Positions 1-64,000 of a stretch of DNA of 64,000 nucleotides are shown here, in pieces (the first letter of the stretch is position 1; every line of letters starts with the position of its first letter). Source of the stretch: Blastopirellula retiformator (GTDB lineage: Bacteria; Planctomycetota; Planctomycetia; Pirellulales; Pirellulaceae). Where the stretch lies: NCBI RefSeq assembly GCF_007859755.1, contig NZ_SJPF01000003.1, forward strand, positions 186,001 to 250,000, in the 5' to 3' direction. Below the pieces are notes generated by a model that saw nothing but the letters and a program-made list of their open reading frames with translations, ran no database searches and was not told the DNA's origin. Position numbers and translations under genes: made by a program.

Positions 1-5561
<5,561 letters not shown>

Positions 5562-5717
5562 CGCGGTAATCAATCTACGTCGTGGCTTGAAAATGACGGC
5601 CAAATAGGGCTCGTCCGAAAGGGGAGCGGACTGGCGAGCGGCGCAAGCCTTGACGTCATTGTAGCGATATTACGGTTTTTGACCTGCGCCGGTTGCGTCC
5701 TTGCCTTCGGCCGGCGT

Positions 5718-5987
5718 TTATCGCTGTTCGGCCAAGTATTCGGAGAATTCTTCGATCGTCGGGTAATCGTAGACGACGGTCGGGTCGATGCGGCGTCCGA
5801 GCCATTGTTCCAGGTCGCCGGTCATCCCGATCGCCGACGCCGAATCGAGCGCAAACGATTCAAACGGCGCCGTCACGTCGATCGACTGGGGCGCCGTATC
5901 CAGCTCGCGGGCAAGATAGGCGACCATCCATTCTTGGATCTCTTCCGCCGTGGCGGAGGCGCCAGCAGCCGCTTTGTCGCTTGTCAT
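5718..5987 (-). CDS. Free-standing acyl carrier protein
   Basis: An 89-residue phosphopantetheine-binding protein. The attachment serine is S49 in LDSAS, and the C-terminal half (GDLEQWLGRRIDPTVVYDYP) is typical of PKS-linked carrier domains. It lies between the PPTase gene (32 bp upstream) and the PKS (156 bp downstream), all on the minus strand, so it probably holds the growing chain for that PKS and is activated by the adjacent transferase. The ATG has a good Shine-Dalgarno sequence (AGAGGA). A housekeeping AcpP would usually sit beside fab genes, which are absent here. Confidence 0.88.
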   Translation of the reverse strand: MTSDKAAAGASATAEEIQEWMVAYLARELDTAPQSIDVTAPFESFALDSASAIGMTGDLEQWLGRRIDPTVVYDYPTIEEFSEYLAEQR

Positions 5988-6018
5988 GTAGGTCCTCTCA
6001 CGTCATTCCGTAAAGGAT

Positions 6019-6792
6019 TTATCCTACACGTTGGGCCCGGAAGCGACCACCGACCCATGCCTGGGCGGCAATTTCCGCGGGAATCGAGCCGCAGACCGAA
6101 ATCGCGCCGACATATCCCTCAGCCGGGCAGAATTCGGTGATCGAAGCCGACCTTTCTTGCGCCGAGCGGTCGCCGTGGTCAATCACCCGACGCGCCGGCG
6201 GGGCGGACAGGTCGATTTCCAGCTTTTCCAGCGGACGGCGGATCCCCACGCCAAACGTCTTCAAATACGCCTCTTTGTGCGTCCAATACCGCAAAAACTG
6301 GCGATCTTGTTCGGCCGACGGCAGGCGGAGCACCTCGGGACGCTCGTACGGGGCTAGGCAGCGATCGATCATCCGCGACAGACCCCGAATCTGGCGGACC
6401 TGCTCGATATCGACGCCGACTTCACCAATCGTCGAAACGGCCAGCACAGCCAAATCGCCCGAGTGGCTGACGTTGAACCAGATTGAATCTCGATGTTCCA
6501 GCAGCGGCTTGCCGAATTCTCCCGTGGTCAGTGCGAGCTGATTGGGCGAGAGCTGCAGGTACTCGGCCAGGATCTGGCGTACCGCGCCACGGCAGATGGT
6601 GTAGCGTACGGTCTGAGCTTCGAGCAGAAAGCTGTCCGCTTTTTCTCGCTCCGAGGCAGATAGCACTGCGCGCAGTTGGGCGACCTGCGACTTGCCGGCG
6701 CGAAGCGGAATGCTCCAAAGATGGAGCGCTTCGGCGGACATGCCGGTCAAAGGCGCCAGGCGCGAGCCACGTGCTTCCGGGAGTCGTATCAT
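6019..6792 (-). CDS. Sfp-type 4'-phosphopantetheinyl transferase
   Basis: 257 residues. It should transfer phosphopantetheine from CoA to the serine of the neighbouring ACP or PKS. Diagnostic motifs are FNVSHSGD (106-113), GVDIE (126-130, Mg2+ ligands) and WTHKEAYLK (170-178). The length matches the two-domain Sfp/Gsp class rather than the small AcpS class. It is the first gene of a minus-strand run PPTase-ACP-PKS, which suggests a self-contained operon. Up to mnmA (252 bp, divergent) no further gene is visible, so the operon promoter is expected there. Confidence 0.92.
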   Translation of the reverse strand: MIRLPEARGSRLAPLTGMSAEALHLWSIPLRAGKSQVAQLRAVLSASEREKADSFLLEAQTVRYTICRGAVRQILAEYLQLSPNQLALTTGEFGKPLLEHRDSIWFNVSHSGDLAVLAVSTIGEVGVDIEQVRQIRGLSRMIDRCLAPYERPEVLRLPSAEQDRQFLRYWTHKEAYLKTFGVGIRRPLEKLEIDLSAPPARRVIDHGDRSAQERSASITEFCPAEGYVGAISVCGSIPAEIAAQAWVGGRFRAQRVG

Positions 6793-7044
6793 GTTCGGTA
6801 GTGGGTTAAGTGTCTTGATATGGCCTGTCCGAGCAGCGGCAGTACAGGAGGGGCGGCCGCCAGGTGAGGATTGCGCTCTTCAAGAGAGATCGGACAAACA
6901 ACAATCTCGACGGGAGGGTTATCGGCTGAGGGTGATCGGCCGCATTATTCGTAATAGCCTGTATAATTCAAAGGATTGATCATTCTTGGGGAGTAGACTA
7001 GCGAAGTAGGTAGTCTGCGGCAATTTCGTAAGGTTTTAGGTCTG

Positions 7045-8157
7045 ATGGCGCGTGTTGTTCTGGCTATGTCGGGGGGTGTTGATAGCAGCGTCGCCGCTCA
7101 TCTCTTGCTAGAAGAGGGGCATGAAGTAGTTGGCGTGTTCATGCGTCATGGCGAGGAGTCTCCCATCGCCAGCTGTCAGATCGACGGCCAATCGGCTTTG
7201 CCAATCCTTAATGAGCGACCCGACCATAAGCAGGGGTGTTGTAGTGCTAGCGATGCGGCTGACGCTCGGCGCGTTGCCGATAACCTAGGCATCCCATTTT
7301 ACGCGCTGAACCTGCAGAGAGAATTCGGCCAGATCATCGATTACTTTGTCGAAGAGTACGTCGCCGGCCGAACCCCCAATCCGTGTGTGATGTGCAACAA
7401 CTGGATTAAGTTTGGCAAACTGTTCGACTACGCCGACAGCGTCGATGCGGAATACGTCGCTACAGGCCACTATGCTCGGTTGCTGGCCGATTCCGACGGG
7501 CAACTGCCGCGGCTGGTGCGCGGCGTCGATCCCGGCAAAGATCAGACCTACGTGCTGTTCGGCATCGAGCGCGACTATCTGCGGCGGATGCTGCTGCCGG
7601 TTGGACACTTTGAGAAGTCGCGAATTCGCGAAATGGCGGCGCAAATTGGGATGCGCGTCGCTGACAAGAAAGATAGCCAGGAAATCTGCTTCGTCACCTC
7701 TGGCAAGCATGACGAATTCATCAAAGCCCGCCGCTCGGATCTGCAAACCGCCGGCGATATCGTCACCACCAGCGGCGAAGTGGTCGGTACGCACGACGGG
7801 ATCGAAAAGTACACCATTGGCCAAAGGAAGGGGTTGGGCGTCGCGCTTGGCGAACCCCGCTTTGTCGTACGGATTGAGCCCGATACCAACCGCGTCGTGA
7901 TTGGCGAAAAAGAGGAGCTTGGCCGCACCGAACTGACGGCCCGCGATTGCAATTGGCTGGTCGACTTGCCGGCAGGCCCGATCCGCTGCCGCGCCCAGAT
8001 TCGCTACAACAGCGACGACGCTCCCGCGACGGTCGAACGTTTGCCGGAAGGGCGGATCGCGGTCACCTTTGACGAGCCGCGCCGCGGCGTCGCGCCGGGT
8101 CAGGCGGTGGTCTGCTATGACGGCGACCAGGTGATTGGCGGCGGTTGGATTGAGTAG
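7045..8157 (+). CDS. mnmA: tRNA-specific 2-thiouridylase MnmA
   Basis: 370 residues. It adds sulfur to U34 of Lys, Glu and Gln tRNAs. The PP-loop ATP motif SGGVDSS is at residues 9-15. The two catalytic cysteines are recognisable as C114 in NPCVMC and C215 in EICFVTSG, and the family signature GQRKGLG follows. A 20-30 residue insertion between the PP loop and the Rossmann core is rich in Cys/His (CQIDGQ...KQGCCSASD), compared with the E. coli protein. The ATG is preceded by an AGG-rich stretch. It is monocistronic and ends in a strong hairpin shared with the convergent DUF1559 gene. Confidence 0.96.
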   Translation: MARVVLAMSGGVDSSVAAHLLLEEGHEVVGVFMRHGEESPIASCQIDGQSALPILNERPDHKQGCCSASDAADARRVADNLGIPFYALNLQREFGQIIDYFVEEYVAGRTPNPCVMCNNWIKFGKLFDYADSVDAEYVATGHYARLLADSDGQLPRLVRGVDPGKDQTYVLFGIERDYLRRMLLPVGHFEKSRIREMAAQIGMRVADKKDSQEICFVTSGKHDEFIKARRSDLQTAGDIVTTSGEVVGTHDGIEKYTIGQRKGLGVALGEPRFVVRIEPDTNRVVIGEKEELGRTELTARDCNWLVDLPAGPIRCRAQIRYNSDDAPATVERLPEGRIAVTFDEPRRGVAPGQAVVCYDGDQVIGGGWIE

Positions 8158-8181
8158 CTGCGCGACTTCCTAGCGCAAAAG

Positions 8182-8210
8182 AAAGACTCGCGTTTGTAGC
8201 GCGAGTCTTT
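8182..8210. terminator. Bidirectional hairpin between mnmA and DUF1559 gene
   Basis: Perfect 11-bp stem AAAGACTCGCG / CGCGAGTCTTT with a 7-nt loop, between convergent genes. T/A tracts flank both sides, so it can act as a terminator in either direction. Confidence 0.8.
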
Positions 8211-8237
8211 GGAGCGATGGGCCTGATGGGCGAACGA

Positions 8238-9224
8238 CTAGTCCCAAGAGAATGTTTGTTTGTCGTCGGCCAAGCAAGCGTTTTGAAAGGCGGTTCCGTC
8301 AATCGTGAACGGGATGAAGCGAACCGAGCCGTCCGCCAGCACCGCGTTGATTCCGGCGCTGTGAGACGAACCGAAATAGGGCTGCCATTCGCCGTAGGTT
8401 CCGTTGTAGCCGAGGCTCGCCTTCCCAAAATTCCAACTGTCGTTTGGATTCGGCGCGTCTCGGTCGGCGATGGGGGGAAGCGGGGTGACGTTGTCTGACG
8501 AATCGACATGGCTGCCGAAGCGAATGTTATCTTCGTCCCAGCCGCTGTTATTCCAGCGCTCGTTGTCGCCCCCTTCCGTGCCGTAAGCTTCGGGGTGGAG
8601 CGCCTTTTCCGCGAACATGATGGTATTCGAAGATCCATCTCGGATCCGTTCGATCGTCAGTTCCCCCTTGGTATTGTTGCGGTGGCGAATCACGCCATGC
8701 TCGCCGAGATTGCTCGAGTTGCGAACGTTCCCCTGGGTTCGTTCACCGGCGTTGCCTGCGTAGTCGCAGCGATAGGCTGAGCCCGAACCATAGGGGGTGG
8801 GAGCGCGCCGGGTGGGGCAGAAAAAACCTTCCACGAAGTTCTGGGCGACGATGTCTTGGGTTCCTGCCGGATCGTCGTAGTCGGCTAGATCGTACAGGTG
8901 TTGCTGTTCGATGAACGGCAAAAAATGAAAGCTCCAGGTCCAGCCTTCAACCGTAAGTGCGGTGCAACATTCAGTCGTCAAGTCGGTCAAGAGGCCGTCA
9001 CGTGCGCCCCAGACGAGATGTCCGTAGGTCGATTCGAAGTTGTGTGCGGCCAGACCGAGCTGTTTCAGGTTGTTGCTGCAGTGAGTGCGACGGGCCGATT
9101 CGCGGGCTTGTTGCACGGCCGGTAGCAACAGGCTGATTAGAACGCCGATGATGGCGATCACAACCAGTAGTTCTACTAAAGTAAAACCGGCCGTTTTACC
9201 TGAGCTTCGTCCGACAATCGTCAA
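8238..9224 (-). CDS. DUF1559 prepilin-like protein
   Basis: 328 residues. The N-terminus carries a type IV prepilin-like signal: [12 protein letters not shown] near residues 13-24, then a hydrophobic helix and QQARESARR. The rest is the planctomycete-expanded DUF1559 (SBP_bac_10) domain, ending in the usual H-x-DG block (SSHSAGINAVLADGSVRF). It is presumably processed by a prepilin peptidase and exposed at the envelope; no molecular function is established. The start is TTG with AAGGA seven bases upstream. It forms a cassette with a small lipoprotein and a second DUF1559 paralogue (9561-10538), very similar across the GERTQGN and EGGDNERWNN regions, so the pair is a local duplication. Confidence 0.92.
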   Translation of the reverse strand: MTIVGRSSGKTAGFTLVELLVVIAIIGVLISLLLPAVQQARESARRTHCSNNLKQLGLAAHNFESTYGHLVWGARDGLLTDLTTECCTALTVEGWTWSFHFLPFIEQQHLYDLADYDDPAGTQDIVAQNFVEGFFCPTRRAPTPYGSGSAYRCDYAGNAGERTQGNVRNSSNLGEHGVIRHRNNTKGELTIERIRDGSSNTIMFAEKALHPEAYGTEGGDNERWNNSGWDEDNIRFGSHVDSSDNVTPLPPIADRDAPNPNDSWNFGKASLGYNGTYGEWQPYFGSSHSAGINAVLADGSVRFIPFTIDGTAFQNACLADDKQTFSWD

Positions 9225-9299
9225 TGAATTGTCCTTGGTAAGAATGAGATTTTGATCGAAGAACGATTGCGCCGCGGTCAGGCCGCGGCGCTCGCAGGG

Positions 9300-9488
9300 C
9301 TATTTCTTCTTCGCAGGTTTGTAGGAATTGCTTGCTGCGCGTTCGGCATCTTCAACTGCGGCGTCTTCCGCTTTGATCCGTTCTTGCAGTTCCATCGTCA
9401 TCTCTGGCGGAGTGTTGGAAGCGGAGCCTCCGCAACCAATCGCGAGCGTGACGACCGAAAAAAGCATCGCGAAGCGTAACATGGCCAT
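9300..9488 (-). CDS. Small lipoprotein of a DUF1559 cassette
   Basis: 62 residues with a short hydrophobic signal ending in a lipobox-like LAIGC, then a charged helical tail (EMTMELQERIKAEDAAVEDAE) rich in Glu and Lys. It is predicted to be an outer- or inner-membrane-anchored lipoprotein. It lies between two DUF1559 genes on the same strand, an arrangement repeated elsewhere in the window where DUF1559 genes neighbour small lipoproteins. Function is not recognised. Confidence 0.7.
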   Translation of the reverse strand: MAMLRFAMLFSVVTLAIGCGGSASNTPPEMTMELQERIKAEDAAVEDAERAASNSYKPAKKK

Positions 9489-9560
9489 TTTGTTTTCGCC
9501 GTATCAAATGGAGTGTGGGAGCGGAGGTGGGCGATCTACGCCCGACTACGAGAACTTCTA

Positions 9561-10538
9561 CTAGTCCAGGTTTAGGACTTCGCCATCGTCGGTAAGGGTG
9601 GCGCGACGGAACATCTCGCCATCAATGTTGAACGCGATGAACTGAACCGAACCATCGGCGAAGGCGGCGTTCATGCCGCCACTGTGCGACGAGCCGAAGT
9701 AGGGATGCCAATTGGTGTAGATCCCCAAGCCGAGCTCCGGCTTGTCGTAGAAACCCCATTTGTCCGCGCTATCTTTGTACGGGGCGAAGGCGTCGGGGAT
9801 CGGATTCAGCGGAACGACGTTGTCGCTACTGTCGACATGACTTCCGTAGCGAATGTTGTCTTCGTCCCAGCCGGGGTTGTTCCAGCGTTCGTTGTCTCCA
9901 CCTTCGCTGCCGTGAGAATCCTGGTGGAGCGCCTTTTCGCCAAACATGATTGTGTTGGACGAGCCGTCCGGGATCTTCTCGATCGCCAGTTTGCTGTTGG
10001 TCGCGAGGTTACGAATTACGCCACGTTCGCCGACGCTGCCTGCCGAACGGATATTTCCTTGAGTCCGCTCGCCGCCGCTGCCGGCGTAGTCGCCCCGGTA
10101 GTAGAGCCCGGTGCCGTAAGCCGTGGGAGCGCGCCGCGAAGGACAGTAATACGAGTCGACTCCAGCTTGCGCGACCACGTTCAGAGTTCCAATCGGATGA
10201 GCGTAGTCGGCTAGGTCGTAGATGTTTTGCTGTTCGAGAAACGGCGTTAGATGAAACGACCAGCTCCACCCTTCCACGGTCGAAGAAGTGCAGCATTCGT
10301 CGATGGGATCCGTTAGCGATCCGTCGCGACCGCCAAACACGATATAGCCGTAGGTGTCTTGAAAGTTGTGCGTCGCCAGTGCGATCTGTTTTAGATTGTT
10401 GGTGCACTGCATGCGACGGGCCGCTTCGCGGGCTTGTTGCACGGCCGGCAATAACAGCGCAATCAACACGCCGATAATCGCGATAACGACCAGTAACTCG
10501 ACGAGGGTAAACCCAGATTTACGGTGAGCAAGTTTCAT
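9561..10538 (-). CDS. DUF1559 prepilin-like protein
   Basis: 325 residues from the ATG at 10538, which has GGAGAGG nine bases upstream; a TTG 18 bases further up overlaps that site and is less likely. The N-terminal [18 protein letters not shown], the QQAREAARR motif and the C-terminal GSSHSGGMNAAFADGSVQ block define DUF1559. It is a close paralogue of the gene at 8238. The 476 bp upstream to scpA contain no convincing gene and probably hold its promoter. Confidence 0.92.
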   Translation of the reverse strand: MKLAHRKSGFTLVELLVVIAIIGVLIALLLPAVQQAREAARRMQCTNNLKQIALATHNFQDTYGYIVFGGRDGSLTDPIDECCTSSTVEGWSWSFHLTPFLEQQNIYDLADYAHPIGTLNVVAQAGVDSYYCPSRRAPTAYGTGLYYRGDYAGSGGERTQGNIRSAGSVGERGVIRNLATNSKLAIEKIPDGSSNTIMFGEKALHQDSHGSEGGDNERWNNPGWDEDNIRYGSHVDSSDNVVPLNPIPDAFAPYKDSADKWGFYDKPELGLGIYTNWHPYFGSSHSGGMNAAFADGSVQFIAFNIDGEMFRRATLTDDGEVLNLD

Positions 10539-11032
10539 GATTTCGCGCCTCTCCAATGTTGTCGATCAGCCTCGACAAACGACCGATGTCAGCTCGACGT
10601 CGGAGATCGCGCCCATTCGCTTTCTCGTCCGGCCGTGCCGTAAAGCAAATCAATATAGCAACGGGGCAATCGAGACGAGAGGACTCTTCACGTTTTGTTA
10701 ACTGAAGAACTTGCGAAGGCCAGCGGCTTACTGGCTGTTTCCCCTTTTTACTGTTTGACGTTTTTTTTGGAATTTCTCAAGGGTGATCAGGTCCGCTCAG
10801 AAGGGCGTTAAGGAGGTGGGTTTTTTTATTGCCAGGGGGTGGCAAACGAATGGTGTTAAGAACAGGTAAAGAGCCTCCCGGGAAATTCGACGAATATTAA
10901 TCTTCGTTTTGCGCACAGCGACAAGCAGATGGCGCAGAAAAGATAGCCGAAGGTGGGGGATGCTGGTGAGGGGCCGAAATGGGGCGTCTTTCAAGCGCGC
11001 AAGAGAGCGGTCTGTAGTCAGCTGGGTTCCAA
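10539..11032. other. Intergenic region upstream of DUF1559 pair, downstream of scpA
   Basis: About 490 bases without a supportable gene. It is more A/T-rich than its surroundings, with T-runs near 10745-10770 and 10818. A 65-codon minus ORF at 10797-10994 has no recognisable features and was not called. Confidence 0.6.
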
Positions 11033-11839
11033 CTACGAATTCGTCTCTTCGTCCGAAGGGACCTGCTCAGGAGACGCCGTAGAAGAGTAGTCGTCGACGT
11101 CGGTCAGCGTGAATTCGGTGTTGAAGCCATCGCCAGCGGAAAGGTAGATCTCGCCATGCGGTTCCGGCTGCTGGGCGACGACATGGCAGTGCCGCACCAG
11201 TTCGAGCACCGCCAGAAACAGGCCGATGATCACGACCTTGTGAACGGCGCCTTCAAAGTTGGAAGTGAACGAGACCTTTTCCTCGTTCACGATCCGCTGA
11301 TGGATCCGCTCCATATAAACGCGTATCGGCGTGTCGTCGTAGACGATGTTGGTTGGCTGGACCGTCTTGCTGTCGCGGACGATTCGCGTTAATGCACTGA
11401 CCAGGTCCCACAACTCGACCTCATGAATCGGCTGTTGCGCCGGATCGATCCGGCGCGGCGGCAGATCGTCGGAAAGTCGCGAGAAGCGGCGGTTCCAGGC
11501 CCGCCCTTGATCGTCGAGCAGCCCCGCCGCATCTTTAAACCGTTTGTATTCGAGCAGCCGTTCGACCAACTGTTCGCGCGGATCGTCGATCAGCTCTTCG
11601 TCAGTCTCGGCGCCAGGCAGCAGCAGCTTTGACTTGATTTCGACCAGCGTGCTCGCCATTTCTAGAAAGTCGGCCGCCGCGTCGACGTCCATCTGCTGAA
11701 TGATGTCGAGGTACAGAACGTACTGCTCGGTGATCATCGCGATCGGAATATCGCGAATGTCGATCTCGTGCTTGCGGACCAGGTAGAGCAACAGGTCGAG
11801 CGGACCGCGATAGACGTCGATGTCGACCTTAAATTTCAT
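11033..11839 (-). CDS. scpA: Segregation and condensation protein A
   Basis: 268 residues. This kleisin subunit bridges SMC heads and, with ScpB, helps chromosome condensation. The N-terminal block YRGPLDLLLYLVRKHEIDI and the following ADFLEMASTLVEIKSKLLLP helix are diagnostic. The start is the ATG at 11839, which gives the family-typical N-terminus; a TTG at 11893 would add 18 unrelated residues. The C-terminal winged-helix part is present (SFTSNFEG...IGLFLAVLELVR), followed by an acidic tail longer than in many homologues. scpB is not in the window. Confidence 0.94.
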   Translation of the reverse strand: MKFKVDIDVYRGPLDLLLYLVRKHEIDIRDIPIAMITEQYVLYLDIIQQMDVDAAADFLEMASTLVEIKSKLLLPGAETDEELIDDPREQLVERLLEYKRFKDAAGLLDDQGRAWNRRFSRLSDDLPPRRIDPAQQPIHEVELWDLVSALTRIVRDSKTVQPTNIVYDDTPIRVYMERIHQRIVNEEKVSFTSNFEGAVHKVVIIGLFLAVLELVRHCHVVAQQPEPHGEIYLSAGDGFNTEFTLTDVDDYSSTASPEQVPSDEETNS

Positions 11840-12117
11840 CCGGGCTTTCTTTGCAGGTACGAGTGCGAACGGCGGACGCGAAAACGACGCCAAATCTTCA
11901 TCAAAAACTAAAGCAGAAACCCTAGGGCGTGGCCAGGGCTCTTTCTATATTCGGAAATACCCAACCTTTGCGGTAGAAGGATGAGGTCCGATTTTGGCTG
12001 GAATGTCGCGACCACTCGCCTGCGGCATGCGCCTCGATCCCCTGCTCTTCCCTAGTTTACAGGAGATGGGGGGAGATCGATTCGGTTTACTTGTTTCTCG
12101 TAGGCGCCAATAGTGTT

Positions 12118-12792
12118 ATGCCCATCGAAATTCGACACCGGGAAACTGGCGAGCCGCTCTTTCAAGTAGCGGCCGATACGCTTCGCGGAGCCAATTTGTC
12201 GAGCAAGGCCCTGGCCTACGCCAATCTAGCTGGCGCCGATCTGCGGAGCGCCAATCTTGATATCGCCGATCTGAGACATGCCGACTTGCGCGGGGCCCGG
12301 CTCGAGTCGGCCAGCTTGCAAAACGCCAGCCTGGCCGACGCCATTTTGGATGGGTGCGAAGGGGAAGGCGCCGATTTCTCCAACGCCCAGGCCCAGCGGG
12401 CCTCGTTTGTCGAAGCGACATTGACCCGCTCTTCGTTTCGGTACGCCGATCTCTCGGCCGCCAAGCTGACGCAGACGTCGATGTCCGACTGCGACCTGAG
12501 CATGGCGACTTTGCGCGGCGACTTCTCGTCAGCCAAGATGAATCGCTGCGATATGCGTTCGTCCGACCTGACCGGTGCGGCGATGCGCAAAACCAGTTTG
12601 CGCAACGCCCAACTCGACGGCGCAATCTTGATGGGCGCCGATCTTACGAGCGCTAATCTTGATGGTGCAAAACTGGTTGGCGCGAAGCTCACCGGCGCAG
12701 TTCTCAAAGGGACTTTGCTCGATGGCGCGATGCAGGAGATGCACAGTCGGCCGAGCAAACCCAAGGGGCCCTGGTGGAAAGTTTGGAAGTAA
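12118..12792 (+). CDS. Pentapeptide-repeat protein (paralogue 1)
   Basis: 224 residues from the ATG; the preceding TTG frame adds nine residues absent from the paralogue. After a leader PIEIRHRETGEPLFQ come about 35 consecutive A(D/N)Lxx repeats, which fold as a right-handed quadrilateral beta helix. A repeat-free tail ends in GPWWKVWK. The leader and tail both match the gene at 13292 (IQIKHRESGDILFE; RPWWKVWA) although the repeats differ. There is no signal peptide, so the protein is probably cytosolic. Some family members mimic DNA and bind gyrase, but nothing here shows that function. Confidence 0.9.
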   Translation: MPIEIRHRETGEPLFQVAADTLRGANLSSKALAYANLAGADLRSANLDIADLRHADLRGARLESASLQNASLADAILDGCEGEGADFSNAQAQRASFVEATLTRSSFRYADLSAAKLTQTSMSDCDLSMATLRGDFSSAKMNRCDMRSSDLTGAAMRKTSLRNAQLDGAILMGADLTSANLDGAKLVGAKLTGAVLKGTLLDGAMQEMHSRPSKPKGPWWKVWK

Positions 12793-13291
12793 AGTTTCCA
12801 CCCACACGAGTAGGAATACTTCGCTTCTTATCGAATCTGCACCAAAAAAGTTGTAATTTTTCTCTTGGGGCGTAACTACTGGTTTTTTAGAATCATGAGT
12901 AACTGGTCAGATCTTTTACCCGCATGCCATTGAGGAATTGGTTCGACCCACGAAGCGCTTGTAAGGGCGCTGAGATCGGAAGACCTTCTTCAAGCGACCA
13001 GGAACAGAGGCCCTAAGGAGCACTGCGACGCCAAGGAGTAGAGTCGCCTCGTTGCACGGCGAACGAGGACATCGGCGTAATCGAGCTGAGCGCAGCAGAG
13101 AAGTAGGCGCGACAGATTAGCAGGCAAAAGTGCGAAGCGTTTACCGCAGGCGATGACTCGCCCTTCGGAGGACGCCGATTCTTGCGTACCGCTCTCGCCG
13201 AGCGATACCTGATCGGTCATCCGGGGTTTGGTCTTCCGAAAGCGCGGTTGTCGTATCTCTAATTCTCCTAGAAAGCGGGCAACGGGCTACC
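12793..13291. other. Intergenic region between the pentapeptide paralogues
   Basis: About 500 bases with no convincing CDS. The right half is occupied by a long-range inverted repeat enclosing several hairpins (12967-13245, listed separately). The left part is A/T-rich around 12830-12900. Confidence 0.6.
12967..13245. ncRNA. Candidate structured RNA or foldback element (unassigned)
   Basis: The ends pair over a distance: GCGCT (12967-12971) with AGCGC (13241-13245), and CGGAAGACC (12977-12985) with GGTCTTCCG (13230-13238), giving a 14-bp closing stem around about 245 bases. Inside are local hairpins, for example CCTCGTT...AACGAGG, GCGAC...GTCGC, and CGCT(C)...(G)AGCG near 13190-13205. It does not show the conserved cores of RNase P, tmRNA, SRP or 6S RNA that I looked for. 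A 76-codon minus ORF crosses it without recognisable protein features. It could equally be a foldback mobile element. Confidence 0.4.
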
Positions 13292-13918
13292 ATGATTCAA
13301 ATCAAGCATCGGGAATCGGGCGACATTCTGTTTGAAATGGACGCCGATTGCCTTCAGGGGCAAAAGCTGATCGGTAAGAACCTGAAGGGCGCCGACCTTT
13401 CCAATCGCGTCTTACGAGGCTGCGTGTTCGACAGCGACAATCTCGCCGGTTGCAGCTTCGCAGGTTCCGACCTGGAAGGGGCGACCTTCATTGGGGCATC
13501 GGCCCAAGACGCCGACTTCGCCGGAGCCAATCTGCAAAAGACCAACTTGACCGATAGTCTATTGCAGCGGGCCGATTTCGCCGGCGCCAATATGACCGGC
13601 GCCAATTTGCGCTACGCCAAGCTGGAAGGCTCCAACCTTTCCTCGGCTCGTCTGGTCGAAGCCGACCTCAGCATGTGCGATCTGCGGTGCGATCTCTCGG
13701 CAGCCAACCTGACGCGAGCCGATCTACGCGGCGCGATTTTGACTGGCGCCAACCTTAGCAACGCCAAGATCGACGACGCCGACTTCACTGACGCCGACAT
13801 GCACGACGCCAACATGAGCGGCACCCTGATCGAACGAGCCAAGAACGCTTGTGCGAAGCATAAGAAGTTCCAACCGATCCCGCGGCCCAAACGCCCCTGG
13901 TGGAAAGTTTGGGCGTAA
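13292..13918 (+). CDS. Pentapeptide-repeat protein (paralogue 2)
   Basis: 208 residues with the same three-part layout as the gene at 12118: a leader (IQIKHRESGDILFE), about 30 A(D/N)LxG-type repeats from residue 25 to 185, and a tail ending in RPWWKVWA. The strict conservation of PWWKVW at both C-termini, outside the repeat fold, suggests a functional tail (partner binding or membrane surface contact), but this is inference. A factor-independent terminator follows 30 bp after the stop. Confidence 0.9.
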   Translation: MIQIKHRESGDILFEMDADCLQGQKLIGKNLKGADLSNRVLRGCVFDSDNLAGCSFAGSDLEGATFIGASAQDADFAGANLQKTNLTDSLLQRADFAGANMTGANLRYAKLEGSNLSSARLVEADLSMCDLRCDLSAANLTRADLRGAILTGANLSNAKIDDADFTDADMHDANMSGTLIERAKNACAKHKKFQPIPRPKRPWWKVWA

Positions 13919-13949
13919 TCTCAGACGCCCGCTCACGAGACCTTGACCG

Positions 13950-13993
13950 CTCGACTTCCCCGCTCGCGCACGGTGGGGAGTCGAGTGTTTTTT
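13950..13993 (+). terminator. Rho-independent terminator after pentapeptide gene
   Basis: Stem CTCGACTTCCCC / GGGGAGTCGAG with one bulged base and a short GC-rich loop, followed by TGTTTTTTT on the plus strand. Confidence 0.85.
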
Positions 13994-14510
13994 CAGGCGT
14001 CCCTACTGGCGGCGTCTAGCGCCTTACGAATCACGCTGTAGGGCGAAGCGTCATCGATGTAGCCATCACCGTTGGGATCGGTCCGCGACGTCTCGGCAAG
14101 CAGGTCTCGTTCGGCCGAATAGAGATAGAGCCGGTTCGGTTATCGATATTGATCGAGGCGAAACAGCAATTTAGCTGGATAGATCGGTTCGTCGGGGGAT
14201 CGAATAGCGTGGCGGGATCGCTTTCGTCCAACGTGCGAATTTGGACCGATCCGCAATCATCGCACCAGACGGGCATCGCCCGGACATCGGCCAGACGCTG
14301 GTTCGGCAAGACGTAGATCGCATAGGGCAGAAGGACGTGGATCGGCTTCTCGTCGTTTTCGATCTCGATATCGTAGAGAAGCTTCATGGACCTGAACGGG
14401 GCGGCAGGGAAACAGTCGATCGGTGGACGACGGGGTACTTGCCATCAACTTCCTGTTGAGCATAACGACCGGTGGGAAGCCCCGCACGATTTTTGTCAAA
14501 CAGATCGACC
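13993..14510 (-). pseudogene. Decayed gene, three broken reading-frame segments
   Basis: Coding-like sequence on the minus strand continues across two frames with lesions. Segment 1 (about 14510-14384) reads GPVDLFDKNRAGLPTGRY... to a TGA but has no start codon. Segment 2 begins at the overlapping ATG (14387) and reads KLLYDIEIENDEKPIHV... to about 14199. There the frame slips at a run of five Cs (14194-14198); one extra C would restore DPPDEPIYPAKLLFRLDQYR. That frame meets a TAA (14140-14142) and then continues as LYLYSAERDLLAETSR, DPNGDGYIDD and ASRDA to the stop at 13993. The ATGA overlap could mean two coupled genes originally. Family not recognised. Confidence 0.65.
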
Positions 14511-14812
14511 GGACCGAGGAGTCAAAAATCGATCCTGCGAGCAATTGGATCCAGACGCTAGAGCCGCAAAGTGCGGGTTAGAGACCGATTTTGCCCTATT
14601 GCCCGCCTCCTGTGCCCCGCAATCCCCGCAGAACGCCCGTTTCCGCTTCCAACAAGCTCTGGCGCCGTGATTTCCCGCCCGTCTTCGTCTACACTGGGTG
14701 TTTAATTCGGCGCGGCTCTGACCGGGGGGGATGAGTTCGAGGGAATCGACCAAGGTTTCCGTCGACATCTTGCAGGGCGAGCGCCGCCATCATCTGATTC
14801 TGTAGAAATCCC
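14511..14812. other. Intergenic region upstream of der
   Basis: About 300 bases between the decayed gene and der. Open frames on both strands overlap here but show no protein-like character. It probably carries the der promoter. Confidence 0.5.
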
Positions 14813-16240
14813 ATGAGTTTGCCGCAAGTCGTTATCGTTGGTCGCCCCAATGTGGGCAAGTCGAGCCTGTTTAACTGGCTGGCGGGTCGGCGGTTGGCGA
14901 TCGTTGATAACGTGGCCGGGGTAACCCGCGACCGCATGACCTATCTGATGCAGTGGCGTGATCGCTACTTCGAAATCGTCGACACCGGCGGGATCGGGAT
15001 CAACGACGTTGACGACCTGACCGACGAGATCGAGCAGCAGATCAACATCGCCATCGATTCGGCCGACCTGATCTTGTTTGTGGTTGATACCCGCGACGGG
15101 ATTCTGCCGCTCGATCAGGAAGTGGCCCAGCGGCTGCGGCACGTCAACAAGCCGATCGTCCTGGTCGCCAACAAGACCGACGAATCGCACATGGACCATG
15201 ACGCCGACCAGTTTTATCAGCTGGGTCGCGGGATGCTGGTCCCGGTCAGCACGCTGCAAAACCGGAACAAAGACGACCTGCTGAACGTCATCGCCGATCG
15301 TCTGCCCGACGCCGAAGAAGGGGAAGCCGACAGCGGCGAGCCGGAGATGAAGATCGCGGTGGTCGGCCGCCGCAACGTCGGCAAGAGCACCTTCGTCAAC
15401 TCGCTGGCCCGGGCCGAGCGGATGATCGTCAGCGAAGTGGCCGGCACCACCCGCGACAGCGTCGACATTCGCTTTGAGCTCGACGGCAAGTCGTTCACGG
15501 CGATCGATACGCCGGGGTTGCGCCGCCGGGTGAGCGTAAAGACCGACATCGACTTCTACAGCACGCATCGCGCCGAGCGCAGCATTCGCCGGGCCGACGT
15601 CGTGCTGATGTTCTTTGACGCATCGCAGCAGATCAGCAAGGTCGACAAGCAACTGGTCTCGTACATCGCCGAGAACTACAAGCCGGTCGTCTTCGTCGTC
15701 AACAAGTGGGATCTCTACCACGACAAGATGCCGACCGATCGCTGGGCGACGTACCTGCACGACACCTTCCGCAACATCCCGTACGCCCCGGTGGCGTTTA
15801 TCACGGGACAGACCGGCAAGAACGTGAAGGCGCTGCTGAACCACGCTCAGATGTTGTTCAAGCAATCGCGAGAACGGATCACGACCGGCGAACTCAACCG
15901 GATCATTCGCTTCGCTCTGGAGCGAACGCCGCCGCCGCTCTACAAACTGCGGCGCCCGAAGATTTACTTCGCCACGCAGATTGGCGCTCAGCCGCCGACG
16001 ATCGTGCTGAAGTGCAACTCGCCGAAAGCGTTTAGCGACGGTTATCGCCGCTACCTGCTGTCGATGATTCGCGATCACGTCAGCTTCAGCGAAGTGCCGA
16101 TCAAGCTTTATCTACACCGCCGGCAAGAGGCCGACTTTAAAGGTGGCGGTGGTGGAGAAGAAGGGGACGGCGGTCCGCACGACGGCGATCTGGGTAACGG
16201 TTCGGAAAGCGACATGCTGAACGAAATGAACGAGGAATAG
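14813..16240 (+). CDS. der: Ribosome-biogenesis GTPase Der (EngA)
   Basis: 475 residues with two tandem Era-like G domains. Domain 1 has GRPNVGKSS at 10-18, a TRD switch and DTGG; domain 2 has GRRNVGKST near 184, DTPGL and NKWD. A C-terminal KH-like domain follows, then a Gly/Glu-rich tail (GGGGGEEGDGG) not seen in many homologues. It acts in 50S subunit maturation. The start ATG directly precedes the first G domain. A 458-codon antisense ORF over it is a codon-usage shadow. Confidence 0.97.
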   Translation: MSLPQVVIVGRPNVGKSSLFNWLAGRRLAIVDNVAGVTRDRMTYLMQWRDRYFEIVDTGGIGINDVDDLTDEIEQQINIAIDSADLILFVVDTRDGILPLDQEVAQRLRHVNKPIVLVANKTDESHMDHDADQFYQLGRGMLVPVSTLQNRNKDDLLNVIADRLPDAEEGEADSGEPEMKIAVVGRRNVGKSTFVNSLARAERMIVSEVAGTTRDSVDIRFELDGKSFTAIDTPGLRRRVSVKTDIDFYSTHRAERSIRRADVVLMFFDASQQISKVDKQLVSYIAENYKPVVFVVNKWDLYHDKMPTDRWATYLHDTFRNIPYAPVAFITGQTGKNVKALLNHAQMLFKQSRERITTGELNRIIRFALERTPPPLYKLRRPKIYFATQIGAQPPTIVLKCNSPKAFSDGYRRYLLSMIRDHVSFSEVPIKLYLHRRQEADFKGGGGGEEGDGGPHDGDLGNGSESDMLNEMNEE

Positions 16241-16269
16241 ATTTCCTCGTTCTCGCGCTGAGCGATAGC

Positions 16270-16689
16270 TTATGTCGCCAAGCAGTACCGATCGATGGCG
16301 CCTTTCAACTGCTCTTTGGTGATCGGTTTGACGATGTAGTCTTTGACAAAGTCGAACTGCATAGCGTTCGTCTTGTCGTCGGCGTAGTCGGACGAGGAGT
16401 ACATCACGATCGCCATAAAATTATTCGCTTCGCCAAACTCTTTCTGCAGCGACTCCAGCACTTCGTGCCCATTCATCCGCGGCATGTTGATATCGAGCAA
16501 GATCAAAATCGGCGGGGGCGATTGGCCCAGCTCCGCCAAGCGGCGCTGTTCGTCGATAACCGTGGCGAAGAAATTGTCGCCCGCCTCGTATTCGACCACC
16601 CTGGCTTCGATGTCCAGGTGTTTGGCGGTTCGTTGAACGAGGTAACGATCGACGTCGCTATCATCCACCACGGCTATGGTCACGGACAT
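16270..16689 (-). CDS. Single-domain response regulator
   Basis: 139 residues containing only a CheY-like receiver: acidic pair in VVDDSD, phosphoacceptor Asp in LLDINMPRMNG, conserved Thr/Ser position in MYSSSD and Lys in YIVKPITK. There is no output domain, so it works by protein contact. The start is the ATG at 16689 (a longer frame adds 34 non-homologous residues overlapping the kinase gene). It lies 19 bp downstream of the PAS kinase and is probably its cognate regulator, in the same operon. Confidence 0.93.
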   Translation of the reverse strand: MSVTIAVVDDSDVDRYLVQRTAKHLDIEARVVEYEAGDNFFATVIDEQRRLAELGQSPPPILILLDINMPRMNGHEVLESLQKEFGEANNFMAIVMYSSSDYADDKTNAMQFDFVKDYIVKPITKEQLKGAIDRYCLAT

Positions 16690-16708
16690 TTGGGTACCCA
16701 AAACTTTC

Positions 16709-18184
16709 TCAATCGGCGTGTCGATGATTCTGCGGTAAGGCGACCGTGAACACCGTGTTCCCTTGGGTCGACTCGAACTTGATCTCGCCACCTAGTTGCG
16801 TCGTGTACTTTTTCGCCAGCGCCAGCCCAATCCCGCTGCCGGTCTTGTCGTTGTCGGAAAAACGCTGGAACAATTTGAACACGCAATCGTGGAATTCGGC
16901 CGGGATGCCGATGCCGTTATCCGCCACCGATAGGCAGAAATGATCCTCGGCGGTCCATGTCTTGATTCTAATCACGCGCGTCGTCTGGGAAGGGTCATAA
17001 TACTTGACGGCGTTCGAAAGCAGGTTTTCCAGGATCAGATCGAAGCGAACCGGGACGCTGTGGACCGGCCCCTCGTGCTGGAAGTCGGTATCAATATGAA
17101 CCCGATCGTCTTTGACGGCGTTCCAGATCGTCTCGAATCGCTCTTGGACGTCGATCTCTTCCCAGTCGCTCGAGACGAGTTCCGATTTCGCCAGCGACAG
17201 CACGACTTCGATCCGCGCGGCCAGGCGTTCCGCCAACGATTTCGCTTTGTAAACATTGGCCTTTAGCTCTTCGACGTCGCCGAGTTCCAGGTCGGTTTCG
17301 CAGATGTGCATCAAGCCGGCGATCGAAGCCAGCGGCGCTTTCAAGTCGTGCGAGGCGCTGTAGGCGAACTGACGCAGCTCTTCGTTAAGCCGTTCTAGCT
17401 GGAGCGCTTTCTGGGCGATATCGTTTTCTCGCGCCTTGCGATCGGTGACGTCGATGATGGTCGCCATCGTCGACTTGCCCTCCATCTCGTCGACCGGGGT
17501 CAGGCCGATTTCAATCGGAAACTCGGTCCCGTCCTTGCGCAGGCCGAACAGATCGCGACCCTCGCCCATGTTGCGGGCATAGCGGTCTTTGTTGTAGCTG
17601 TCGCGATAGACGACATGCTTGCGGCGAAAACGGTTCGGCACCAATATTTCGATCGGGCTGCCGATCATCTCGTCATGCTCGTAGCCGAACAGTTGGCAGG
17701 CCTTGTTATTGACCAGTTCGATGGCGCCTGACTCGTCGACTTGAATCATGGCGCTGGCGGCGGCGTTAACCGCTCGCAAGATCATCGCCTCGTTCTTTTT
17801 TCGTTCTCGAATGTCGAGCACCGTGACGATCACCATGATGTCGTTATCGACCTGAACCGGATCGAGGCCGACCTCGACGGGGATCATCGAACCATCTTTG
17901 CCAACGCCGTGCAGATCGCGGCCTGTCCCCATTTGGCGACTGGTAGGAACTTCAAAGAAAGCGTTACGCAAGTCAGAGTGGTAAGGGCGAACCTGCGGGG
18001 GAACCAAGACTTCGACCGATTGACCGTGCAGTTCTTTGGCCTCATAGCCAAACAGGCGATCGAGCCGCCGATTGGTACGCAGAATTTTGCCAGCCGATGA
18101 GACCAGCAAGATCGCGATCGGACAGATCTCGATATCGATCGTGAAGTCGTCGGCCGAATTGACCGCACCGGTTATTTTCGCCAT
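16709..18184 (-). CDS. Soluble PAS-PAS sensor histidine kinase
   Basis: 491 residues from the ATG at 18184; the upstream extension in frame is not protein-like. Two PAS domains (about 15-130 and 145-255, each ending near a GTGRDLHG/GEGRDLFG and KDGS/T-P pattern) precede a short coiled coil (QLERLNEELRQ), the H-box SASHDLKAPL with the phosphoacceptor His at 279, and an HATPase domain (NLLSNAVKY, DNGIGIP, GSGIGLALA). No transmembrane segment is seen, so it should sense a cytosolic cue. The receiver gene 19 bp downstream is the likely partner. Confidence 0.95.
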   Translation of the reverse strand: MAKITGAVNSADDFTIDIEICPIAILLVSSAGKILRTNRRLDRLFGYEAKELHGQSVEVLVPPQVRPYHSDLRNAFFEVPTSRQMGTGRDLHGVGKDGSMIPVEVGLDPVQVDNDIMVIVTVLDIRERKKNEAMILRAVNAAASAMIQVDESGAIELVNNKACQLFGYEHDEMIGSPIEILVPNRFRRKHVVYRDSYNKDRYARNMGEGRDLFGLRKDGTEFPIEIGLTPVDEMEGKSTMATIIDVTDRKARENDIAQKALQLERLNEELRQFAYSASHDLKAPLASIAGLMHICETDLELGDVEELKANVYKAKSLAERLAARIEVVLSLAKSELVSSDWEEIDVQERFETIWNAVKDDRVHIDTDFQHEGPVHSVPVRFDLILENLLSNAVKYYDPSQTTRVIRIKTWTAEDHFCLSVADNGIGIPAEFHDCVFKLFQRFSDNDKTGSGIGLALAKKYTTQLGGEIKFESTQGNTVFTVALPQNHRHAD

Positions 18185-18439
18185 CGTACTTTCTGCCCCA
18201 TGTCGGCAAGGCGCTGCAATCGCCCTGCGAGGGTCGCCTAGTAGCGGTAAAGCGCAGTCCCATCGACAGTTTGGTATTTTTGCATTTATCGGGCATGAAA
18301 CAACATCTTGTTGATCCGTGCCCCACGAAATGGCAAATAATCGGCCAGTAAAGCTTACCCAATAGCGAAGGGGAGGCCAGCGACTTGGTCGGAATTTGCG
18401 ATCCGCCGCAATCTGGCGCCCCACGCATCGGCATTGCAG

Positions 18440-18652
18440 TTAGGGGCCGTGGGCCGGCATGATCGTTTCAACCGGCGGCGGCAGCATTTGCTCCAGCACG
18501 CTGATCCGCTCTTCCAGGGCGGTGATGCGGGCTATCGTCTCGGGGCTGGTTCCGGTGCAGGTTCTGCCGCCCAAGCTGAGGCTGAAGCAGCCGGTCGAAG
18601 CGACCGCGACGCTGGCCAAGAGAAGCGACGCAGCGAATGGACGAACAGGCAT
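18440..18652 (-). CDS. Small lipoprotein with C-terminal coiled coil
   Basis: 70 residues: a basic start, a hydrophobic stretch LLLASVAVAS and a lipobox STGC, then a heptad-like helix (ARITALEERISVLEQML) and a Pro-rich end. This resembles short coiled-coil lipoproteins that trimerise at the envelope. It is not part of the kinase operon by any visible coupling. Function unknown. Confidence 0.65.
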   Translation of the reverse strand: MPVRPFAASLLLASVAVASTGCFSLSLGGRTCTGTSPETIARITALEERISVLEQMLPPPVETIMPAHGP

Positions 18653-18766
18653 GGTTCGAGGGCTCCCAGTGCAGATGCGGAAATGGGGGTGTGGGTTTGC
18701 GGATGGTCGGGGCGACCGGGCTCAAGGTCAAGAGCAACTTATCGCGTGATGCCGCACGCTGAGCGC

Positions 18767-18803
18767 AAAAAAAGGGAGGAGCGTCATTGCTCCTCCCTTT
18801 TTT
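18767..18803. terminator. Strong hairpin terminator
   Basis: AAAAAAGGGAGGAGC / GCTCCTCCCTTTTTT with a 6-nt loop. On the minus strand it follows the gene ending at 18824 by about 20 bases and ends in a T-run; it is symmetric enough to work both ways. Confidence 0.88.
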
Positions 18804-18823
18804 CTAGGAAAACGTTGGCTTCG

Positions 18824-19330
18824 CTAGCGGCAGTTGGGGCAGTGCCCGTTGCAATTGCCGTTGCCGCAGCCCGAACCGAGACGGTTTAGCAGGCCGTGGC
18901 ACAGCCCGCCGCCGCCATGGTGCGAGCCGTAGTGGTTCGGTTCTTGGTGCTCCCAGGGACCGCGGACATAGTAAACGCCGAACTGATAGGTGTTGTTCGG
19001 CCAGTACGGGGTCGGGCGAAGCATCGAAACGTCGCCGACCGGGCCCGGATTGATCTGGTTGAACTGATGGTTGATCGGCGTCACGCGGCTCGACGGCACG
19101 CCCCAGCTGTAATGCGTTTGCATCGAAGCGGTCGGCGGCACGACCAGTGCGACCGGCGTGTGCCAATCTTGGTAGTAGTATCCGCCGTGCCACGGGTAAG
19201 TGGCGGCGTTCTGGTTGGCGATCACGGCGGCGCCGTTATAGGTGACGGGCCAACCGGCTTCGGCTTGGGCGGCCATCCCGGCGATCGCCGTGACGCCCAG
19301 CAGCGCGGTGAAAATCAGGTTACGGGTCAT
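18824..19330 (-). CDS. Secreted Gly/His-rich protein, Cys-rich C-terminus
   Basis: 168 residues. A clear Sec signal peptide (TRNLIFTALLGVTAIAGM, cleavage after AQAEA) is followed by a Tyr/Pro/Trp-rich body and a C-terminal block rich in Gly, His and Cys (SHHGGGGLCHG ... CGNGNCNGHCPNC). The latter could bind metal or form disulfides. It is followed by a second exported Tyr-rich protein gene (19376) in the same orientation; both carry YY-containing segments and may be related envelope proteins. No known family recognised. Confidence 0.75.
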   Translation of the reverse strand: MTRNLIFTALLGVTAIAGMAAQAEAGWPVTYNGAAVIANQNAATYPWHGGYYYQDWHTPVALVVPPTASMQTHYSWGVPSSRVTPINHQFNQINPGPVGDVSMLRPTPYWPNNTYQFGVYYVRGPWEHQEPNHYGSHHGGGGLCHGLLNRLGSGCGNGNCNGHCPNCR

Positions 19331-19375
19331 CGCTCGGGATCCTTGCTTAGAACTTGCGGTGGTCGTCAGGCCGAC

Positions 19376-19717
19376 TTAGAACAACGGGTTCGCCGGCGAG
19401 AGCCAGTTGTGACCGCCGTACCATTTAACGGTCGTACGATTCCAGCCGCGGCCGCCGTTGTAGGTTTGGTAGTAGCGCCGCGTGTGCGGGTACAACCATT
19501 CGTGCGGAGCCAGCGGCGGGTACGTAATGCCGGTGTGGCCGACCAGCGGCGGGGTTGGAACCGGCGAGACGTACATCTCGGCGTGAACGCCCATGTGGGG
19601 ATCGGCGACGTAGTACTGCGTAAACGGCTGTTGGGCCGACGCGTTTTCGGCGGCGACCGTCAGGCCGGCGGCCAATACAAAGCCGCAGATCAGCGCCCGG
19701 ATGGCGAAAGCTTGCAT
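19376..19717 (-). CDS. Secreted Tyr/Pro-rich protein
   Basis: 113 residues. The start is the second of two adjacent ATGs, which has AAGGAG six bases upstream; a further ATG at 19735 is also possible. Signal peptide with cleavage near ASAQQ; the mature part is rich in Tyr, His and Pro (YYVADPHMGVHAEMYV, YPPLAPHEWLYPHTRRYYQ). It precedes the similar exported gene at 18824 by 45 bp on the same strand, so they may be cotranscribed. No function recognised. Confidence 0.72.
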   Translation of the reverse strand: MQAFAIRALICGFVLAAGLTVAAENASAQQPFTQYYVADPHMGVHAEMYVSPVPTPPLVGHTGITYPPLAPHEWLYPHTRRYYQTYNGGRGWNRTTVKWYGGHNWLSPANPLF

Positions 19718-19735
19718 CATCGTCTCCTTCGGCAT

Positions 19736-20209
19736 GCGGCGTATCTGGCCGCCGTCGAGCAGTTAAAAAGTGTTCGGTTTGGTTATGACGCGATCCCCGT
19801 TTGGGCAGGGGCGCGAAGATTCGACTGCTGCAATCGTTATTCGGAACTCCATAGGCGGCGCGTGAATGTTTTCGCCTGGTATATGCCAAATGTCCCCAAT
19901 GTGACGATGCTTCCGACATTTCCGTAATCTCGCGGATTGTCCTGTCGTTACAACCGGCAAACTTTACTACAATCGGCCGATTGTCTTGGCTCGCGTCTTG
20001 CCGACCGCTAATCGCCGCAGCTCCCCCGCCCTGCAAGGCTCTAGGGGGTTGCGACCGAACGGCTGGTTGGCGAAATTACGCCGCAGACGGAAGTTTGGAC
20101 GCTTTCGCGCCGATGTTTGTCGAAACATTTCTCTTCCCCAGGCTGTCATGGACTTTGACGCTGCCACTTGCTGAAAGGAACGCCTGTTTTGTCGACGATT
20201 GAGGCGGAA
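19736..20209. other. Divergent intergenic region upstream of top6B
   Basis: About 470 bases between the secreted-protein gene and topoisomerase VI B. No supported gene; it should hold the promoters of both divergent units. I see no clear inverted repeat. Confidence 0.5.
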
Positions 20210-22258
20210 ATGACCACGAAGGAAGCCCCCAAAAAGAAACGCCGTGCAACTGCCGAGACGATGGCCAAGAGCCAGCGTGAAATCTCGGTCAGCGAGTTCT
20301 TCGCCAAGAACCGCCACCTGCTCGGCTTTGATAATCCCCGCAAAGCGCTGCTGACCACCATCAAAGAGGCGGTCGACAACTCGCTGGACGCCTGCGAAGA
20401 AGCGGGCATCGTCCCCGAGATCTGGGTCCATGTCGAACAGACCGGAACCAACCGCTACAAGGCGGGGATCCAGGACAACGGTCCCGGGATTTTGAAAAAG
20501 CAGATCCCGCTGATTTTCGGCAAGCTGCTGTACGGCTCGAAGTTTCACCGTTTGCGGATGAGCCGCGGTCAGCAGGGGATCGGCATCAGCGCCGCCGGCA
20601 TGTACGGATTACTGACGACCGGCAAGCCGGTCAAGATCGTCTCGAAGGTCTCGATCCGCCGCCCGGCTCACTATTACGAGCTGCGGATCAACACCAAGAC
20701 CAACGATCCGGAGATCCTGAACAACAAGGGAGATGGCGTCGACATCCCGGCCGGCGAGGCGGGTCACAAGTACATCGCCAAGCAAGGGATCGAGTGGGTC
20801 ACTCACTATCCGAAAGACGCGCCAGAGTACCCGGGCAAAGAGCTGTCGAGCGGAACCCGTGTGACGATCGAGCTGGAAGCGAAGTACCAGCGCGGCCGCG
20901 GTAGCGTCGACGAGTACCTGGAGCAGACGGCGATCGCCAATCCGCACGTCACGATCCGCTACCTCGATCCCGAGAACAACCTGCGGACCTACAACCGGTC
21001 GACGCGGCAGTTGCCGCCAGAGCCGATCGAAATCAAGCCGCATCCCTACGGCGTCGAAGTCGGTCGCTTGATCACGATGCTCAAGGATACGAGCGAAACG
21101 ACGATCTCCGGCTTCCTGACGAATTCGTTCTCGCGGGTTTCCAACGGCATCGCCAAGCAGATCTGCAAGGGCGCCGACATCGGCACGCGGACGCACGCCA
21201 AAAAGCTGAACCGCGACGAGATCGAGAAGCTTTATCACTCGATTCAAGACACCAAGATCAGCAACCCGTCGACCGAGTGCATCGTGCCGATCGGCGAAGA
21301 CCTGCTCTTGAAAGGGATGCACCAGGTGGTGCCGGCCGAGTTCTACTGCGCCGCGACTCGCCCACCGGCCGTCTATCGCGGCAACCCGTTCTTGATCGAG
21401 GTGGCGCTCGCCTATGGCGGTTCGGTCGAAACGACCAAGATCACCAAGGACCTGCTGAAAGAGCTGCTGTCGGAAAGCGACGCGCGGACCGTGCGTCAGT
21501 TCCTGATCAACACGTTCAACGGCTTGGGCGCCGATGCGGCCGACCGGATCACCAAGTCGTCGAAGCTGGGCGCCCGGAAGAGCCCCGGCAAGCTGAAGCC
21601 GCGCGAGATCGACGTCCTGTTTGATGCGATGCAGAACATCAACATCAACGAAGGGCAGTCGATGAACGTGCTGCGATACGCCAACCGCGTGCCGCTGCAG
21701 TTCCAGCATGGCGCCTGTGCGATTACGCAGTCGATCACCGGCATGAACTGGCGCAGCTACGGGCTGACCCAGTCGCGCGGCAACTTGCCGAGCGGCCCGG
21801 TCACGGTGATGGTCCACATGGCCAGCGTTTGGGTTCCCTTCACCAGCGAATCGAAAGAAGCGGTCGCCAGCTATCCCGAAATTCAGAAGGAACTGCGGCT
21901 CGCACTCCAGGCGGTCGGACGCAAGTTGGGGATGTTCCTCCGGAAGCGTCAGTTGGTCAAACAGCAAGCCGATCGCCGCAGCATCTTCCTGCGATATCTC
22001 GGCGAAGTCGCGACCGCGGTGAGCGAGATCAACGGCTCGGATCGTCAAACGGTGTACGACAACCTGATGGCGGTCGCGCAGAAAAAGACGGCCGAAGCTG
22101 ACATGAAACTGACCGAATCGGGCAAGTTGGTCGAAGAAAACGAAGTCTTCGGCGACAACGTTTTGATCGTCGAAAAAACGACCGAAGATTTGCTCAATCG
22201 TCCCTCGGCCAATGGCGCGGCAGTCGAGGACGCGGTTGAAGAAACCGCCGAGGAATAA
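20210..22258 (+). CDS. top6B: DNA topoisomerase VI subunit B
   Basis: 682 residues. GHKL ATPase subunit of the type IIB topoisomerase: EAVDNSLDAC (N box), DNGPGI (G1) and RGQQGIGISAAGMY (G2), then the helix-two-turn-helix and transducer domains typical of Top6B. The ATG at 20210 has GAGG just upstream; an upstream TTG would add 14 residues. The N-terminus is Lys-rich (KEAPKKKRRA). It is followed at 141 bp by the catalytic A subunit on the same strand, so an A2B2 enzyme can form. This enzyme is archaeal/plant in distribution with scattered bacterial carriers including planctomycetes. Confidence 0.96.
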   Translation: MTTKEAPKKKRRATAETMAKSQREISVSEFFAKNRHLLGFDNPRKALLTTIKEAVDNSLDACEEAGIVPEIWVHVEQTGTNRYKAGIQDNGPGILKKQIPLIFGKLLYGSKFHRLRMSRGQQGIGISAAGMYGLLTTGKPVKIVSKVSIRRPAHYYELRINTKTNDPEILNNKGDGVDIPAGEAGHKYIAKQGIEWVTHYPKDAPEYPGKELSSGTRVTIELEAKYQRGRGSVDEYLEQTAIANPHVTIRYLDPENNLRTYNRSTRQLPPEPIEIKPHPYGVEVGRLITMLKDTSETTISGFLTNSFSRVSNGIAKQICKGADIGTRTHAKKLNRDEIEKLYHSIQDTKISNPSTECIVPIGEDLLLKGMHQVVPAEFYCAATRPPAVYRGNPFLIEVALAYGGSVETTKITKDLLKELLSESDARTVRQFLINTFNGLGADAADRITKSSKLGARKSPGKLKPREIDVLFDAMQNININEGQSMNVLRYANRVPLQFQHGACAITQSITGMNWRSYGLTQSRGNLPSGPVTVMVHMASVWVPFTSESKEAVASYPEIQKELRLALQAVGRKLGMFLRKRQLVKQQADRRSIFLRYLGEVATAVSEINGSDRQTVYDNLMAVAQKKTAEADMKLTESGKLVEENEVFGDNVLIVEKTTEDLLNRPSANGAAVEDAVEETAEE

Positions 22259-22273
22259 CGCTAAACCAAACGT

Positions 22274-22363
22274 CGGCTGGGTCGAGACCCAGCAAATCCG
22301 CCTCGGAAAGCGAAGCGATACCGGGCGCCGCAGGTCTGAAAAAGCTGGGTCGCGACCCAGCCT
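22274..22363. repeat. Two copies of an 18-bp palindrome between top6B and top6A
   Basis: GCTGGGTCGAGACCCAGC at about 22275 and GCTGGGTCGCGACCCAGC at about 22344. Each is a near-perfect palindrome able to form a stem in the intercistronic RNA; they differ only at the centre. They could be repeat-family members or a processing/attenuation signal. Confidence 0.75.
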
Positions 22364-22399
22364 ACGAACAGAATCACAACCAGAGCATAGATATAGGCC

Positions 22400-23566
22400 A
22401 TGGCCAAGAAGAAAACCGCGAAGAAGGCTGCTCCGGCGGCTCGCAGCGATTCCAAGGAAAAGGTGACGCTGACGCAGCGCGACAAGAAGACGATCGGCAG
22501 TCTGACCAGTCTGGCTGACTCGGTCGTCACCGCCGCGCAGCGGACGCGTGATCCGAAGCTTGATATTCCCACCCGCAGCTTGTCGAACGTCAAATACAAC
22601 AAGTCGCAGCGGATTCTGGAGATGGGCAAGAACACGACTGCCCGGCAGCTGTTCAACCTGAACCAGGCGAAGAGCTACATGCAGACGATGCTGGCCGCAT
22701 CCGGCTGCAAGCGTCTGGTCGAGTCAGGCAAGACGACCAGCATCCGGGGTCTCTACTACCTGATGAAGCATACGATCGCCGGCACCAAAGAAGAGACCTT
22801 CAGCGATCAGGCCGAAAGCGATCCGATCATCGAAGACTTGGAAGTCCTGCTCAACTCGCTGCGCGAAGAGCTGCATCTGTACGCGCAACAGCGCGGCAGC
22901 ATGGTCGGCAACATCATCCTGAACGACAAGGGAGACACGATCGACTGCTCGCGAATGGGAAGCGGCGGTTACGGGATTCCCTCGATCGTCGAAGAGGATG
23001 TGATCCAGTTTGTCGAGTGTGGCGCCGACTTCGTCCTGCATGTCGAAAAAGATACGGTCTGGCAACGCTTCAACGAAGACAAGTTCTGGAAGAAGCACAA
23101 CTGCATTTTGACGCATGGTAGCGGCCAACCGCCCCGTGGCGTGCGCCGCTTGCTGCATCGTTTGCACAACGAACTGAAGCTGCCGATCTACTGCGTTTTC
23201 GATAACGATCCGTGGGGATATTACATCTACAGCGTGATCAAGCAAGGCTCGATCAACCTGGCCTACGAGTCGAAGCGTATGGCGGTGCCGGAGGCGAAGT
23301 TCCTGGGACTGCGGGCAATCGATTACGAACGCTGCAACCTGAACCCCAGCGTCCAAATCGCGCTGAACGACACCGACCGCAAACGGGCCAAGCAAATCGC
23401 CAAGTACCCGTGGTTCGAGCAAAAAAAGACCTGGCAAAAAGAGATCGGCAAACTGCTCGAAAACGGCTTCAAGTTGGAAGTCGAAGCGCTCATCAGCCAA
23501 GGTCTCAGCTACGTGACCGAAGAGTACGTCCCGCAGCGGTTAGAAGATCAAACCTGGCTGGACTAA
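22400..23566 (+). CDS. top6A: DNA topoisomerase VI subunit A (Spo11-like)
   Basis: 388 residues. The DNA-cleaving subunit: the 5Y-CAP domain carries the catalytic Tyr in TSIRGLYYLMKH, and the Toprim domain has the metal-binding Glu in HVEKDTVW and the D-x-D in FDNDPWGYYIYS. The N-terminus is a Lys/Ala-rich extension (KKKTAKKAAPAA). It is the partner of top6B, 141 bp upstream. Length and motif spacing match full-length archaeal Top6A, with no sign of decay. Confidence 0.96.
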   Translation: MAKKKTAKKAAPAARSDSKEKVTLTQRDKKTIGSLTSLADSVVTAAQRTRDPKLDIPTRSLSNVKYNKSQRILEMGKNTTARQLFNLNQAKSYMQTMLAASGCKRLVESGKTTSIRGLYYLMKHTIAGTKEETFSDQAESDPIIEDLEVLLNSLREELHLYAQQRGSMVGNIILNDKGDTIDCSRMGSGGYGIPSIVEEDVIQFVECGADFVLHVEKDTVWQRFNEDKFWKKHNCILTHGSGQPPRGVRRLLHRLHNELKLPIYCVFDNDPWGYYIYSVIKQGSINLAYESKRMAVPEAKFLGLRAIDYERCNLNPSVQIALNDTDRKRAKQIAKYPWFEQKKTWQKEIGKLLENGFKLEVEALISQGLSYVTEEYVPQRLEDQTWLD

Positions 23567-23591
23567 GATCCAGCGTCGATGCATGTGCCCG

Positions 23592-23720
23592 CAACACTCA
23601 CCCGAGGGCGCGAGCCGAGGGAATGCGGATGCAAGCATAAGAATAATGACGAATGTCGAAACCAGAATGACGAATCAGAATTAGTTTGTCATTCGAGCTT
23701 CGACATTCGTCGTTTCTACC
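23592..23720. repeat. Repeat family B, degenerate copy 1
   Basis: Shares CAACACT...CCCG, CGAGGGAATGCGGATGCAAG and the internal ATGACGAATGTC / GACATTCGTC arms with the copies at 25050, 43765, 52747, 59400 and 60895. The right end is missing. Confidence 0.65.
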
Positions 23721-23780
23721 GCGCCCGAATACAATAAGCAAAGCCTCCAACCACCACTTGTCTCCCCAAAGGAGCGTCTT

Positions 23781-24227
23781 GTGAGTTTTGAGAAACCGCC
23801 GGAATTGGTCGACTACTACGCCGTCGCGCAGCTTCCGGTGCAATGGGGGGATATGGACTCGTTCCAACATGTCAACAACACCGTCTACCTGCGGTGGTTC
23901 GAGTCGTCTCGCGTCGAGTACCTCTCGGCCGCCAAGCTGGACGGCGTGATGGCCGAGACCGGCACCGGGCCGATTCTCTACTCAGTGACCTGCAACTTCC
24001 GCCGCCAGGTTCGCTTTCCCGACACGGTGTTGGTTGGCGCCAAAGCGACGCGTTTGGGGGGCACGAGCATTCGGATCAGCCACGCCATCTACAGCGTCGA
24101 GCAAAAGCAACTGGTAGCCGACGGCGAATCAGGCGTCGTCTATTTCGACTACAAGAATCAACAGGCGATCCGCATTCCCGACGCCATCCGAGAGTTGATT
24201 CAGTCCTTTGAAGGACACGAAGTCTAA
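23781..24227 (+). CDS. Acyl-CoA thioesterase (hotdog fold, 4HBT type)
   Basis: 148 residues starting at GTG with AAAGGAG seven bases upstream. The 4HBT signature is clear: WGDMDSFQHVNNTVYLRWFE, with the catalytic Asp in the GDMD turn and the conserved HVNN. It is predicted to hydrolyse acyl-CoA or similar thioesters; the substrate cannot be read from sequence. It is followed 11 bp later by a methyltransferase gene on the same strand, probably cotranscribed. Confidence 0.9.
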   Translation: MSFEKPPELVDYYAVAQLPVQWGDMDSFQHVNNTVYLRWFESSRVEYLSAAKLDGVMAETGTGPILYSVTCNFRRQVRFPDTVLVGAKATRLGGTSIRISHAIYSVEQKQLVADGESGVVYFDYKNQQAIRIPDAIRELIQSFEGHEV

Positions 24228-24238
24228 GGCGATCGGCC

Positions 24239-25027
24239 ATGAATCAGCCCAACATCGCCGACATCTACGATCTGCCGGAGTATTACGACGTCGTATTTGC
24301 CGACGACTGGGAAGCGGAGTTCGAGTTCCTCGACTTCTGTTTCGACCGCTACGTAGACGGTTCAGTAAACCGCCTGCTCGAACCGGCCTGTGGTACGGGG
24401 CGATTGCTGGTCGAGCTTGCACAAGCCGGCTTCGACGTCGCTGGAGTCGAACTGAACGAAAAGATGGTCGGCTACTGTCGTCAGCGTTGCCCCGGCGTCG
24501 ACCTGGTGTCTGGCGACATGGCCAACTTTCAGCTCAAGCAGTTCGCTCAGTCCGAGCCGTTTGACGCCGGCTTTAACATGATCAACAGCGTGCGTCATCT
24601 GCTGTCGGAAGAGAAGGCGGTCGCCCATTTTCGCTGCATGGCCGACGTCATCCGCCCAGGCGGAATCTACGTGGTCGGGCTCCACCTGACGCCGACGATT
24701 GGCGATCCGCTGGAAGAAGAAACGTGGGTTGCGACCCGCGACGACGTGATGGTGAAGTGTCACCTGGAGACGTACGACCGCGACCTCGACGCCCGGATCG
24801 AACGAGCGTCGCTAAGCTACGACATCACCGACGCCAGTCGCCAATTGAAAGTGACCGGCGATCTCAGCTTTCGCACCTACACGGCCGAGCAAATGGAGCA
24901 AACCTTGCAAACGGCCGGCCACTGGGAAATCGCCGAAACGTACGACTTTACGTACGATCTGTTGCAGCCGATCGAAGTTGACCAGCAAAGCGAAGACGTC
25001 GTGTATGTGTTGACACGAACGGCCTAA
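24239..25027 (+). CDS. Class I SAM-dependent methyltransferase
   Basis: 262 residues. The SAM-binding motif I reads LLEPACGTGRLLVELA, with acidic motif II GVELNEKM and motif III LVSGDMANF; a C-terminal half with beta strands as in methyltransferase domain 25/11 proteins. The N-terminal YDLPEYYDVVF resembles small-molecule methyltransferases. It lies 11 bp after a thioesterase gene, so the two are likely one unit. Substrate unknown. Confidence 0.88.
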   Translation: MNQPNIADIYDLPEYYDVVFADDWEAEFEFLDFCFDRYVDGSVNRLLEPACGTGRLLVELAQAGFDVAGVELNEKMVGYCRQRCPGVDLVSGDMANFQLKQFAQSEPFDAGFNMINSVRHLLSEEKAVAHFRCMADVIRPGGIYVVGLHLTPTIGDPLEEETWVATRDDVMVKCHLETYDRDLDARIERASLSYDITDASRQLKVTGDLSFRTYTAEQMEQTLQTAGHWEIAETYDFTYDLLQPIEVDQQSEDVVYVLTRTA

Positions 25028-25049
25028 GTGCGAAGCGCGTTCGACAAAA

Positions 25050-25198
25050 CACTAGCCCGCAGCGCCAGCGAGGGAATGCGATGGCAAGCAAGTGACGAAT
25101 GGCGAAACCAGAATGACGAATGAGTTTTACGTCATCCGAGCTTCGACATTTGTCGCTGAACTCAACACGCATTCCCTCGCTCGCGCTGCGGGCTAGTG
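25050..25198. repeat. Repeat family B copy 2, near-perfect ends
   Basis: About 149 bp bounded by inverted 31-bp ends that differ at one position (CACTAGCCCGCAGCGC... and its complement ending GCGCTGCGGGCTAGTG). The interior carries ATGACGAATG units. No flanking target duplication is evident. It lies between convergent genes (methyltransferase and DUF1559). Confidence 0.85.
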
Positions 25199-25208
25199 GA
25201 GGCATTTT

Positions 25209-26087
25209 CTAATCCGCGAGCGACACCGGGTTCCCGTCGGCGCGATTCGCCAGGTTCTGCAGCACGCTCCAATTGGTCGTCTTCGACAGGAAGTGGACCG
25301 AGCCGTCACAGAACAGGAAGAAGCATCCGCCGGTTGCGTGAGAGCTGCCGAAGTTGCAATCGAGATCGTTCCACGTGCCGGTCACGATCGGCGAACTGAA
25401 GGGCGACTTCAGCAATCGCGTGCCATGAAAGCCCCAGCGATAGTGCGGGCCGTCCATCGTTGATCGCACCGTGCTGTCGCCGTCGTACGGCTCGACCCGC
25501 TTCTCGCCAATCGCAATCGTGTTGGAGAGCCCGTCGCTGATGTTGGCGAAGGTCATGTCAGATCCCTGGCTGAAAACGCCGTCGTAAGACGACTTGTTGG
25601 TGTTGTTGCTATGGCTCCCTTCGCCGCCGGCGCAAAACGCGTAATCGCCGCGAGAGCAAGTCGCCATGTACCAACCGCTCTGCCCTGCCTCGGCGCGACG
25701 TCGTGACGGGCAGAAATAGCCTTCAAACAAGTTCTGGATCGCGGCGGAGTTGTCGGTGTGGTCGACCGCCGAGGTGATCGTGAATTGATCGTGGATGTTC
25801 TGCTGTTCCAGGAACGGCAGAATCGGGACGAAGCCGCTCATCGTGCGGTAATTGGTTCCGGCGGCGCTGGAGTAGCCCCCCTGCGGCAAGGCGCCGAACG
25901 TGTCATGAAAGTTGTGCAGCGCCAGACCAAGCTGCTTCAGGTTGTTCTGGCATTGGCTGCGTCGGGCCGCTTCGCGGGCTTGTTGCACCGCCGGCAACAA
26001 CAGCGCGATCAGCACGCCGATGATCGCGATCACCACTAGCAATTCGACCAGGGTAAATCCAGACAGGCGAAAAACGTTGCGTCGCAT
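25209..26087 (-). CDS. DUF1559 prepilin-like protein
   Basis: 292 residues. The N-terminal [19 protein letters not shown] and [12 protein letters not shown] are standard; the C-terminal block [19 protein letters not shown] is slightly diverged from the usual GxNxxxADGSV. It is followed (70 bp downstream gene order, same strand upstream) by a transthyretin-like lipoprotein gene at 26158-26574, the commonest planctomycete partnership for DUF1559. Envelope-exposed, function unknown. Confidence 0.92.
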
Positions 26088-26157
26088 GAGAAACCTCTTC
26101 GGGCATGAGTGGAAGGAGAGAAAAGGAGATCGGTTCGACCGCGCAAACGACCTGAGA

Positions 26158-26574
26158 TTAGAGTGCGATGTCGATGGTGTTCGCTTCCGCCTTGACGGTG
26201 TGACTGAGCGGCGTGGTCGACAGCGACGAGTACTTTGGCGGAACCAAGGGGCGCGGAATTTGGTAGTTGGGGTCGCCTACTTCCAGGCCTGATTCGACCT
26301 GCGTCGAGGAATTGACGATCACCCGATGTTCGCCCGGGATAGCGCCATCGCCGGCTGCGGTGAGCGAAAGAACATAGCTGCCGTCCGACTGGATCTCGCC
26401 GCGCGACGCCGGATGCGCCTGGTCGACCGGGTTGAAGATGATCGTGCCGCGGGTGAGCGGCTTGCCGTCAAAGGTGATGACGCCGCGAACGGGATAAGGG
26501 CGCGGTCCCTGTTGCCCACCGCAGCCAATCGCCGCCAGCAGACAGAGAAGAAAGAGAGAAGTGCGAGCGTTCAT
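26158..26574 (-). CDS. Lipoprotein with carboxypeptidase regulatory-like domain
   Basis: 138 residues from the ATG at 26574 (longer frame adds 25 unlikely residues). Signal FLLCLLAAIGC with a lipobox Cys, then a beta-sandwich-like domain with the pattern VRGVITFDGKPLTRGTIIFNP and ...GDGAIPGEHRVIV, typical of planctomycete transthyretin/CarboxypepD_reg-like lipoproteins. It is the first gene of a two-gene unit with the DUF1559 gene downstream. It probably displays a structural domain at the cell surface. Confidence 0.85.
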   Translation of the reverse strand: MNARTSLFLLCLLAAIGCGGQQGPRPYPVRGVITFDGKPLTRGTIIFNPVDQAHPASRGEIQSDGSYVLSLTAAGDGAIPGEHRVIVNSSTQVESGLEVGDPNYQIPRPLVPPKYSSLSTTPLSHTVKAEANTIDIAL

Positions 26575-26863
26575 GAGCAGGGCCTTTTGTTTGCCGCTAG
26601 CCATCAGCGGTACCGAGAAATGGCGATCGCACAGCTCCAGTCCGCGCATGATGGGATTCGCGGATCGCCGTAGAATTGGGATCGGCCCGGAAAGCGGCGC
26701 AAGCGAATTTTGCCCCTGCTCTCGGGCTGCTTGTCCATCGTGCCGCTGGGGGTCAATGCATTCAATCCGAAAATGCGTAGTAAAAATCCGTTATTTTGTC
26801 ATTGGCGCAAATGGCTAGGCGCAGGGCGCCAACGATCGCGCGGCAAGAGGTCGGCAGGCCTAG

Positions 26864-27012
26864 CTGCCTGTTGAAAAATGCCATCGTGGCATTTTCCAGC
26901 CTCGCCAGGCTCAGAGCGTAGCTCTTCGCGGCTCGCAAAATATCGACTTACGTCGCTATTTTGGGATCGCATCCATGCGATCACGCAGTCCGTCGAGAAA
27001 ATCAACGGACTG
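26864..27012 (+). mobile_element. 149-bp MITE-like element, copy 1
   Basis: Starts CTGCCTGTTGAAAAATGCC and ends GAAAATCAACGGACTG; flanked by a direct CTAG on both sides (26860-26863, 27013-27016). Contains internal stems around TGCCATCGTGGCA and ACGACTTACGTCG and a terminal hairpin CAGTCCGT...ACGGACTG. No coding capacity. Located between convergently oriented non-coding flanks, not on a stop codon. Confidence 0.9.
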
Positions 27013-27037
27013 CTAGGCGTGCCGAAGGGGATCGGCG

Positions 27038-27445
27038 TTAGTTGTCATCCGAGCTAAATCGCTCGGGAAAACGCTGCTCGAGCGCTTCTCGGACCTTCGA
27101 GGTAATATCGGGCAGGCTGACCGGTTTGGCCAGCACCGAGAAGACCTCGGCCGAAATCGCCTGTTGGCGGATGATGTCGTCGAGATTGCCGGAGAGCAGG
27201 ATGCACGGCAGTTGGGAGACGGCGGTGCGGCACTCCACAATCGCTTCGAGGCCTGTTTTCCGCGGCATGTGATAGTCGAACAGCGCTACGTCAATCCGCA
27301 TCGAGCGGACGACGTCGATCGCTTCGACTCCATCTTTGGCGAGATGAGTTTCGAAACCACGAGCCGCGAAGACCTCGGCCAGCGTTTCGCGAAAGCCGCG
27401 GTCATCGTCGGTGATCAACAAGTTCGGGGCGTGAACGATCCCCAT
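27038..27445 (-). CDS. Orphan response regulator (receiver only)
   Basis: 135 residues from the ATG at 27445 with GGAAG upstream; the longer frame adds 55 residues of poor character. CheY-like receiver: ITDDDRG acidic pocket, phosphoacceptor Asp in LFDYHMPRKTG, LLSGN and Lys in VLAKPVS. There is no output domain and no kinase nearby; it lies divergent to the sdh operon. Its partner must be elsewhere. Confidence 0.9.
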   Translation of the reverse strand: MGIVHAPNLLITDDDRGFRETLAEVFAARGFETHLAKDGVEAIDVVRSMRIDVALFDYHMPRKTGLEAIVECRTAVSQLPCILLSGNLDDIIRQQAISAEVFSVLAKPVSLPDITSKVREALEQRFPERFSSDDN

Positions 27446-27880
27446 TGTTTCATCTTCCGCCGCTTTGCGGTTAAAGAGGGTGACGTACTTGCAGGCATCG
27501 TTGTAAGGCTCGACGCCAAAATTCCTATAGAGCAATTTTAATTCCAATTTCGCACAATGCGGCAACGTTTGTAGTAAATCTGGGCCGTATCGAGATTTAG
27601 CGCAATTCACCCCTTTTTCATCGGGCTTTGAGTTGCTGCCGAATTGACAGGCGGTTGCCTAGATTACCACCACCGAAGAAATCGAACGAATTTTGCGTAA
27701 ATGGTTTTGTTGAGGGTACTTCAAAGGACGATTCTGTATGCGGTATAAACAAGAACGCATCGGGCAATGTTGCGTTTTCTTTCGGCCGGTCACGTATCGG
27801 CGGATGTCCGAATTGCGTTCTAAGCCCTTGCTGCTAGGACAGTTAGGGTTGTCGCCGATCGCCGCCAATGAGGGTTGCAG
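27446..27880. other. Divergent intergenic region upstream of sdhC
   Basis: About 435 bases. Both divergent promoters must lie here. It is A/T-rich near 27520-27620 and 27690-27740; no convincing -35/-10 pair or operator palindrome was found. Short ORFs in this stretch were rejected. Confidence 0.5.
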
Positions 27881-28723
27881 GTGAGTAATAAACCCGGTTT
27901 CTGGGCTCGTAATGAATTTTTGATTCGTCGGCTCCACTCGCTGACTGGCCTGGTGCCGGTTGGTGCGTACATGATCGTTCACCTGTTGGTGAACGCTAGC
28001 GTGGCCGCCTCGCCAGAGACGTTCCAGCGGAACGTTTTCTCCATTCACTCGCTGGGGGCTTTATTGCCGCTGGTCGAATGGACGTTCATCTTCCTGCCGA
28101 TCATGTTTCACGCGTTTCTCGGTCTGGCGTTCACCATGGGAGCGTCCCCCAACTACTCCGAGTACCGCTACAACAGCAACTTCCGCTACACGATGCAGCG
28201 AGCGACTGGTCTGCTGGCCTTTGTCTTCATCGCCTGGCACGTGTTCCACATGCATGGCTGGATTCACAATGAAGCTTGGCTCCACCTGATTCAGGGCTGG
28301 GGTGGGATGTTCAAGCCATACAACGCCGCCACGTCGGCCGCCCACGCGATGCAGGCCTCGGTCTTGTACCCGATTCTGTACACGATCGGCGTGCTGGCCT
28401 GCGTGTTCCACCTCTCCAACGGCCTGTTCACGATGGGCATCACTTGGGGTATCTGGATCAGCCCGAAGGCGCAGACCGGCGCCAAGTGCGTGACCAGCAT
28501 CTTTGGTCTGGCCTTAGCCTTGGTCGGCATCACGTCGATCGTCGGACTGTGGACGCTGAAGGACTTCAAAGAGATCCGCGAGAAAGAAAACACCGCGTAC
28601 GAGTTGTTGGTCGAAATCGGCGACATCCCGCCGAGCGAGCACAAACGTGACCTGCCTGCCGAAGAGCTGGACGAAGCCCCTGCCTTCAACGGCCCCGCCC
28701 CGGCGGAAGAGTCAGAAGATTAA
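27881..28723 (+). CDS. sdhC: Succinate dehydrogenase cytochrome b558 subunit
   Basis: 280 residues. Five transmembrane helices with several conserved histidines (RRLHSLTG, HLLVNAS, HAFLGLAF, WHVFHMHGW, FHLSNGLF) that ligate two haems, as in the Bacillus-type quinone-reactive anchor. The start is GTG at 27881 with AGGG six bases upstream; a TTG six bases earlier would overlap that site. The C-terminus extends into an acidic cytosolic tail (LPAEELDEAPAF) longer than in Bacillus. First gene of sdhCAB. Confidence 0.94.
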   Translation: MSNKPGFWARNEFLIRRLHSLTGLVPVGAYMIVHLLVNASVAASPETFQRNVFSIHSLGALLPLVEWTFIFLPIMFHAFLGLAFTMGASPNYSEYRYNSNFRYTMQRATGLLAFVFIAWHVFHMHGWIHNEAWLHLIQGWGGMFKPYNAATSAAHAMQASVLYPILYTIGVLACVFHLSNGLFTMGITWGIWISPKAQTGAKCVTSIFGLALALVGITSIVGLWTLKDFKEIREKENTAYELLVEIGDIPPSEHKRDLPAEELDEAPAFNGPAPAEESED

Positions 28724-28822
28724 TCGGGCGGTCAACCGGCAACTTCGCGCTACGATAACAGTACACAACGCACTCCTGGGCCGAGCGACGATCGACCCCA
28801 CTTGATACGAGGGATACCTGGC

Positions 28823-30802
28823 ATGGCGAAGCAACGCGTTCTGGTGGTTGGCGGCGGACTCGCCGGTTTGGCGGCCACGATGAAACTGGCCGAACTCGGC
28901 ATCGCGGTCGACCTGATGAGCATCACCCCGGTCAAGCGTTCGCACAGCGTCTGCGCTCAGGGTGGCATCAACAGCGTCAACGACCAGACCCGCCAGTTGG
29001 GCGACAATGAGTGGAAGCACTTTGACGACACCATCTACGGTGGCGACTTTCTAAACCATCAGCCGCCGGTCAAAGAGATGGCTGACTGGGCCCCGAAGGT
29101 GATCGACCTGATGGATCGCCTGGGCGTGACCTTCAACCGCACGCCGGAAGGGTTCCTCGATCGTCGTCGTTTCGGCGGCACGCTCTACAAGCGGACCGCG
29201 TTCGCCGGCGCCACCACCGGTCAGCAGCTGCTCTACGCTTTGGACGAACAGGTCCGTCGCTGGGAAGTGGAAGGTCTGGTCAAGAAGTACGAAGCCTGGG
29301 ACTTCATGAGCCCGGTGCTCGATGAAGCCGGCGTCTGCATTGGCGCCGTCGCCCAAGACACCGTCACGATGGAGCTGCGGACCTTCAAGGCGGACGCCGT
29401 CGTCGTCGCGACCGGCGGTTGCGGTTTGATCTATGGCCGCTCGACCATGTCGATGACCTGCACCGGCAGCGCCGCCAGCCGCTGTATGCAAGTTGGCGCC
29501 AAGTATGGCAACGGCGAATGCATTCAGGTCCACCCGACCGCCATCCCCGGCGCCGACAAGCTGCGTCTGATGAGCGAAAGCGCCCGTGGCGAAGGTGGCC
29601 GCGTGTGGGTTCCGCGCACGCCGCAAGATTCGCGCAGCCCGAAGAACATTCCGGAGTCGGAACGTTACTACTTCCTGGAAGAACGCTATCCGGCCTACGG
29701 CAACCTGGTGCCGCGCGACATCGCCACCCGTGAAATCTTCAACGTCTGCGTCAACGAAGGTTTGAGCGTCGAGAAAGATCGCCAGTGCGTCTACTTGGAC
29801 CTGACGCACATCGAAGCGAGCGAACTGACTCGTAAGCTGGGCGGTATCCTCGACATCTACCAAAAGTTCCAAGGCGTCGACCCGCGGTTCACGCCGATGA
29901 AGATCTTCCCGGCGGTTCACTACTCGATGGGCGGTCTCTGGACCGACTACGAGCGAACCACCGCAGGTGGCCTGATGCCGGGCTCGCCGACCAACCAGGT
30001 CACCAACATCCCGAACCTGTACGCGATTGGCGAAGTCGACTACCACTATCATGGCGCCAACCGCCTGGGGGCCAACTCGCTGCTCAGCTGCATTTTCTCG
30101 GGGCTGTTTGTGGCGCCCGGTTTGGAGACGCTGCTCAAGAACATGCCGGAAGGATCGGCCGCCGCCGAGCGTCCGCAGTCGCTGTTCGACGCCGCCCTGA
30201 CCAAGCAGAAGGATCGTCACCAGGCTTTGCTGAAGAACGACGGGGGCGAGAACCCGTACCTGATTCATCAAGAGCTGGGCAACATCATGACCAAGGCCGC
30301 CACTGTGGTCCGCGTCAATGAACAGTTGGAGAACGCCATCGGCGTCGTCCACGACCTGGGCGAACGGGTGAAGCGTTGCTCGCTGTCGGATACCGGCTCG
30401 TGGTCGAACCAAAACGTGCTGTTCACCAAGGCCCTGCAAGACATGTTCCCGATCGCCAAGGCGATTCTGAAGGGCGCCTTGCAGCGTGACGAATGCCGCG
30501 GCGCTCACTACAAGCCTGCCTTCCAGCTGCCTGGTTTGACCGCGGAAGATTACGACGAACGTCACAAACAGGCCGAAACTTGGTGCGACAAGTTCCAAGA
30601 GAATGTCGATAAGTTCCTGAAGTCGACGATCGCCACGGTCGATGCTGACGGCGAACCGCAGATTACCTACGAAGACGTCGATACGTCGCTGTTGCCGCCT
30701 CGTCCCCGTTTGTACGGGCTGGTCGGCGCCGACATCATCGAAAAGGTCTGGAAGGAACGGACCGCCAAGAAAGCGGCCAACAAGCAGCCGGCCGAGGTTT
30801 AA
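28823..30802 (+). CDS. sdhA: Succinate dehydrogenase flavoprotein subunit
   Basis: 659 residues. FAD-binding VVGGGLAGLAA at the N-terminus, the covalent-flavin region HSVCAQGGIN, the active-site stretch HPTAIPG and HRLGANSLLSCIFSG-like block (NRLGANSLLS), and a C-terminal fumarate-reductase domain. The ATG at 28823 has GAGGGA upstream. Oxidises succinate to fumarate as the peripheral subunit of complex II; SdhB lies 93 bp downstream. Confidence 0.97.
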   Translation: MAKQRVLVVGGGLAGLAATMKLAELGIAVDLMSITPVKRSHSVCAQGGINSVNDQTRQLGDNEWKHFDDTIYGGDFLNHQPPVKEMADWAPKVIDLMDRLGVTFNRTPEGFLDRRRFGGTLYKRTAFAGATTGQQLLYALDEQVRRWEVEGLVKKYEAWDFMSPVLDEAGVCIGAVAQDTVTMELRTFKADAVVVATGGCGLIYGRSTMSMTCTGSAASRCMQVGAKYGNGECIQVHPTAIPGADKLRLMSESARGEGGRVWVPRTPQDSRSPKNIPESERYYFLEERYPAYGNLVPRDIATREIFNVCVNEGLSVEKDRQCVYLDLTHIEASELTRKLGGILDIYQKFQGVDPRFTPMKIFPAVHYSMGGLWTDYERTTAGGLMPGSPTNQVTNIPNLYAIGEVDYHYHGANRLGANSLLSCIFSGLFVAPGLETLLKNMPEGSAAAERPQSLFDAALTKQKDRHQALLKNDGGENPYLIHQELGNIMTKAATVVRVNEQLENAIGVVHDLGERVKRCSLSDTGSWSNQNVLFTKALQDMFPIAKAILKGALQRDECRGAHYKPAFQLPGLTAEDYDERHKQAETWCDKFQENVDKFLKSTIATVDADGEPQITYEDVDTSLLPPRPRLYGLVGADIIEKVWKERTAKKAANKQPAEV

Positions 30803-30895
30803 TCGCTGGTCGCTAAACGAACCTTACAAAACTAACGTCCTATTCAGGCGTCGCGCCGCGGCGCTGATTCGATTCCGAGGAGTCGCCAGGAAGCC

Positions 30896-31759
30896 ATGAT
30901 CGCTCACTCTGAAGAACAGCCGAGCCGTCCCAAGCCGCAATCGTTCACCGTCAAGGTGCTTCGCAAAAACGGCCCGGGACAACCTAGCTACTGGGCCTAT
31001 TTCACGATTCCCTACGAACCGGAATTGAACGTCATCAGCGTGCTGCAAAAGATCGCCGCGCGGGGTGAAGAGGATGGCGGCAAGAAATGTTCGCCGGTCT
31101 GCTGGGACTGCAACTGCCTGGAAGAGGTTTGCGGAGCCTGCACGATGGTGATCAATGGTCGGGTGCGTCAAAGCTGCTCGGCCCTGGTCGATCGCCTGCT
31201 GGACGAAGATGGCGCCACGATCGAACTTCGCCCGATGACCAAGTTCCCGGTCGTCCGCGATCTGATGGTCGACCGCAGCCGGATGTTCCAGGCCCTGAAA
31301 AAGGTCAAAGCGTGGGTGCCAGTCGACGGCTACTACGATCTGGGCCCCGGTCCGAAGCAATCGATGGCGGCGCAAGAAGCCTCTTATCCGCTGTCGGAAT
31401 GCATGACCTGCGGCTGCTGCGTCGAATCGTGCCCGCAGTTCTCGAAGATCGAGCTGGAGCAGCAATCGAGCGAATCGGCCGAAGCGTTTGCAGAGCGGAA
31501 GGAAGCGGAGTACGACGAGAACTTCATTGGCCCGCACGCGATCAGCCAGGTGGTGCTGTTCAACATGAACCCGACCGGCGAGATGAACAAACGCGAACGG
31601 ATGGACGCGGTCACCGAAGAGGGTGGCATCCAGGTCTGCGGCAACGCCCAGAACTGCGTCTCGGTCTGCCCAAAGCATATCCCGCTGACCCGCAGCATCG
31701 CCAAAGTTGGTCGCGACGCGACCTTCCACACACTGAAGAAGTGGTTTGATTGGTCGTAA
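30896..31759 (+). CDS. sdhB: Succinate dehydrogenase iron-sulfur subunit
   Basis: 287 residues. [2Fe-2S] ligands in CWDCNCLEEVCGACTM, then [4Fe-4S]/[3Fe-4S] ligands in CMTCGCCVESCP and CGNAQNCVSVCPKHIP. It passes electrons from SdhA to the SdhC haems and quinone. The region after the first cluster carries an insertion relative to E. coli SdhB, as in Bacillus-type enzymes. Last gene of sdhCAB. Confidence 0.97.
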   Translation: MIAHSEEQPSRPKPQSFTVKVLRKNGPGQPSYWAYFTIPYEPELNVISVLQKIAARGEEDGGKKCSPVCWDCNCLEEVCGACTMVINGRVRQSCSALVDRLLDEDGATIELRPMTKFPVVRDLMVDRSRMFQALKKVKAWVPVDGYYDLGPGPKQSMAAQEASYPLSECMTCGCCVESCPQFSKIELEQQSSESAEAFAERKEAEYDENFIGPHAISQVVLFNMNPTGEMNKRERMDAVTEEGGIQVCGNAQNCVSVCPKHIPLTRSIAKVGRDATFHTLKKWFDWS

Positions 31760-31782
31760 GGGCGAGCTGTTTTACGCCGCCT

Positions 31783-32109
31783 TCACTCCACGGGATTGTC
31801 GGCAATCATCTCCATGACCAGCGACTGACGAATCGCCGCTTCCGCTTCGGCATGGCGGCCGCGATGGCTCAAGTGCAGCGCGTGGATCTGGTGCAAAAAG
31901 TCGCTGCCGGGCGCCTGCTCGATCGCTCGCTGGATATTCTCTTCGCCCAAGTCGAGCTGACCGCATTGGGTCTGGCACCAGCCGAGCGAAGCCAGCGCCT
32001 CAGGCTCATTCGGAAACTCGGCCAGCACCTCCAAAAACGCTTCGGCCGCTTGGGCAAAGCGTTTCTGCTGCATCAACAGGTTGGCCCGTCGCATGGGATC
32101 GCAGTTCAT
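31783..32109 (-). CDS. Small TPR protein
   Basis: 108 residues of about three tetratricopeptide repeats (RRANLLMQQKRFAQAAEAF, NEPEALASLGWCQTQCGQ, HALHLSHRGRHAEAEAAIR). The ATG at 32109 is preferred over a TTG two codons up. It is the last gene of a three-gene minus-strand unit after the TPR membrane protein (74 bp) and the AAA+ ATPase, and may be an adaptor in the same complex. Confidence 0.78.
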   Translation of the reverse strand: MNCDPMRRANLLMQQKRFAQAAEAFLEVLAEFPNEPEALASLGWCQTQCGQLDLGEENIQRAIEQAPGSDFLHQIHALHLSHRGRHAEAEAAIRQSLVMEMIADNPVE

Positions 32110-32183
32110 GGGCAAGGACCAATAAAGGATGGACGCAATCGTGAGTCAGATAGTGCGGTGCGATCGTCTGTACGGCAGATCGG

Positions 32184-33479
32184 CTACCTGCGAACCCTGG
32201 CCGCAACCAGGAAGTTCGTCGCAAATTGCGAGGCGACTCCGCCAAAGCAAAGCGCGAAAAAGGGAAACACCGCCAGATGCAACATCAGCGTGCCCGTATC
32301 TTCCGGCACGACCTGAGACGCGATCGATGCGCCGACGCAAATTGAGCCGAGCAGTGCTAAGAGGCCGAAGATCGCCAGGATCGCGTAGCGGGGCCAGCCT
32401 TTGTCGCAATCATGGATGTGCGCCACTGATGGCAGCAACACGGCGAAACTGACCGCAACGTACAGCGTTGGTAACGGCGTGTGGGCTCCGAATAGAAAGA
32501 GGAGCGATGACGCTGAGCCGATCAGGCAAATGCCGATCCAGTTGGAAGTTTGGATCTGTTCTTTGGAGAGCGCCAGGCGCCCGAGTCGATCAAGCCGCAA
32601 CACCAGATCGAACAATGGCGACGCGATCCAAGACATCAACACAAACGCAATATAGGCGGCGACGACCGGATAGGTCCAAACGGCGTATTCTGGATTCGCT
32701 CTGGCGAACGCCTGGACGGCGCGGTAGCCGACAAAGAGGCCGATAATCACGAACCACCGCATCCGGCCCGACTGCTGCGACATCCACAGGAAATAGCGGA
32801 GCATGAGAGAGTAGACGACGTTGCGGGCCTTCAGGCACTCGACCAGGCCAACGCGGGCCATCTCGTCTTGCGGGTTGATCCGGAGCGCTTCGCCAAAGTG
32901 CTCGGCCGCTTGTTGATGTTCGCCTGCTTGCAGCAGCGACCAGCCGAGATTGGTATGGGTGTCGGCGTTGTCCGGATCGCGGCGCAGCGCCGTGCGCATC
33001 GAATCGGCCGCGTCTTGCGTTTTGCCTTGCTTGGTGAGCGCCGTCGCACGAATGTTCAGGCATTTCACGTCGTCGGGATCGAGCGCGAGTCCTTGTTCGG
33101 CCGCCTGTTGAGCGGCGCTCCACGCTTTCGTTTCCAGCATCACTTCGCCGAGACGGGCGTAGTAAACCGGCACATCGGGATCAATGCGGATCGCTTCGCG
33201 AATGGAACGCTCGGCATCGTCGGCGCGGTTGCGCGAAGACAAGATCGTCGAGTGGATGAAATGAGCGAAGCTGAACTCGGGATTGATTCGGAGCGCTTCC
33301 TGCATGTGAAAGTCCGATTTGTTCGCTTGCTCCAAGGCGCCGCAGGCGAGTGCGGCATACGTGTGCGCTACTGGATTATTGGGATCGCGCTGAATGGCCG
33401 ATTGCAGCGTTTCAGTCGCCATGTCGAAGCGGCCTTGTTGAATCAACAGCAAGGCGCGGTCAAGTTGCGGATCGGACAC
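32184..33479 (-). CDS. TPR protein with C-terminal membrane domain
   Basis: 431 residues, GTG start. Residues 1-225 are about six TPRs (ALLLIQQGRFDMATETLQ; PNNPVAHTYAALACG; PDNADTHTNLGWSLLQAG). Residues 235-425 hold about six hydrophobic segments (WFVIIGLFVGYRAV, VVAAYIAFVLMSW, IGICLIGSASSLLFLF, and others). It is therefore a membrane-anchored scaffold with its TPRs probably in the cytosol. It lies 52 bp downstream of a Cdc48-like AAA+ gene that itself begins with TPRs. Function not recognised; a protein-quality or assembly role is inferred only from the neighbours. Confidence 0.85.
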   Translation of the reverse strand: MSDPQLDRALLLIQQGRFDMATETLQSAIQRDPNNPVAHTYAALACGALEQANKSDFHMQEALRINPEFSFAHFIHSTILSSRNRADDAERSIREAIRIDPDVPVYYARLGEVMLETKAWSAAQQAAEQGLALDPDDVKCLNIRATALTKQGKTQDAADSMRTALRRDPDNADTHTNLGWSLLQAGEHQQAAEHFGEALRINPQDEMARVGLVECLKARNVVYSLMLRYFLWMSQQSGRMRWFVIIGLFVGYRAVQAFARANPEYAVWTYPVVAAYIAFVLMSWIASPLFDLVLRLDRLGRLALSKEQIQTSNWIGICLIGSASSLLFLFGAHTPLPTLYVAVSFAVLLPSVAHIHDCDKGWPRYAILAIFGLLALLGSICVGASIASQVVPEDTGTLMLHLAVFPFFALCFGGVASQFATNFLVAARVRR

Positions 33480-33531
33480 GTGGAACTTTCAGCGAAAAGA
33501 AGCAGGCGAATAGCGAACGGCGCGGCGGCGA

Positions 33532-34878
33532 TCAGAGTTTCAAGTACTTCAGCACGTCGTCGTAAGCGCCTCCCTGGTTCGAGAAGACGGCGTAGTTTTT
33601 GGCCGTCGCGAACCATTCCTGCGTCGACGGCTTCACCTTCTTTCGGGCAGCCAGTAGATCGGCGGTCGTAATCGGCAGCGGAATTCCGGTCTTCATCGCT
33701 TCGCTCAATTTCGCTTCGATCGCGATGTCGACGACCGCTTTCAGATCGGCGCCGGAGAAGCCGTCCGCGTTTTTGGCGGCTTGCTTCAGATCGACGTTTT
33801 GTTGCGGTTTGCCCCGCAGTTGAACTTCCAGCACTTCGGCCCGGGCTTCCAGGTCAGGCGGCGGGACGAAGATCAAACGATCAAATCGTCCAGGTCGACG
33901 GAAAGCGGGATCGACGTGCCATGGCGCGTTGGTCGCCGCCAGGATGACGACCCCATCGTTGTTCGACTCGACGCCGTCCAGTTCTGACAGAAACTGGTTG
34001 ATCGTTTGCCGCGACGATCCGCTCGCCATGTCGCTGCGGCGGCCGCCAAGGGCGTCGACCTCATCGAAGAACAGAACGCAGGGAGCGTTGCGGCGGGCTT
34101 GCTCGAAGATCGCGTGCAGGTTGCGTTCGCTTTGCCCGATCCACATGTCGAGCACGTCGTTGATGCCGATCGAGATGAACGAAGCGTTGATCTCGCCGGC
34201 GGTGGCGCGGGCCAGGTAGGTCTTGCCGCAGCCAGGCGGGCCATACATCAAAATGCCGCCGCCTACTTTCTTACCGTACGCGGCGAACATCTCGGCCTGC
34301 TCGAGCGGATAGATCGCCTTCATCCGGATGTCTTCTTTGACGACGCTCATGCCGCCGACGTCGGCGAACTTGATGTTGGGGCGCTCGGGGCGATCGACCT
34401 CGGGAGGCTCGTCAGTCGGGCCGGTCATTTCGCGAACGCGGCCGGCGACGATCGTTTCTTCTTCCTCTTCCCAACCGCCGCTGACGCCCAACGCATCGGC
34501 CAATTGCGGATCGGCGACGCTCTCATCGGCCTCGATCGCTTCCTTGTAGTGAGCGGCCGCCGAGCGATCTTCGCCGGTGGTCAGCAGCAACTTGGCCAAC
34601 AGCACGCGCGTCTCCGGCGGCGCCTCACCGCGCTCGGCCAGCTCTTCCAGGATGACGATCGCATGGCTGGTCTTCGCCGCTTTGACGTAAGACTCGGCCA
34701 GGGCCAGCTTCGCCTCGACGTTGTTAGGGGCGTACGTCAGTGCGGTTTTCAGCTCTTGTTCGCACTCTTGGGTCCGGCCCAAATCGGCCAACGTTCTCGC
34801 TAAGTGGAGACGCAGCGGGATGTTATCGGGCGAGACTTCGAGTGCGGCTTGTAGTGGAGCTACAGGGTCGACGGGCAT
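33532..34878 (-). CDS. TPR-AAA+ ATPase (Cdc48/FtsH-like AAA module)
   Basis: 448 residues from the ATG at 34878. Residues 1-125 are three TPRs; an acidic linker (WEEEEETIVAGR) follows; then one classical AAA module with Walker A GPPGCGKT (213-220), Walker B FFDEVDA (about 269-275), sensor ATNAPW and arginine fingers in RRPGRFD, plus the GxSGADL helix region. There is no protease domain. A single-ring hexameric unfoldase or remodelling enzyme is expected, with TPRs choosing substrates. Neighbouring TPR genes suggest one complex. Confidence 0.92.
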   Translation of the reverse strand: MPVDPVAPLQAALEVSPDNIPLRLHLARTLADLGRTQECEQELKTALTYAPNNVEAKLALAESYVKAAKTSHAIVILEELAERGEAPPETRVLLAKLLLTTGEDRSAAAHYKEAIEADESVADPQLADALGVSGGWEEEEETIVAGRVREMTGPTDEPPEVDRPERPNIKFADVGGMSVVKEDIRMKAIYPLEQAEMFAAYGKKVGGGILMYGPPGCGKTYLARATAGEINASFISIGINDVLDMWIGQSERNLHAIFEQARRNAPCVLFFDEVDALGGRRSDMASGSSRQTINQFLSELDGVESNNDGVVILAATNAPWHVDPAFRRPGRFDRLIFVPPPDLEARAEVLEVQLRGKPQQNVDLKQAAKNADGFSGADLKAVVDIAIEAKLSEAMKTGIPLPITTADLLAARKKVKPSTQEWFATAKNYAVFSNQGGAYDDVLKYLKL

Positions 34879-34955
34879 GCTTACCAATCTCCAGCGGGAG
34901 GAAAGAAGAGTACCAATATAAGGTATCGGATCCCGAAAATGAAACGACTTCCCCC

Positions 34956-34983
34956 TTGACATATCGGAAGATAGCGATATATT
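34956..34983 (+). promoter_or_regulatory. Promoter with operator-like palindrome upstream of rhodanese gene
   Basis: TTGACA (34956-34961) and TATATT (about 34978-34983) are spaced 16 bp. An inverted repeat ATATCG-N8-CGATAT fills the spacer, the geometry of ArsR/BigR-type repressor sites. No ArsR gene is nearby in the window. Confidence 0.65.
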
Positions 34984-35075
34984 TGAATTATCAGGACAGG
35001 GGAGAGGCTGGTAGCGTGCCGGCGTCTTTCGCCTGCCTGTTCAAGCTGAAGTATTCCTCAGAGAAGGAGCGAATC

Positions 35076-35645
35076 ATGTCCGACATTCAAACCATTTCGC
35101 CGGCTCAGTTGGCGGACCGCGAAAAGTCGGGCCAGGCGATCGAGTTGATCGATGTCCGAACCCCGGCCGAGTTCCGCGAGGTCCATGCCTCGGCGGCCCG
35201 TAATACGCCGCTGGAGTCGTTGGACGTCGATAGCGTCGTCAAGTCTCGCCGTCTCGACGCAGGGGAGCCGCTGTACGTGATCTGCCGCAGCGGCAAGCGG
35301 GCCGATCAGGCCTGTCGCAAATTTGTGGCGGCCGGCTACGAAAACGTGGTCAACATCGAAGGGGGAACCAATGCCTGGGAGGCGGCGAATCTGCCGGTCG
35401 AGCGCGGCAAGAAAGCGATGTCGCTGGAGCGTCAGGTCCGGATCGCCGCCGGTTCTCTGGTGCTGCTGGGCGCCGTGCTGGGACTGACGGTCCATCCCTA
35501 CTTTATTGGCATTTCGGCGTTTGTGGGGGCAGGCCTGGTCTTCGCTGGCGCGACCGACACCTGCGGCATGGCGATGATGCTGGCCCGGATGCCCTGGAAC
35601 CAAGTGAAAGACGAGCCGCCCGCCAAGAGCTGCAGCATCGCTTAG
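35076..35645 (+). CDS. Rhodanese with YgaP-type membrane domain
   Basis: 189 residues. Rhodanese domain 1-110 with the persulfide Cys at 70 in VICRSGKRA; then a DUF2892-like pair of transmembrane helices (RIAAGSLVLLGAVLGLTV; YFIGISAFVGAGLVFAG) as in E. coli YgaP, with a Cys-containing loop DTCGM. Moves sulfane sulfur, possibly in sulfide handling. ATG with GAGAAGGAG upstream. The stop TAG coincides with the TTAG target duplication of the MITE that begins at the next base. Confidence 0.92.
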   Translation: MSDIQTISPAQLADREKSGQAIELIDVRTPAEFREVHASAARNTPLESLDVDSVVKSRRLDAGEPLYVICRSGKRADQACRKFVAAGYENVVNIEGGTNAWEAANLPVERGKKAMSLERQVRIAAGSLVLLGAVLGLTVHPYFIGISAFVGAGLVFAGATDTCGMAMMLARMPWNQVKDEPPAKSCSIA

Positions 35646-35794
35646 CTGCCTGTTGAAAAATGCCCTCGTGGCATTTTCCAACCTCGCCAGGCTCAGAGCA
35701 TGGCTCTTCGCGGCTCGCAAAATAACGACTTACGTCGCTATTTTGGGATCGCATCCCTGCGATCCAGCAGCCCGTTGAGAAAATCAACGGACTG
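35646..35794 (+). mobile_element. 149-bp MITE-like element, copy 2 (on stop codon)
   Basis: Same boundaries as copy 1; flanked by TTAG at 35642-35645 and 35795-35798. The left TTAG contains the rhodanese stop TAG, so the gene ends exactly at the element. Confidence 0.92.
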
Positions 35795-36020
35795 TTAGCC
35801 ACGGCAGCTCGGAGGGTCGGCTGTGCGGCCGGAGCGACGCGTAGGGACGTCCTTACGCAGCACGTTTTGTCCCCAGTGCTTTCGGGACGCAACCTTGCGT
35901 TTCGATTCGACCGCACAGCGAACCCTCCGCTGCTGGGCCGCATCGTTTGATGCACAAGAAAAGGCTCGCCTGATCGACAGGCGAGCCTTTCGTATTTCGT
36001 TACGTCGAAGGTGAGATCGC
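35795..36020. repeat. Foldback sequence and terminator after MITE copy 2
   Basis: CGGAGGGTCGGCTGTGCGG near 35811 is complemented by CCGCACAGCGAACCCTCCG near 35920, a large imperfect inverted repeat. It is followed by a separate strong terminator hairpin (35960-35990). Confidence 0.6.
35960..35990 (-). terminator. Terminator of the HhH/sigma-4-like regulator gene
   Basis: AAAGGCTCGCCTG / CAGGCGAGCCTTT, 13-bp stem with 5-nt loop, 30 bases past the stop of the gene ending at 36021. Confidence 0.82.
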
Positions 36021-37112
36021 TTAGATTTGCGGATCTTCTTCAAACGATTCGAGCTTGGTCGGGAAGAACAGCTCTCGCACGGCGATCAGCAGGCGCTGTT
36101 CGATCGGCGAGTGGCCAGCGTTGATTCCTTTTTGGACCAGCGTGGCGAGCAATGCTTGACCTTCGGGCCAGCGAACGGTCATCACTTTGCTGCAGTCTTC
36201 CAGCAGCTGGTAGATGCGAGCGCGGGTGACGCCCAGCATGCGAGCTTGCATGCGAACGCTTTGCGGCTTGCCGCCCAGGCCCAAACGTCCGACCGCCAGG
36301 TCGAAGACGGTGTCGCCGGCGTCCAGCTTGATTTGCTTCAGCAGCGCGTCGGCGATGTAAGCGCGGACGTCATCTTCCGAAGGTTGGTTGTCGTCGGCCA
36401 GGCGATCGAGAACAAAGCGTTCGACGGCCGGCACAAAGTTCGGTTGCAGCTTCAGGGCGAACTGCTCTTGCGGCTTGACGTTTTCGAGCATCTGGTGAAT
36501 GCGGAAGAAGACTTCCAGCACCACGCGGACGCGCTTCTCGCCGTGGGTTTTCAGACGACGAATCTCGGCGACGGTGTAGTCGAGATAGAAGCTGAGCGGC
36601 GTGTTCCAGATGACCGTCGGCACTTCGGCGAGCGAAGAGGCGAGTCGGCCGAGCTTCTCGTGCTGCAGGTTATGAACGCGAACCGATTCGCGCCATTTGG
36701 CCCATAGCAGTTCCGAAACTAAGGTGTGATCGAATTGGCCGTCCGGCGTGCACGGCATGCCCAGAATCTCGTCGCCCTGGGTCGGGGGAGCTTGCTCTTG
36801 GGCGCCATACGGCGTCGAATGAGGTTCTTCCTTGGTGGCGCGGTGGAGAAGACGAACCAGCGAACTGATCTTCTTCTGGCCGATGCCCGGGGTCGCCGAC
36901 AGCTCCTCGAAGGGGGTCGCCAGCAGATCGCCGAGCGAACGTCCGAGAAAGGCGAGCGGCAAACGGCGATCGTTTGGCAACGCCCAGTAGGCGAGAGGTT
37001 TTTCGAGTCGATCCTGGAATTTGCTTTCATCCAACAGCGTTCGTTTTACTTCGTCGAAGCTGCTGATTAGTTGGTAATCTTCCGCCGATGCGACCTTGGT
37101 CACCCGCATCAT
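36021..37112 (-). CDS. Planctomycete-type regulator with HhH and HTH motifs
   Basis: 363 residues. An N-terminal stretch with a helix-hairpin-helix (LSATPGIGQKKISSLVRLL, like the RNA polymerase alpha CTD) is followed by a long helical centre and a C-terminal helix-turn-helix (RMQARMLGVTRARIYQLLED) of sigma-70 region 4 type. This combination suggests a DNA- and polymerase-contacting regulator, but it is not a sigma factor: no region 2 is seen. ATG start; a second ATG follows directly. It is divergent from the FMO gene across 441 bp. Confidence 0.7.
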   Translation of the reverse strand: MMRVTKVASAEDYQLISSFDEVKRTLLDESKFQDRLEKPLAYWALPNDRRLPLAFLGRSLGDLLATPFEELSATPGIGQKKISSLVRLLHRATKEEPHSTPYGAQEQAPPTQGDEILGMPCTPDGQFDHTLVSELLWAKWRESVRVHNLQHEKLGRLASSLAEVPTVIWNTPLSFYLDYTVAEIRRLKTHGEKRVRVVLEVFFRIHQMLENVKPQEQFALKLQPNFVPAVERFVLDRLADDNQPSEDDVRAYIADALLKQIKLDAGDTVFDLAVGRLGLGGKPQSVRMQARMLGVTRARIYQLLEDCSKVMTVRWPEGQALLATLVQKGINAGHSPIEQRLLIAVRELFFPTKLESFEEDPQI

Positions 37113-37553
37113 AATAGTCTGCTCCTCTTAAAATCGCGTTCTGTTCCGGTCGGCACGGTCTCAGGCATTCGCTGCTATTGAGACTCAACGAACCGCATGA
37201 GGACGTGCCGCAGTTACTGATTTGTCAGCAAAGTAATAATTAATCTTCACTAATTCAAAGAAGTTGTCCAGTGAAATGATGATTGGGATTCCCGAAATCT
37301 TGTCCTGGCCTCCTAGGGGGACATACTCGAGAATTGTTGCGAAAGTGTTAATGTTCCACACTTTTTTGACCTGCGGTCCCCCGAAAGGATCGAAAGACCA
37401 CCTTGAAACTGTCAGTTAGATTGTCCGTCCCGACTGGCTGAATGTCAAGCGAAATTCAATTGGAGAAACGAAAAATGAATTCATTTGCGTGCTGAGTAAT
37501 TAAGCGCCTGGCTCCCCCTGTTGAGACCAAACAACTTTGACTAAGGGAATCTC
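37113..37553. other. Long divergent intergenic region
   Basis: About 440 A/T-rich bases between the regulator and the FMO gene. No gene and no strong palindrome beyond a short CCTCCTAGGGGG. Probably two promoters; the regulator may bind here. Confidence 0.5.
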
Positions 37554-38927
37554 TTGTCCGTAAGTTCAATATCTACGCCGACGAACCAGCCAACCTATTG
37601 TGTGATCGGGGCAGGACCATCCGGGCTGACAGTCCTAAAAAATCTTTTGGAATATGGAGTACAATGTCACGCGCTGGAGCGAGAAGAGGAGGTCGGAGGG
37701 AACTGGAACTTCGGCAAGCCGTCGAGCAGCGTCTATCAATCGACCCATCTGATCTCTTCGAAGCGAATGACCGCATATGAAGAATTCCCCATGCCTGGGG
37801 CGTTTTCTTCCTACCCCAGTCACTACGAAGCGCAACAGTATTTGTGCAGTTATGCGCGCAAATTTGATCTTTATTCCCACATCCAGTTTCGCACTGCGGT
37901 AAACCACATCGCTCGGCTTGCGCAAAACCAGTGGGAAGTCCACGTCGAAGGGGAGTCTGCGCCCCGAATTTACGCCGGCGTCATCATCGCCAACGGACAT
38001 CATTGGGATCCGCTGGCGCCCGAGATCGATGGCAGCTTCCATGGCGAGGTGATCCATTCGCGGCAATTCAAGTTCAGCGAGCAGCTGCGCGATAAGCGCG
38101 TCTTGGTGATTGGCGCCGGAAATACGGGCTGCGATATCGCGGTGGAAGCGGCGATCCACGCTCGCTCGGCCGCGATCAGCATGCGGCGCGGTTATCACTT
38201 CGTGCCCAAGTTCATCCGTGGTAAACCGTCGGACGTGGTGGGGGATCGTTTGCGATCATGGCCACTGCCCCAGTCGCTGAAGCGGTGGGTCATTCGGCAG
38301 TCGATTGGGTTTGCGCTCGGTCGGCCCGAGAAATATGGTCTCCCCCGCCCCGATCATGAGATCTTCGACACCCACCCGATCATCAACTCGCAGCTTCCTT
38401 ATTACGTAGGACATGGCCGCGTGCAGGTTTTCCCCGATGTGCAGCGATTCGAGGGGGACCAGGTCGTCTTCGCCGATGATCGCCGCGAGGAATTTGATCT
38501 GGTGATTCTGGCGACCGGCTACAAGCTGTCATTTCCCTTTATCGATCTCGCCGAGCTGAATCCGCAAAACGGGATGCCGCGGCTTTTCTTGCATGCGTTT
38601 CATCCCGATCGAGACGACCTGTTTGTGGCCGGTATGATCCAGCCGAACAGCGGGCAATGGCCCCTGACCGAACTGCAGGCCAAGATCATAGCCCGCTTTA
38701 TCGCCGCCCAAAGGACCAATCCGGAAGTCGCCGCCTGGTTCCGCGCGCTAAAGCACTCCAGCGGACTCGGCCTGCCGCAGCGGCGCGAATATCTCGACTC
38801 GCCCCGGCATCGGCTCGAGGTCGACTACTACCAATACCGCGAGACGCTGCGGAAGCTGGTCGCGCGCATGGACGGAGTGCAGCCGATTGAAAAAGCGGAA
38901 AGCGGAAAGCGGAAAGCGGAATCGTAG
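37554..38927 (+). CDS. Flavin-containing monooxygenase
   Basis: 457 residues. FAD site VIGAGPSGLTVL near the N-terminus, second dinucleotide site VIGAGNTGCDIAVE (NADPH), and the FMO-like stretch FATGYKLSFPF-type motif (LATGYKLSFPFID). It is expected to oxygenate N, S or carbonyl groups; substrate unknown. TTG start with AAGGGA seven bases upstream. The last eleven residues (KAESGKRKAES) come from a (AAAGCGG)4 heptamer run, so the true conserved C-terminus lies earlier. Confidence 0.9.
   Translation: MSVSSISTPTNQPTYCVIGAGPSGLTVLKNLLEYGVQCHALEREEEVGGNWNFGKPSSSVYQSTHLISSKRMTAYEEFPMPGAFSSYPSHYEAQQYLCSYARKFDLYSHIQFRTAVNHIARLAQNQWEVHVEGESAPRIYAGVIIANGHHWDPLAPEIDGSFHGEVIHSRQFKFSEQLRDKRVLVIGAGNTGCDIAVEAAIHARSAAISMRRGYHFVPKFIRGKPSDVVGDRLRSWPLPQSLKRWVIRQSIGFALGRPEKYGLPRPDHEIFDTHPIINSQLPYYVGHGRVQVFPDVQRFEGDQVVFADDRREEFDLVILATGYKLSFPFIDLAELNPQNGMPRLFLHAFHPDRDDLFVAGMIQPNSGQWPLTELQAKIIARFIAAQRTNPEVAAWFRALKHSSGLGLPQRREYLDSPRHRLEVDYYQYRETLRKLVARMDGVQPIEKAESGKRKAES
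38892..38919 (+). repeat. Heptanucleotide repeat (AAAGCGG)4 at the FMO C-terminus
   Basis: Four perfect 7-bp units inside the last codons. Because 7 is not a multiple of 3, gain or loss of one unit changes the reading frame of the tail. Confidence 0.8.
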
Positions 38928-38971
38928 GTTCACGTTCCGTCTGCCTCTTCCATTCTATCTCCGCTTTTCCC

Positions 38972-39709
38972 CTAAAACTCGATCACCATTTCGTCTTCCG
39001 CCAGAACTGTGTCGGGGAAGATCTGCTGGGCGATTTCGACGCCGACCGGATCGTCGATGTCATCGAGCGGATTGACGTGGGTCAGCACGAGCCGGCCAAC
39101 CCCAGCCGCTTTGGCGACTTGGGCGACCGGCGTGATGCAGCTGTGGCCGGTTGTCTGGGCGAACTGATCGAGCCCGTCGGGGAAATAGCATTCGTGCAGC
39201 AGCAGGTCGACGCCGCGGATCTTCTCGAGGTAGTCGGCAGTGACGGCGGCGGTGGTGTCGGTCACATACGCCATGCTGCGACCCGGCAAGTCGATCCGAT
39301 AACCGACGCTGCCGCCAGGGTGTTTGAGCGGGAACCAACGGAGGCGGCCGCCTCCCGATAGGGCGACGTCTCCCTTGAGCGGAACGAACTGACACGGCGG
39401 GGCGACCGGAAACAGCAGCGGCGACAACAGGTGTTGGCAGATCGCGTCAATCTTCGGCTGCTCGGCATGCACGCGGACCTGCGTCTCTTTCTGATAGAGC
39501 GTATCGAAGAGGAACGTGATCCCCATCACATGATCGAGATGGGCGTGCGACAAAAAGATGTCGAGCTGCGGCGTCGCGATCCGGCTGCGAACGCGATGGA
39601 AACCAGTCCCGGCGTCGAGCACCAGGCCGATCTCGGGCAACATAAAGCAGGCGGTTTGTCGGGTCTGGCTGGGATGATAGCCGGAAACGCCGAGACAATG
39701 AAGTTGCAT
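38972..39709 (-). CDS. MBL-fold hydrolase (RNase Z/cAMP phosphodiesterase-like)
   Basis: 245 residues. Metallo-beta-lactamase fold with the metal motif SHAHLDHVMG and later His residues in DTTA and LTHVNP. The N-terminal MQLHCLGVSGYHPSQTRQT resembles RNase Z-like proteins, but no exosite is seen. Substrate not predictable. ATG start. Confidence 0.85.
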   Translation of the reverse strand: MQLHCLGVSGYHPSQTRQTACFMLPEIGLVLDAGTGFHRVRSRIATPQLDIFLSHAHLDHVMGITFLFDTLYQKETQVRVHAEQPKIDAICQHLLSPLLFPVAPPCQFVPLKGDVALSGGGRLRWFPLKHPGGSVGYRIDLPGRSMAYVTDTTAAVTADYLEKIRGVDLLLHECYFPDGLDQFAQTTGHSCITPVAQVAKAAGVGRLVLTHVNPLDDIDDPVGVEIAQQIFPDTVLAEDEMVIEF

Positions 39710-39905
39710 GACGACGGCGCGTGCTCGGGAAGAACGGGAAAGTAAGCGGCGCCAGCGCCGCGACCGTCTCCTATGGTAGAAGATGCCGCGAGCGGATGCG
39801 ACGCCTATCTACGCTGCCGAGATATGCAAAAAAAGCCGCCGCGACGTCTCCCGAAGGAAACGCCGCGACGACTGCTGCTAGGAGTCGGTAGTAGCCCGTA
39901 TCAGG

Positions 39906-40217
39906 CTACTTGTTTTGCGAAACGTTATCGTCCGTCGGTCGTTCGCCCGGCACCGCAGGAATATCTTTCTTCCTTTCTGGTATGACCACGTTCATCATGA
40001 ACTTGTGCCAGTTGCGTTCCGATTGAAGTTTCGTGTCGCCTAAACGCAGGCTCTCAAAAGAGCTCTCATCGTACTTTTGAGAAACCGGCAGTTGCTTCCA
40101 TTTCTCGACGGTAAGAGGACCCTGTTCGCCCAAATTGGCCGCAGGTGCGGTCGCTTCGCCACAGCCGCATGGTGCAACGGCGACGATAATCAATAGCCAA
40201 ATATCGATGCGATTCAT
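39906..40217 (-). CDS. Small lipoprotein of a DUF1559 cassette
   Basis: 103 residues from the ATG at 40217, with AGGTGAG eight bases upstream, overlapping the end of the DUF1559 gene region. Signal LLIIVAVAPCGC with a lipobox-like end. The rest is charged (EKWKQLPVSQKYDESSFES, PERKKDIPAVP) and not recognised. The spacing to the upstream DUF1559 gene is 19 bp, so they are one transcription unit. Confidence 0.72.
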   Translation of the reverse strand: MNRIDIWLLIIVAVAPCGCGEATAPAANLGEQGPLTVEKWKQLPVSQKYDESSFESLRLGDTKLQSERNWHKFMMNVVIPERKKDIPAVPGERPTDDNVSQNK

Positions 40218-40236
40218 CGTGCGTCTCACCTAGTTG

Positions 40237-41154
40237 TTACGGAAGCGGCGCAACTTCGTTGCCAGCGCGGGTGGCGACTGCGTCGTAGATTTCCTGGTCG
40301 ATCGTCTCGGCAACAAATCGAACCGAGCCATCGCACAAGCCAAATTGTGCTCCGCCGGGATGTTGGCTGCGATATCCACCGTATACGGTCGACGTATTGT
40401 CGTGCTTGTTGAAAGGAACGAACGTTGACCCCCAGCCATATAGGTATCCATAGGCCCAGACAGCGCCGTAGGAAGTGGAGGGAGTGCCTTGCGGCATGAA
40501 ATCGGTCTCGCCATTGAGGAACGTATTCGACGTGCCATCGACGATATCGCGGAACTTAGTTGGGCTTCGATGGTTCGGGCTTGTAGCGTCCTTCTCTTTG
40601 ATCGGGATGATCGCGCCGTTAAACGTAGGTTCGTCAACTCCGTAGTAGGGTGCGTACCAGAGCAAAGAAGTGTCCTGAGTTCCCGCACAAAATTGGTAGC
40701 TGCTCGGTGCGCGATCTTCGCCAAGTGACGAGGTCAGCGCGCCGCTTGGCATTACCATGCTTGGGCACAAGTAGGTCGGAATGATTTGCGATGTCAGCAT
40801 GAAATTGGTCCAGCCGTCACCATCGGCGTCGTTTGTGCTGGCGCGGCTTTCCGTGGGATCCCAGCGACTCGCGATCGCATCGGATTCAATAAACGGCATA
40901 ATTTGAATCCAGCCGGTCAGGTAGGTCGTGGTTTCGTCACTATCAACTGCATCCTTGACTGCGTATGGGAATTCCAGGTAGGTGTCGTGGAAGTTATGAG
41001 TTGCCAGCCCTATCTGCTTCATGTTATTGCTGCAAGACATTCGGCGGGCCGCTTCGCGGGCCTGTTGGACGGCCGGCAACAGCAGCCCGATCAGCACGCC
41101 AATAATGGCGATCACCACCAACAACTCAACTAACGTAAAACCGCGACGACGCAT
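40237..41154 (-). CDS. DUF1559 prepilin-like protein
   Basis: 305 residues from the ATG at 41154. [20 protein letters not shown] and [12 protein letters not shown] at the start; C-terminal block [19 protein letters not shown] at the end. Contains a longer Asp-rich middle than its paralogues ([11 protein letters not shown]). Pairs with the small lipoprotein at 39906. Envelope protein, function unknown. Confidence 0.92.
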
Positions 41155-41416
41155 GGTCGGCTCTCCTTCTGAACTAGCCCGTGGGGCGGAAATAGGGGGG
41201 ATTTTCGCAACGCGTTTGGGTGCGACCGTGTGGGCTGGCAGGAGAGCTGGCGAACGGTAGACGGAATTTTGCGAGAAAACTCGGGGGATGCGTTGCAAGT
41301 AAAACTGATATCGAGTATCAATATCGATGTACGAAGTTTAGCGGCACGTCGGTGGCACTGTCAACGACCAGCCTCGAAAAAACTTCCTTTCGCCCGATTT
41401 CTGCTTGGACCGACCC

Positions 41417-41617
41417 ATGGAAAGCGAACCATCGCAACGCACAAACGACCGTCAAGACGCCCCCATTTCGCCCGAACAGGCACTGGCCGGCCTCAACGCA
41501 AAGGTGGTCGATTCCAACGAGTTAATGGATGGCAGCAACGAGATTTTGATCTCTCATAAAGGCGCCGTTTATCGCCTGCGCGAAACCCGCAGCGGCAAGC
41601 TGATTTTGCAAAAGTAA
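41417..41617 (+). CDS. hemP: Hemin uptake protein HemP family
   Basis: 66 residues. The C-terminal half (NEILISHKGAVYRLRETRSG then KLILQK) matches the HemP signature (I.H.G..YRLR.TR.GKLIL.K). HemP proteins are tied to haem or iron uptake in other bacteria, though the mechanism is unclear. A TTG four codons up is possible. No haem transporter is next to it here. A short gap separates it from the macro-domain gene. Confidence 0.85.
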   Translation: MESEPSQRTNDRQDAPISPEQALAGLNAKVVDSNELMDGSNEILISHKGAVYRLRETRSGKLILQK

Positions 41618-41671
41618 CGCGGTCTCCGCCGAATATTTGCTTCGTCGAATTCGCCTCGCTAGAATCTGGCG

Positions 41672-42295
41672 ATGCCCTTTCCTTTAACTCTTTGGTTGGT
41701 TCATCCCGACCCTGCAACTTGCGAGACGCTTCTCGCTCGTTTTGACGGTTTGCCCGGCGTTTCGGCCCAGGCCTGTCGTTTTGAAAATCTGCCGCCGCAT
41801 GACTGTTTTGTGACCGCGGCCAACTCTTTTGGCATGATGACCGCCGGCATCGACGCCGCGGTAATCGCCTTTCATGGCGAAGCCCTCATGCAGCGAGTCC
41901 AAACTCGTATCCTCGACCAATATCTCGGGGAGCAGCCGATCGGCACGGCGATGGTCGTCGAGACCGAAACGCCTGGCTACCCGTATGTCGTCCATGCCCC
42001 GACGATGCGCGTCCCAGGCTCGATTGAAGGAACCGACAAGGTTTACGCCGCCACGTTCGCCGCGCTCGTCGCAATCTATCGCCACAACGTCGCCAGCGAG
42101 ACCAAGATCGAAACGGTCGCTTTTCCAGCGATGGGCTGCGGTTTCGGCGGAGTCTCTTTCAGCGAAGCGGGGCGGCAAATGGCGGCCGCCTATCGCAATT
42201 ACCTTGAGCCCCCGCATCGTTTTGATTGGGACATGGTAGCGCGGCGACAAAAGCAAATCTGCTACGACGGCTCGCGCCAGGTCGTCCGCGGCTAA
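41672..42295 (+). CDS. Macro-domain protein
   Basis: 207 residues with the macro-domain core: CFVTAANSFGMMTAGIDAAV (the ADP-ribose loop) and AFPAMGCGFGGVSF. It probably binds or hydrolyses an ADP-ribose derivative. The stop TAA lies inside the CTAA that precedes a truncated MITE copy. ATG start. Confidence 0.88.
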   Translation: MPFPLTLWLVHPDPATCETLLARFDGLPGVSAQACRFENLPPHDCFVTAANSFGMMTAGIDAAVIAFHGEALMQRVQTRILDQYLGEQPIGTAMVVETETPGYPYVVHAPTMRVPGSIEGTDKVYAATFAALVAIYRHNVASETKIETVAFPAMGCGFGGVSFSEAGRQMAAAYRNYLEPPHRFDWDMVARRQKQICYDGSRQVVRG

Positions 42296-42403
42296 CTGCC
42301 TGTTGAAAAATGCCCTCATGGCATTTTCCAACCTCGCCAGGCTCAGAGCATCGCTCTTCGCGGCTCGCAAAATAACGACTTACGTCGCTATTTTGGGATC
42401 GCA
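42296..42403 (+). mobile_element. MITE-like element, copy 3, truncated at its right end
   Basis: Matches copies 1 and 2 from CTGCCTGTTGAAAAATGCC to GGGATCGCA and then diverges; the right ~41 bp are missing. Left flank CTAA contains the stop of the macro-domain gene. What follows (42404-42540) is an unrelated foldback sequence. Confidence 0.85.
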
Positions 42404-42554
42404 CGCTTCGCCTTCCAGGCATTTTCTTGAGATCGCTTCTCACGGGTGGCTTTGCGCCGCTGCCGCTCGCGTACTCGCAGCGATTGCCCTTGGCAGTCGG
42501 CGATCTCGCTGCGCCTGGAAAACGCCTGCAAGCATCAATTGGAAGAAACGAGAA
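42404..42554. repeat. Foldback sequence abutting the truncated MITE
   Basis: TTCCAGGC...GAGATCGC (42413-42436) is mirrored by GCGATCTC...GCCTGGAA (42500-42520) as an imperfect inverted repeat. It may be a further element whose arrival removed the right end of the MITE; it also forms the leader of the next gene. Confidence 0.55.
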
Positions 42555-42950
42555 ATGTACAAGCACATCACGAATCTCCTGCTGTTGTCAGCCATGGTCG
42601 CTGCACTAGGCTGTACGCCTGGCAAACCGGAGCCGACCCGCGTTGACGTCACCGGCCAGGTGCTGATTGACGGCAAGCCGCTCGACAAAGGATTGATCCA
42701 CTTCAAAACGGTCTCGGCAGGCTCGATTGACAGTCTCGATATCGTGGACGGCAAGTTCGCCGGCAAAGTCGAGCCCGGTTCACGGCGGGTCGAGATCGCC
42801 GCGTTTCGCCCTGCTGCCGGCGGTACGCCAGGCATGGACGCCGGCGAGGTCAACTATATTCCTGCCAAGTACAACTCCAGCAGTAAGTTGACCGCGGACG
42901 TCACCGAAGCCGGCCCGAACGACTTCAAATTTGACGTCACCGCGAAATAA
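42555..42950 (+). CDS. Lipoprotein with carboxypeptidase regulatory-like fold
   Basis: 131 residues. Signal LLLLSAMVAALGC with lipobox Cys, then a domain beginning VTGQVLIDGKPLDKGLIHF, the same sandwich pattern as the lipoprotein at 26158. ATG with GAAACGAG upstream. No adjacent DUF1559 gene here, unlike the other cassettes. Likely surface-exposed; function unknown. Confidence 0.82.
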   Translation: MYKHITNLLLLSAMVAALGCTPGKPEPTRVDVTGQVLIDGKPLDKGLIHFKTVSAGSIDSLDIVDGKFAGKVEPGSRRVEIAAFRPAAGGTPGMDAGEVNYIPAKYNSSSKLTADVTEAGPNDFKFDVTAK

Positions 42951-43000
42951 GCTCTCCCCCCTGCGGCGTTTCCTCCTGGTTCGGCGGCGTGCTAAGCTAT

Positions 43001-43149
43001 CTGCCTGTTGAATAATGCCATCGTGGCATTTTTCAACCTCGCCAGGCTCAGAGCATAGCTCTTCGCGGCTCGCAAAATAACGACTTACGTCGTTATTTTG
43101 CGAGCGCATCCGTGCGATCACGCAGTCCGTTGAGAAAATCAACGGACTG
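43001..43149 (+). mobile_element. 149-bp MITE-like element, copy 4
   Basis: Full length, flanked by CTAT (42997-43000 and 43150-43153). Lies in the leader of the ECF sigma gene, not at a stop codon. Some bases in the central stem differ from the other copies (TTGAATAATGCC, CGTTATTTTGCGAGC). Confidence 0.9.
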
Positions 43150-43189
43150 CTATGCATAGTCCCGTTTGATCTCCATGAGGAAAGTCTGC

Positions 43190-43747
43190 GTGAGCGACGA
43201 TACCATCCAACTGTTGGCCGCTTTGTCGCGTGGCGAAACCGACGCTGCCGAAAAGTTGCTGCCGCTGGTCTATAACGAATTGAAAGGAATCGCCGCGCGG
43301 CAGATGCAGCGCGAGCGGGCCGATCACACGCTGCAGCCAACCGCCTTGGTGCACGAAGCCTATCTGAAGCTGATCGATCAAAATCGGGTTGAATGGCAAG
43401 GCCGCGCCCACTTCTGTGCGATCGCCGCCAACGTCATGCGACGGATCCTGGTTGACTACGCCCGGCAAAAGAACGCCGCCAAACGAGGCGCCGGCGCTCA
43501 GAAGATCGCGATCGAAGAAGATCTGACCCCCGACCGCGCCTCGCGCGACGTCGACCTGGTGGCGCTCGACGACGCGTTGGAACGTCTGACCGCCCTGAAC
43601 CCGCGGCATGCCCGTATTGTCGAACTCCGTTACTTCGGCGGCCTGACCGTCGACGAAACCGCCGCCACCCTCGACGTTTCCCCCTCCACCGTCAAAAACG
43701 ATTGGCGCGCCGCCAAAGCGTGGTTGCTGACGCAGTTGGAAGAGTGA
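43190..43747 (+). CDS. ECF RNA polymerase sigma factor (planctomycete group)
   Basis: 185 residues, GTG start with GAGGAAAG upstream (an ATG five codons earlier lacks a site). Sigma region 2 (TALVHEAYLKLIDQ, FCAIAANVMRRILVDYARQ) and region 4 (ARIVELRYFGGLTVDETAATL, STVKNDWRAAKAWL). No anti-sigma gene adjoins; instead a Ser/Thr kinase follows after 221 bp, the pairing known from planctomycete ECF groups that are thought to be phospho-regulated. The gap holds a family B repeat. Confidence 0.92.
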   Translation: MSDDTIQLLAALSRGETDAAEKLLPLVYNELKGIAARQMQRERADHTLQPTALVHEAYLKLIDQNRVEWQGRAHFCAIAANVMRRILVDYARQKNAAKRGAGAQKIAIEEDLTPDRASRDVDLVALDDALERLTALNPRHARIVELRYFGGLTVDETAATLDVSPSTVKNDWRAAKAWLLTQLEE

Positions 43748-43764
43748 CCGAAGTGGAATAGACG

Positions 43765-43908
43765 CAACACTAGCCCGCTGCGCCAGCAAGGGAAGGCGGC
43801 CGCAAGTAAATGACGAATGTCTAAATCCCAATGTCTAATGAAAGACGCAGCTTCCGGCATTAGACATTTTCGACTCTATTCCCTCGCTGGCGCAGTGGGC
43901 TAGTGTTG
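43765..43908. repeat. Repeat family B, copy 3
   Basis: Full copy with ends CAACACTAGCCCGCTGCGCC and its complement ending GGGCTAGTGTTG. Interior ATGACGAATGTC and CATTAGACATT units. Separates the sigma factor from its likely kinase. Confidence 0.85.
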
Positions 43909-43968
43909 GGCTCTTCCTGTTCGCTTTCCGCTCTCATCATCCATTCCGCGAAGACCTGACCTGCACCA

Positions 43969-45606
43969 GTGACTCCCGAAGACTATCAACTTGTTTGCGA
44001 GGCGTTTGACGAGGTCAGCCAATTGCCTGCTTCGGAACGCGACGCTCACCTGGCGGCGCGGTTTGCGCAGCGCGACGACTTGCGCAAGCAGGTCGCGGCG
44101 ATGCTGGCGCAGGATGACGACAGCCGGCTTGATCGTTCGCCGCTGGAAGCGGCGCTGACCGCCGAGAGTCCGACGATCGCGATTCACGACACGGTCGACG
44201 TTTCCCCTCCCCTGCCCGCTTCGATTCAGATCGACGGCTACGAAGTCGAAGCGGAAATTGCTCGCGGCGGCATGGGAGTCGTCTATCGGGCTCGCCAGCA
44301 ACATCCCAATCGAACCGTCGCGCTGAAGATGATCTTGGCCGGGCAATTCGCTTCGCCCGACGAGGTCGCTCGCTTTCGGATCGAGGCCGAAGCGGCCGCC
44401 AACCTCAACCACCCCGGCATCGTACCGATCTACGAGGTCGGCAGTCACGCCGGGCGTCATTACTTTTCAATGGGCTACGTCGCTGGCAAAAGCCTGGCGG
44501 TCGCGCTGAAGACCGAGACCTTTACCTTCGACCAAGCGGCCGACCTGGTGCGGCAAATCGCCGAGGCGATCGAGTACGCTCATCAGCATGGGGTGATTCA
44601 TCGTGATCTGAAACCTTCCAATGTGTTGCTCGACGCCGAAGGGCGCCCTCAGGTGACCGACTTTGGCCTGGCCAAGCGGGTCGATGACGAGTCGCACCTG
44701 ACCTGCACCGGCCAAGTGATGGGAAGCCCCGGCTACATGGCGCCGGAGCAAGCGTCGGGCCGCGTCGGTCAAATCGGCGCCGCGACCGACGTCTACGGGC
44801 TGGGCGCCATCCTGTACGCGCTGCTGACTGGCAAACCCCCTTTTGAAAGCGGCAGCATCCTGGAAGCGATCGACCTGGTTTGTACCGCCGATGTGACGCC
44901 GCCGCGCAAGCTCAACTGGCAAATCCCGCGGAAGCTGGAAACAATCTGCTTGAAGTGCCTGCACAAAACGCCGGGCGCTCGCTACAAAAGCGCAGCCGAG
45001 TTGGCGGCCGACCTGCGGGCTTTTCTCAGTAACGAACCGATCCAGGCCCGACCCCTTTCGCTGTTGGAACGCGTAATTTTTTGGGCCCGGCGACGACCCG
45101 GTTTGGCGATCACCTGGGCGGCGATGCTGTTGTTTTACGCTTATCATTTGTTTTGCGTCTGGGTGGTGCGCGATCCCGTATCGGTGCAGCCGCTGTTTCA
45201 GCTGATCTCGATCGCGACCGCCCTCGGTTACGCAGTAGGCGCATGGTTTTTCCAGCGTATGTACGAGCGTCCCAGTACGCGGACCACGGCGATCTATGCC
45301 TGGATGACGATGAACGTGGCGTTGCTGACGATGTTGTTGTTTTCAGCCAACGGCGCATCGAGTCCCCTCGTGTTGGGATATGTCTTGTTAGTGGCGGCCA
45401 GCGGTGCGCTCTATCAAACGGGATTGGTTGGTTACGTCACCACGATCTCGCTGATCGGCTACTACCTGCATGTGTTGTTTGCGGTGCTCTACCCGAAGGA
45501 TCCGCCGCTCGACATTCATTGGACGATCTGTCTGACGCTGTCGATCTTGTTACTCGGCATGATCCAATACTTTGTCGTGCGCAAGATCCGCATGGCCAAC
45601 GCATAA
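43969..45606 (+). CDS. Membrane-anchored Ser/Thr protein kinase
   Basis: 545 residues, GTG start. An N-terminal acidic helical part (1-85) precedes a Hanks-type kinase domain (about 85-350): GGMGVVYRA, VALKMI, catalytic HRDLKPSNVLL, DFGLAK and APEQASG. The C-terminal 190 residues form about six transmembrane helices (LAITWAAMLLFYAYHLF, LISIATALGYAVGAWFF, etc.) instead of the usual sensor domain. With the adjacent ECF sigma gene it forms a likely signalling pair. The stop TAA lies in the ATAA duplication of a MITE. Confidence 0.94.
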   Translation: MTPEDYQLVCEAFDEVSQLPASERDAHLAARFAQRDDLRKQVAAMLAQDDDSRLDRSPLEAALTAESPTIAIHDTVDVSPPLPASIQIDGYEVEAEIARGGMGVVYRARQQHPNRTVALKMILAGQFASPDEVARFRIEAEAAANLNHPGIVPIYEVGSHAGRHYFSMGYVAGKSLAVALKTETFTFDQAADLVRQIAEAIEYAHQHGVIHRDLKPSNVLLDAEGRPQVTDFGLAKRVDDESHLTCTGQVMGSPGYMAPEQASGRVGQIGAATDVYGLGAILYALLTGKPPFESGSILEAIDLVCTADVTPPRKLNWQIPRKLETICLKCLHKTPGARYKSAAELAADLRAFLSNEPIQARPLSLLERVIFWARRRPGLAITWAAMLLFYAYHLFCVWVVRDPVSVQPLFQLISIATALGYAVGAWFFQRMYERPSTRTTAIYAWMTMNVALLTMLLFSANGASSPLVLGYVLLVAASGALYQTGLVGYVTTISLIGYYLHVLFAVLYPKDPPLDIHWTICLTLSILLLGMIQYFVVRKIRMANA

Positions 45607-45755
45607 CTGCCTGTTGAAAAATGCCCTCGTGGCATTTTCCAACCTCGCCAGGCTCAGAGCATAGCTCTTCGCGGCTCGCAAAATAACGACTTACGTCGCT
45701 ATTTTGGGATCGCATCCCTGCGATCCAGCAGCCCGTTGAGAAAATCAACGGACTG
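45607..45755 (+). mobile_element. 149-bp MITE-like element, copy 5 (on stop codon)
   Basis: Full length, flanked by ATAA (45603-45606, 45756-45759). The left ATAA contains the kinase stop TAA. Confidence 0.92.
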
Positions 45756-45966
45756 ATAAGCGCCGATGCGCTGCTGCGCGGCGCGCAAGCATAATCGGTA
45801 TCAACGGCGCGAAAGACGTCGCGCGGCGAAATCTGGCGAAACCGCGGAACCAATTTCTGTTTCCCGATTTTCGCGGGGTCGATAAAATACTCCGGAAGTC
45901 GTGACGGAGCGCCCCATCCCTGACCGGCTCCTCCTTCCCCATGTCTTGATTAGGAGCGCCCTCCCC

Positions 45967-47226
45967 ATGCAAAACGTTCTCTCCGTCATCCTCGCCGGCG
46001 GAAAAGGGTCGCGATTGGAACCGCTGACGCGGGATCGCGCCAAGCCGGCGGTGCCGTTCGGCGGCGTTTATCGCATCATCGATTTCGCGCTTTCCAACTG
46101 TTTGAACAGCGGGCTGCGGCACATCCAACTGCTGACGCAATACAAAGGGCAAAGCCTCGATCGGCATGTGAACGTCGGCTGGCAGCGCTACTTCTGCCGC
46201 GAACTGGGCGAGTTCATCGACGTCATTCCGCCGCAACAACGGATCGACGAGCAGTGGTATCAAGGAACCGCCGACGCCGTCTATCAAAACATCTACGCGA
46301 TGGAGAAGCATCGTCCCGACTACGTCATGATTTTGGCAGGCGACCACATCTACAAGATGAACTACGCCAAAATGATCGACTATCACATCGACAATGGCGC
46401 CGACCTGACGATTGGCGCGTTGCCGGTTTCGCCCGAAGAGGCGAAGGCGTTCGGCGTGATGCAGGTCGATACCGATCAGCGGGTCGTCGGCTTTGAAGAG
46501 AAATCGCCTACCCCCAAAACGATCCCCGGCGATCCCGATCGCTGCCTGGCGTCGATGGGCATTTACGTCTTCAACGCCCACTTCCTGTTCGAGCAGCTCT
46601 GCCAAGACGCAACGCGTCGCGACAGCGCGCATGACTTCGGCAAGAACATCATTCCGTCGATCATCGACTCGCAGCGGGTCTTCGCCTTCCCGTTCCGGGA
46701 CGAAAATCGCAAGCAAGACGCCTACTGGCGAGACGTAGGTACGCTGGACGCTTACTTTGAAGCGAACATGGACTTGGTTCACGTCGATCCGCTGCTCAAC
46801 TTGTACGATCAAGATTGGCCGCTCCGTACGTACCAGCCGAACGTGCCGCCGCCGAAGTTCGTCTTTGCCGGCAGTGCCGACGAAGGGCGTCGCGGTTGTG
46901 CGCTCGACAGCATCGTCTGCGGCGGCTCGATCATCTCGGGCGGCGAAGTCGAGCGGAGCATCCTCGGCCCCGAAGTGCGGGTTAACAGCTTCTGCCATGT
47001 CGAAGACTCGATCCTGTTTGAAGGGGTCAACATCGGCCGGCACAGTCGCATCCGCCGGGCGATCATCGACAAGGGCGTTCATATTCCCCCAGGCACCGAA
47101 ATCGGTTTCGACCTCGAACTCGACCGCCGCCGCGGCTTCACCGTCAGCTCTGGCGGCGTGGTCGTGATCGCCAAAGGAGACGCCGTCGAAAGCATGGTCC
47201 GAGCCGAACAGGAACAGGTCGCCTAG
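45967..47226 (+). CDS. glgC: Glucose-1-phosphate adenylyltransferase
   Basis: 419 residues from the ATG at 45967 (an upstream frame adds 22 unrelated residues). Nucleotidyltransferase core VILAGGKGSRLEPLTRDRA, substrate motifs GTADAVYQN and FGKNIIPS, and a left-handed beta-helix C-terminal domain (GPEVRVNSFCHVEDSI, GVNIGRHSRIRRAI). Makes ADP-glucose for glycogen. No other glg gene is near. The stop TAG lies inside the CTAG duplication of a collapsed MITE remnant. Confidence 0.96.
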   Translation: MQNVLSVILAGGKGSRLEPLTRDRAKPAVPFGGVYRIIDFALSNCLNSGLRHIQLLTQYKGQSLDRHVNVGWQRYFCRELGEFIDVIPPQQRIDEQWYQGTADAVYQNIYAMEKHRPDYVMILAGDHIYKMNYAKMIDYHIDNGADLTIGALPVSPEEAKAFGVMQVDTDQRVVGFEEKSPTPKTIPGDPDRCLASMGIYVFNAHFLFEQLCQDATRRDSAHDFGKNIIPSIIDSQRVFAFPFRDENRKQDAYWRDVGTLDAYFEANMDLVHVDPLLNLYDQDWPLRTYQPNVPPPKFVFAGSADEGRRGCALDSIVCGGSIISGGEVERSILGPEVRVNSFCHVEDSILFEGVNIGRHSRIRRAIIDKGVHIPPGTEIGFDLELDRRRGFTVSSGGVVVIAKGDAVESMVRAEQEQVA

Positions 47227-47253
47227 TGGTCCGTTGATTTTCTCAACAGGCAG
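47227..47253 (-). mobile_element. 27-bp remnant of the MITE-like element
   Basis: On the minus strand it reads CTGCCTGTTGAGAAAATCAA then CGGACCA: only the two ends of the 149-bp element, fused through the GTTGA(A/G)AAA shared by both, still flanked by CTAG (47223-47226, 47254-47257). It is inserted at the glgC stop. Confidence 0.8.
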
Positions 47254-48388
47254 CTAGACCGACTTGCAGTTCATTACCACCAGGGCGACGAAACTCCCTC
47301 CTCGTCGCCATAAGGAATAGACGCCATTGTGCGTCTATTCTTTTTTCGAAACGATGTCTTCGTAGGGTCCGCTGTGCGGACCACGAATCGCAAGCCGATG
47401 GAATGCGGATGCCAGCGCACGCCAAGGCAACGCAGCGCCGATGAGTCACGAAAACTGGACCGCCGGGTTTCGTTTTTTTCTTCCGGGGTAGGGTGCGTCG
47501 AGACGCACCGAGAACCTGCCATTCCGCTCAGCAATTCCCTCGCGTGGCAACGCAAACCTCTGGGGCCGTTGCGTTTCCACGCGTTGGTGCAGTCGAGCGA
47601 TCGCGCAGGTTCGTGGTGCGTCCAGACGCACCCTACCGGACTGGACCGCCGGGTTTCGTTTTTTTCTTCCGGGGTAGGGTGCGTCGAGACGCACCGAGAA
47701 CCTGCCAATCCGCTCAGCAATTCCCTCGCGTGGCAACGCAAACCTCTGGGGCCGTTGCGTTTCCACGCGTTGGTGCAATCGAGCGATCGCGCAGGTTCGT
47801 GGTGCGTCCAGACGCACCCTACTGAACTGGACCGCTTGATTCGTTTTTCTTGTCCGGTTCCCAATTCGAAAAATGACAACGTACCAAGAACGACCGATGA
47901 TCCTCGCGTGGGTCTGCAGCTTGGGTTCATCCCGCTGCGTCGCCGCGCTGGTTCTTGGGGTTGGTCCTTGGGCGCTCCGCGCGAAATGGGGCTCAGTTGC
48001 GAGTGATCAAGGTTCGCTACTGGGTCGCAAAACGAGCGGTTGTTCGCTGGGACCTGGAGGTTGAAATGGAGATCACGGCACGCTCCTACGTGCCGGGAAG
48101 ATGGCAGGCGCTCGTCGCAAGCGACGTCTGGTAACGCCTGGACATATTTATACCAAAAGTGGGGTGTATTTGGCAAGGCGATTTTCGTCTAGTGCGGGCG
48201 TTATTCCACGTCCTGCGCAGCGGTTTCTTTGCGGTATGCAAAGTGATGGTAGCTAGCTCCGCTATTTGTCGCGCCATGACTTTTTCGGCGATCGCGTCCC
48301 CTTTTTGTTTGCTGGACTCACCCCCGCTGGCCGCATACATTGATTGGTGCGCGAACCGTTGGACCTTCTTTTCTCGAGGCAAGTTTCT
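47254..48388. other. Repeat-rich intergenic region after glgC
   Basis: About 1.1 kb without a supported gene. 47350-47470: short palindromes (GGTCCGCTGTGCGGACC). 47461-47858: tandem 186-bp repeat (listed separately). 47860-48388: no clear feature; ORFs here follow repeat sequence or lack protein character. Confidence 0.6.
47461..47858. repeat. 186-bp tandem repeat, two units plus a partial third
   Basis: Two nearly identical units begin at 47461 and 47647; a partial third begins at 47833 with the same period. Each contains TAGGGTGCGTCGAGACGCACC near its start and GGTGCGTCCAGACGCACCCTA near its end, both palindromic. Confidence 0.88.
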
Positions 48389-48562
48389 ATGCATGCTGCC
48401 GCTTTGCTCATGTGCGAGATCGTGGCCGGCGCCGATGTCCGGGAGTCGATCGCAACTCCCCAGGCCATGTCCGATCTGCTGACCAGCGAGCTGGCGATTC
48501 CGGCCGCCGACTATTTTTCTGCACGGCCTGCCGTGGTCGTCACCAAGGAGAAAGCTCAATGA
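48389..48562 (+). CDS. Internally deleted member of the tandem exported family
   Basis: 57 residues. It joins the family N-terminus (ALLMCEIVAGADVRESIATP, compare the gene at 49354) directly to the family C-terminus (LLTSELAIPAADYFSA), skipping about 200 middle residues in frame. Its TGA overlaps the ATG of the next member (ATGA). It may be a relic, or a functional short form kept in frame. Identity rests on these two blocks and position. Confidence 0.6.
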   Translation: MHAAALLMCEIVAGADVRESIATPQAMSDLLTSELAIPAADYFSARPAVVVTKEKAQ

Positions 48563-49353
48563 ACGCGTTCGCTTTGATCTTATGCAGCGTCGTCGCAGGC
48601 GCCGATCCAGCCGTTTCGATCACCAGTCCGCAGCAGGTATTTGACCTGCAGAGCCGGCTTTATCAGTTGGACAAGTCGCCCCATTTCGTGGTCTCCGAAG
48701 ATCGCACGTTGTTGCAAACTCCCTTGATGGGTTACGAGTATCCGGCCAACCCGCGCACGACCTGGAAGTTTGATGGGAAGTACGACCTGCGCATCGTTCC
48801 CTGTCCCGATACGCCCGGCTGTTTTCTGGCGGGGTTCGTGCAGCGAGAATCGCCGGTCGAGTCGCAGGAAGTGAACGAAAATGGTTTCGGCAGTCAAGAG
48901 GGTTTCGGAAGGCGGTCGCGAGCCATGGGGCACCAGCGCGATCATCATTTTGCGATCTACGTCGATGCCGCCAACAACATCTTGCTCGACCTAGAGCGAA
49001 ACAATTTGATCTCGCACCTGACCGACGAAGAGGTCGGAACGGTAAAAGCGAACCTGGCGAAGATCGCCCAGCCGTACGTCGACCAACTGAAGGACAATCC
49101 GCAAGATCCTTTCATCGCTTCTTACATCACGTCGCTACAGGACGAATTTATCGTTACTCCCCCGGTCGAGATCGAGTGCGACTTGATTCCGCTGCCCGAT
49201 AGTGGGCCGAAGCTGAAAATGAGTTTTCGCCTGACGGCCGGAGAGCGCAAGGTGGGGATCGGCAAACACTATTACATCGCCAACCTGCTAACGACCAGGC
49301 TGGCGATTCCGGCCAGTCGCTACTTCGCCGCCGAAACCCAGGAGGAGAAATAG
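48559..49353 (+). CDS. Tandem exported-protein family, member 1
   Basis: 264 residues. Short hydrophobic N-terminus FALILCSVVAGA that could be a minimal signal sequence, then the family blocks: YDLRIVPCPDTPGCFLAGFV, an IYVDAANNILLDLE strand, QDEFIVTPPVEIE and the C-terminal LLTTRLAIPASRYFAA. The middle insert (SQEGFGRRSRAMGHQRDHH) is unique. Starts at the ATGA overlap with the short gene upstream, so translation is probably coupled. No known domain recognised. Confidence 0.82.
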   Translation: MNAFALILCSVVAGADPAVSITSPQQVFDLQSRLYQLDKSPHFVVSEDRTLLQTPLMGYEYPANPRTTWKFDGKYDLRIVPCPDTPGCFLAGFVQRESPVESQEVNENGFGSQEGFGRRSRAMGHQRDHHFAIYVDAANNILLDLERNNLISHLTDEEVGTVKANLAKIAQPYVDQLKDNPQDPFIASYITSLQDEFIVTPPVEIECDLIPLPDSGPKLKMSFRLTAGERKVGIGKHYYIANLLTTRLAIPASRYFAAETQEEK

Positions 49354-50160
49354 ATGAACGCCATCGCTTTGGTACTGTGCAGCGTGATCGCCGGGGCGGA
49401 TGCTCGGGAGACGATTCCGAGTGTGAAGTCGCTCTCGGCGCTGATTAATCGGTGCTATGAAATTGACAAGATTGGGGATGTCGAGTTGGTTGACGATGGC
49501 GCCTGGTTGCAAGCGACCGGCGCGTTCAACAGTCGCGAGCTTCCCTTCGGCACGCGAGTCGCCGGTTATCGCCAGGCGCTGCTGATCGACAAATATCAGT
49601 TGTGCGTGATCCCCTGCGCCGAGCAGCCCTGCACGTTCTTGGCGGGTTACGTCCGGTTTGACGACGAGAAAAATCAATCGAAGCAGCAATTGGCGGAGAT
49701 CCATCGCCTGAGCGTGAGAACCGCGTTTTGCGTGCTGGTCGACGTCGATCAAAACGTGGTAGTCAAACTGGATGATCGGAATGCCCAGTTGTATCTGGAC
49801 GACGCTCGCCACGAGGCGCTTTCATCAGGCATGAACGCCATCTGGGACGCATACTTGCTGCAGATCGAATCGCAGACCGAGGGAGCGCCGTTCGTTTCCG
49901 AATATGGCGCCTTCCGAAATCAGTTCGTCACCCCGCCGCCGATCAAGGGGATCGCCCAGGCCCGGTTCACCCGCCGCAGTCGCAATGGCAGTGACGAGCG
50001 ATTCACCGGCGTCTTCGTCAGCGTCACGTTTGCGGCCGACGGCTGCGAAGCGACGCACAGTGAGACGATTGACATGTGCAAACTACTTAGAACGTCGCTG
50101 GCGATTCCCGCCACGCAATATTTCGCCGCAGCTACGAACATCGAAAAGGAAGTCCCATGA
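49354..50160 (+). CDS. Tandem exported-protein family, member 2
   Basis: 268 residues, ATG immediately after the previous TAG. Family blocks: IALVLCSVIAGADARETIPS, YQLCVIPCAEQPCTFLAGYV, CVLVDVDQNVVVKLDD, FRNQFVTPPPI and LLRTSLAIPATQYFAA. Two extra Cys in the PCAEQPC turn. Coupled by ATGA to member 3. Confidence 0.85.
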   Translation: MNAIALVLCSVIAGADARETIPSVKSLSALINRCYEIDKIGDVELVDDGAWLQATGAFNSRELPFGTRVAGYRQALLIDKYQLCVIPCAEQPCTFLAGYVRFDDEKNQSKQQLAEIHRLSVRTAFCVLVDVDQNVVVKLDDRNAQLYLDDARHEALSSGMNAIWDAYLLQIESQTEGAPFVSEYGAFRNQFVTPPPIKGIAQARFTRRSRNGSDERFTGVFVSVTFAADGCEATHSETIDMCKLLRTSLAIPATQYFAAATNIEKEVP

Positions 50161-51020
50161 ACGTCACGGCTTTGATACTCTGTACGGTTGCCTTAGGCGC
50201 GGACGCCCGGGAGACGATTCCGACATCGCAGAAGTTGTTTGAGGTGATCGACAATACGTATTTGATCAGCAAGCGGCGGCCGCTGGAGATTTCCGAGGAC
50301 GGCACGACCCTGCAGCCGGCGGTCAGCAAGGTTAGCGCCAACGCCGGCGGCGACGAGCGGCCTCCCTATCTGCTGCATCATCATTCGGACGCCAGCAACT
50401 ACATCAGCGGCAAGTATGCGTTGAAGGTGGTCGCCTGTCCCGGCTTTCCCAATTTTCTGGTGGCGGGCTACGTCATTGAGAACCCCCGTACGTTAATCGC
50501 CACCTTTCCGGGGCAGCCGTCGTCCAAGGTTTTGCATCACTGTTATTGCGTGCTGATCGATACCGATCGCAACATTGTGGTCCCGCTCGACGATCCACGG
50601 ATGCCGCTTTATTTGAACCAACAGCAAATCGACGACGTACAAACCGGGTGTCAGTTGATCTGGTATGACTATCTGAGGAAGATCGACCAGCAAGAGCCGG
50701 ACGCGCCGTTCTACGAATTTTATTGGCTCTTCCGTCGCCAGTTCGTCACGCTGCCGCAACTGGAACTGGAAGGGATGGTTTACTTTAAACCCCCGTCATC
50801 AGACTCAAAGAGTTATCCCAGCGCGCAGGAAAAATCGAAGCCGCCAACGGCTGGTATGAAAGCAATGCTGCAGATCTCGGCCGATGGTCGCGTCATTGTC
50901 TACGAAGGAGAGTTCGAGATGCAGCGATTCCTGTCGACGACAATCGCCGAGCCGGCTGCGGCCTACTTCGCCAAACCGGCGATCGCGGAAGCGACTGAGC
51001 CGACCGTCAGCGTCGAGTAG
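50157..51020 (+). CDS. Tandem exported-protein family, member 3
   Basis: 287 residues. TALILCTVALGADARETIPT at the start, YALKVVACPGFPNFLVAGYV, CVLIDTDRNIVVPLDD, FRRQFVTLPQLE and FLSTTIAEPAAAYFAKP. A Ser/Pro/Lys-rich insert (SSDSKSYPSAQEKSKPP) interrupts the last third. Begins with ATGA overlap. Confidence 0.85.
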   Translation: MNVTALILCTVALGADARETIPTSQKLFEVIDNTYLISKRRPLEISEDGTTLQPAVSKVSANAGGDERPPYLLHHHSDASNYISGKYALKVVACPGFPNFLVAGYVIENPRTLIATFPGQPSSKVLHHCYCVLIDTDRNIVVPLDDPRMPLYLNQQQIDDVQTGCQLIWYDYLRKIDQQEPDAPFYEFYWLFRRQFVTLPQLELEGMVYFKPPSSDSKSYPSAQEKSKPPTAGMKAMLQISADGRVIVYEGEFEMQRFLSTTIAEPAAAYFAKPAIAEATEPTVSVE

Positions 51021-51058
51021 CTCTCGCTCGCAACAAGTAATTTGGAAAAGGATGTCGC

Positions 51059-51922
51059 ATGAATGCTGTCGCTGTGGTTGTTTGCATGTTCGCGCTGGCG
51101 GGGGACGCCAAGGAGACGATTCCCCACACGCGGGACTTGTTTAACGTGATCGACAACACTTACTCGATCCGTAACATCCAGCAGATCGAAGTCTCTGCGG
51201 ATGGGACGACGCTACAGACGTTGACCGTCGAAGAGGAGAAGCAGGATGCGCCGCCAACCAAGAAAGTAGTGCGGGTCAAGGTGCGATCCGACGGGCAAAA
51301 GAGTTTTGAAATTCTGGGCGAGTATCGGTTAAGGGTGGTCGCCATCCCAGAGGCGTCCCATCTGCTGTTGGCCGGTTTCGAGTCGACCTCCAAAGATCCT
51401 TATTACGGCAAGAGTGAACATCTGCTCCGTTACTGCTTTTGCGTCTTGATCGATACCGATCGGAACATCGTCGTCCCGCTGGATGACCCGAAGCAACGAC
51501 TCTTCCTGGAAAAGGAGCAGGTCGAAGAAGTCCACGCGATTTGTGAAGGGATTTGGAGCTACTATCTGGACCGCATCGCCGAGCAAGAAAGTGACGCTCC
51601 ATTCTATTCCGAGTTTCAAGCGTTTCGAGGGCAGTTCGTCAAACTACCGCCGTTCGAAACCAAAGTGAAGGTCGCGTTTTTTGCCGATCTCGAGTCAGGC
51701 GAAGCGATTGGCGTGCCGCAGGAGGTATCCACCTGGCGTTGCGTCGCCGGAATGGCTGTTCGCGTGGAGATCGCCGCCGAAGGGCGAAAGAACGTCTTCG
51801 GCGGGCAGATCGAAATGCAACCGTTGCTGTCGACCACGATCGCAAAGCCGGCCGAGGAGTATTTTCCACAACCGAAATACGTGAGTCCCATCACGACCCA
51901 GAGACTGCCGTCGCCGCGTTAG
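51059..51922 (+). CDS. Tandem exported-protein family, member 4
   Basis: 287 residues, 38 bp after member 3 with GGAAAAGGA upstream. AVVVCMFALAGDAKETIPH, YRLRVVAIPEASHLLLAGFE (the CP of other members is changed), FCVLIDTDRNIVVPLDD, FRGQFVKLPPFE and LLSTTIAKPAEEYFPQP. Closest to member 3, including VIDNTY near the N-terminus, so the two are the latest duplication. Confidence 0.85.
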   Translation: MNAVAVVVCMFALAGDAKETIPHTRDLFNVIDNTYSIRNIQQIEVSADGTTLQTLTVEEEKQDAPPTKKVVRVKVRSDGQKSFEILGEYRLRVVAIPEASHLLLAGFESTSKDPYYGKSEHLLRYCFCVLIDTDRNIVVPLDDPKQRLFLEKEQVEEVHAICEGIWSYYLDRIAEQESDAPFYSEFQAFRGQFVKLPPFETKVKVAFFADLESGEAIGVPQEVSTWRCVAGMAVRVEIAAEGRKNVFGGQIEMQPLLSTTIAKPAEEYFPQPKYVSPITTQRLPSPR

Positions 51923-51991
51923 CGTCGCGAGTTTGGGCGGCCGCCGCTAGGAAAAACGATCGAGCTATCTTTCACGAGCGAGGAATCTGAG

Positions 51992-52738
51992 ATGGTCGCT
52001 GGAGCCCTAGTTCTGTGCAGTGTTGCGGTAACCGCGGATGTTCGAGAAACCTATGCGACCCCGCGACAGTACTATGAATTGATCACGCGGCTCGCATCGC
52101 CGATTCCACACGCATTCTCCCGGCATTCGCAAGTTGTCTCTACCGATGGCGCCAAGATCGAGCTGTTCGAGGAGAATCATGGCTTCGCGCCCCTATCGAG
52201 GCTGAAGGAGATCAAGCCGATGGCGGTCGCCGAGTTAGTCGTCGTCCCCTGTCCCGATCGGCCTGACTGCGTGCTGGCCGGTTATCAGGTTCGCGGGCTC
52301 CAGCAATTCGCCGGAGTCTTGACGGCCGAAGCTTGCGTGTTGATCGACGTAGCCAACGACCGGGCCTATCCAGTGATCAGTTCGGACGATCCGCGTCTGC
52401 GCCATGGGGTGGGATTGCCGTCGCACGAAAGGAAAGCGGTTGAGCCGACCCTGGCCAAATTTGCGGAACTTTTGGTCGTCAACATCGCCGAGTTTCCCCA
52501 GCAGTACGGGTACGACAAGCAGTACAACAGCTTTCTCGCTCGGTTCGAAGAACGCGTCAAAGTGAAGGTCACCTGCGAGGTAAGCCGAATCGACATGATG
52601 TCAGGCCGGGCGACGTTTTACCTGATCTTCGCCGGGGGCGATCTGCGAGAACGAGTCACCTTCACCAAGTCGATCTCTGAGCTGTTGGTCTCGAAATACG
52701 CGCTGCCGATCGATCAGTATTTGAAACGGGATAAGTAG
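51992..52738 (+). CDS. Tandem exported-protein family, member 5 (divergent)
   Basis: 248 residues. GALVLCSVAVTADVRETYATP, ELVVVPCPDRPDCVLAGYQV, a shortened ACVLIDVAND block, ARFEERVKVKVTCEV in place of the QFV block, and SELLVSKYALPIDQYLK. The middle lacks the DRNIVVPLDD motif. It is the most diverged and last in the array; 69 bp separate it from member 4. Confidence 0.8.
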   Translation: MVAGALVLCSVAVTADVRETYATPRQYYELITRLASPIPHAFSRHSQVVSTDGAKIELFEENHGFAPLSRLKEIKPMAVAELVVVPCPDRPDCVLAGYQVRGLQQFAGVLTAEACVLIDVANDRAYPVISSDDPRLRHGVGLPSHERKAVEPTLAKFAELLVVNIAEFPQQYGYDKQYNSFLARFEERVKVKVTCEVSRIDMMSGRATFYLIFAGGDLRERVTFTKSISELLVSKYALPIDQYLKRDK

Positions 52739-52746
52739 GTGGAGAC

Positions 52747-52910
52747 TTTAGCCCGCTGCGGCAGCGAGGGAATGCGGCCGCAACCAGCCCGAACGATACA
52801 GATGGAGGAAAACCGCTCTAATGCCAGAAGAAAAGATTCTCGTCATTAGGATTTAGACATTCGTCATTTGTTTGCGACCGCATTCCCTCGGCTTGCGCCT
52901 CGGGTTAGTT
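52747..52910. repeat. Repeat family B, copy 4
   Basis: TTTAGCCCGCTGCGGCAGCG at the left, CGAGGGAATGCGGCCGCAA next, and the complement GCATTCCCTCGGCTTGCGCC, CGGGTTAG at the right. Interior CTCGTCATTAG and TAGACATTCGTCATT units. Sits between the tandem array and the convergent GTPase gene. Confidence 0.75.
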
Positions 52911-52926
52911 TGCGGAGGGGTTGTGC

Positions 52927-54063
52927 CTAGCTGGTTAGCGCTTTCAGCGTCGCGAGTGCACTCGCTTCTTCTTTCGCTTTGATCTGCTGCAGCGCGGTTT
53001 GGATGGCGGCGACTTGCTGTGTTGTGAACAGCAGCGGCGTCCCGGGCATCGGGGGCGTCTGAACCAGGGCGTGGCCGATCATCGTGATTAGCTGCTCTAG
53101 CCCGTCGCCGCGCTGGGCCGAGACCTTCAATCCCGGCGGGCGTTGGCTGGTGTTGTCAGCCCGGAGGTCGGCTTTGTTGTGGATCACGATCGCATTGGGG
53201 TAGGCGTCGTGCAGCTGTTGGTCTTCATCGGTCCAGGGGGCCGATTGGTCGATGGCCAGCAGGATCAAATCAGCGGCGCTTTGCAGTTTGCGAGCCCGGG
53301 CGACTCCTTCCCGTTCGATGGCGTCGTCGCTGTCGCGCAGTCCGGCGGTGTCGGCTAGTTCGACCGGCCAGCCATCGAAGGCGGCGGTCGCGGTGACCGC
53401 ATCGCGGGTGGTGCCTGGCTGGTCGAACACGATCGCCCGCTCGTAGCCGACCAAAGCGTTGATCAGGCTGCTTTTGCCGACGTTGGGACGCCCGGCGATG
53501 ACCACCTTCCAGGGCTGCGTCAGATGAATCCCGAAGTTGGCGCTGGCCAACAGCGACTGCAGCCGCAGCGGCGCTTCGTTGGCGTGATCGGTCTGCAGCA
53601 ACTGCACGATCGCCGCCAGTTCGGTCGGCAGGGCGCCGTTGTATTGATCGAGCAGATAGCCGGCGGTGCGGGCCGTTTTCGCTGCGGCCAGGGCGACTCG
53701 GGCGTCGGCGATGACCGGCGCGTGCTCGCTGCGGTGGGCGTACTCGGTCCAGTCAACCTCGCGGCAGCCAGCGGCGACCAGGTGATCCATGATGCGCCGC
53801 GACGCGGCGACGCCGCCGTGGCAGTGGACTTCGATCCGGTCAGCGGCGGTGCGACTGACGACCAGTTCTTCGCCCGCGTCTTGCTCGCCATCGCGCCAGT
53901 GGCCGACCAGGATGTCGCCGACCTGGCTGGCGCCGGCTTGTTTCTTGCCAAGCGGAAAGAAGTGGCGATCGACCGCCTGATCGGCGGCGGGACCTTCGAC
54001 CACAACGGTAGCGATCGCGCTGCGTCCGCTAGGCGTGACGAGCGCGGCAATCGTTTCGCTCAT
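52927..54063 (-). CDS. MnmE-like GTPase lacking the C-terminal Cys motif
   Basis: 378 residues (usual MnmE about 450). N-terminal TrmE-like part (TIAALVTPSGRSAIATVVV; helical VDWTEYAHR), then an Era-like G domain: GRPNVGKSSL, TTRD, DTAGL and NKAD. The last 45 residues replace the usual helical end and lack the catalytic CxGK; it stops at LKALTS. tRNA U34 modification is therefore doubtful. ATGA overlap with coaX upstream suggests coupling. Confidence 0.85.
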   Translation of the reverse strand: MSETIAALVTPSGRSAIATVVVEGPAADQAVDRHFFPLGKKQAGASQVGDILVGHWRDGEQDAGEELVVSRTAADRIEVHCHGGVAASRRIMDHLVAAGCREVDWTEYAHRSEHAPVIADARVALAAAKTARTAGYLLDQYNGALPTELAAIVQLLQTDHANEAPLRLQSLLASANFGIHLTQPWKVVIAGRPNVGKSSLINALVGYERAIVFDQPGTTRDAVTATAAFDGWPVELADTAGLRDSDDAIEREGVARARKLQSAADLILLAIDQSAPWTDEDQQLHDAYPNAIVIHNKADLRADNTSQRPPGLKVSAQRGDGLEQLITMIGHALVQTPPMPGTPLLFTTQQVAAIQTALQQIKAKEEASALATLKALTS

Positions 54064-54842
54064 GACGCTTCTTTCGCCGTCCGGACCGCGATCGCGACGC
54101 CGCCCAGCACCAGATGGTCGATCGTTTCCGACGCGACGTCGAGTTGCGGGGCGAGCTTCGCCGCATCGCCGCCGGCGAAGATGATCTGCGGGGCGGGGCC
54201 GTCGAGCTGCGCGGTAAAGCGGGCGATCAACTCGCGCACGCCGCCGACGGCGCTGTAGTAGAGCCCGCTGCGCATGGCGGCCAGGGTGTCGGTTCCGATG
54301 GCGGTAGGGACTTCGCCGACGTCGACGGTGATCTCCGGCAGCAAATCGGTTTGCCCAGCCAACGCGCGGGCGGCCATCTTCATGCCGGGGACAATGGCGC
54401 CGCCGATGAAGCTGCCGTTGGCGGCGACCACGTCGACGGTGATCGCACTGCCGGCGTCGATAATGATCGCCGGGCGCTCGGCATCGCGAATGGCGCTGGC
54501 GCCAACCGCGGCGGCCAGGCGGTCCATGCCGACTTTCTCGGGCGCGGTGACCGCAATGGGTAGCGGCAAGTCGGCGTGCGTTAGGACGCGGCAAGTATCG
54601 CCGGGGCGATTGGTCAGCACCCAGGCTTGCAGCGCGGCTTGCGCGGGACGATTGACGCTGACGATTTGCCAGGCGATCGTTTCGCTCGGCAGCACGTCGT
54701 CGAGCGGCGAGAAGTTCGGCTCGTGCGAAGCGGTCGCGTAAACGATCGTCGGCGCCGGCAGCGGCCGGGTGTCGTCGGCGGCAAACAGGCCGATGTGGAT
54801 CGACGTGTTCCCCACGTCGACCGCTCCCCAGATTCCGTTCAT
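54060..54842 (-). CDS. coaX: Type III pantothenate kinase
   Basis: 260 residues from the ATG at 54842. ASKHA-fold kinase for the first CoA step: DVGNTSIHIG (phosphate 1), GMDRLAAAVGA, and DAGSAITVDVV (phosphate 2 region), with GGAIVPGMKM and the FAGGDAAKL block. Ends in ATGA overlap with the MnmE-like gene and follows obg by 31 bp. Confidence 0.93.
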   Translation of the reverse strand: MNGIWGAVDVGNTSIHIGLFAADDTRPLPAPTIVYATASHEPNFSPLDDVLPSETIAWQIVSVNRPAQAALQAWVLTNRPGDTCRVLTHADLPLPIAVTAPEKVGMDRLAAAVGASAIRDAERPAIIIDAGSAITVDVVAANGSFIGGAIVPGMKMAARALAGQTDLLPEITVDVGEVPTAIGTDTLAAMRSGLYYSAVGGVRELIARFTAQLDGPAPQIIFAGGDAAKLAPQLDVASETIDHLVLGGVAIAVRTAKEAS

Positions 54843-54873
54843 ATCGCTTGCTCGCTTGAAGACGGGGGATCGG

Positions 54874-55881
54874 TTACTGCTGCGCTTGCTCACGGGCACG
54901 TTGGAGATGTTCGCCGGTGCGCTGCAGCAGCACGTTCAGGTTTTCGCCGGTCACGGCCGAGATCAGCAGCACTTCGCCGCCGGTCAGTTCGGCCAGCTGA
55001 TCGCGAATCTCTTTGCCTTCGGGCAGTTCGGCCTTGGTGACGCACAAGATCTCGGGACGAGCCGCCAGGTCGGCGTCGTACTGCGTCAGTTCATGGCGAA
55101 TTGACTTGTAGTTCTCGATTGGATCGGTGCCGTCGACCGGCGCCGGTTCGACCAGGTGAATCAAGATGCCGGCGCGCTCAACATGGCGAAGGAACTCGTG
55201 TCCTAGGCCGATTCCTTCGCTGGCGCCATCGATCAAGCCGGGGATGTCGGCCAAAATGAAGGTGTGGTCGTAGTCGATCTGCACCATGCCCAGGTTGGGG
55301 AACTTGGTGGTGAAGGGGTAGTCGGCGATTTCGGGACGTGCCCGGGAGAGCCGCGAGAGGAGCGTGCTCTTGCCGGCGTTCGGCTTGCCGATCAAACCGA
55401 CGTCGGCGATCGACTTCAGTTCGAGGATCAGCCGCCGCTTCTCGCCCTTGCCGCCGGGGGTCGATTGGCGCGGGGCGCGATTGGTCGACGTCTTGAAGCT
55501 GAGGTTGCCGCGACCGCCGGCGCCGCCGCGGGCGGCGACCATTTGCTCGCCCGGCGTGCTCAGGTCTTTCATCACGAAGCCCGCTTCGGCTTCGATCACC
55601 ACGGTGCCGACCGGGACCTTGATGATGATGTCTTGGGCCGACTTGCCGGTGCGGTTGGCGGGGCCGCCGTTAACGCCGCGATCGCCGCGCCAATGTTTGA
55701 CGTGGGCAAGCGCCGTCAGGCTGTCGACCCCTTCTTCGGCCAGCAGGATGATGCTGCTGCCGCTGCCGCCGTCGCCGCCATCGGGACCGCCGTTAGGAAC
55801 GTACTTTTCGCGGCGGAAGCTCATGCAACCGTCGCCGCCGGCGCCCCCTTCGATATCGATTTGTACGCGATCAACAAACAT
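54874..55881 (-). CDS. obg: GTPase Obg
   Basis: 335 residues. Gly-rich Obg fold ([13 protein letters not shown] and the [15 protein letters not shown] turn), then a G domain with [26 protein letters not shown] and VTKAEL. No C-terminal OCT domain. Ribosome assembly and stress control. It is 116 bp downstream of rpmA, which is the usual neighbour; a hairpin terminator stands between them. Confidence 0.96.
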
Positions 55882-55905
55882 GTTTGGCTGGTCCCAGAAC
55901 GAAAA

Positions 55906-55935
55906 CAGGGATGACCCAAACTGGAGTCATCCCTG
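55906..55935 (-). terminator. Hairpin between rpmA and obg
   Basis: Minus strand: CAGGGATGAC, 10-nt loop, GTCATCCCTG, then TTTTCGTT. It can terminate or attenuate rpmA transcription before obg. Confidence 0.75.
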
Positions 55936-55997
55936 GCATTTTACAGTTTCAGAAACGTCCGGCTGTCTTAGCGAACAGGCGGTGGCGTTTCGGCAGC

Positions 55998-56258
55998 TTA
56001 GTTGGCTTCGACGGCGGCCGGCACGATATTGATGCGGCGACCCTTTTGATCGAACAGGACCGAACCGTCGCACAGGGCGAACAGCGTGTAGTCCTTGCCG
56101 CAGCCGACGTTCTTGCCAGGGCGGAATTTGGTGCCGAGTTGGCGAACCAGAATGTTGCCGGCGCGAACCACTTCGCCGCCGTACTTCTTCACGCCGCGAT
56201 ACTGCGGATTCGAGTCACGACCGTTGCGGCTCGAACCTTGACCTTTCTTATGGGCCAT
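55998..56258 (-). CDS. rpmA: 50S ribosomal protein L27
   Basis: 86 residues. Canonical L27: the N-terminal [21 protein letters not shown] and the [15 protein letters not shown] strand. The N-terminus begins directly with MAHKKGQG, so no cleavable leader. rplU (L21), usually just upstream, is not in the window: the gene ahead is a secreted protein. Confidence 0.97.
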
Positions 56259-56372
56259 ATCACCTAACTCCTGAATCTATGGGATTTCCGCTGCAGCAAT
56301 GCAATCGGCTGCCGGCGAGAATGAGCGTTTTACCTACTATCGACACGCGCGAGGCGGGTCGAAACTCTCTTT

Positions 56373-57383
56373 TTAGCGGTAAACCCACTCGTAGTCAACC
56401 TGCCCAGGAACCCCGAAGCGAATCTCGTCTTCGTGTTCGTTGTAGCGGTCGCCGGGACGCCAGAAATTGAGCTTGAGCGTCTTCATGCTGTACGCCCGTT
56501 GGTTGCCGATGTCGTCGGGAACGACCTTATCGGGGTCATCGGTCCATTTATAGGCGTTGGTCAGCCCTTGGATGTAGATCGAGAAGTAGTCGGTATCGGG
56601 GTCGACGTCTTCCCAGATCGCCACGCCCCAGATGCCGTTGTCGACCTCTTCGGTCGAGACCGGAATGTCAAAGCGGCTTACCGAAACCGAGTCGTACAAA
56701 GGAGTTCCCCCCATTTCGCGAGCCGCGATCGGGGCCATCGCCACCGGGACCAGTCGGTCCAGATATTCCTTCTTCTGGTCGCTCAATTCGAGAATAAATC
56801 GCGGGATAAAGCGGATCGGCGCGGTCGATTTGCTGGCCTGGGTCGCTTCGTAGAGGGTGTCGCCGGTCTCAAAGGTGGTCGCCTTCGACTCGAGCGGGTT
56901 CCCCATGTTCTTGATGCGGTAGACCATGTACCACAACGTTTTCCGCTGCATTTTGCCAGTCGGCTGCGGGATGTCGACTTCGATCATCCGGACCGGTTTG
57001 AACGACAATTCCAGCCCCCAGATGCTGCGGCGGTAGATGACGTTTTCGGCCATCGCCTTCAGCGTGCGGGTATTGGGCATCGTCTCCGGCGTCCAATCGA
57101 GTCCCTGGGCGCCCTTGATGATTTCGAGGATCGGCTCGGGACCGGTGAAGGTTTCTTCAGCCCGCAGGTCGGTCGGAATCGTGGTCAGCACCCCTTCGGC
57201 AAAGACCCGACGAGGCGAATTATGCGGATTTTTGGGGCCTGGCGCAGCGGCCGGTTGCGAAGCGGTAGCGACGTTCATCGCCTTCACGCTGGGCTGTTGG
57301 GCCACAGCGGTCGACGTCGCTGCTAGCGGCGCGGCACAGAGGGCGAACAAGAGCAGCGCAACAGAGTGGGTACGACGCAACAT
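56373..57383 (-). CDS. Secreted protein, planctomycete-conserved type
   Basis: 336 residues from the ATG at 57383. Signal peptide SVALLLFALCAAPLAATST with cleavage near AQQ, a Pro/Ala-rich linker, then a globular part rich in Trp/Tyr (RRSIWGLELSFKPVRMIEVD, GIWGVAIWEDVDPDTDYFS, NFWRPGDRYNEHEDE). No known family recognised. The N-terminal extension in frame was not used. Envelope or periplasmic location expected. Confidence 0.82.
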   Translation of the reverse strand: MLRRTHSVALLLFALCAAPLAATSTAVAQQPSVKAMNVATASQPAAAPGPKNPHNSPRRVFAEGVLTTIPTDLRAEETFTGPEPILEIIKGAQGLDWTPETMPNTRTLKAMAENVIYRRSIWGLELSFKPVRMIEVDIPQPTGKMQRKTLWYMVYRIKNMGNPLESKATTFETGDTLYEATQASKSTAPIRFIPRFILELSDQKKEYLDRLVPVAMAPIAAREMGGTPLYDSVSVSRFDIPVSTEEVDNGIWGVAIWEDVDPDTDYFSIYIQGLTNAYKWTDDPDKVVPDDIGNQRAYSMKTLKLNFWRPGDRYNEHEDEIRFGVPGQVDYEWVYR

Positions 57384-57568
57384 GCTGGTAATTCCAGGCG
57401 AGACAGAAGCAAGATCGAGCAGTACTGGACGAGCCGGGCTGCAAAATGAGCGCAACCCGAGCCTTTAAGTATACTTGCCTAAATTGCCAAGGGTCAAGTT
57501 TCTGAGCAATTCGGCCGGAAAAGGAGGATTGGGACGACACTTTACGCCCACAAGAGGGGGCGATTCTA

Positions 57569-57602
57569 GGGTGCCGTTGCCACGTCTGCGTGGCAATGAA
57601 TG
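57569..57602. repeat. Repeat family D, copy 1
   Basis: 34-bp GGGTGCCGTTGCCACGTCTG then CGTGGCAATGAATG, with a 20-bp palindrome core; identical to 61662-61695. Confidence 0.8.
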
Positions 57603-57681
57603 GGTTTTCCAGATTTTCTCGCCCGTTGAATTGCCGTTGTGCTCGGCGAGCTTGGCACACGTGAGAGATCGATCGCTTCGT

Positions 57682-58326
57682 CTAACCCCACTCCACCATC
57701 GTCCGCCACCGTCCATCTTTCTGGGCGAACGAAGCGAGCAGCGCCACGATTTCGTCCAGCGACTGCGGCGCTTGGGAAGTGACATACTCTTTGCCGCCGA
57801 TCTTGCAGCGCGCTGACAGACCATCTTCCGGCTTCAAACTGCCAGAACCTTCCAGCCAATGATTGTCGTTGAGCTGAGCGACGAAAAAGGTGAGCTGATC
57901 CCACGGCTGCTGGTGAACGTGCGCGTCGATTTCTTCCGGCGTCGGATTGACGTCCAGCACTCTCGGTTCGTAGTCAGGCCCTTCCAGAAGGACCAGCGTC
58001 ACCGCAGCGCCACGAAGTTCGCTGGGTATATCCGCAGTCAGAATCGCTTCCTCAGCGCGGATGAAGGTGGCCAGCGGCGGCGGATCGCCATCTTTGTCAA
58101 ACCGCAGCCAGTAGAGCAAGTTGCGATAGTCGTGCCGCGCTTCTTCGACCAGACGCTCGACGGTGCGCAGGTCGCGGGCGGCCAACTGCACGATCGCCGC
58201 ATGCACGCGATCGACCTCGCCATGAGCCGGGTCGGTTCCGTATTGCTCGAGCAAGTAGATCGCCGACTCGGCCTGGGGGCCGAACTGGGCGTGGACGAGT
58301 TCCTGGATGTCGTTGCTGACAGGCAT
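57682..58326 (-). CDS. Hypothetical helical protein
   Basis: 214 residues. N-terminal helices (DIQELVHAQFGPQAESAIYLL, ERLVEEARHDYRNLLYWLR) and a C-terminal beta-rich half ending ASFAQKDGRWRTMVEWG. There is no signal peptide or membrane segment. Not recognised; codon use and length support a real gene. ATG start. Confidence 0.65.
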   Translation of the reverse strand: MPVSNDIQELVHAQFGPQAESAIYLLEQYGTDPAHGEVDRVHAAIVQLAARDLRTVERLVEEARHDYRNLLYWLRFDKDGDPPPLATFIRAEEAILTADIPSELRGAAVTLVLLEGPDYEPRVLDVNPTPEEIDAHVHQQPWDQLTFFVAQLNDNHWLEGSGSLKPEDGLSARCKIGGKEYVTSQAPQSLDEIVALLASFAQKDGRWRTMVEWG

Positions 58327-58476
58327 GATGGCGCTTGGGCGAGTTTGTTGCGGTTTATCTTAGCCCCTTTCGGCGACGCATGCGCCCTCCTGGTTGTTGT
58401 CGATGGTACCGCATTTCTTCGGCGCTTGAATCGGGCTACGATAACGCGAGTTGACCTTACCCCGAAGGAGCTGGTG

Positions 58477-59412
58477 ATGACCGAAATGTTGCAGGCTCAA
58501 TACGAAGCCGTAGTCGTCGGCGGAGGCCCGGCCGGTTTGAGTGCGGCGTTGGTGCTGGGCCGGGCATGTCGCAGAGTGCTGCTGATTGACGCAGGCGAAG
58601 GTCGCAATGCGCCGGCCGACGCGGCGCATGGTTTTTTGACCCAAGACGGCACGCCCCCCAGCGAGATCCGCCGGATTGGCCGCGCGCAGTTGGCCTCGTA
58701 TGACGTTACGGTCAAAGAGGGCCGCGTGACCGCCGCCAAGACGGTGGATGGTCGTTTTGAAGTCGAATTCGCCGGACAACGCGTCGCCTGTCGTTCTTTG
58801 ATCCTGGCGACCGGCATCGCCGATCGTCTGCCGCCGATCCCTGGGGCGAAACAGTGGTGGGGCCGCGGCATCGTCGTTTGTCCCTATTGCCACGGCTGGG
58901 AAATTCGCGATCGACCTTGGGCCTTTCTCGCTCCGGCGGAACAGGTGATCGAGCGGGCGACCATGTTGCTCGGCTGGACGAAACAGCTCACCTATTTGAC
59001 AAGCGGCGACGTGAGTCTGCCTGCGGAAGTTGCAAAGTGGCTGACCGCGCATGACGTTGCGATTCGCGAAGAGGCGATCTCCGGTTTCGAAGGGGAAGGG
59101 GAAACACTCACCGGCGTCGCTTTGGCCGGCGGCGAGCAACTGTCGCTGGCGGCGGTATTCGTCTCGCCCCAGTTCTCGCAGACGACGCCGCTGGCCGAGT
59201 CGTTGGGACTATCGCTGGAAACGGAAGGTCACCAGGCCGGCACGATCAGAACCGAACCGCACGGGGTAACGTCGGTCGAGGGTTTGTTCATCGCCGGCGA
59301 CGCGGCGTCGTGGGGCGTCATGAGCGTCGCGTCAGCCGCCTCCGAAGGAATGATGGCGGCGGTCTTTGCGAACATGCGAATGCTGAAACAGGACGCGGAT
59401 GCCAGTGAATGA
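58477..59412 (+). CDS. TrxB-like NAD(P)/FAD oxidoreductase with CPYC
   Basis: 311 residues. FAD site AVVVGGGPAGLSAALVL, redox motif CPYC at 135-138 (TrxB has CxxC around 136) followed by HGWE, and C-terminal GLFIAGDAASWGV. The NADPH site GxGxxA is replaced by LAPAEQ, so cofactor use may differ. ATG with GAAGGAG upstream (58477). The last codons (ADASE-stop) match the family B repeat and the CaCA gene end. Confidence 0.9.
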   Translation: MTEMLQAQYEAVVVGGGPAGLSAALVLGRACRRVLLIDAGEGRNAPADAAHGFLTQDGTPPSEIRRIGRAQLASYDVTVKEGRVTAAKTVDGRFEVEFAGQRVACRSLILATGIADRLPPIPGAKQWWGRGIVVCPYCHGWEIRDRPWAFLAPAEQVIERATMLLGWTKQLTYLTSGDVSLPAEVAKWLTAHDVAIREEAISGFEGEGETLTGVALAGGEQLSLAAVFVSPQFSQTTPLAESLGLSLETEGHQAGTIRTEPHGVTSVEGLFIAGDAASWGVMSVASAASEGMMAAVFANMRMLKQDADASE

Positions 59413-59684
59413 CGAATGTCCAAATCCGAATGTCTAATGAAAAAGAAGAGCTTTCTCCGGCATTAGACATTAGCAGTCCGTTGATTTTCTCGACGGACTG
59501 CGTGATCGCACGGATGCGCTCCCAAAATAACGACTTACGTCGTTATTTTGGGAGCCGCGAAGAGCTATGCTCTGAGCCTGGCGAGGTTGGAAAATGCCAC
59601 GAGGGAATTTTTCAACAGGCAGTTAGTGATTCGTCATTAGACATTTTCCCACCGCATTGCCTCGGTCGCACTACGGGCTCGATT
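59395..59684. repeat. Repeat family B, copy 5, interrupted by a MITE
   Basis: Left part ATGACGAATGTCCAAATCCG...CATTAGACATT and right part GTGATTCGTCATTAGACATT...CCGCATTGCCTCGG...CACTACGGGC belong to family B; the 149-bp MITE (59474-59622) lies between them, with TTAG at both junctions. Confidence 0.8.
59474..59622 (-). mobile_element. 149-bp MITE-like element, copy 6, inside a family B repeat
   Basis: Full length, reverse orientation, flanked by TTAG (59470-59473 and 59623-59626). One stem arm has a base change (GAGGGAATTTTTCAAC). Its presence inside an older repeat shows it is the later insertion. Confidence 0.92.
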
Positions 59685-59812
59685 CGCGGTTTCTATCCCA
59701 AGAAACTCGCTAGCCCACCGAATCCCTAACCTAGTCGGCTTGCTCATCTTCTCTTGCGCCGCCACACTGACGGGCGGTTGCTCAATTCCTTTTGCTAGAA
59801 AGCTGCTGCGCC

Positions 59813-60937
59813 ATGCTTTGGCAGATATTCTTGATGATTTTGGGGATGGTGGGGCTGGTCGTCGGTGGGGAACTGCTGGTCCGGGGGGCCGCCAAGTTGG
59901 CGGCGCTGGCCGGGATTTCTCCGCTGGTGGTCGGGCTGACGGTCGTCGCCTTTGGAACCAGCGCCCCAGAACTGGCCGTTTCGCTGAGCGCCAGCTTGCA
60001 AGGCAATACCGACATCGGCATCGGCAATATCGTCGGCAGCAATATCTTCAATGTTCTGGCGGTGTTGGGGATGTCGGCCTTGGTGGCGCCGCTGGTCGTT
60101 TCCAGCCAACTGGTGCGGCTCGATGTGCCGCTGATGGTTGCCCTTTCGTTCTTGATGTTGCTGCTGGGATTCGACGGCGAGATCAGTCAACTCGACGGCG
60201 GAATCTTGTTCGGCATTCTGGTCGTTTACATTGGCTGGTTGATTTATCAAAGCCGCAAAGAGCGCAAAGAGGTGCAGGACGAATTTGCCGAAGAGTATGG
60301 AACCGATGAAAAGCTGACGGCAGCCGGGCTGTTCTTGCAGTTGGGATATATCGTCGCCGGACTGGTCGCGCTGACCTTCGGTTCGCAGTGGATGGTGAGC
60401 GGCGCCAGCGAGATTGCTCGTTACTTTGGGATGAGCGATTTGTTGATCGGTTTGACGATCGTGGCGGTCGGCACGTCGCTGCCCGAAGCGGCCGCGTCGG
60501 TGATGGCCAGCATCCGTGGCGAGCGCGACATCGCGGTCGGCAACATCGTGGGAAGCAATATTTTCAACATTTGCTGCGTGTTGGGATTGTCGTCGTTGGC
60601 GTCCCCGGCCGGCATACCGGTTTCCGAGGCGGCGCTGACCTTTGACATTCCGGTGATGATCGCGGTGGCGGTCGCTTGCTTGCCGATCTTTGTTACGGGC
60701 TATGCGATCGCACGTTGGGAAGGAGCGCTATTCGTCTTCTACTACATCGCCTACACGACCTACCTGATTCTGGAAGCGGTGGATTCCTCGTGGTCGCACC
60801 CGCTGGAAGTGATGATGGTCGGGTTTGTGATTCCGCTGACGGTGATCACGTTGTTGGTGACGACGTTTCGGGCGTTGCGGAAGCGATTCAGAAACAGCCC
60901 GCAGCGCGAGCAAGGGAATGCGGATTCAAGCGAATGA
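59813..60937 (+). CDS. Calcium/sodium antiporter (CaCA family)
   Basis: 374 residues, about 10 transmembrane helices with two CaCA repeats: GTSAPELAVS with NIVGSNIFNVLAVLG (alpha-1) and GTSLPEAAASV with NIVGSNIFNICCVLG (alpha-2). YrbG-like. Expected to move Ca2+ out in exchange for Na+. The final residues SPQREQGNADSSE are encoded by the family B repeat at 60895, so the native C-terminus is lost or extended. ATG at 59813; a weak site upstream. Confidence 0.92.
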   Translation: MLWQIFLMILGMVGLVVGGELLVRGAAKLAALAGISPLVVGLTVVAFGTSAPELAVSLSASLQGNTDIGIGNIVGSNIFNVLAVLGMSALVAPLVVSSQLVRLDVPLMVALSFLMLLLGFDGEISQLDGGILFGILVVYIGWLIYQSRKERKEVQDEFAEEYGTDEKLTAAGLFLQLGYIVAGLVALTFGSQWMVSGASEIARYFGMSDLLIGLTIVAVGTSLPEAAASVMASIRGERDIAVGNIVGSNIFNICCVLGLSSLASPAGIPVSEAALTFDIPVMIAVAVACLPIFVTGYAIARWEGALFVFYYIAYTTYLILEAVDSSWSHPLEVMMVGFVIPLTVITLLVTTFRALRKRFRNSPQREQGNADSSE

Positions 60938-61030
60938 CGAATGTTTGAATCCCAATGTCTAATGTAAGACGAGCGTCTGCTTTTCTTGGCAGTTCCCGCC
61001 GCTTTCCGTCGCTGGCGCTGCGGGCTAGTG
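60895..61030. repeat. Repeat family B, copy 6, overlaps a gene end
   Basis: CAGCCCGCAGCGCGAGCAAG at the left inside the CaCA gene, ATGACGAATGTTTG and CAATGTCTAATG in the middle, GGCGCTGCGGGCTAGTG at the right. Confidence 0.82.
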
Positions 61031-61067
61031 TTTTGTCTTTCGCGATGCTTGGTCCGCATAGCGGACC

Positions 61068-61637
61068 CTACGCCAAGAGCGATTCAAACTTTTGTTTCAC
61101 CGCGGCGAATTGGTCGTCGGTGAGGACCGGTTTTAGGTCCGCGGCTGGCGGCGGTTCGGGCAGTTTGATCCAGCTTTTGCAGCCGGCGATCTCGGGCGTT
61201 TCGACGAAGACCTTCGCTTGCGGCGCGGCGTAAATGCGGACCAGGAAGAGATAGAGGCCCAGCTCGCGATAGTGGAACCGCATCCGCAGGGCGTCGTCCG
61301 ACAGGATGTGCAGTTCTTCAAGCTCGTCTAGCTTCGTCTCTTGCGTGACGTAGCGAACCTGATCGACCTGGGCCAGCAAGTCGACGGCGAAACGGTTGCC
61401 GCCAGAGTGTTTGCCTCCGAGTTGATCCAGGATCTCTTGCCCGGCGTCGTTCAGCTGATCGGGCGATTGATGGAACCGCGTCTGCCAAAACCAGAAAGCG
61501 TCATGCTCAGCGCGAAACTGATCGTCGTGCTCTTGGATGCCCCCTTTGCGGAGCAGTACGTATTGTTTGCCTGCGCGAAGCGCCGCGCAGACGACGTCCC
61601 ATTCTTTGATCGCATAGGGGATGTTGGTTGGGGGCAT
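61068..61637 (-). CDS. DUF1802 family protein
   Basis: 189 residues. N-terminal PYAIKEWDVVCAALRAGKQY and LLRKGGIQEHDDQF match DUF1802; a long aromatic central helix region and FVETPEIAGCKSWIKLPEP near the end complete the domain. No catalytic motif. Function unknown. ATG start. Confidence 0.85.
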   Translation of the reverse strand: MPPTNIPYAIKEWDVVCAALRAGKQYVLLRKGGIQEHDDQFRAEHDAFWFWQTRFHQSPDQLNDAGQEILDQLGGKHSGGNRFAVDLLAQVDQVRYVTQETKLDELEELHILSDDALRMRFHYRELGLYLFLVRIYAAPQAKVFVETPEIAGCKSWIKLPEPPPAADLKPVLTDDQFAAVKQKFESLLA

Positions 61638-61661
61638 GGTGAGTTTCTTGTTTTATATAGG

Positions 61662-61695
61662 GGGTGCCGTTGCCACGTCTGCGTGGCAATGAATG
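61662..61695. repeat. Repeat family D, copy 2
   Basis: Identical 34-bp sequence to 57569-57602, with the TTGCCACG...CGTGGCAA palindrome, in the leader of the DUF1802 gene. Confidence 0.8.
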
Positions 61696-61804
61696 CGTTT
61701 GGCAAACGTTGGTTCAATTGTACTACAACGTGTGCCACTGCCGGCTTGTCCAGCAGTGGCACATGGGAAAGAGACTCGATTGGTCCCCTGCCCTTCTCTC
61801 CAAC

Positions 61805-63262
61805 TCACATTGCCAACTGCTTTTTCGCCAAACGGCCTAACTCAATGATCGCCTGCTCGACTCGGGCATTCGCTTGAATCGCACAGTTCAGTCGCAGGAA
61901 ATTGCGGAAGCGATCGCCGGGCGAGAACAACACGCCGGGCGCCACGCTGATGTTTCGCTCCGCCGCCTCTTCAAACAGTTGGACGCTATCAAAGCCGCGG
62001 GGGAGTTCGATCCAAAGGACCTGGCCTCCTTGCGGGGCGGTGGCTCGCGTTTCTTCGGGGAAGTGCTCGTAGACGCTTGAAGCCACTATGCGGGTTCGTT
62101 CGTGCAGCGTCCGCCGCAAACGGCGCAGATGGAGATCGTAACCGGCCGTTTCCAGGTACTTGGCCGCGGCAGCTTGCATGGCGATCGAACCGGCTGGGTT
62201 GATCGCAATTTTCGCTTGAACGAATGCGTCTTGATAGATGCCAGGGGCGCACCAACCAACCCGCAGACCGGGCGAAATCGTTTTGCTGAACGAACTGCAG
62301 TAGAGCACAAAACCATCGCGGTCGAACGCTTTGAGCGCCTTGGGCCGCACGCCGGTATCAAAATGCAGTTCGCCAAAAATGTCATCTTCGATCAGCGGCA
62401 GTTGATGCTGACACATCACATCGACCAGTCGCTTTTTGGCGTCGTCCGGCATGCGGCAGCCGAGCGGATTGTTGAAGTTGGCGACGACCACGGCGCCTTG
62501 GATGCGACCTTCCTGGGCAAGCCGCTCGATCGCATCGACATCGACGCCCACTTCAGGATCGCAAGCGACTTCAATCACGCGAATGCCGGTCGTCTCCAGC
62601 TTTTCCAAAATGCCAAAGTAGGAAGGGGATTCGACCGCAACCGTATCGCCAGGGCGCAATGCCGCATGCAGCGCCAGGTAAACCGCTTCGCTGGCCCCGG
62701 TGGTGGTGACGATCTCGTCGGGCGAGACTTCGGCCCCGGCGTCGATCATTCGCCGGGCGATCTCGTGCCGCAGCGGCGCGTGCCCGATCGGCACGTCATA
62801 GCGATGTCCCATCTCGGGAAATCGCTGCAGCGTTTGCATCAGCAAGCGGTTGATCCGCTGCATCGGCAAGAGCTCGACGTCGGGCACCACGGCGCCCAGT
62901 TTGATCACCTCCGGCGATGCGAGGACATCATGCAGGCGCCGCGATAGCCGCGAGACGTTGACCCGCAAAGGGCGGATGTTCGAGCGGGACGCTTTGGGGG
63001 GCGGCGGAACGCGGAAAGCCGTATCGCGAACAAAGTAGCCCGATTTGGGTCGTGCTTCTATCAGTCCGCGACTTTCGAGCAAGCGATACGCATGCGTGAC
63101 CGTTGATAGCGAGACCGACATTTGCCCTCGCATGCGGCGAACCGAAGGAATGCGATCGCCGGGGCGCAAGGTCCCTTGCTCGATCAGGCGGGCGATATGG
63201 CTAGCAACCTGGTCATAAAGTCGCCTCTGGTCGGCGTTTGACGGAGATGCGTCGTCAGGCAT
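61805..63262 (-). CDS. MocR-type GntR/aminotransferase regulator
   Basis: 485 residues. N-terminal winged helix of the GntR family (RPGDRIPSVRRMRGQMSVSLSTV) joined to a fold-type I aminotransferase domain with the PLP lysine in SSFSKTISPGLRVGW. Such proteins sense PLP or an amino acid and control transport or synthesis genes. The ATG at 63262 is preferred; the longer frame from 63307 starts within the operator palindrome. The likely target is itself and the divergent small gene at 63413. Confidence 0.93.
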   Translation of the reverse strand: MPDDASPSNADQRRLYDQVASHIARLIEQGTLRPGDRIPSVRRMRGQMSVSLSTVTHAYRLLESRGLIEARPKSGYFVRDTAFRVPPPPKASRSNIRPLRVNVSRLSRRLHDVLASPEVIKLGAVVPDVELLPMQRINRLLMQTLQRFPEMGHRYDVPIGHAPLRHEIARRMIDAGAEVSPDEIVTTTGASEAVYLALHAALRPGDTVAVESPSYFGILEKLETTGIRVIEVACDPEVGVDVDAIERLAQEGRIQGAVVVANFNNPLGCRMPDDAKKRLVDVMCQHQLPLIEDDIFGELHFDTGVRPKALKAFDRDGFVLYCSSFSKTISPGLRVGWCAPGIYQDAFVQAKIAINPAGSIAMQAAAAKYLETAGYDLHLRRLRRTLHERTRIVASSVYEHFPEETRATAPQGGQVLWIELPRGFDSVQLFEEAAERNISVAPGVLFSPGDRFRNFLRLNCAIQANARVEQAIIELGRLAKKQLAM

Positions 63263-63283
63263 GACAGTTCCCAGTAAGTCGGA

Positions 63284-63316
63284 CCATGACAGATGAGAAA
63301 ACATCATCTGTCATGG
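63284..63316. promoter_or_regulatory. Perfect operator-like palindrome upstream of mocR
   Basis: CCATGACAGATGA (63284-63296), 7-bp spacer, TCATCTGTCATGG (63304-63316). It lies in the divergent region between the regulator gene and the small ORF, as expected for autorepression by a GntR-type protein. Confidence 0.75.
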
Positions 63317-63412
63317 TAACAAAATGCATTTTGTGCGCCTGTACCCATTGCCAGAAAAGCCGAATACTTAGACATCGTCCCCGAAGTTCCCTTTTGCTGG
63401 AGACCCCAAATC

Positions 63413-63601
63413 ATGTTCTGGACGTCCGTTTGCCTGGTTGTTTTCGGTTTCTATTTGTTAATGTGTCTGGCCACGGTCCTTTATTGGGCGGTATTATCGA
63501 TAAGCGGCGGAGTTCGGCGAAAGCCGGACGCGTCGCTGACGTGTCGCGTTCATAAGGCGTCGCGGCCCGGCGCTCGAGAAGAGACCTGCCAGGCCGAATA
63601 G
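63413..63601 (+). CDS. Small membrane protein
   Basis: 62 residues: one or two N-terminal hydrophobic segments (SVCLVVFGFYLLMCLATVLYW), then a basic tail. ATG with GGAG about ten bases upstream. No homologue recognised. Divergent from the MocR gene with the palindrome between, so it could be its target. Confidence 0.42.
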   Translation: MFWTSVCLVVFGFYLLMCLATVLYWAVLSISGGVRRKPDASLTCRVHKASRPGAREETCQAE

Positions 63602-63639
63602 CTTGCGGTCGCCTGCGACGCCTAGTTTCCACCCCATGG

Positions 63640-64000
63640 ATGACGATGGCTAAAGGCTTGCTGGCGGCGATCTTCCGAAAGCGACCAGGCGTCCGCCGGA
63701 TGTCGGCGTGGAACCTGCGCGAGACGACGACCCTGGTGGCGGTCATCGCGATTCTGGCTGGCATCGAATGGGTCGGCCGGAACGACTCGACCGAACTAAA
63801 AGACCTGGCCTTTGCGATCTTGCTAGTAACGACGGTCCGCCTGGTCTTCTCGCGTTACTTTTGCCGTCGGGTACGGTGGGCTTCGTCGCTGTCGCGACAG
63901 CTGCGACGGCTGTGGAACCGGATCACTGCGGCCGTGCGGTATGACTGGGGGCTCGACCTACGCCGCTCGCCGGCGATCGATCGCGGGCTGCCGCGACTGT
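63640..64000 (+). CDS. Membrane protein (3' end outside window)
   Basis: About 120 residues visible, open at the right edge. Basic N-terminus (MAKGLLAAIFRKRPGVRRMS), then hydrophobic TLVAVIAILAGIEWV and DLAFAILLVTTVRLVF, then a basic cytosolic segment (SRYFCRRVRWASSLSRQLRR) and RYDWGLDLRRSPAIDRGL. The ATG may be 63640 or 63646. No family recognised. Confidence 0.62.
   Translation, partial: MTMAKGLLAAIFRKRPGVRRMSAWNLRETTTLVAVIAILAGIEWVGRNDSTELKDLAFAILLVTTVRLVFSRYFCRRVRWASSLSRQLRRLWNRITAAVRYDWGLDLRRSPAIDRGLPRL

Follow-up and report, generated by a model that had tools for sequence, protein, structure and literature searches.

A hairpin-chain MITE family in Blastopirellula retiformator with a likely IS1182-like mobiliser and a nested IS4-family parasite

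The window that we analyzed, a 64-kb stretch of the Blastopirellula retiformator genome, carries repeated copies of a 149-bp element, which a preliminary description had listed as five full copies with identical 4-bp flanks, a truncated copy, and a "collapsed" one. This inventory was borne out: the flanking repeats are exact at all five full copies (CTAG, TTAG, CTAT, ATAA, and TTAG), and the collapsed copy consists of both ends fused into a short hairpin. The copies are as follows.

26864..27012, + strand: full 149-bp copy; CTAG duplication
35646..35794, + strand: full copy, 149 bp; TTAG duplication, the left TAG of which is the stop codon of the open reading frame (ORF) at 34740-35645 (+)
42296..42432, + strand: truncated copy, corresponding to positions 1-135 of the model; the ORF at 41672-42295 (+) is terminated by the left flank, CTAA
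43001..43149, + strand: full copy, 149 bp; CTAT duplication; hairpin 3 lengthened into a longer stem
45607..45755, + strand: full copy, 149 bp, with the same sequence as the first query; flanked by ATAA, the TAA of which ends the ORF at 43969-45606 (+)
47227..47253, - strand: 27-bp fused-end hairpin remnant within CTAG/CTAG; the left-flank TAG ends the ORF at 45901-47226 (+)
59474..59622, - strand: full copy, 149 bp; TTAG on the + strand, which is CTAA in the element orientation; hairpin 3 turned into a longer palindrome

The element is non-coding and forms a chain of five hairpins; when two copies were folded, each strand gave z-scores between -6.4 and -10.7. Its terminal inverted repeats are imperfect and 11 bp long in this genome; in relatives, both come nearer to CAGYCYGTTGA. 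At the 3' end, CAGTCCGTTGAGAAAATCAACGGACTG forms a hairpin by itself and contains the end sequence twice. In the copy at 43001, the hairpins referred to below lie at these positions.

43007..43037, + strand: hairpin 1, containing the TGCCATCGTGGCA palindrome, which is the IS4-family insertion site in other copies of the genome
43068..43105, + strand: hairpin 3
43123..43149, + strand: hairpin 5, the right end, with 11-bp arms and a 5-base loop

Genome-wide, the right end was matched 322 times with at most 2 mismatches, compared to 0 matches for the reversed control pattern; no matches were found in the plasmid and phage collections. The tabulation of flanking 4-mers proposed in the preliminary description was run on 2.44 Mb of the 6.20-Mb genome (39%), a sample that holds 123 full-ended copies. 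The 4-bp flanks were identical in 91 copies, 75 of which had YTAR, and a further 21 copies had one mismatch; when right flanks were re-dealt among the copies, the mean number of identical pairs was 21.5 and the maximum in 1,000 deals was 35. The bases immediately outside both duplications agreed in 33 of the 123 copies. An exact duplication was absent in 32 copies, which seems many given the low divergence. One empty site (n = 1) was found: B. retiformator has a single CTAG at the position orthologous to that of a copy in a related genome (G001), where the flanks of the occupied counterpart differ (CTAT versus CTGC). The right ends, the flank agreement, and this empty site support a miniature inverted-repeat transposable element (MITE) whose transposition duplicates 4 bp of target, and the concern that most copies elsewhere would lack matching flanks was not realized.

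The hairpin ends, and the stop codons found at the termini, a feature also reported for GTAG REPs (PMC3733652), could also suggest a repeat of the REP type that depends on a single-strand HUH transposase (RAYT/TIRYT) for its movement and creates no true target duplication. Such an origin is highly improbable, since shuffling leaves less than a quarter of the observed flank agreement, the empty site has CTAG only once, and DDE-type insertion sequences (ISs) have the same ends. Moreover, the termini read CTGCC/CAGTC, next to duplications, and lack the GTAG or CGTC tag of REP/REPIN sequences.

These ISs lie in related genomes and lend support to the proposal that a transposase encoded elsewhere moves the copies. 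In four Pirellulales genomes (G001, G224, G033, and G116), elements of 1,472 to 1,540 bp have both ends of the MITE and exact duplications (CTAG, TTAG, CTAG, and CTAG), and a fifth genome (G025) has a deleted 1,069-bp element with the same ends and a CTAG duplication. The ISs have CAGYCYGTTGA and a few more bases in common with the MITE; the similarity is largely limited to the ends, about 10 to 17 bp, and the interiors are unrelated. The transposase frame is long and single in G224 (485 amino acids [aa]) and G033 (506 aa), only 374 aa long in G001, and split in two in G116. The candidate transposase has PF05598 and PF01609 domains and scores under the curated cutoff of every IS family model. 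Its best NCBIfam model is IS1182 (NF033551), with scores (185 and 196 bits) that fall short of the cutoff of 270; IS5_4 gave well lower scores (93 and 100 bits; cutoff, 140). The IS5 subgroup of the IS5 family is known for YTAR duplications, and the partner resembles it in this respect and in its two domains, but with the IS5 models scoring below IS1182 and under their own cutoffs, the earlier assignment to an IS5-subgroup transposase was not supported.

The search for an IS with matching ends thus succeeded in related genomes, while in B. retiformator itself just one sizeable relative was found (L049, one of 23 PF01609 matches), with the 3' end and CTAG, without the 5' end, and adjoining an IS3-family gene, plus a short fragment. 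Because this sizeable copy is without the N-terminal part, the family may now have little or no means of moving in this strain. Strong transposase relatives (E < 1e-20) were present in 8 of 23 MITE-bearing genomes versus 0 of 15 MITE-free genomes (Fisher p = 0.013), or in 7 of 22 when the query's own genome was left out (p = 0.028), in a comparison that used hand-chosen MITE-free genomes and is uncorrected for kinship. The 15 of 23 MITE-bearing genomes without a strong relative would have to have lost it or to rely on a different enzyme. The B. retiformator genome has no match to PF13546 (IS701-type) and one to PF13701, the neighborhood of which (L270, the same place as L048) has no MITE ends. 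Self-comparison of the 2.44 Mb (repeats of 600 to 6,000 bp, at least 85% identity) revealed no multi-copy IS with MITE ends, and orphan-end searches of these 2.44 Mb returned just MITE pieces, fused ends, IS4 insertions, and a small number of matches attributable to chance.

The element is short, multi-copy, and non-coding, with terminal inverted repeats, a target duplication, and a same-ended autonomous partner in related genomes, as expected of a MITE. Judging from sequence, we consider it very probable that it is a non-autonomous DNA transposon mobilized in trans by an IS1182/IS5-kind DDE transposase from a same-ended IS, with an interior kept by self-correction with or without selection. 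The IS1182-like elements are the likely mobiliser, and an IS1182-like transposase would have moved the copies described here. In this model, the DDE transposase from an IS with CAGYCYGTTGA ends would act on the MITE in trans; a staggered cut at a 4-bp YTAR-like site, followed by joining of the element, would duplicate the 4 bp; and the five-hairpin interior would be maintained throughout the order as its palindromes are corrected by self-templating, possibly together with selection on source copies.

MITEAba12 and QMITEs are reportedly examples of bacterial MITEs. The element resembles bacterial MITEs, as characterized in a review (PMC10969869), in being short, non-coding, and intergenic, with inverted ends, duplications, many copies, and stable folds; it differs in that its interior is unrelated to that of the partner IS past the ends and in that its layout, at near-constant length, recurs in eight families of an order. 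IS1272 is described as transposing into stem-loop targets by an inverted-repeat-replacing mechanism (PMC5678879), and the 26- to 27-bp hairpins of fused ends that lie at YTAR sites are reminiscent of such targets; in contrast to the 4-bp duplications here, none are reported at newly inserted IS1272.

An IS4-family element had been the first candidate mobiliser and was dropped, since it is an insertion into the MITE with its own ends and a 13-bp duplication. The IS4 family generates target duplications of about 10 to 13 bp. The transposase was assigned to this family (NF033592, 217 bits; cutoff, 115), and the element sits in the first hairpin of the MITE, at the TGCCATCGTGGCA palindrome. Inverted ends of its own, ATACYGTTCGGCACGCC, delimit its core, and outside them lies the 13-bp duplication, the two repeats of which match in 6 of the 7 copies bordered by MITE sequence left and right. 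It is almost inconceivable that the MITE arose by deletion from this element as an autonomous parent: the 1,709-bp units do start and finish exactly as the MITE does, with YTAR duplications, but besides its own ends and duplication, the core is found at one and the same palindrome in more than one MITE subtype and in either orientation, and there is also a copy that is not in a MITE. The IS4-family element is therefore shown to be a nested parasite, with the MITE hairpin as its landing site. REP/BIME palindromic repeats likewise serve as landing sites of specific ISs (PMC1525189) and have termini that supply stop codons (PMC3733652); here, unlike in REP/BIME, the IS lands in a MITE hairpin, a target duplication is present, and the end tag is missing.

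Matches to the MITE were found in just 23 of the 396 genomes of the order. An alignment of the five-hairpin layout spans 18 genomes, which belong to eight families; it comprises 17 of the 28 relative loci read (one per genome) and the B. retiformator copy. Left out were additional copies from genomes already represented (L114, L258, L244, L261, L260, L259, and L262), truncated or partial loci (L251, L119, and L120), and one with a short 3' end (L248). Double changes occurred in 25 of 55 pairs among the 18 sequences, giving 73 such cells versus 22.9 in shuffled and at most 15 in slid controls, although the structure counted was drawn from the B. retiformator copy, which favors the real over the slid versions. 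What is new is that the interior, though unrelated to that of the partner, has a conserved layout with strong covariation. Among the listed titles and abstract openings of open-licence papers on Blastopirellula MITEs, planctomycete miniature inverted-repeat elements, or Pirellulales insertion sequences and non-autonomous repeats, we found no earlier description of the element.

The covariation, the fold z-scores, and the orientation of copies in tandem gaps (48 co-oriented with the genes versus 17 opposed; p = 1.5e-4) would be compatible with a functional module made of structured RNA or of single-strand DNA, such as a 3'-UTR element or terminator, that is spread by transposition and whose covariation reflects selection for the fold. 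We hold this possibility to be unlikely. Within the B. retiformator genome, one arm of hairpin 3 has been rewritten to match the other, in both directions, and template switching gives compensatory pairs in one event (PMC8794818); template-switch correction of palindromes thus explains at least part of the covariation. Besides the bias of the counted structure and the sparse distribution in the order, no Rfam family matched at the gathering score, and a terminator scan of the copy at 43001 identified no site inside it and one spanning its right edge. A conserved RNA at syntenic locations had been named as the finding that would overturn the MITE assignment: the fold is indeed kept between genomes, but the sole comparable site pair is not syntenic, being occupied in G001 and empty here.

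It is conceivable, if rather doubtful, that an order-wide lineage of hairpin-chain MITEs exists independently of any one IS, with several IS1182-like transposases reading the short ends only, the fixed-length interior kept by function (RNA or single-strand DNA) together with self-correction, and the right-end hairpin perhaps moving alone as a 27-bp unit that leaves 27-mers in YTAR duplications. On the preferred reading, mobilization in trans by a same-ended IS, a large planctomycete repeat family is tied to its likely mobiliser and is host to a parasite that lands in the repeat's own hairpin. The family also offers a natural system in which "RNA covariation" caused by selection can be separated from that caused by template-switch correction, by contrasting the hundreds of copies in one genome with source lineages in eight families. 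Should the interior prove functional, the MITE would be a mobile structured element that gives 3' ends to many genes.

In the 2.44-Mb sample, a gene's stop codon lies inside the duplication in 50 of the 123 copies. YTAR can include TAA or TAG, so that insertion at a stop codon would duplicate the stop and do little harm, and insertions could therefore accumulate there. In tandem gaps, 24 of 41 copies were at the stop, a strong excess over the 21.4% for YTAR sites in gaps of that type; in convergent gaps, the difference (11 of 20 versus 37.5%) was not significant (p = 0.11). This pattern weakens the case for a special stop-codon targeting specificity and suggests that selection may explain the placement, which is largely explicable by the target motif and selection together.

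The repeat is a real MITE family, as the preliminary description had proposed, with a likely IS1182-like partner and a nested IS4-family parasite. Re-reading of the window confirmed the positions, lengths and flanks of the five full copies (26864, 35646, 43001, 45607 and, in reverse, 59474), and the copy at 47227, described as collapsed, is a 27-bp unit in which the left end CTGCCTGTTGA is joined to GAAAATCAACGGACCA with CTAG on either side; the copy at 42296 ends at model position 135. The sequence relatives of the window are Pirellulales; a locus of Blastopirellula marina DSM 3645 can be aligned to it at 75 to 80% DNA identity. In the whole assembly (6.20 Mb in ten contigs, C1, C2 and so on; the window is C3:186001-250000), the right end, allowing at most two mismatches, had 322 matches, 159 forward and 163 reverse, while a control with the reversed pattern gave 0 forward and 0 reverse. 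Within a 2.44-Mb sample (C3 1-1,050,000, all of C2, C1 1-200,000 and C4 1-100,000), a profile search above 35 bits detected both ends in 123 copies; a further 24 were partial. Full-ended copies measured 149 bp in 102 cases and 115 bp in 11; the latter form is devoid of hairpin 3, the middle hairpin, and has exact duplications in 7/11.

The 4-mers flanking these 123 copies were identical in 91, one base off in 21, two off in 6 and three off in 5; when right flanks were shuffled among the copies in 1000 deals, exact matches averaged 21.5 and reached a maximum of 35. YTAR accounted for 75 of the 91 exact duplications, which comprised CTAG (28), CTAA (21), TTAG (18), CTAT (9) and TTAA (8), as well as the rarer CTAC (3), ATAA (2), CTTA (1) and CCAG (1). 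In G001, the genome of the sister species, one orthologous site holds a divergent MITE between CTAT and CTGC, and the genome of the window has a single CTAG there; this CTAG is the empty site, and the flanks of the occupied counterpart have decayed. Unlike flanks were found in 32/123 copies of the sample, some of them 98 to 99% identical to the query, and seem more numerous than copy divergence would predict.

A search with Pfam DDE_Tnp_1 led to IS4-family genes within an apparent 1709-bp element with MITE ends. We rejected this element as the MITE's partner, since its core has its own ends, ATACYGTTCGGCACGCC, and is inserted into hairpin 1, near the left end of the MITE:

Loci L122-L130, both orientations: IS4-family element, 1547 bp if complete, landing in the MITE hairpin palindrome with a 13-bp duplication

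In 4/9 places the core measures 1547 bp; elsewhere, with some masking, it falls short of or exceeds this length. At seven of the nine transposase places the insertion is at TGCCMTCGTGGCA, a palindrome within hairpin 1, and both orientations occur; of the other two, one has MITE sequence on a single side and one lies in a different repeat. The 13-bp palindrome flanks the core on both sides, with the variant base equal in 6/7. The IS4-family element thus targets the MITE for its insertion, much as some ISs are described as targeting REPs (PMC1525189). At C3:862203, a 43-bp hairpin (GAGCCTGTTGAAAAATGCC...) is similar to hairpin 1, with different flanks.

For the partner, an end pattern built to exclude the MITE's own continuation was run on the four genomes of the genus and matched, in G001, an element of 1472 bp that has CAGCCCGTTGAAAAA as its ends, CTAG on each side and a 374-aa transposase frame containing DUF772 and DDE_Tnp_1 domains. 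Among 38 genomes searched with this transposase, strong relatives (E<1e-20) were present in 8/23 MITE-bearing and 0/15 MITE-free genomes (p 0.013), or in 7/22 MITE-bearing genomes when the query's own genome was left out (p 0.028); two further MITE-bearing genomes had only weak matches (26 to 30% identity). Elements with both MITE-like ends and exact duplications were found in G001 and three other Pirellulales genomes, G224, G033 and G116 (1472 to 1540 bp), and a deleted 1069-bp element in G025 retains both features. The G116 frame is split; those of G224 and G033 are single and open (485 and 506 aa), with IS1182 as the top model at 185 and 196 bits, below its cut-off of 270, and with lower scores for IS5 models. 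This likely partner is IS1182-like rather than of the IS5 subgroup, which had been proposed. Sequence common to MITEs and ISs is the outer 10 to 17 bp; remaining matches are short (E>=0.048), and one 10- to 12-bp stretch at MITE positions ~63-74 recurs in two ISs. Relatives in the genome of the window are as follows:

C1:769768: IS1182-like relative, 3' end and CTAG kept, starting at query residue 62 and adjoining an IS3-family transposase
C6:13055: second place of a transposase relative, a short fragment

Repeats of ~766 bp with ends GAAAAGGTGTCAGGACTC, which we take to resemble IS200/IS605-like units, occur at C3:117, C1:3054, C2:269781, C2:272806, C2:274476 and C4:3376.

Across the order, 23/396 genomes had a MITE match at E<=0.001; these 23 belong to eight families, and a few of the matches are partial, the weakest being that of G268 with 57 bases; two candidates were scored per genome, so this search does not yield copy numbers. 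Exact 4-bp duplications flanked 11 of 28 related loci read in detail. Each of 18 genomes, which together represent the eight families, contributed one near-full sequence to an alignment made without structural guidance. Both-side changes occurred in 25/55 pairs (73 cells; shuffles, mean 22.9; slid partners, at most 15, the structure scored being taken from the copy in the genome of the window and hence favoured over slid versions). Pair 16-29 occurs as UA, CG, AU and GC, and the sole covariation measure reached by shuffles was further pair types (61/500). RNAalifold by itself gave 37 pairs, 13 with double changes; folding z-scores of two copies on both strands ranged from -6.4 to -10.7, and an Rfam search of the MITE returned no family match. 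The hairpin-chain interior is old and present in several families of one order.

This covariation falls short of proving that the MITE functions as RNA, because template switching is described as generating compensatory pairs by itself (PMC8794818). The bases flanking hairpin 3 were GGCTCGC/GGGATCG in 78 of 111 copies of the genome of the window. The left side was changed to GGCTCCC in 8, both sides read GGCTCCC/GGGAGCG in 4, and the right side was GCGAGCG in 4 and GCGATCG in 2. In these 18 copies, which include 43001 and 59474 of the window, one arm resembles a copy of the opposite arm, in both directions; shared ancestry is possible, so the figure of 18 should not be read as a number of events. 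The remaining 15 had other, mostly single, changes.

The sample also contained at least 12 elements of 26 to 27 bp, consisting of two end sequences about a 4- to 5-base loop, with exact duplications in 8/12; an additional one, C2:726812 (CCAG/CTAG), was outside the filter used. One strict pattern, with TA fixed on both sides, had 14 matches genome-wide, 7 of them exact. Elements with CTGCCT on the left (4/12) fit deletion between repeats common to both ends. Those with CAGTCC, CAGCCC or CAGCCT (8/12) look like the right-end hairpin alone, which could result from slippage at a single base or a few, or from the hairpin moving independently. By analogy with IS1272, described as having stem-loop targets (PMC5678879), such targets would suggest a third possible origin of fused ends.

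With a simple gene finder, a neighbour's in-frame stop lay within the duplication in 50/123 copies. Exact YTAR duplications outside genes contained a stop in 35/73 cases versus 18.8% of such sites (p 1.6e-8); the excess was significant in tandem gaps (24/41 versus 21.4%), but not in convergent gaps (11/20 versus 37.5%, p 0.11). We infer that it is mostly due to the target motif and to selection against insertions before genes. In tandem gaps, 48 MITEs had the same sense as the genes and 17 the opposite (p 1.5e-4), a bias that this inference does not cover. Among 1837 called genes in the sample, TAG stops (756) were as frequent as TAA (759), with TGA at 322.

The window also holds a second interspersed repeat, TAGCCCGC...GCGAGGGAATGCG...GAATGACGAATGTC, which is not the MITE and has inverted copies (25053, 43771, 52749, 60895 and neighbours), and a 186-bp tandem duplication (47454-47825, 98% identical). 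Five related stretches at 48389-51125, including three where ORFs start (49354, 50157 and 51059), suggest a putative tandem gene family.
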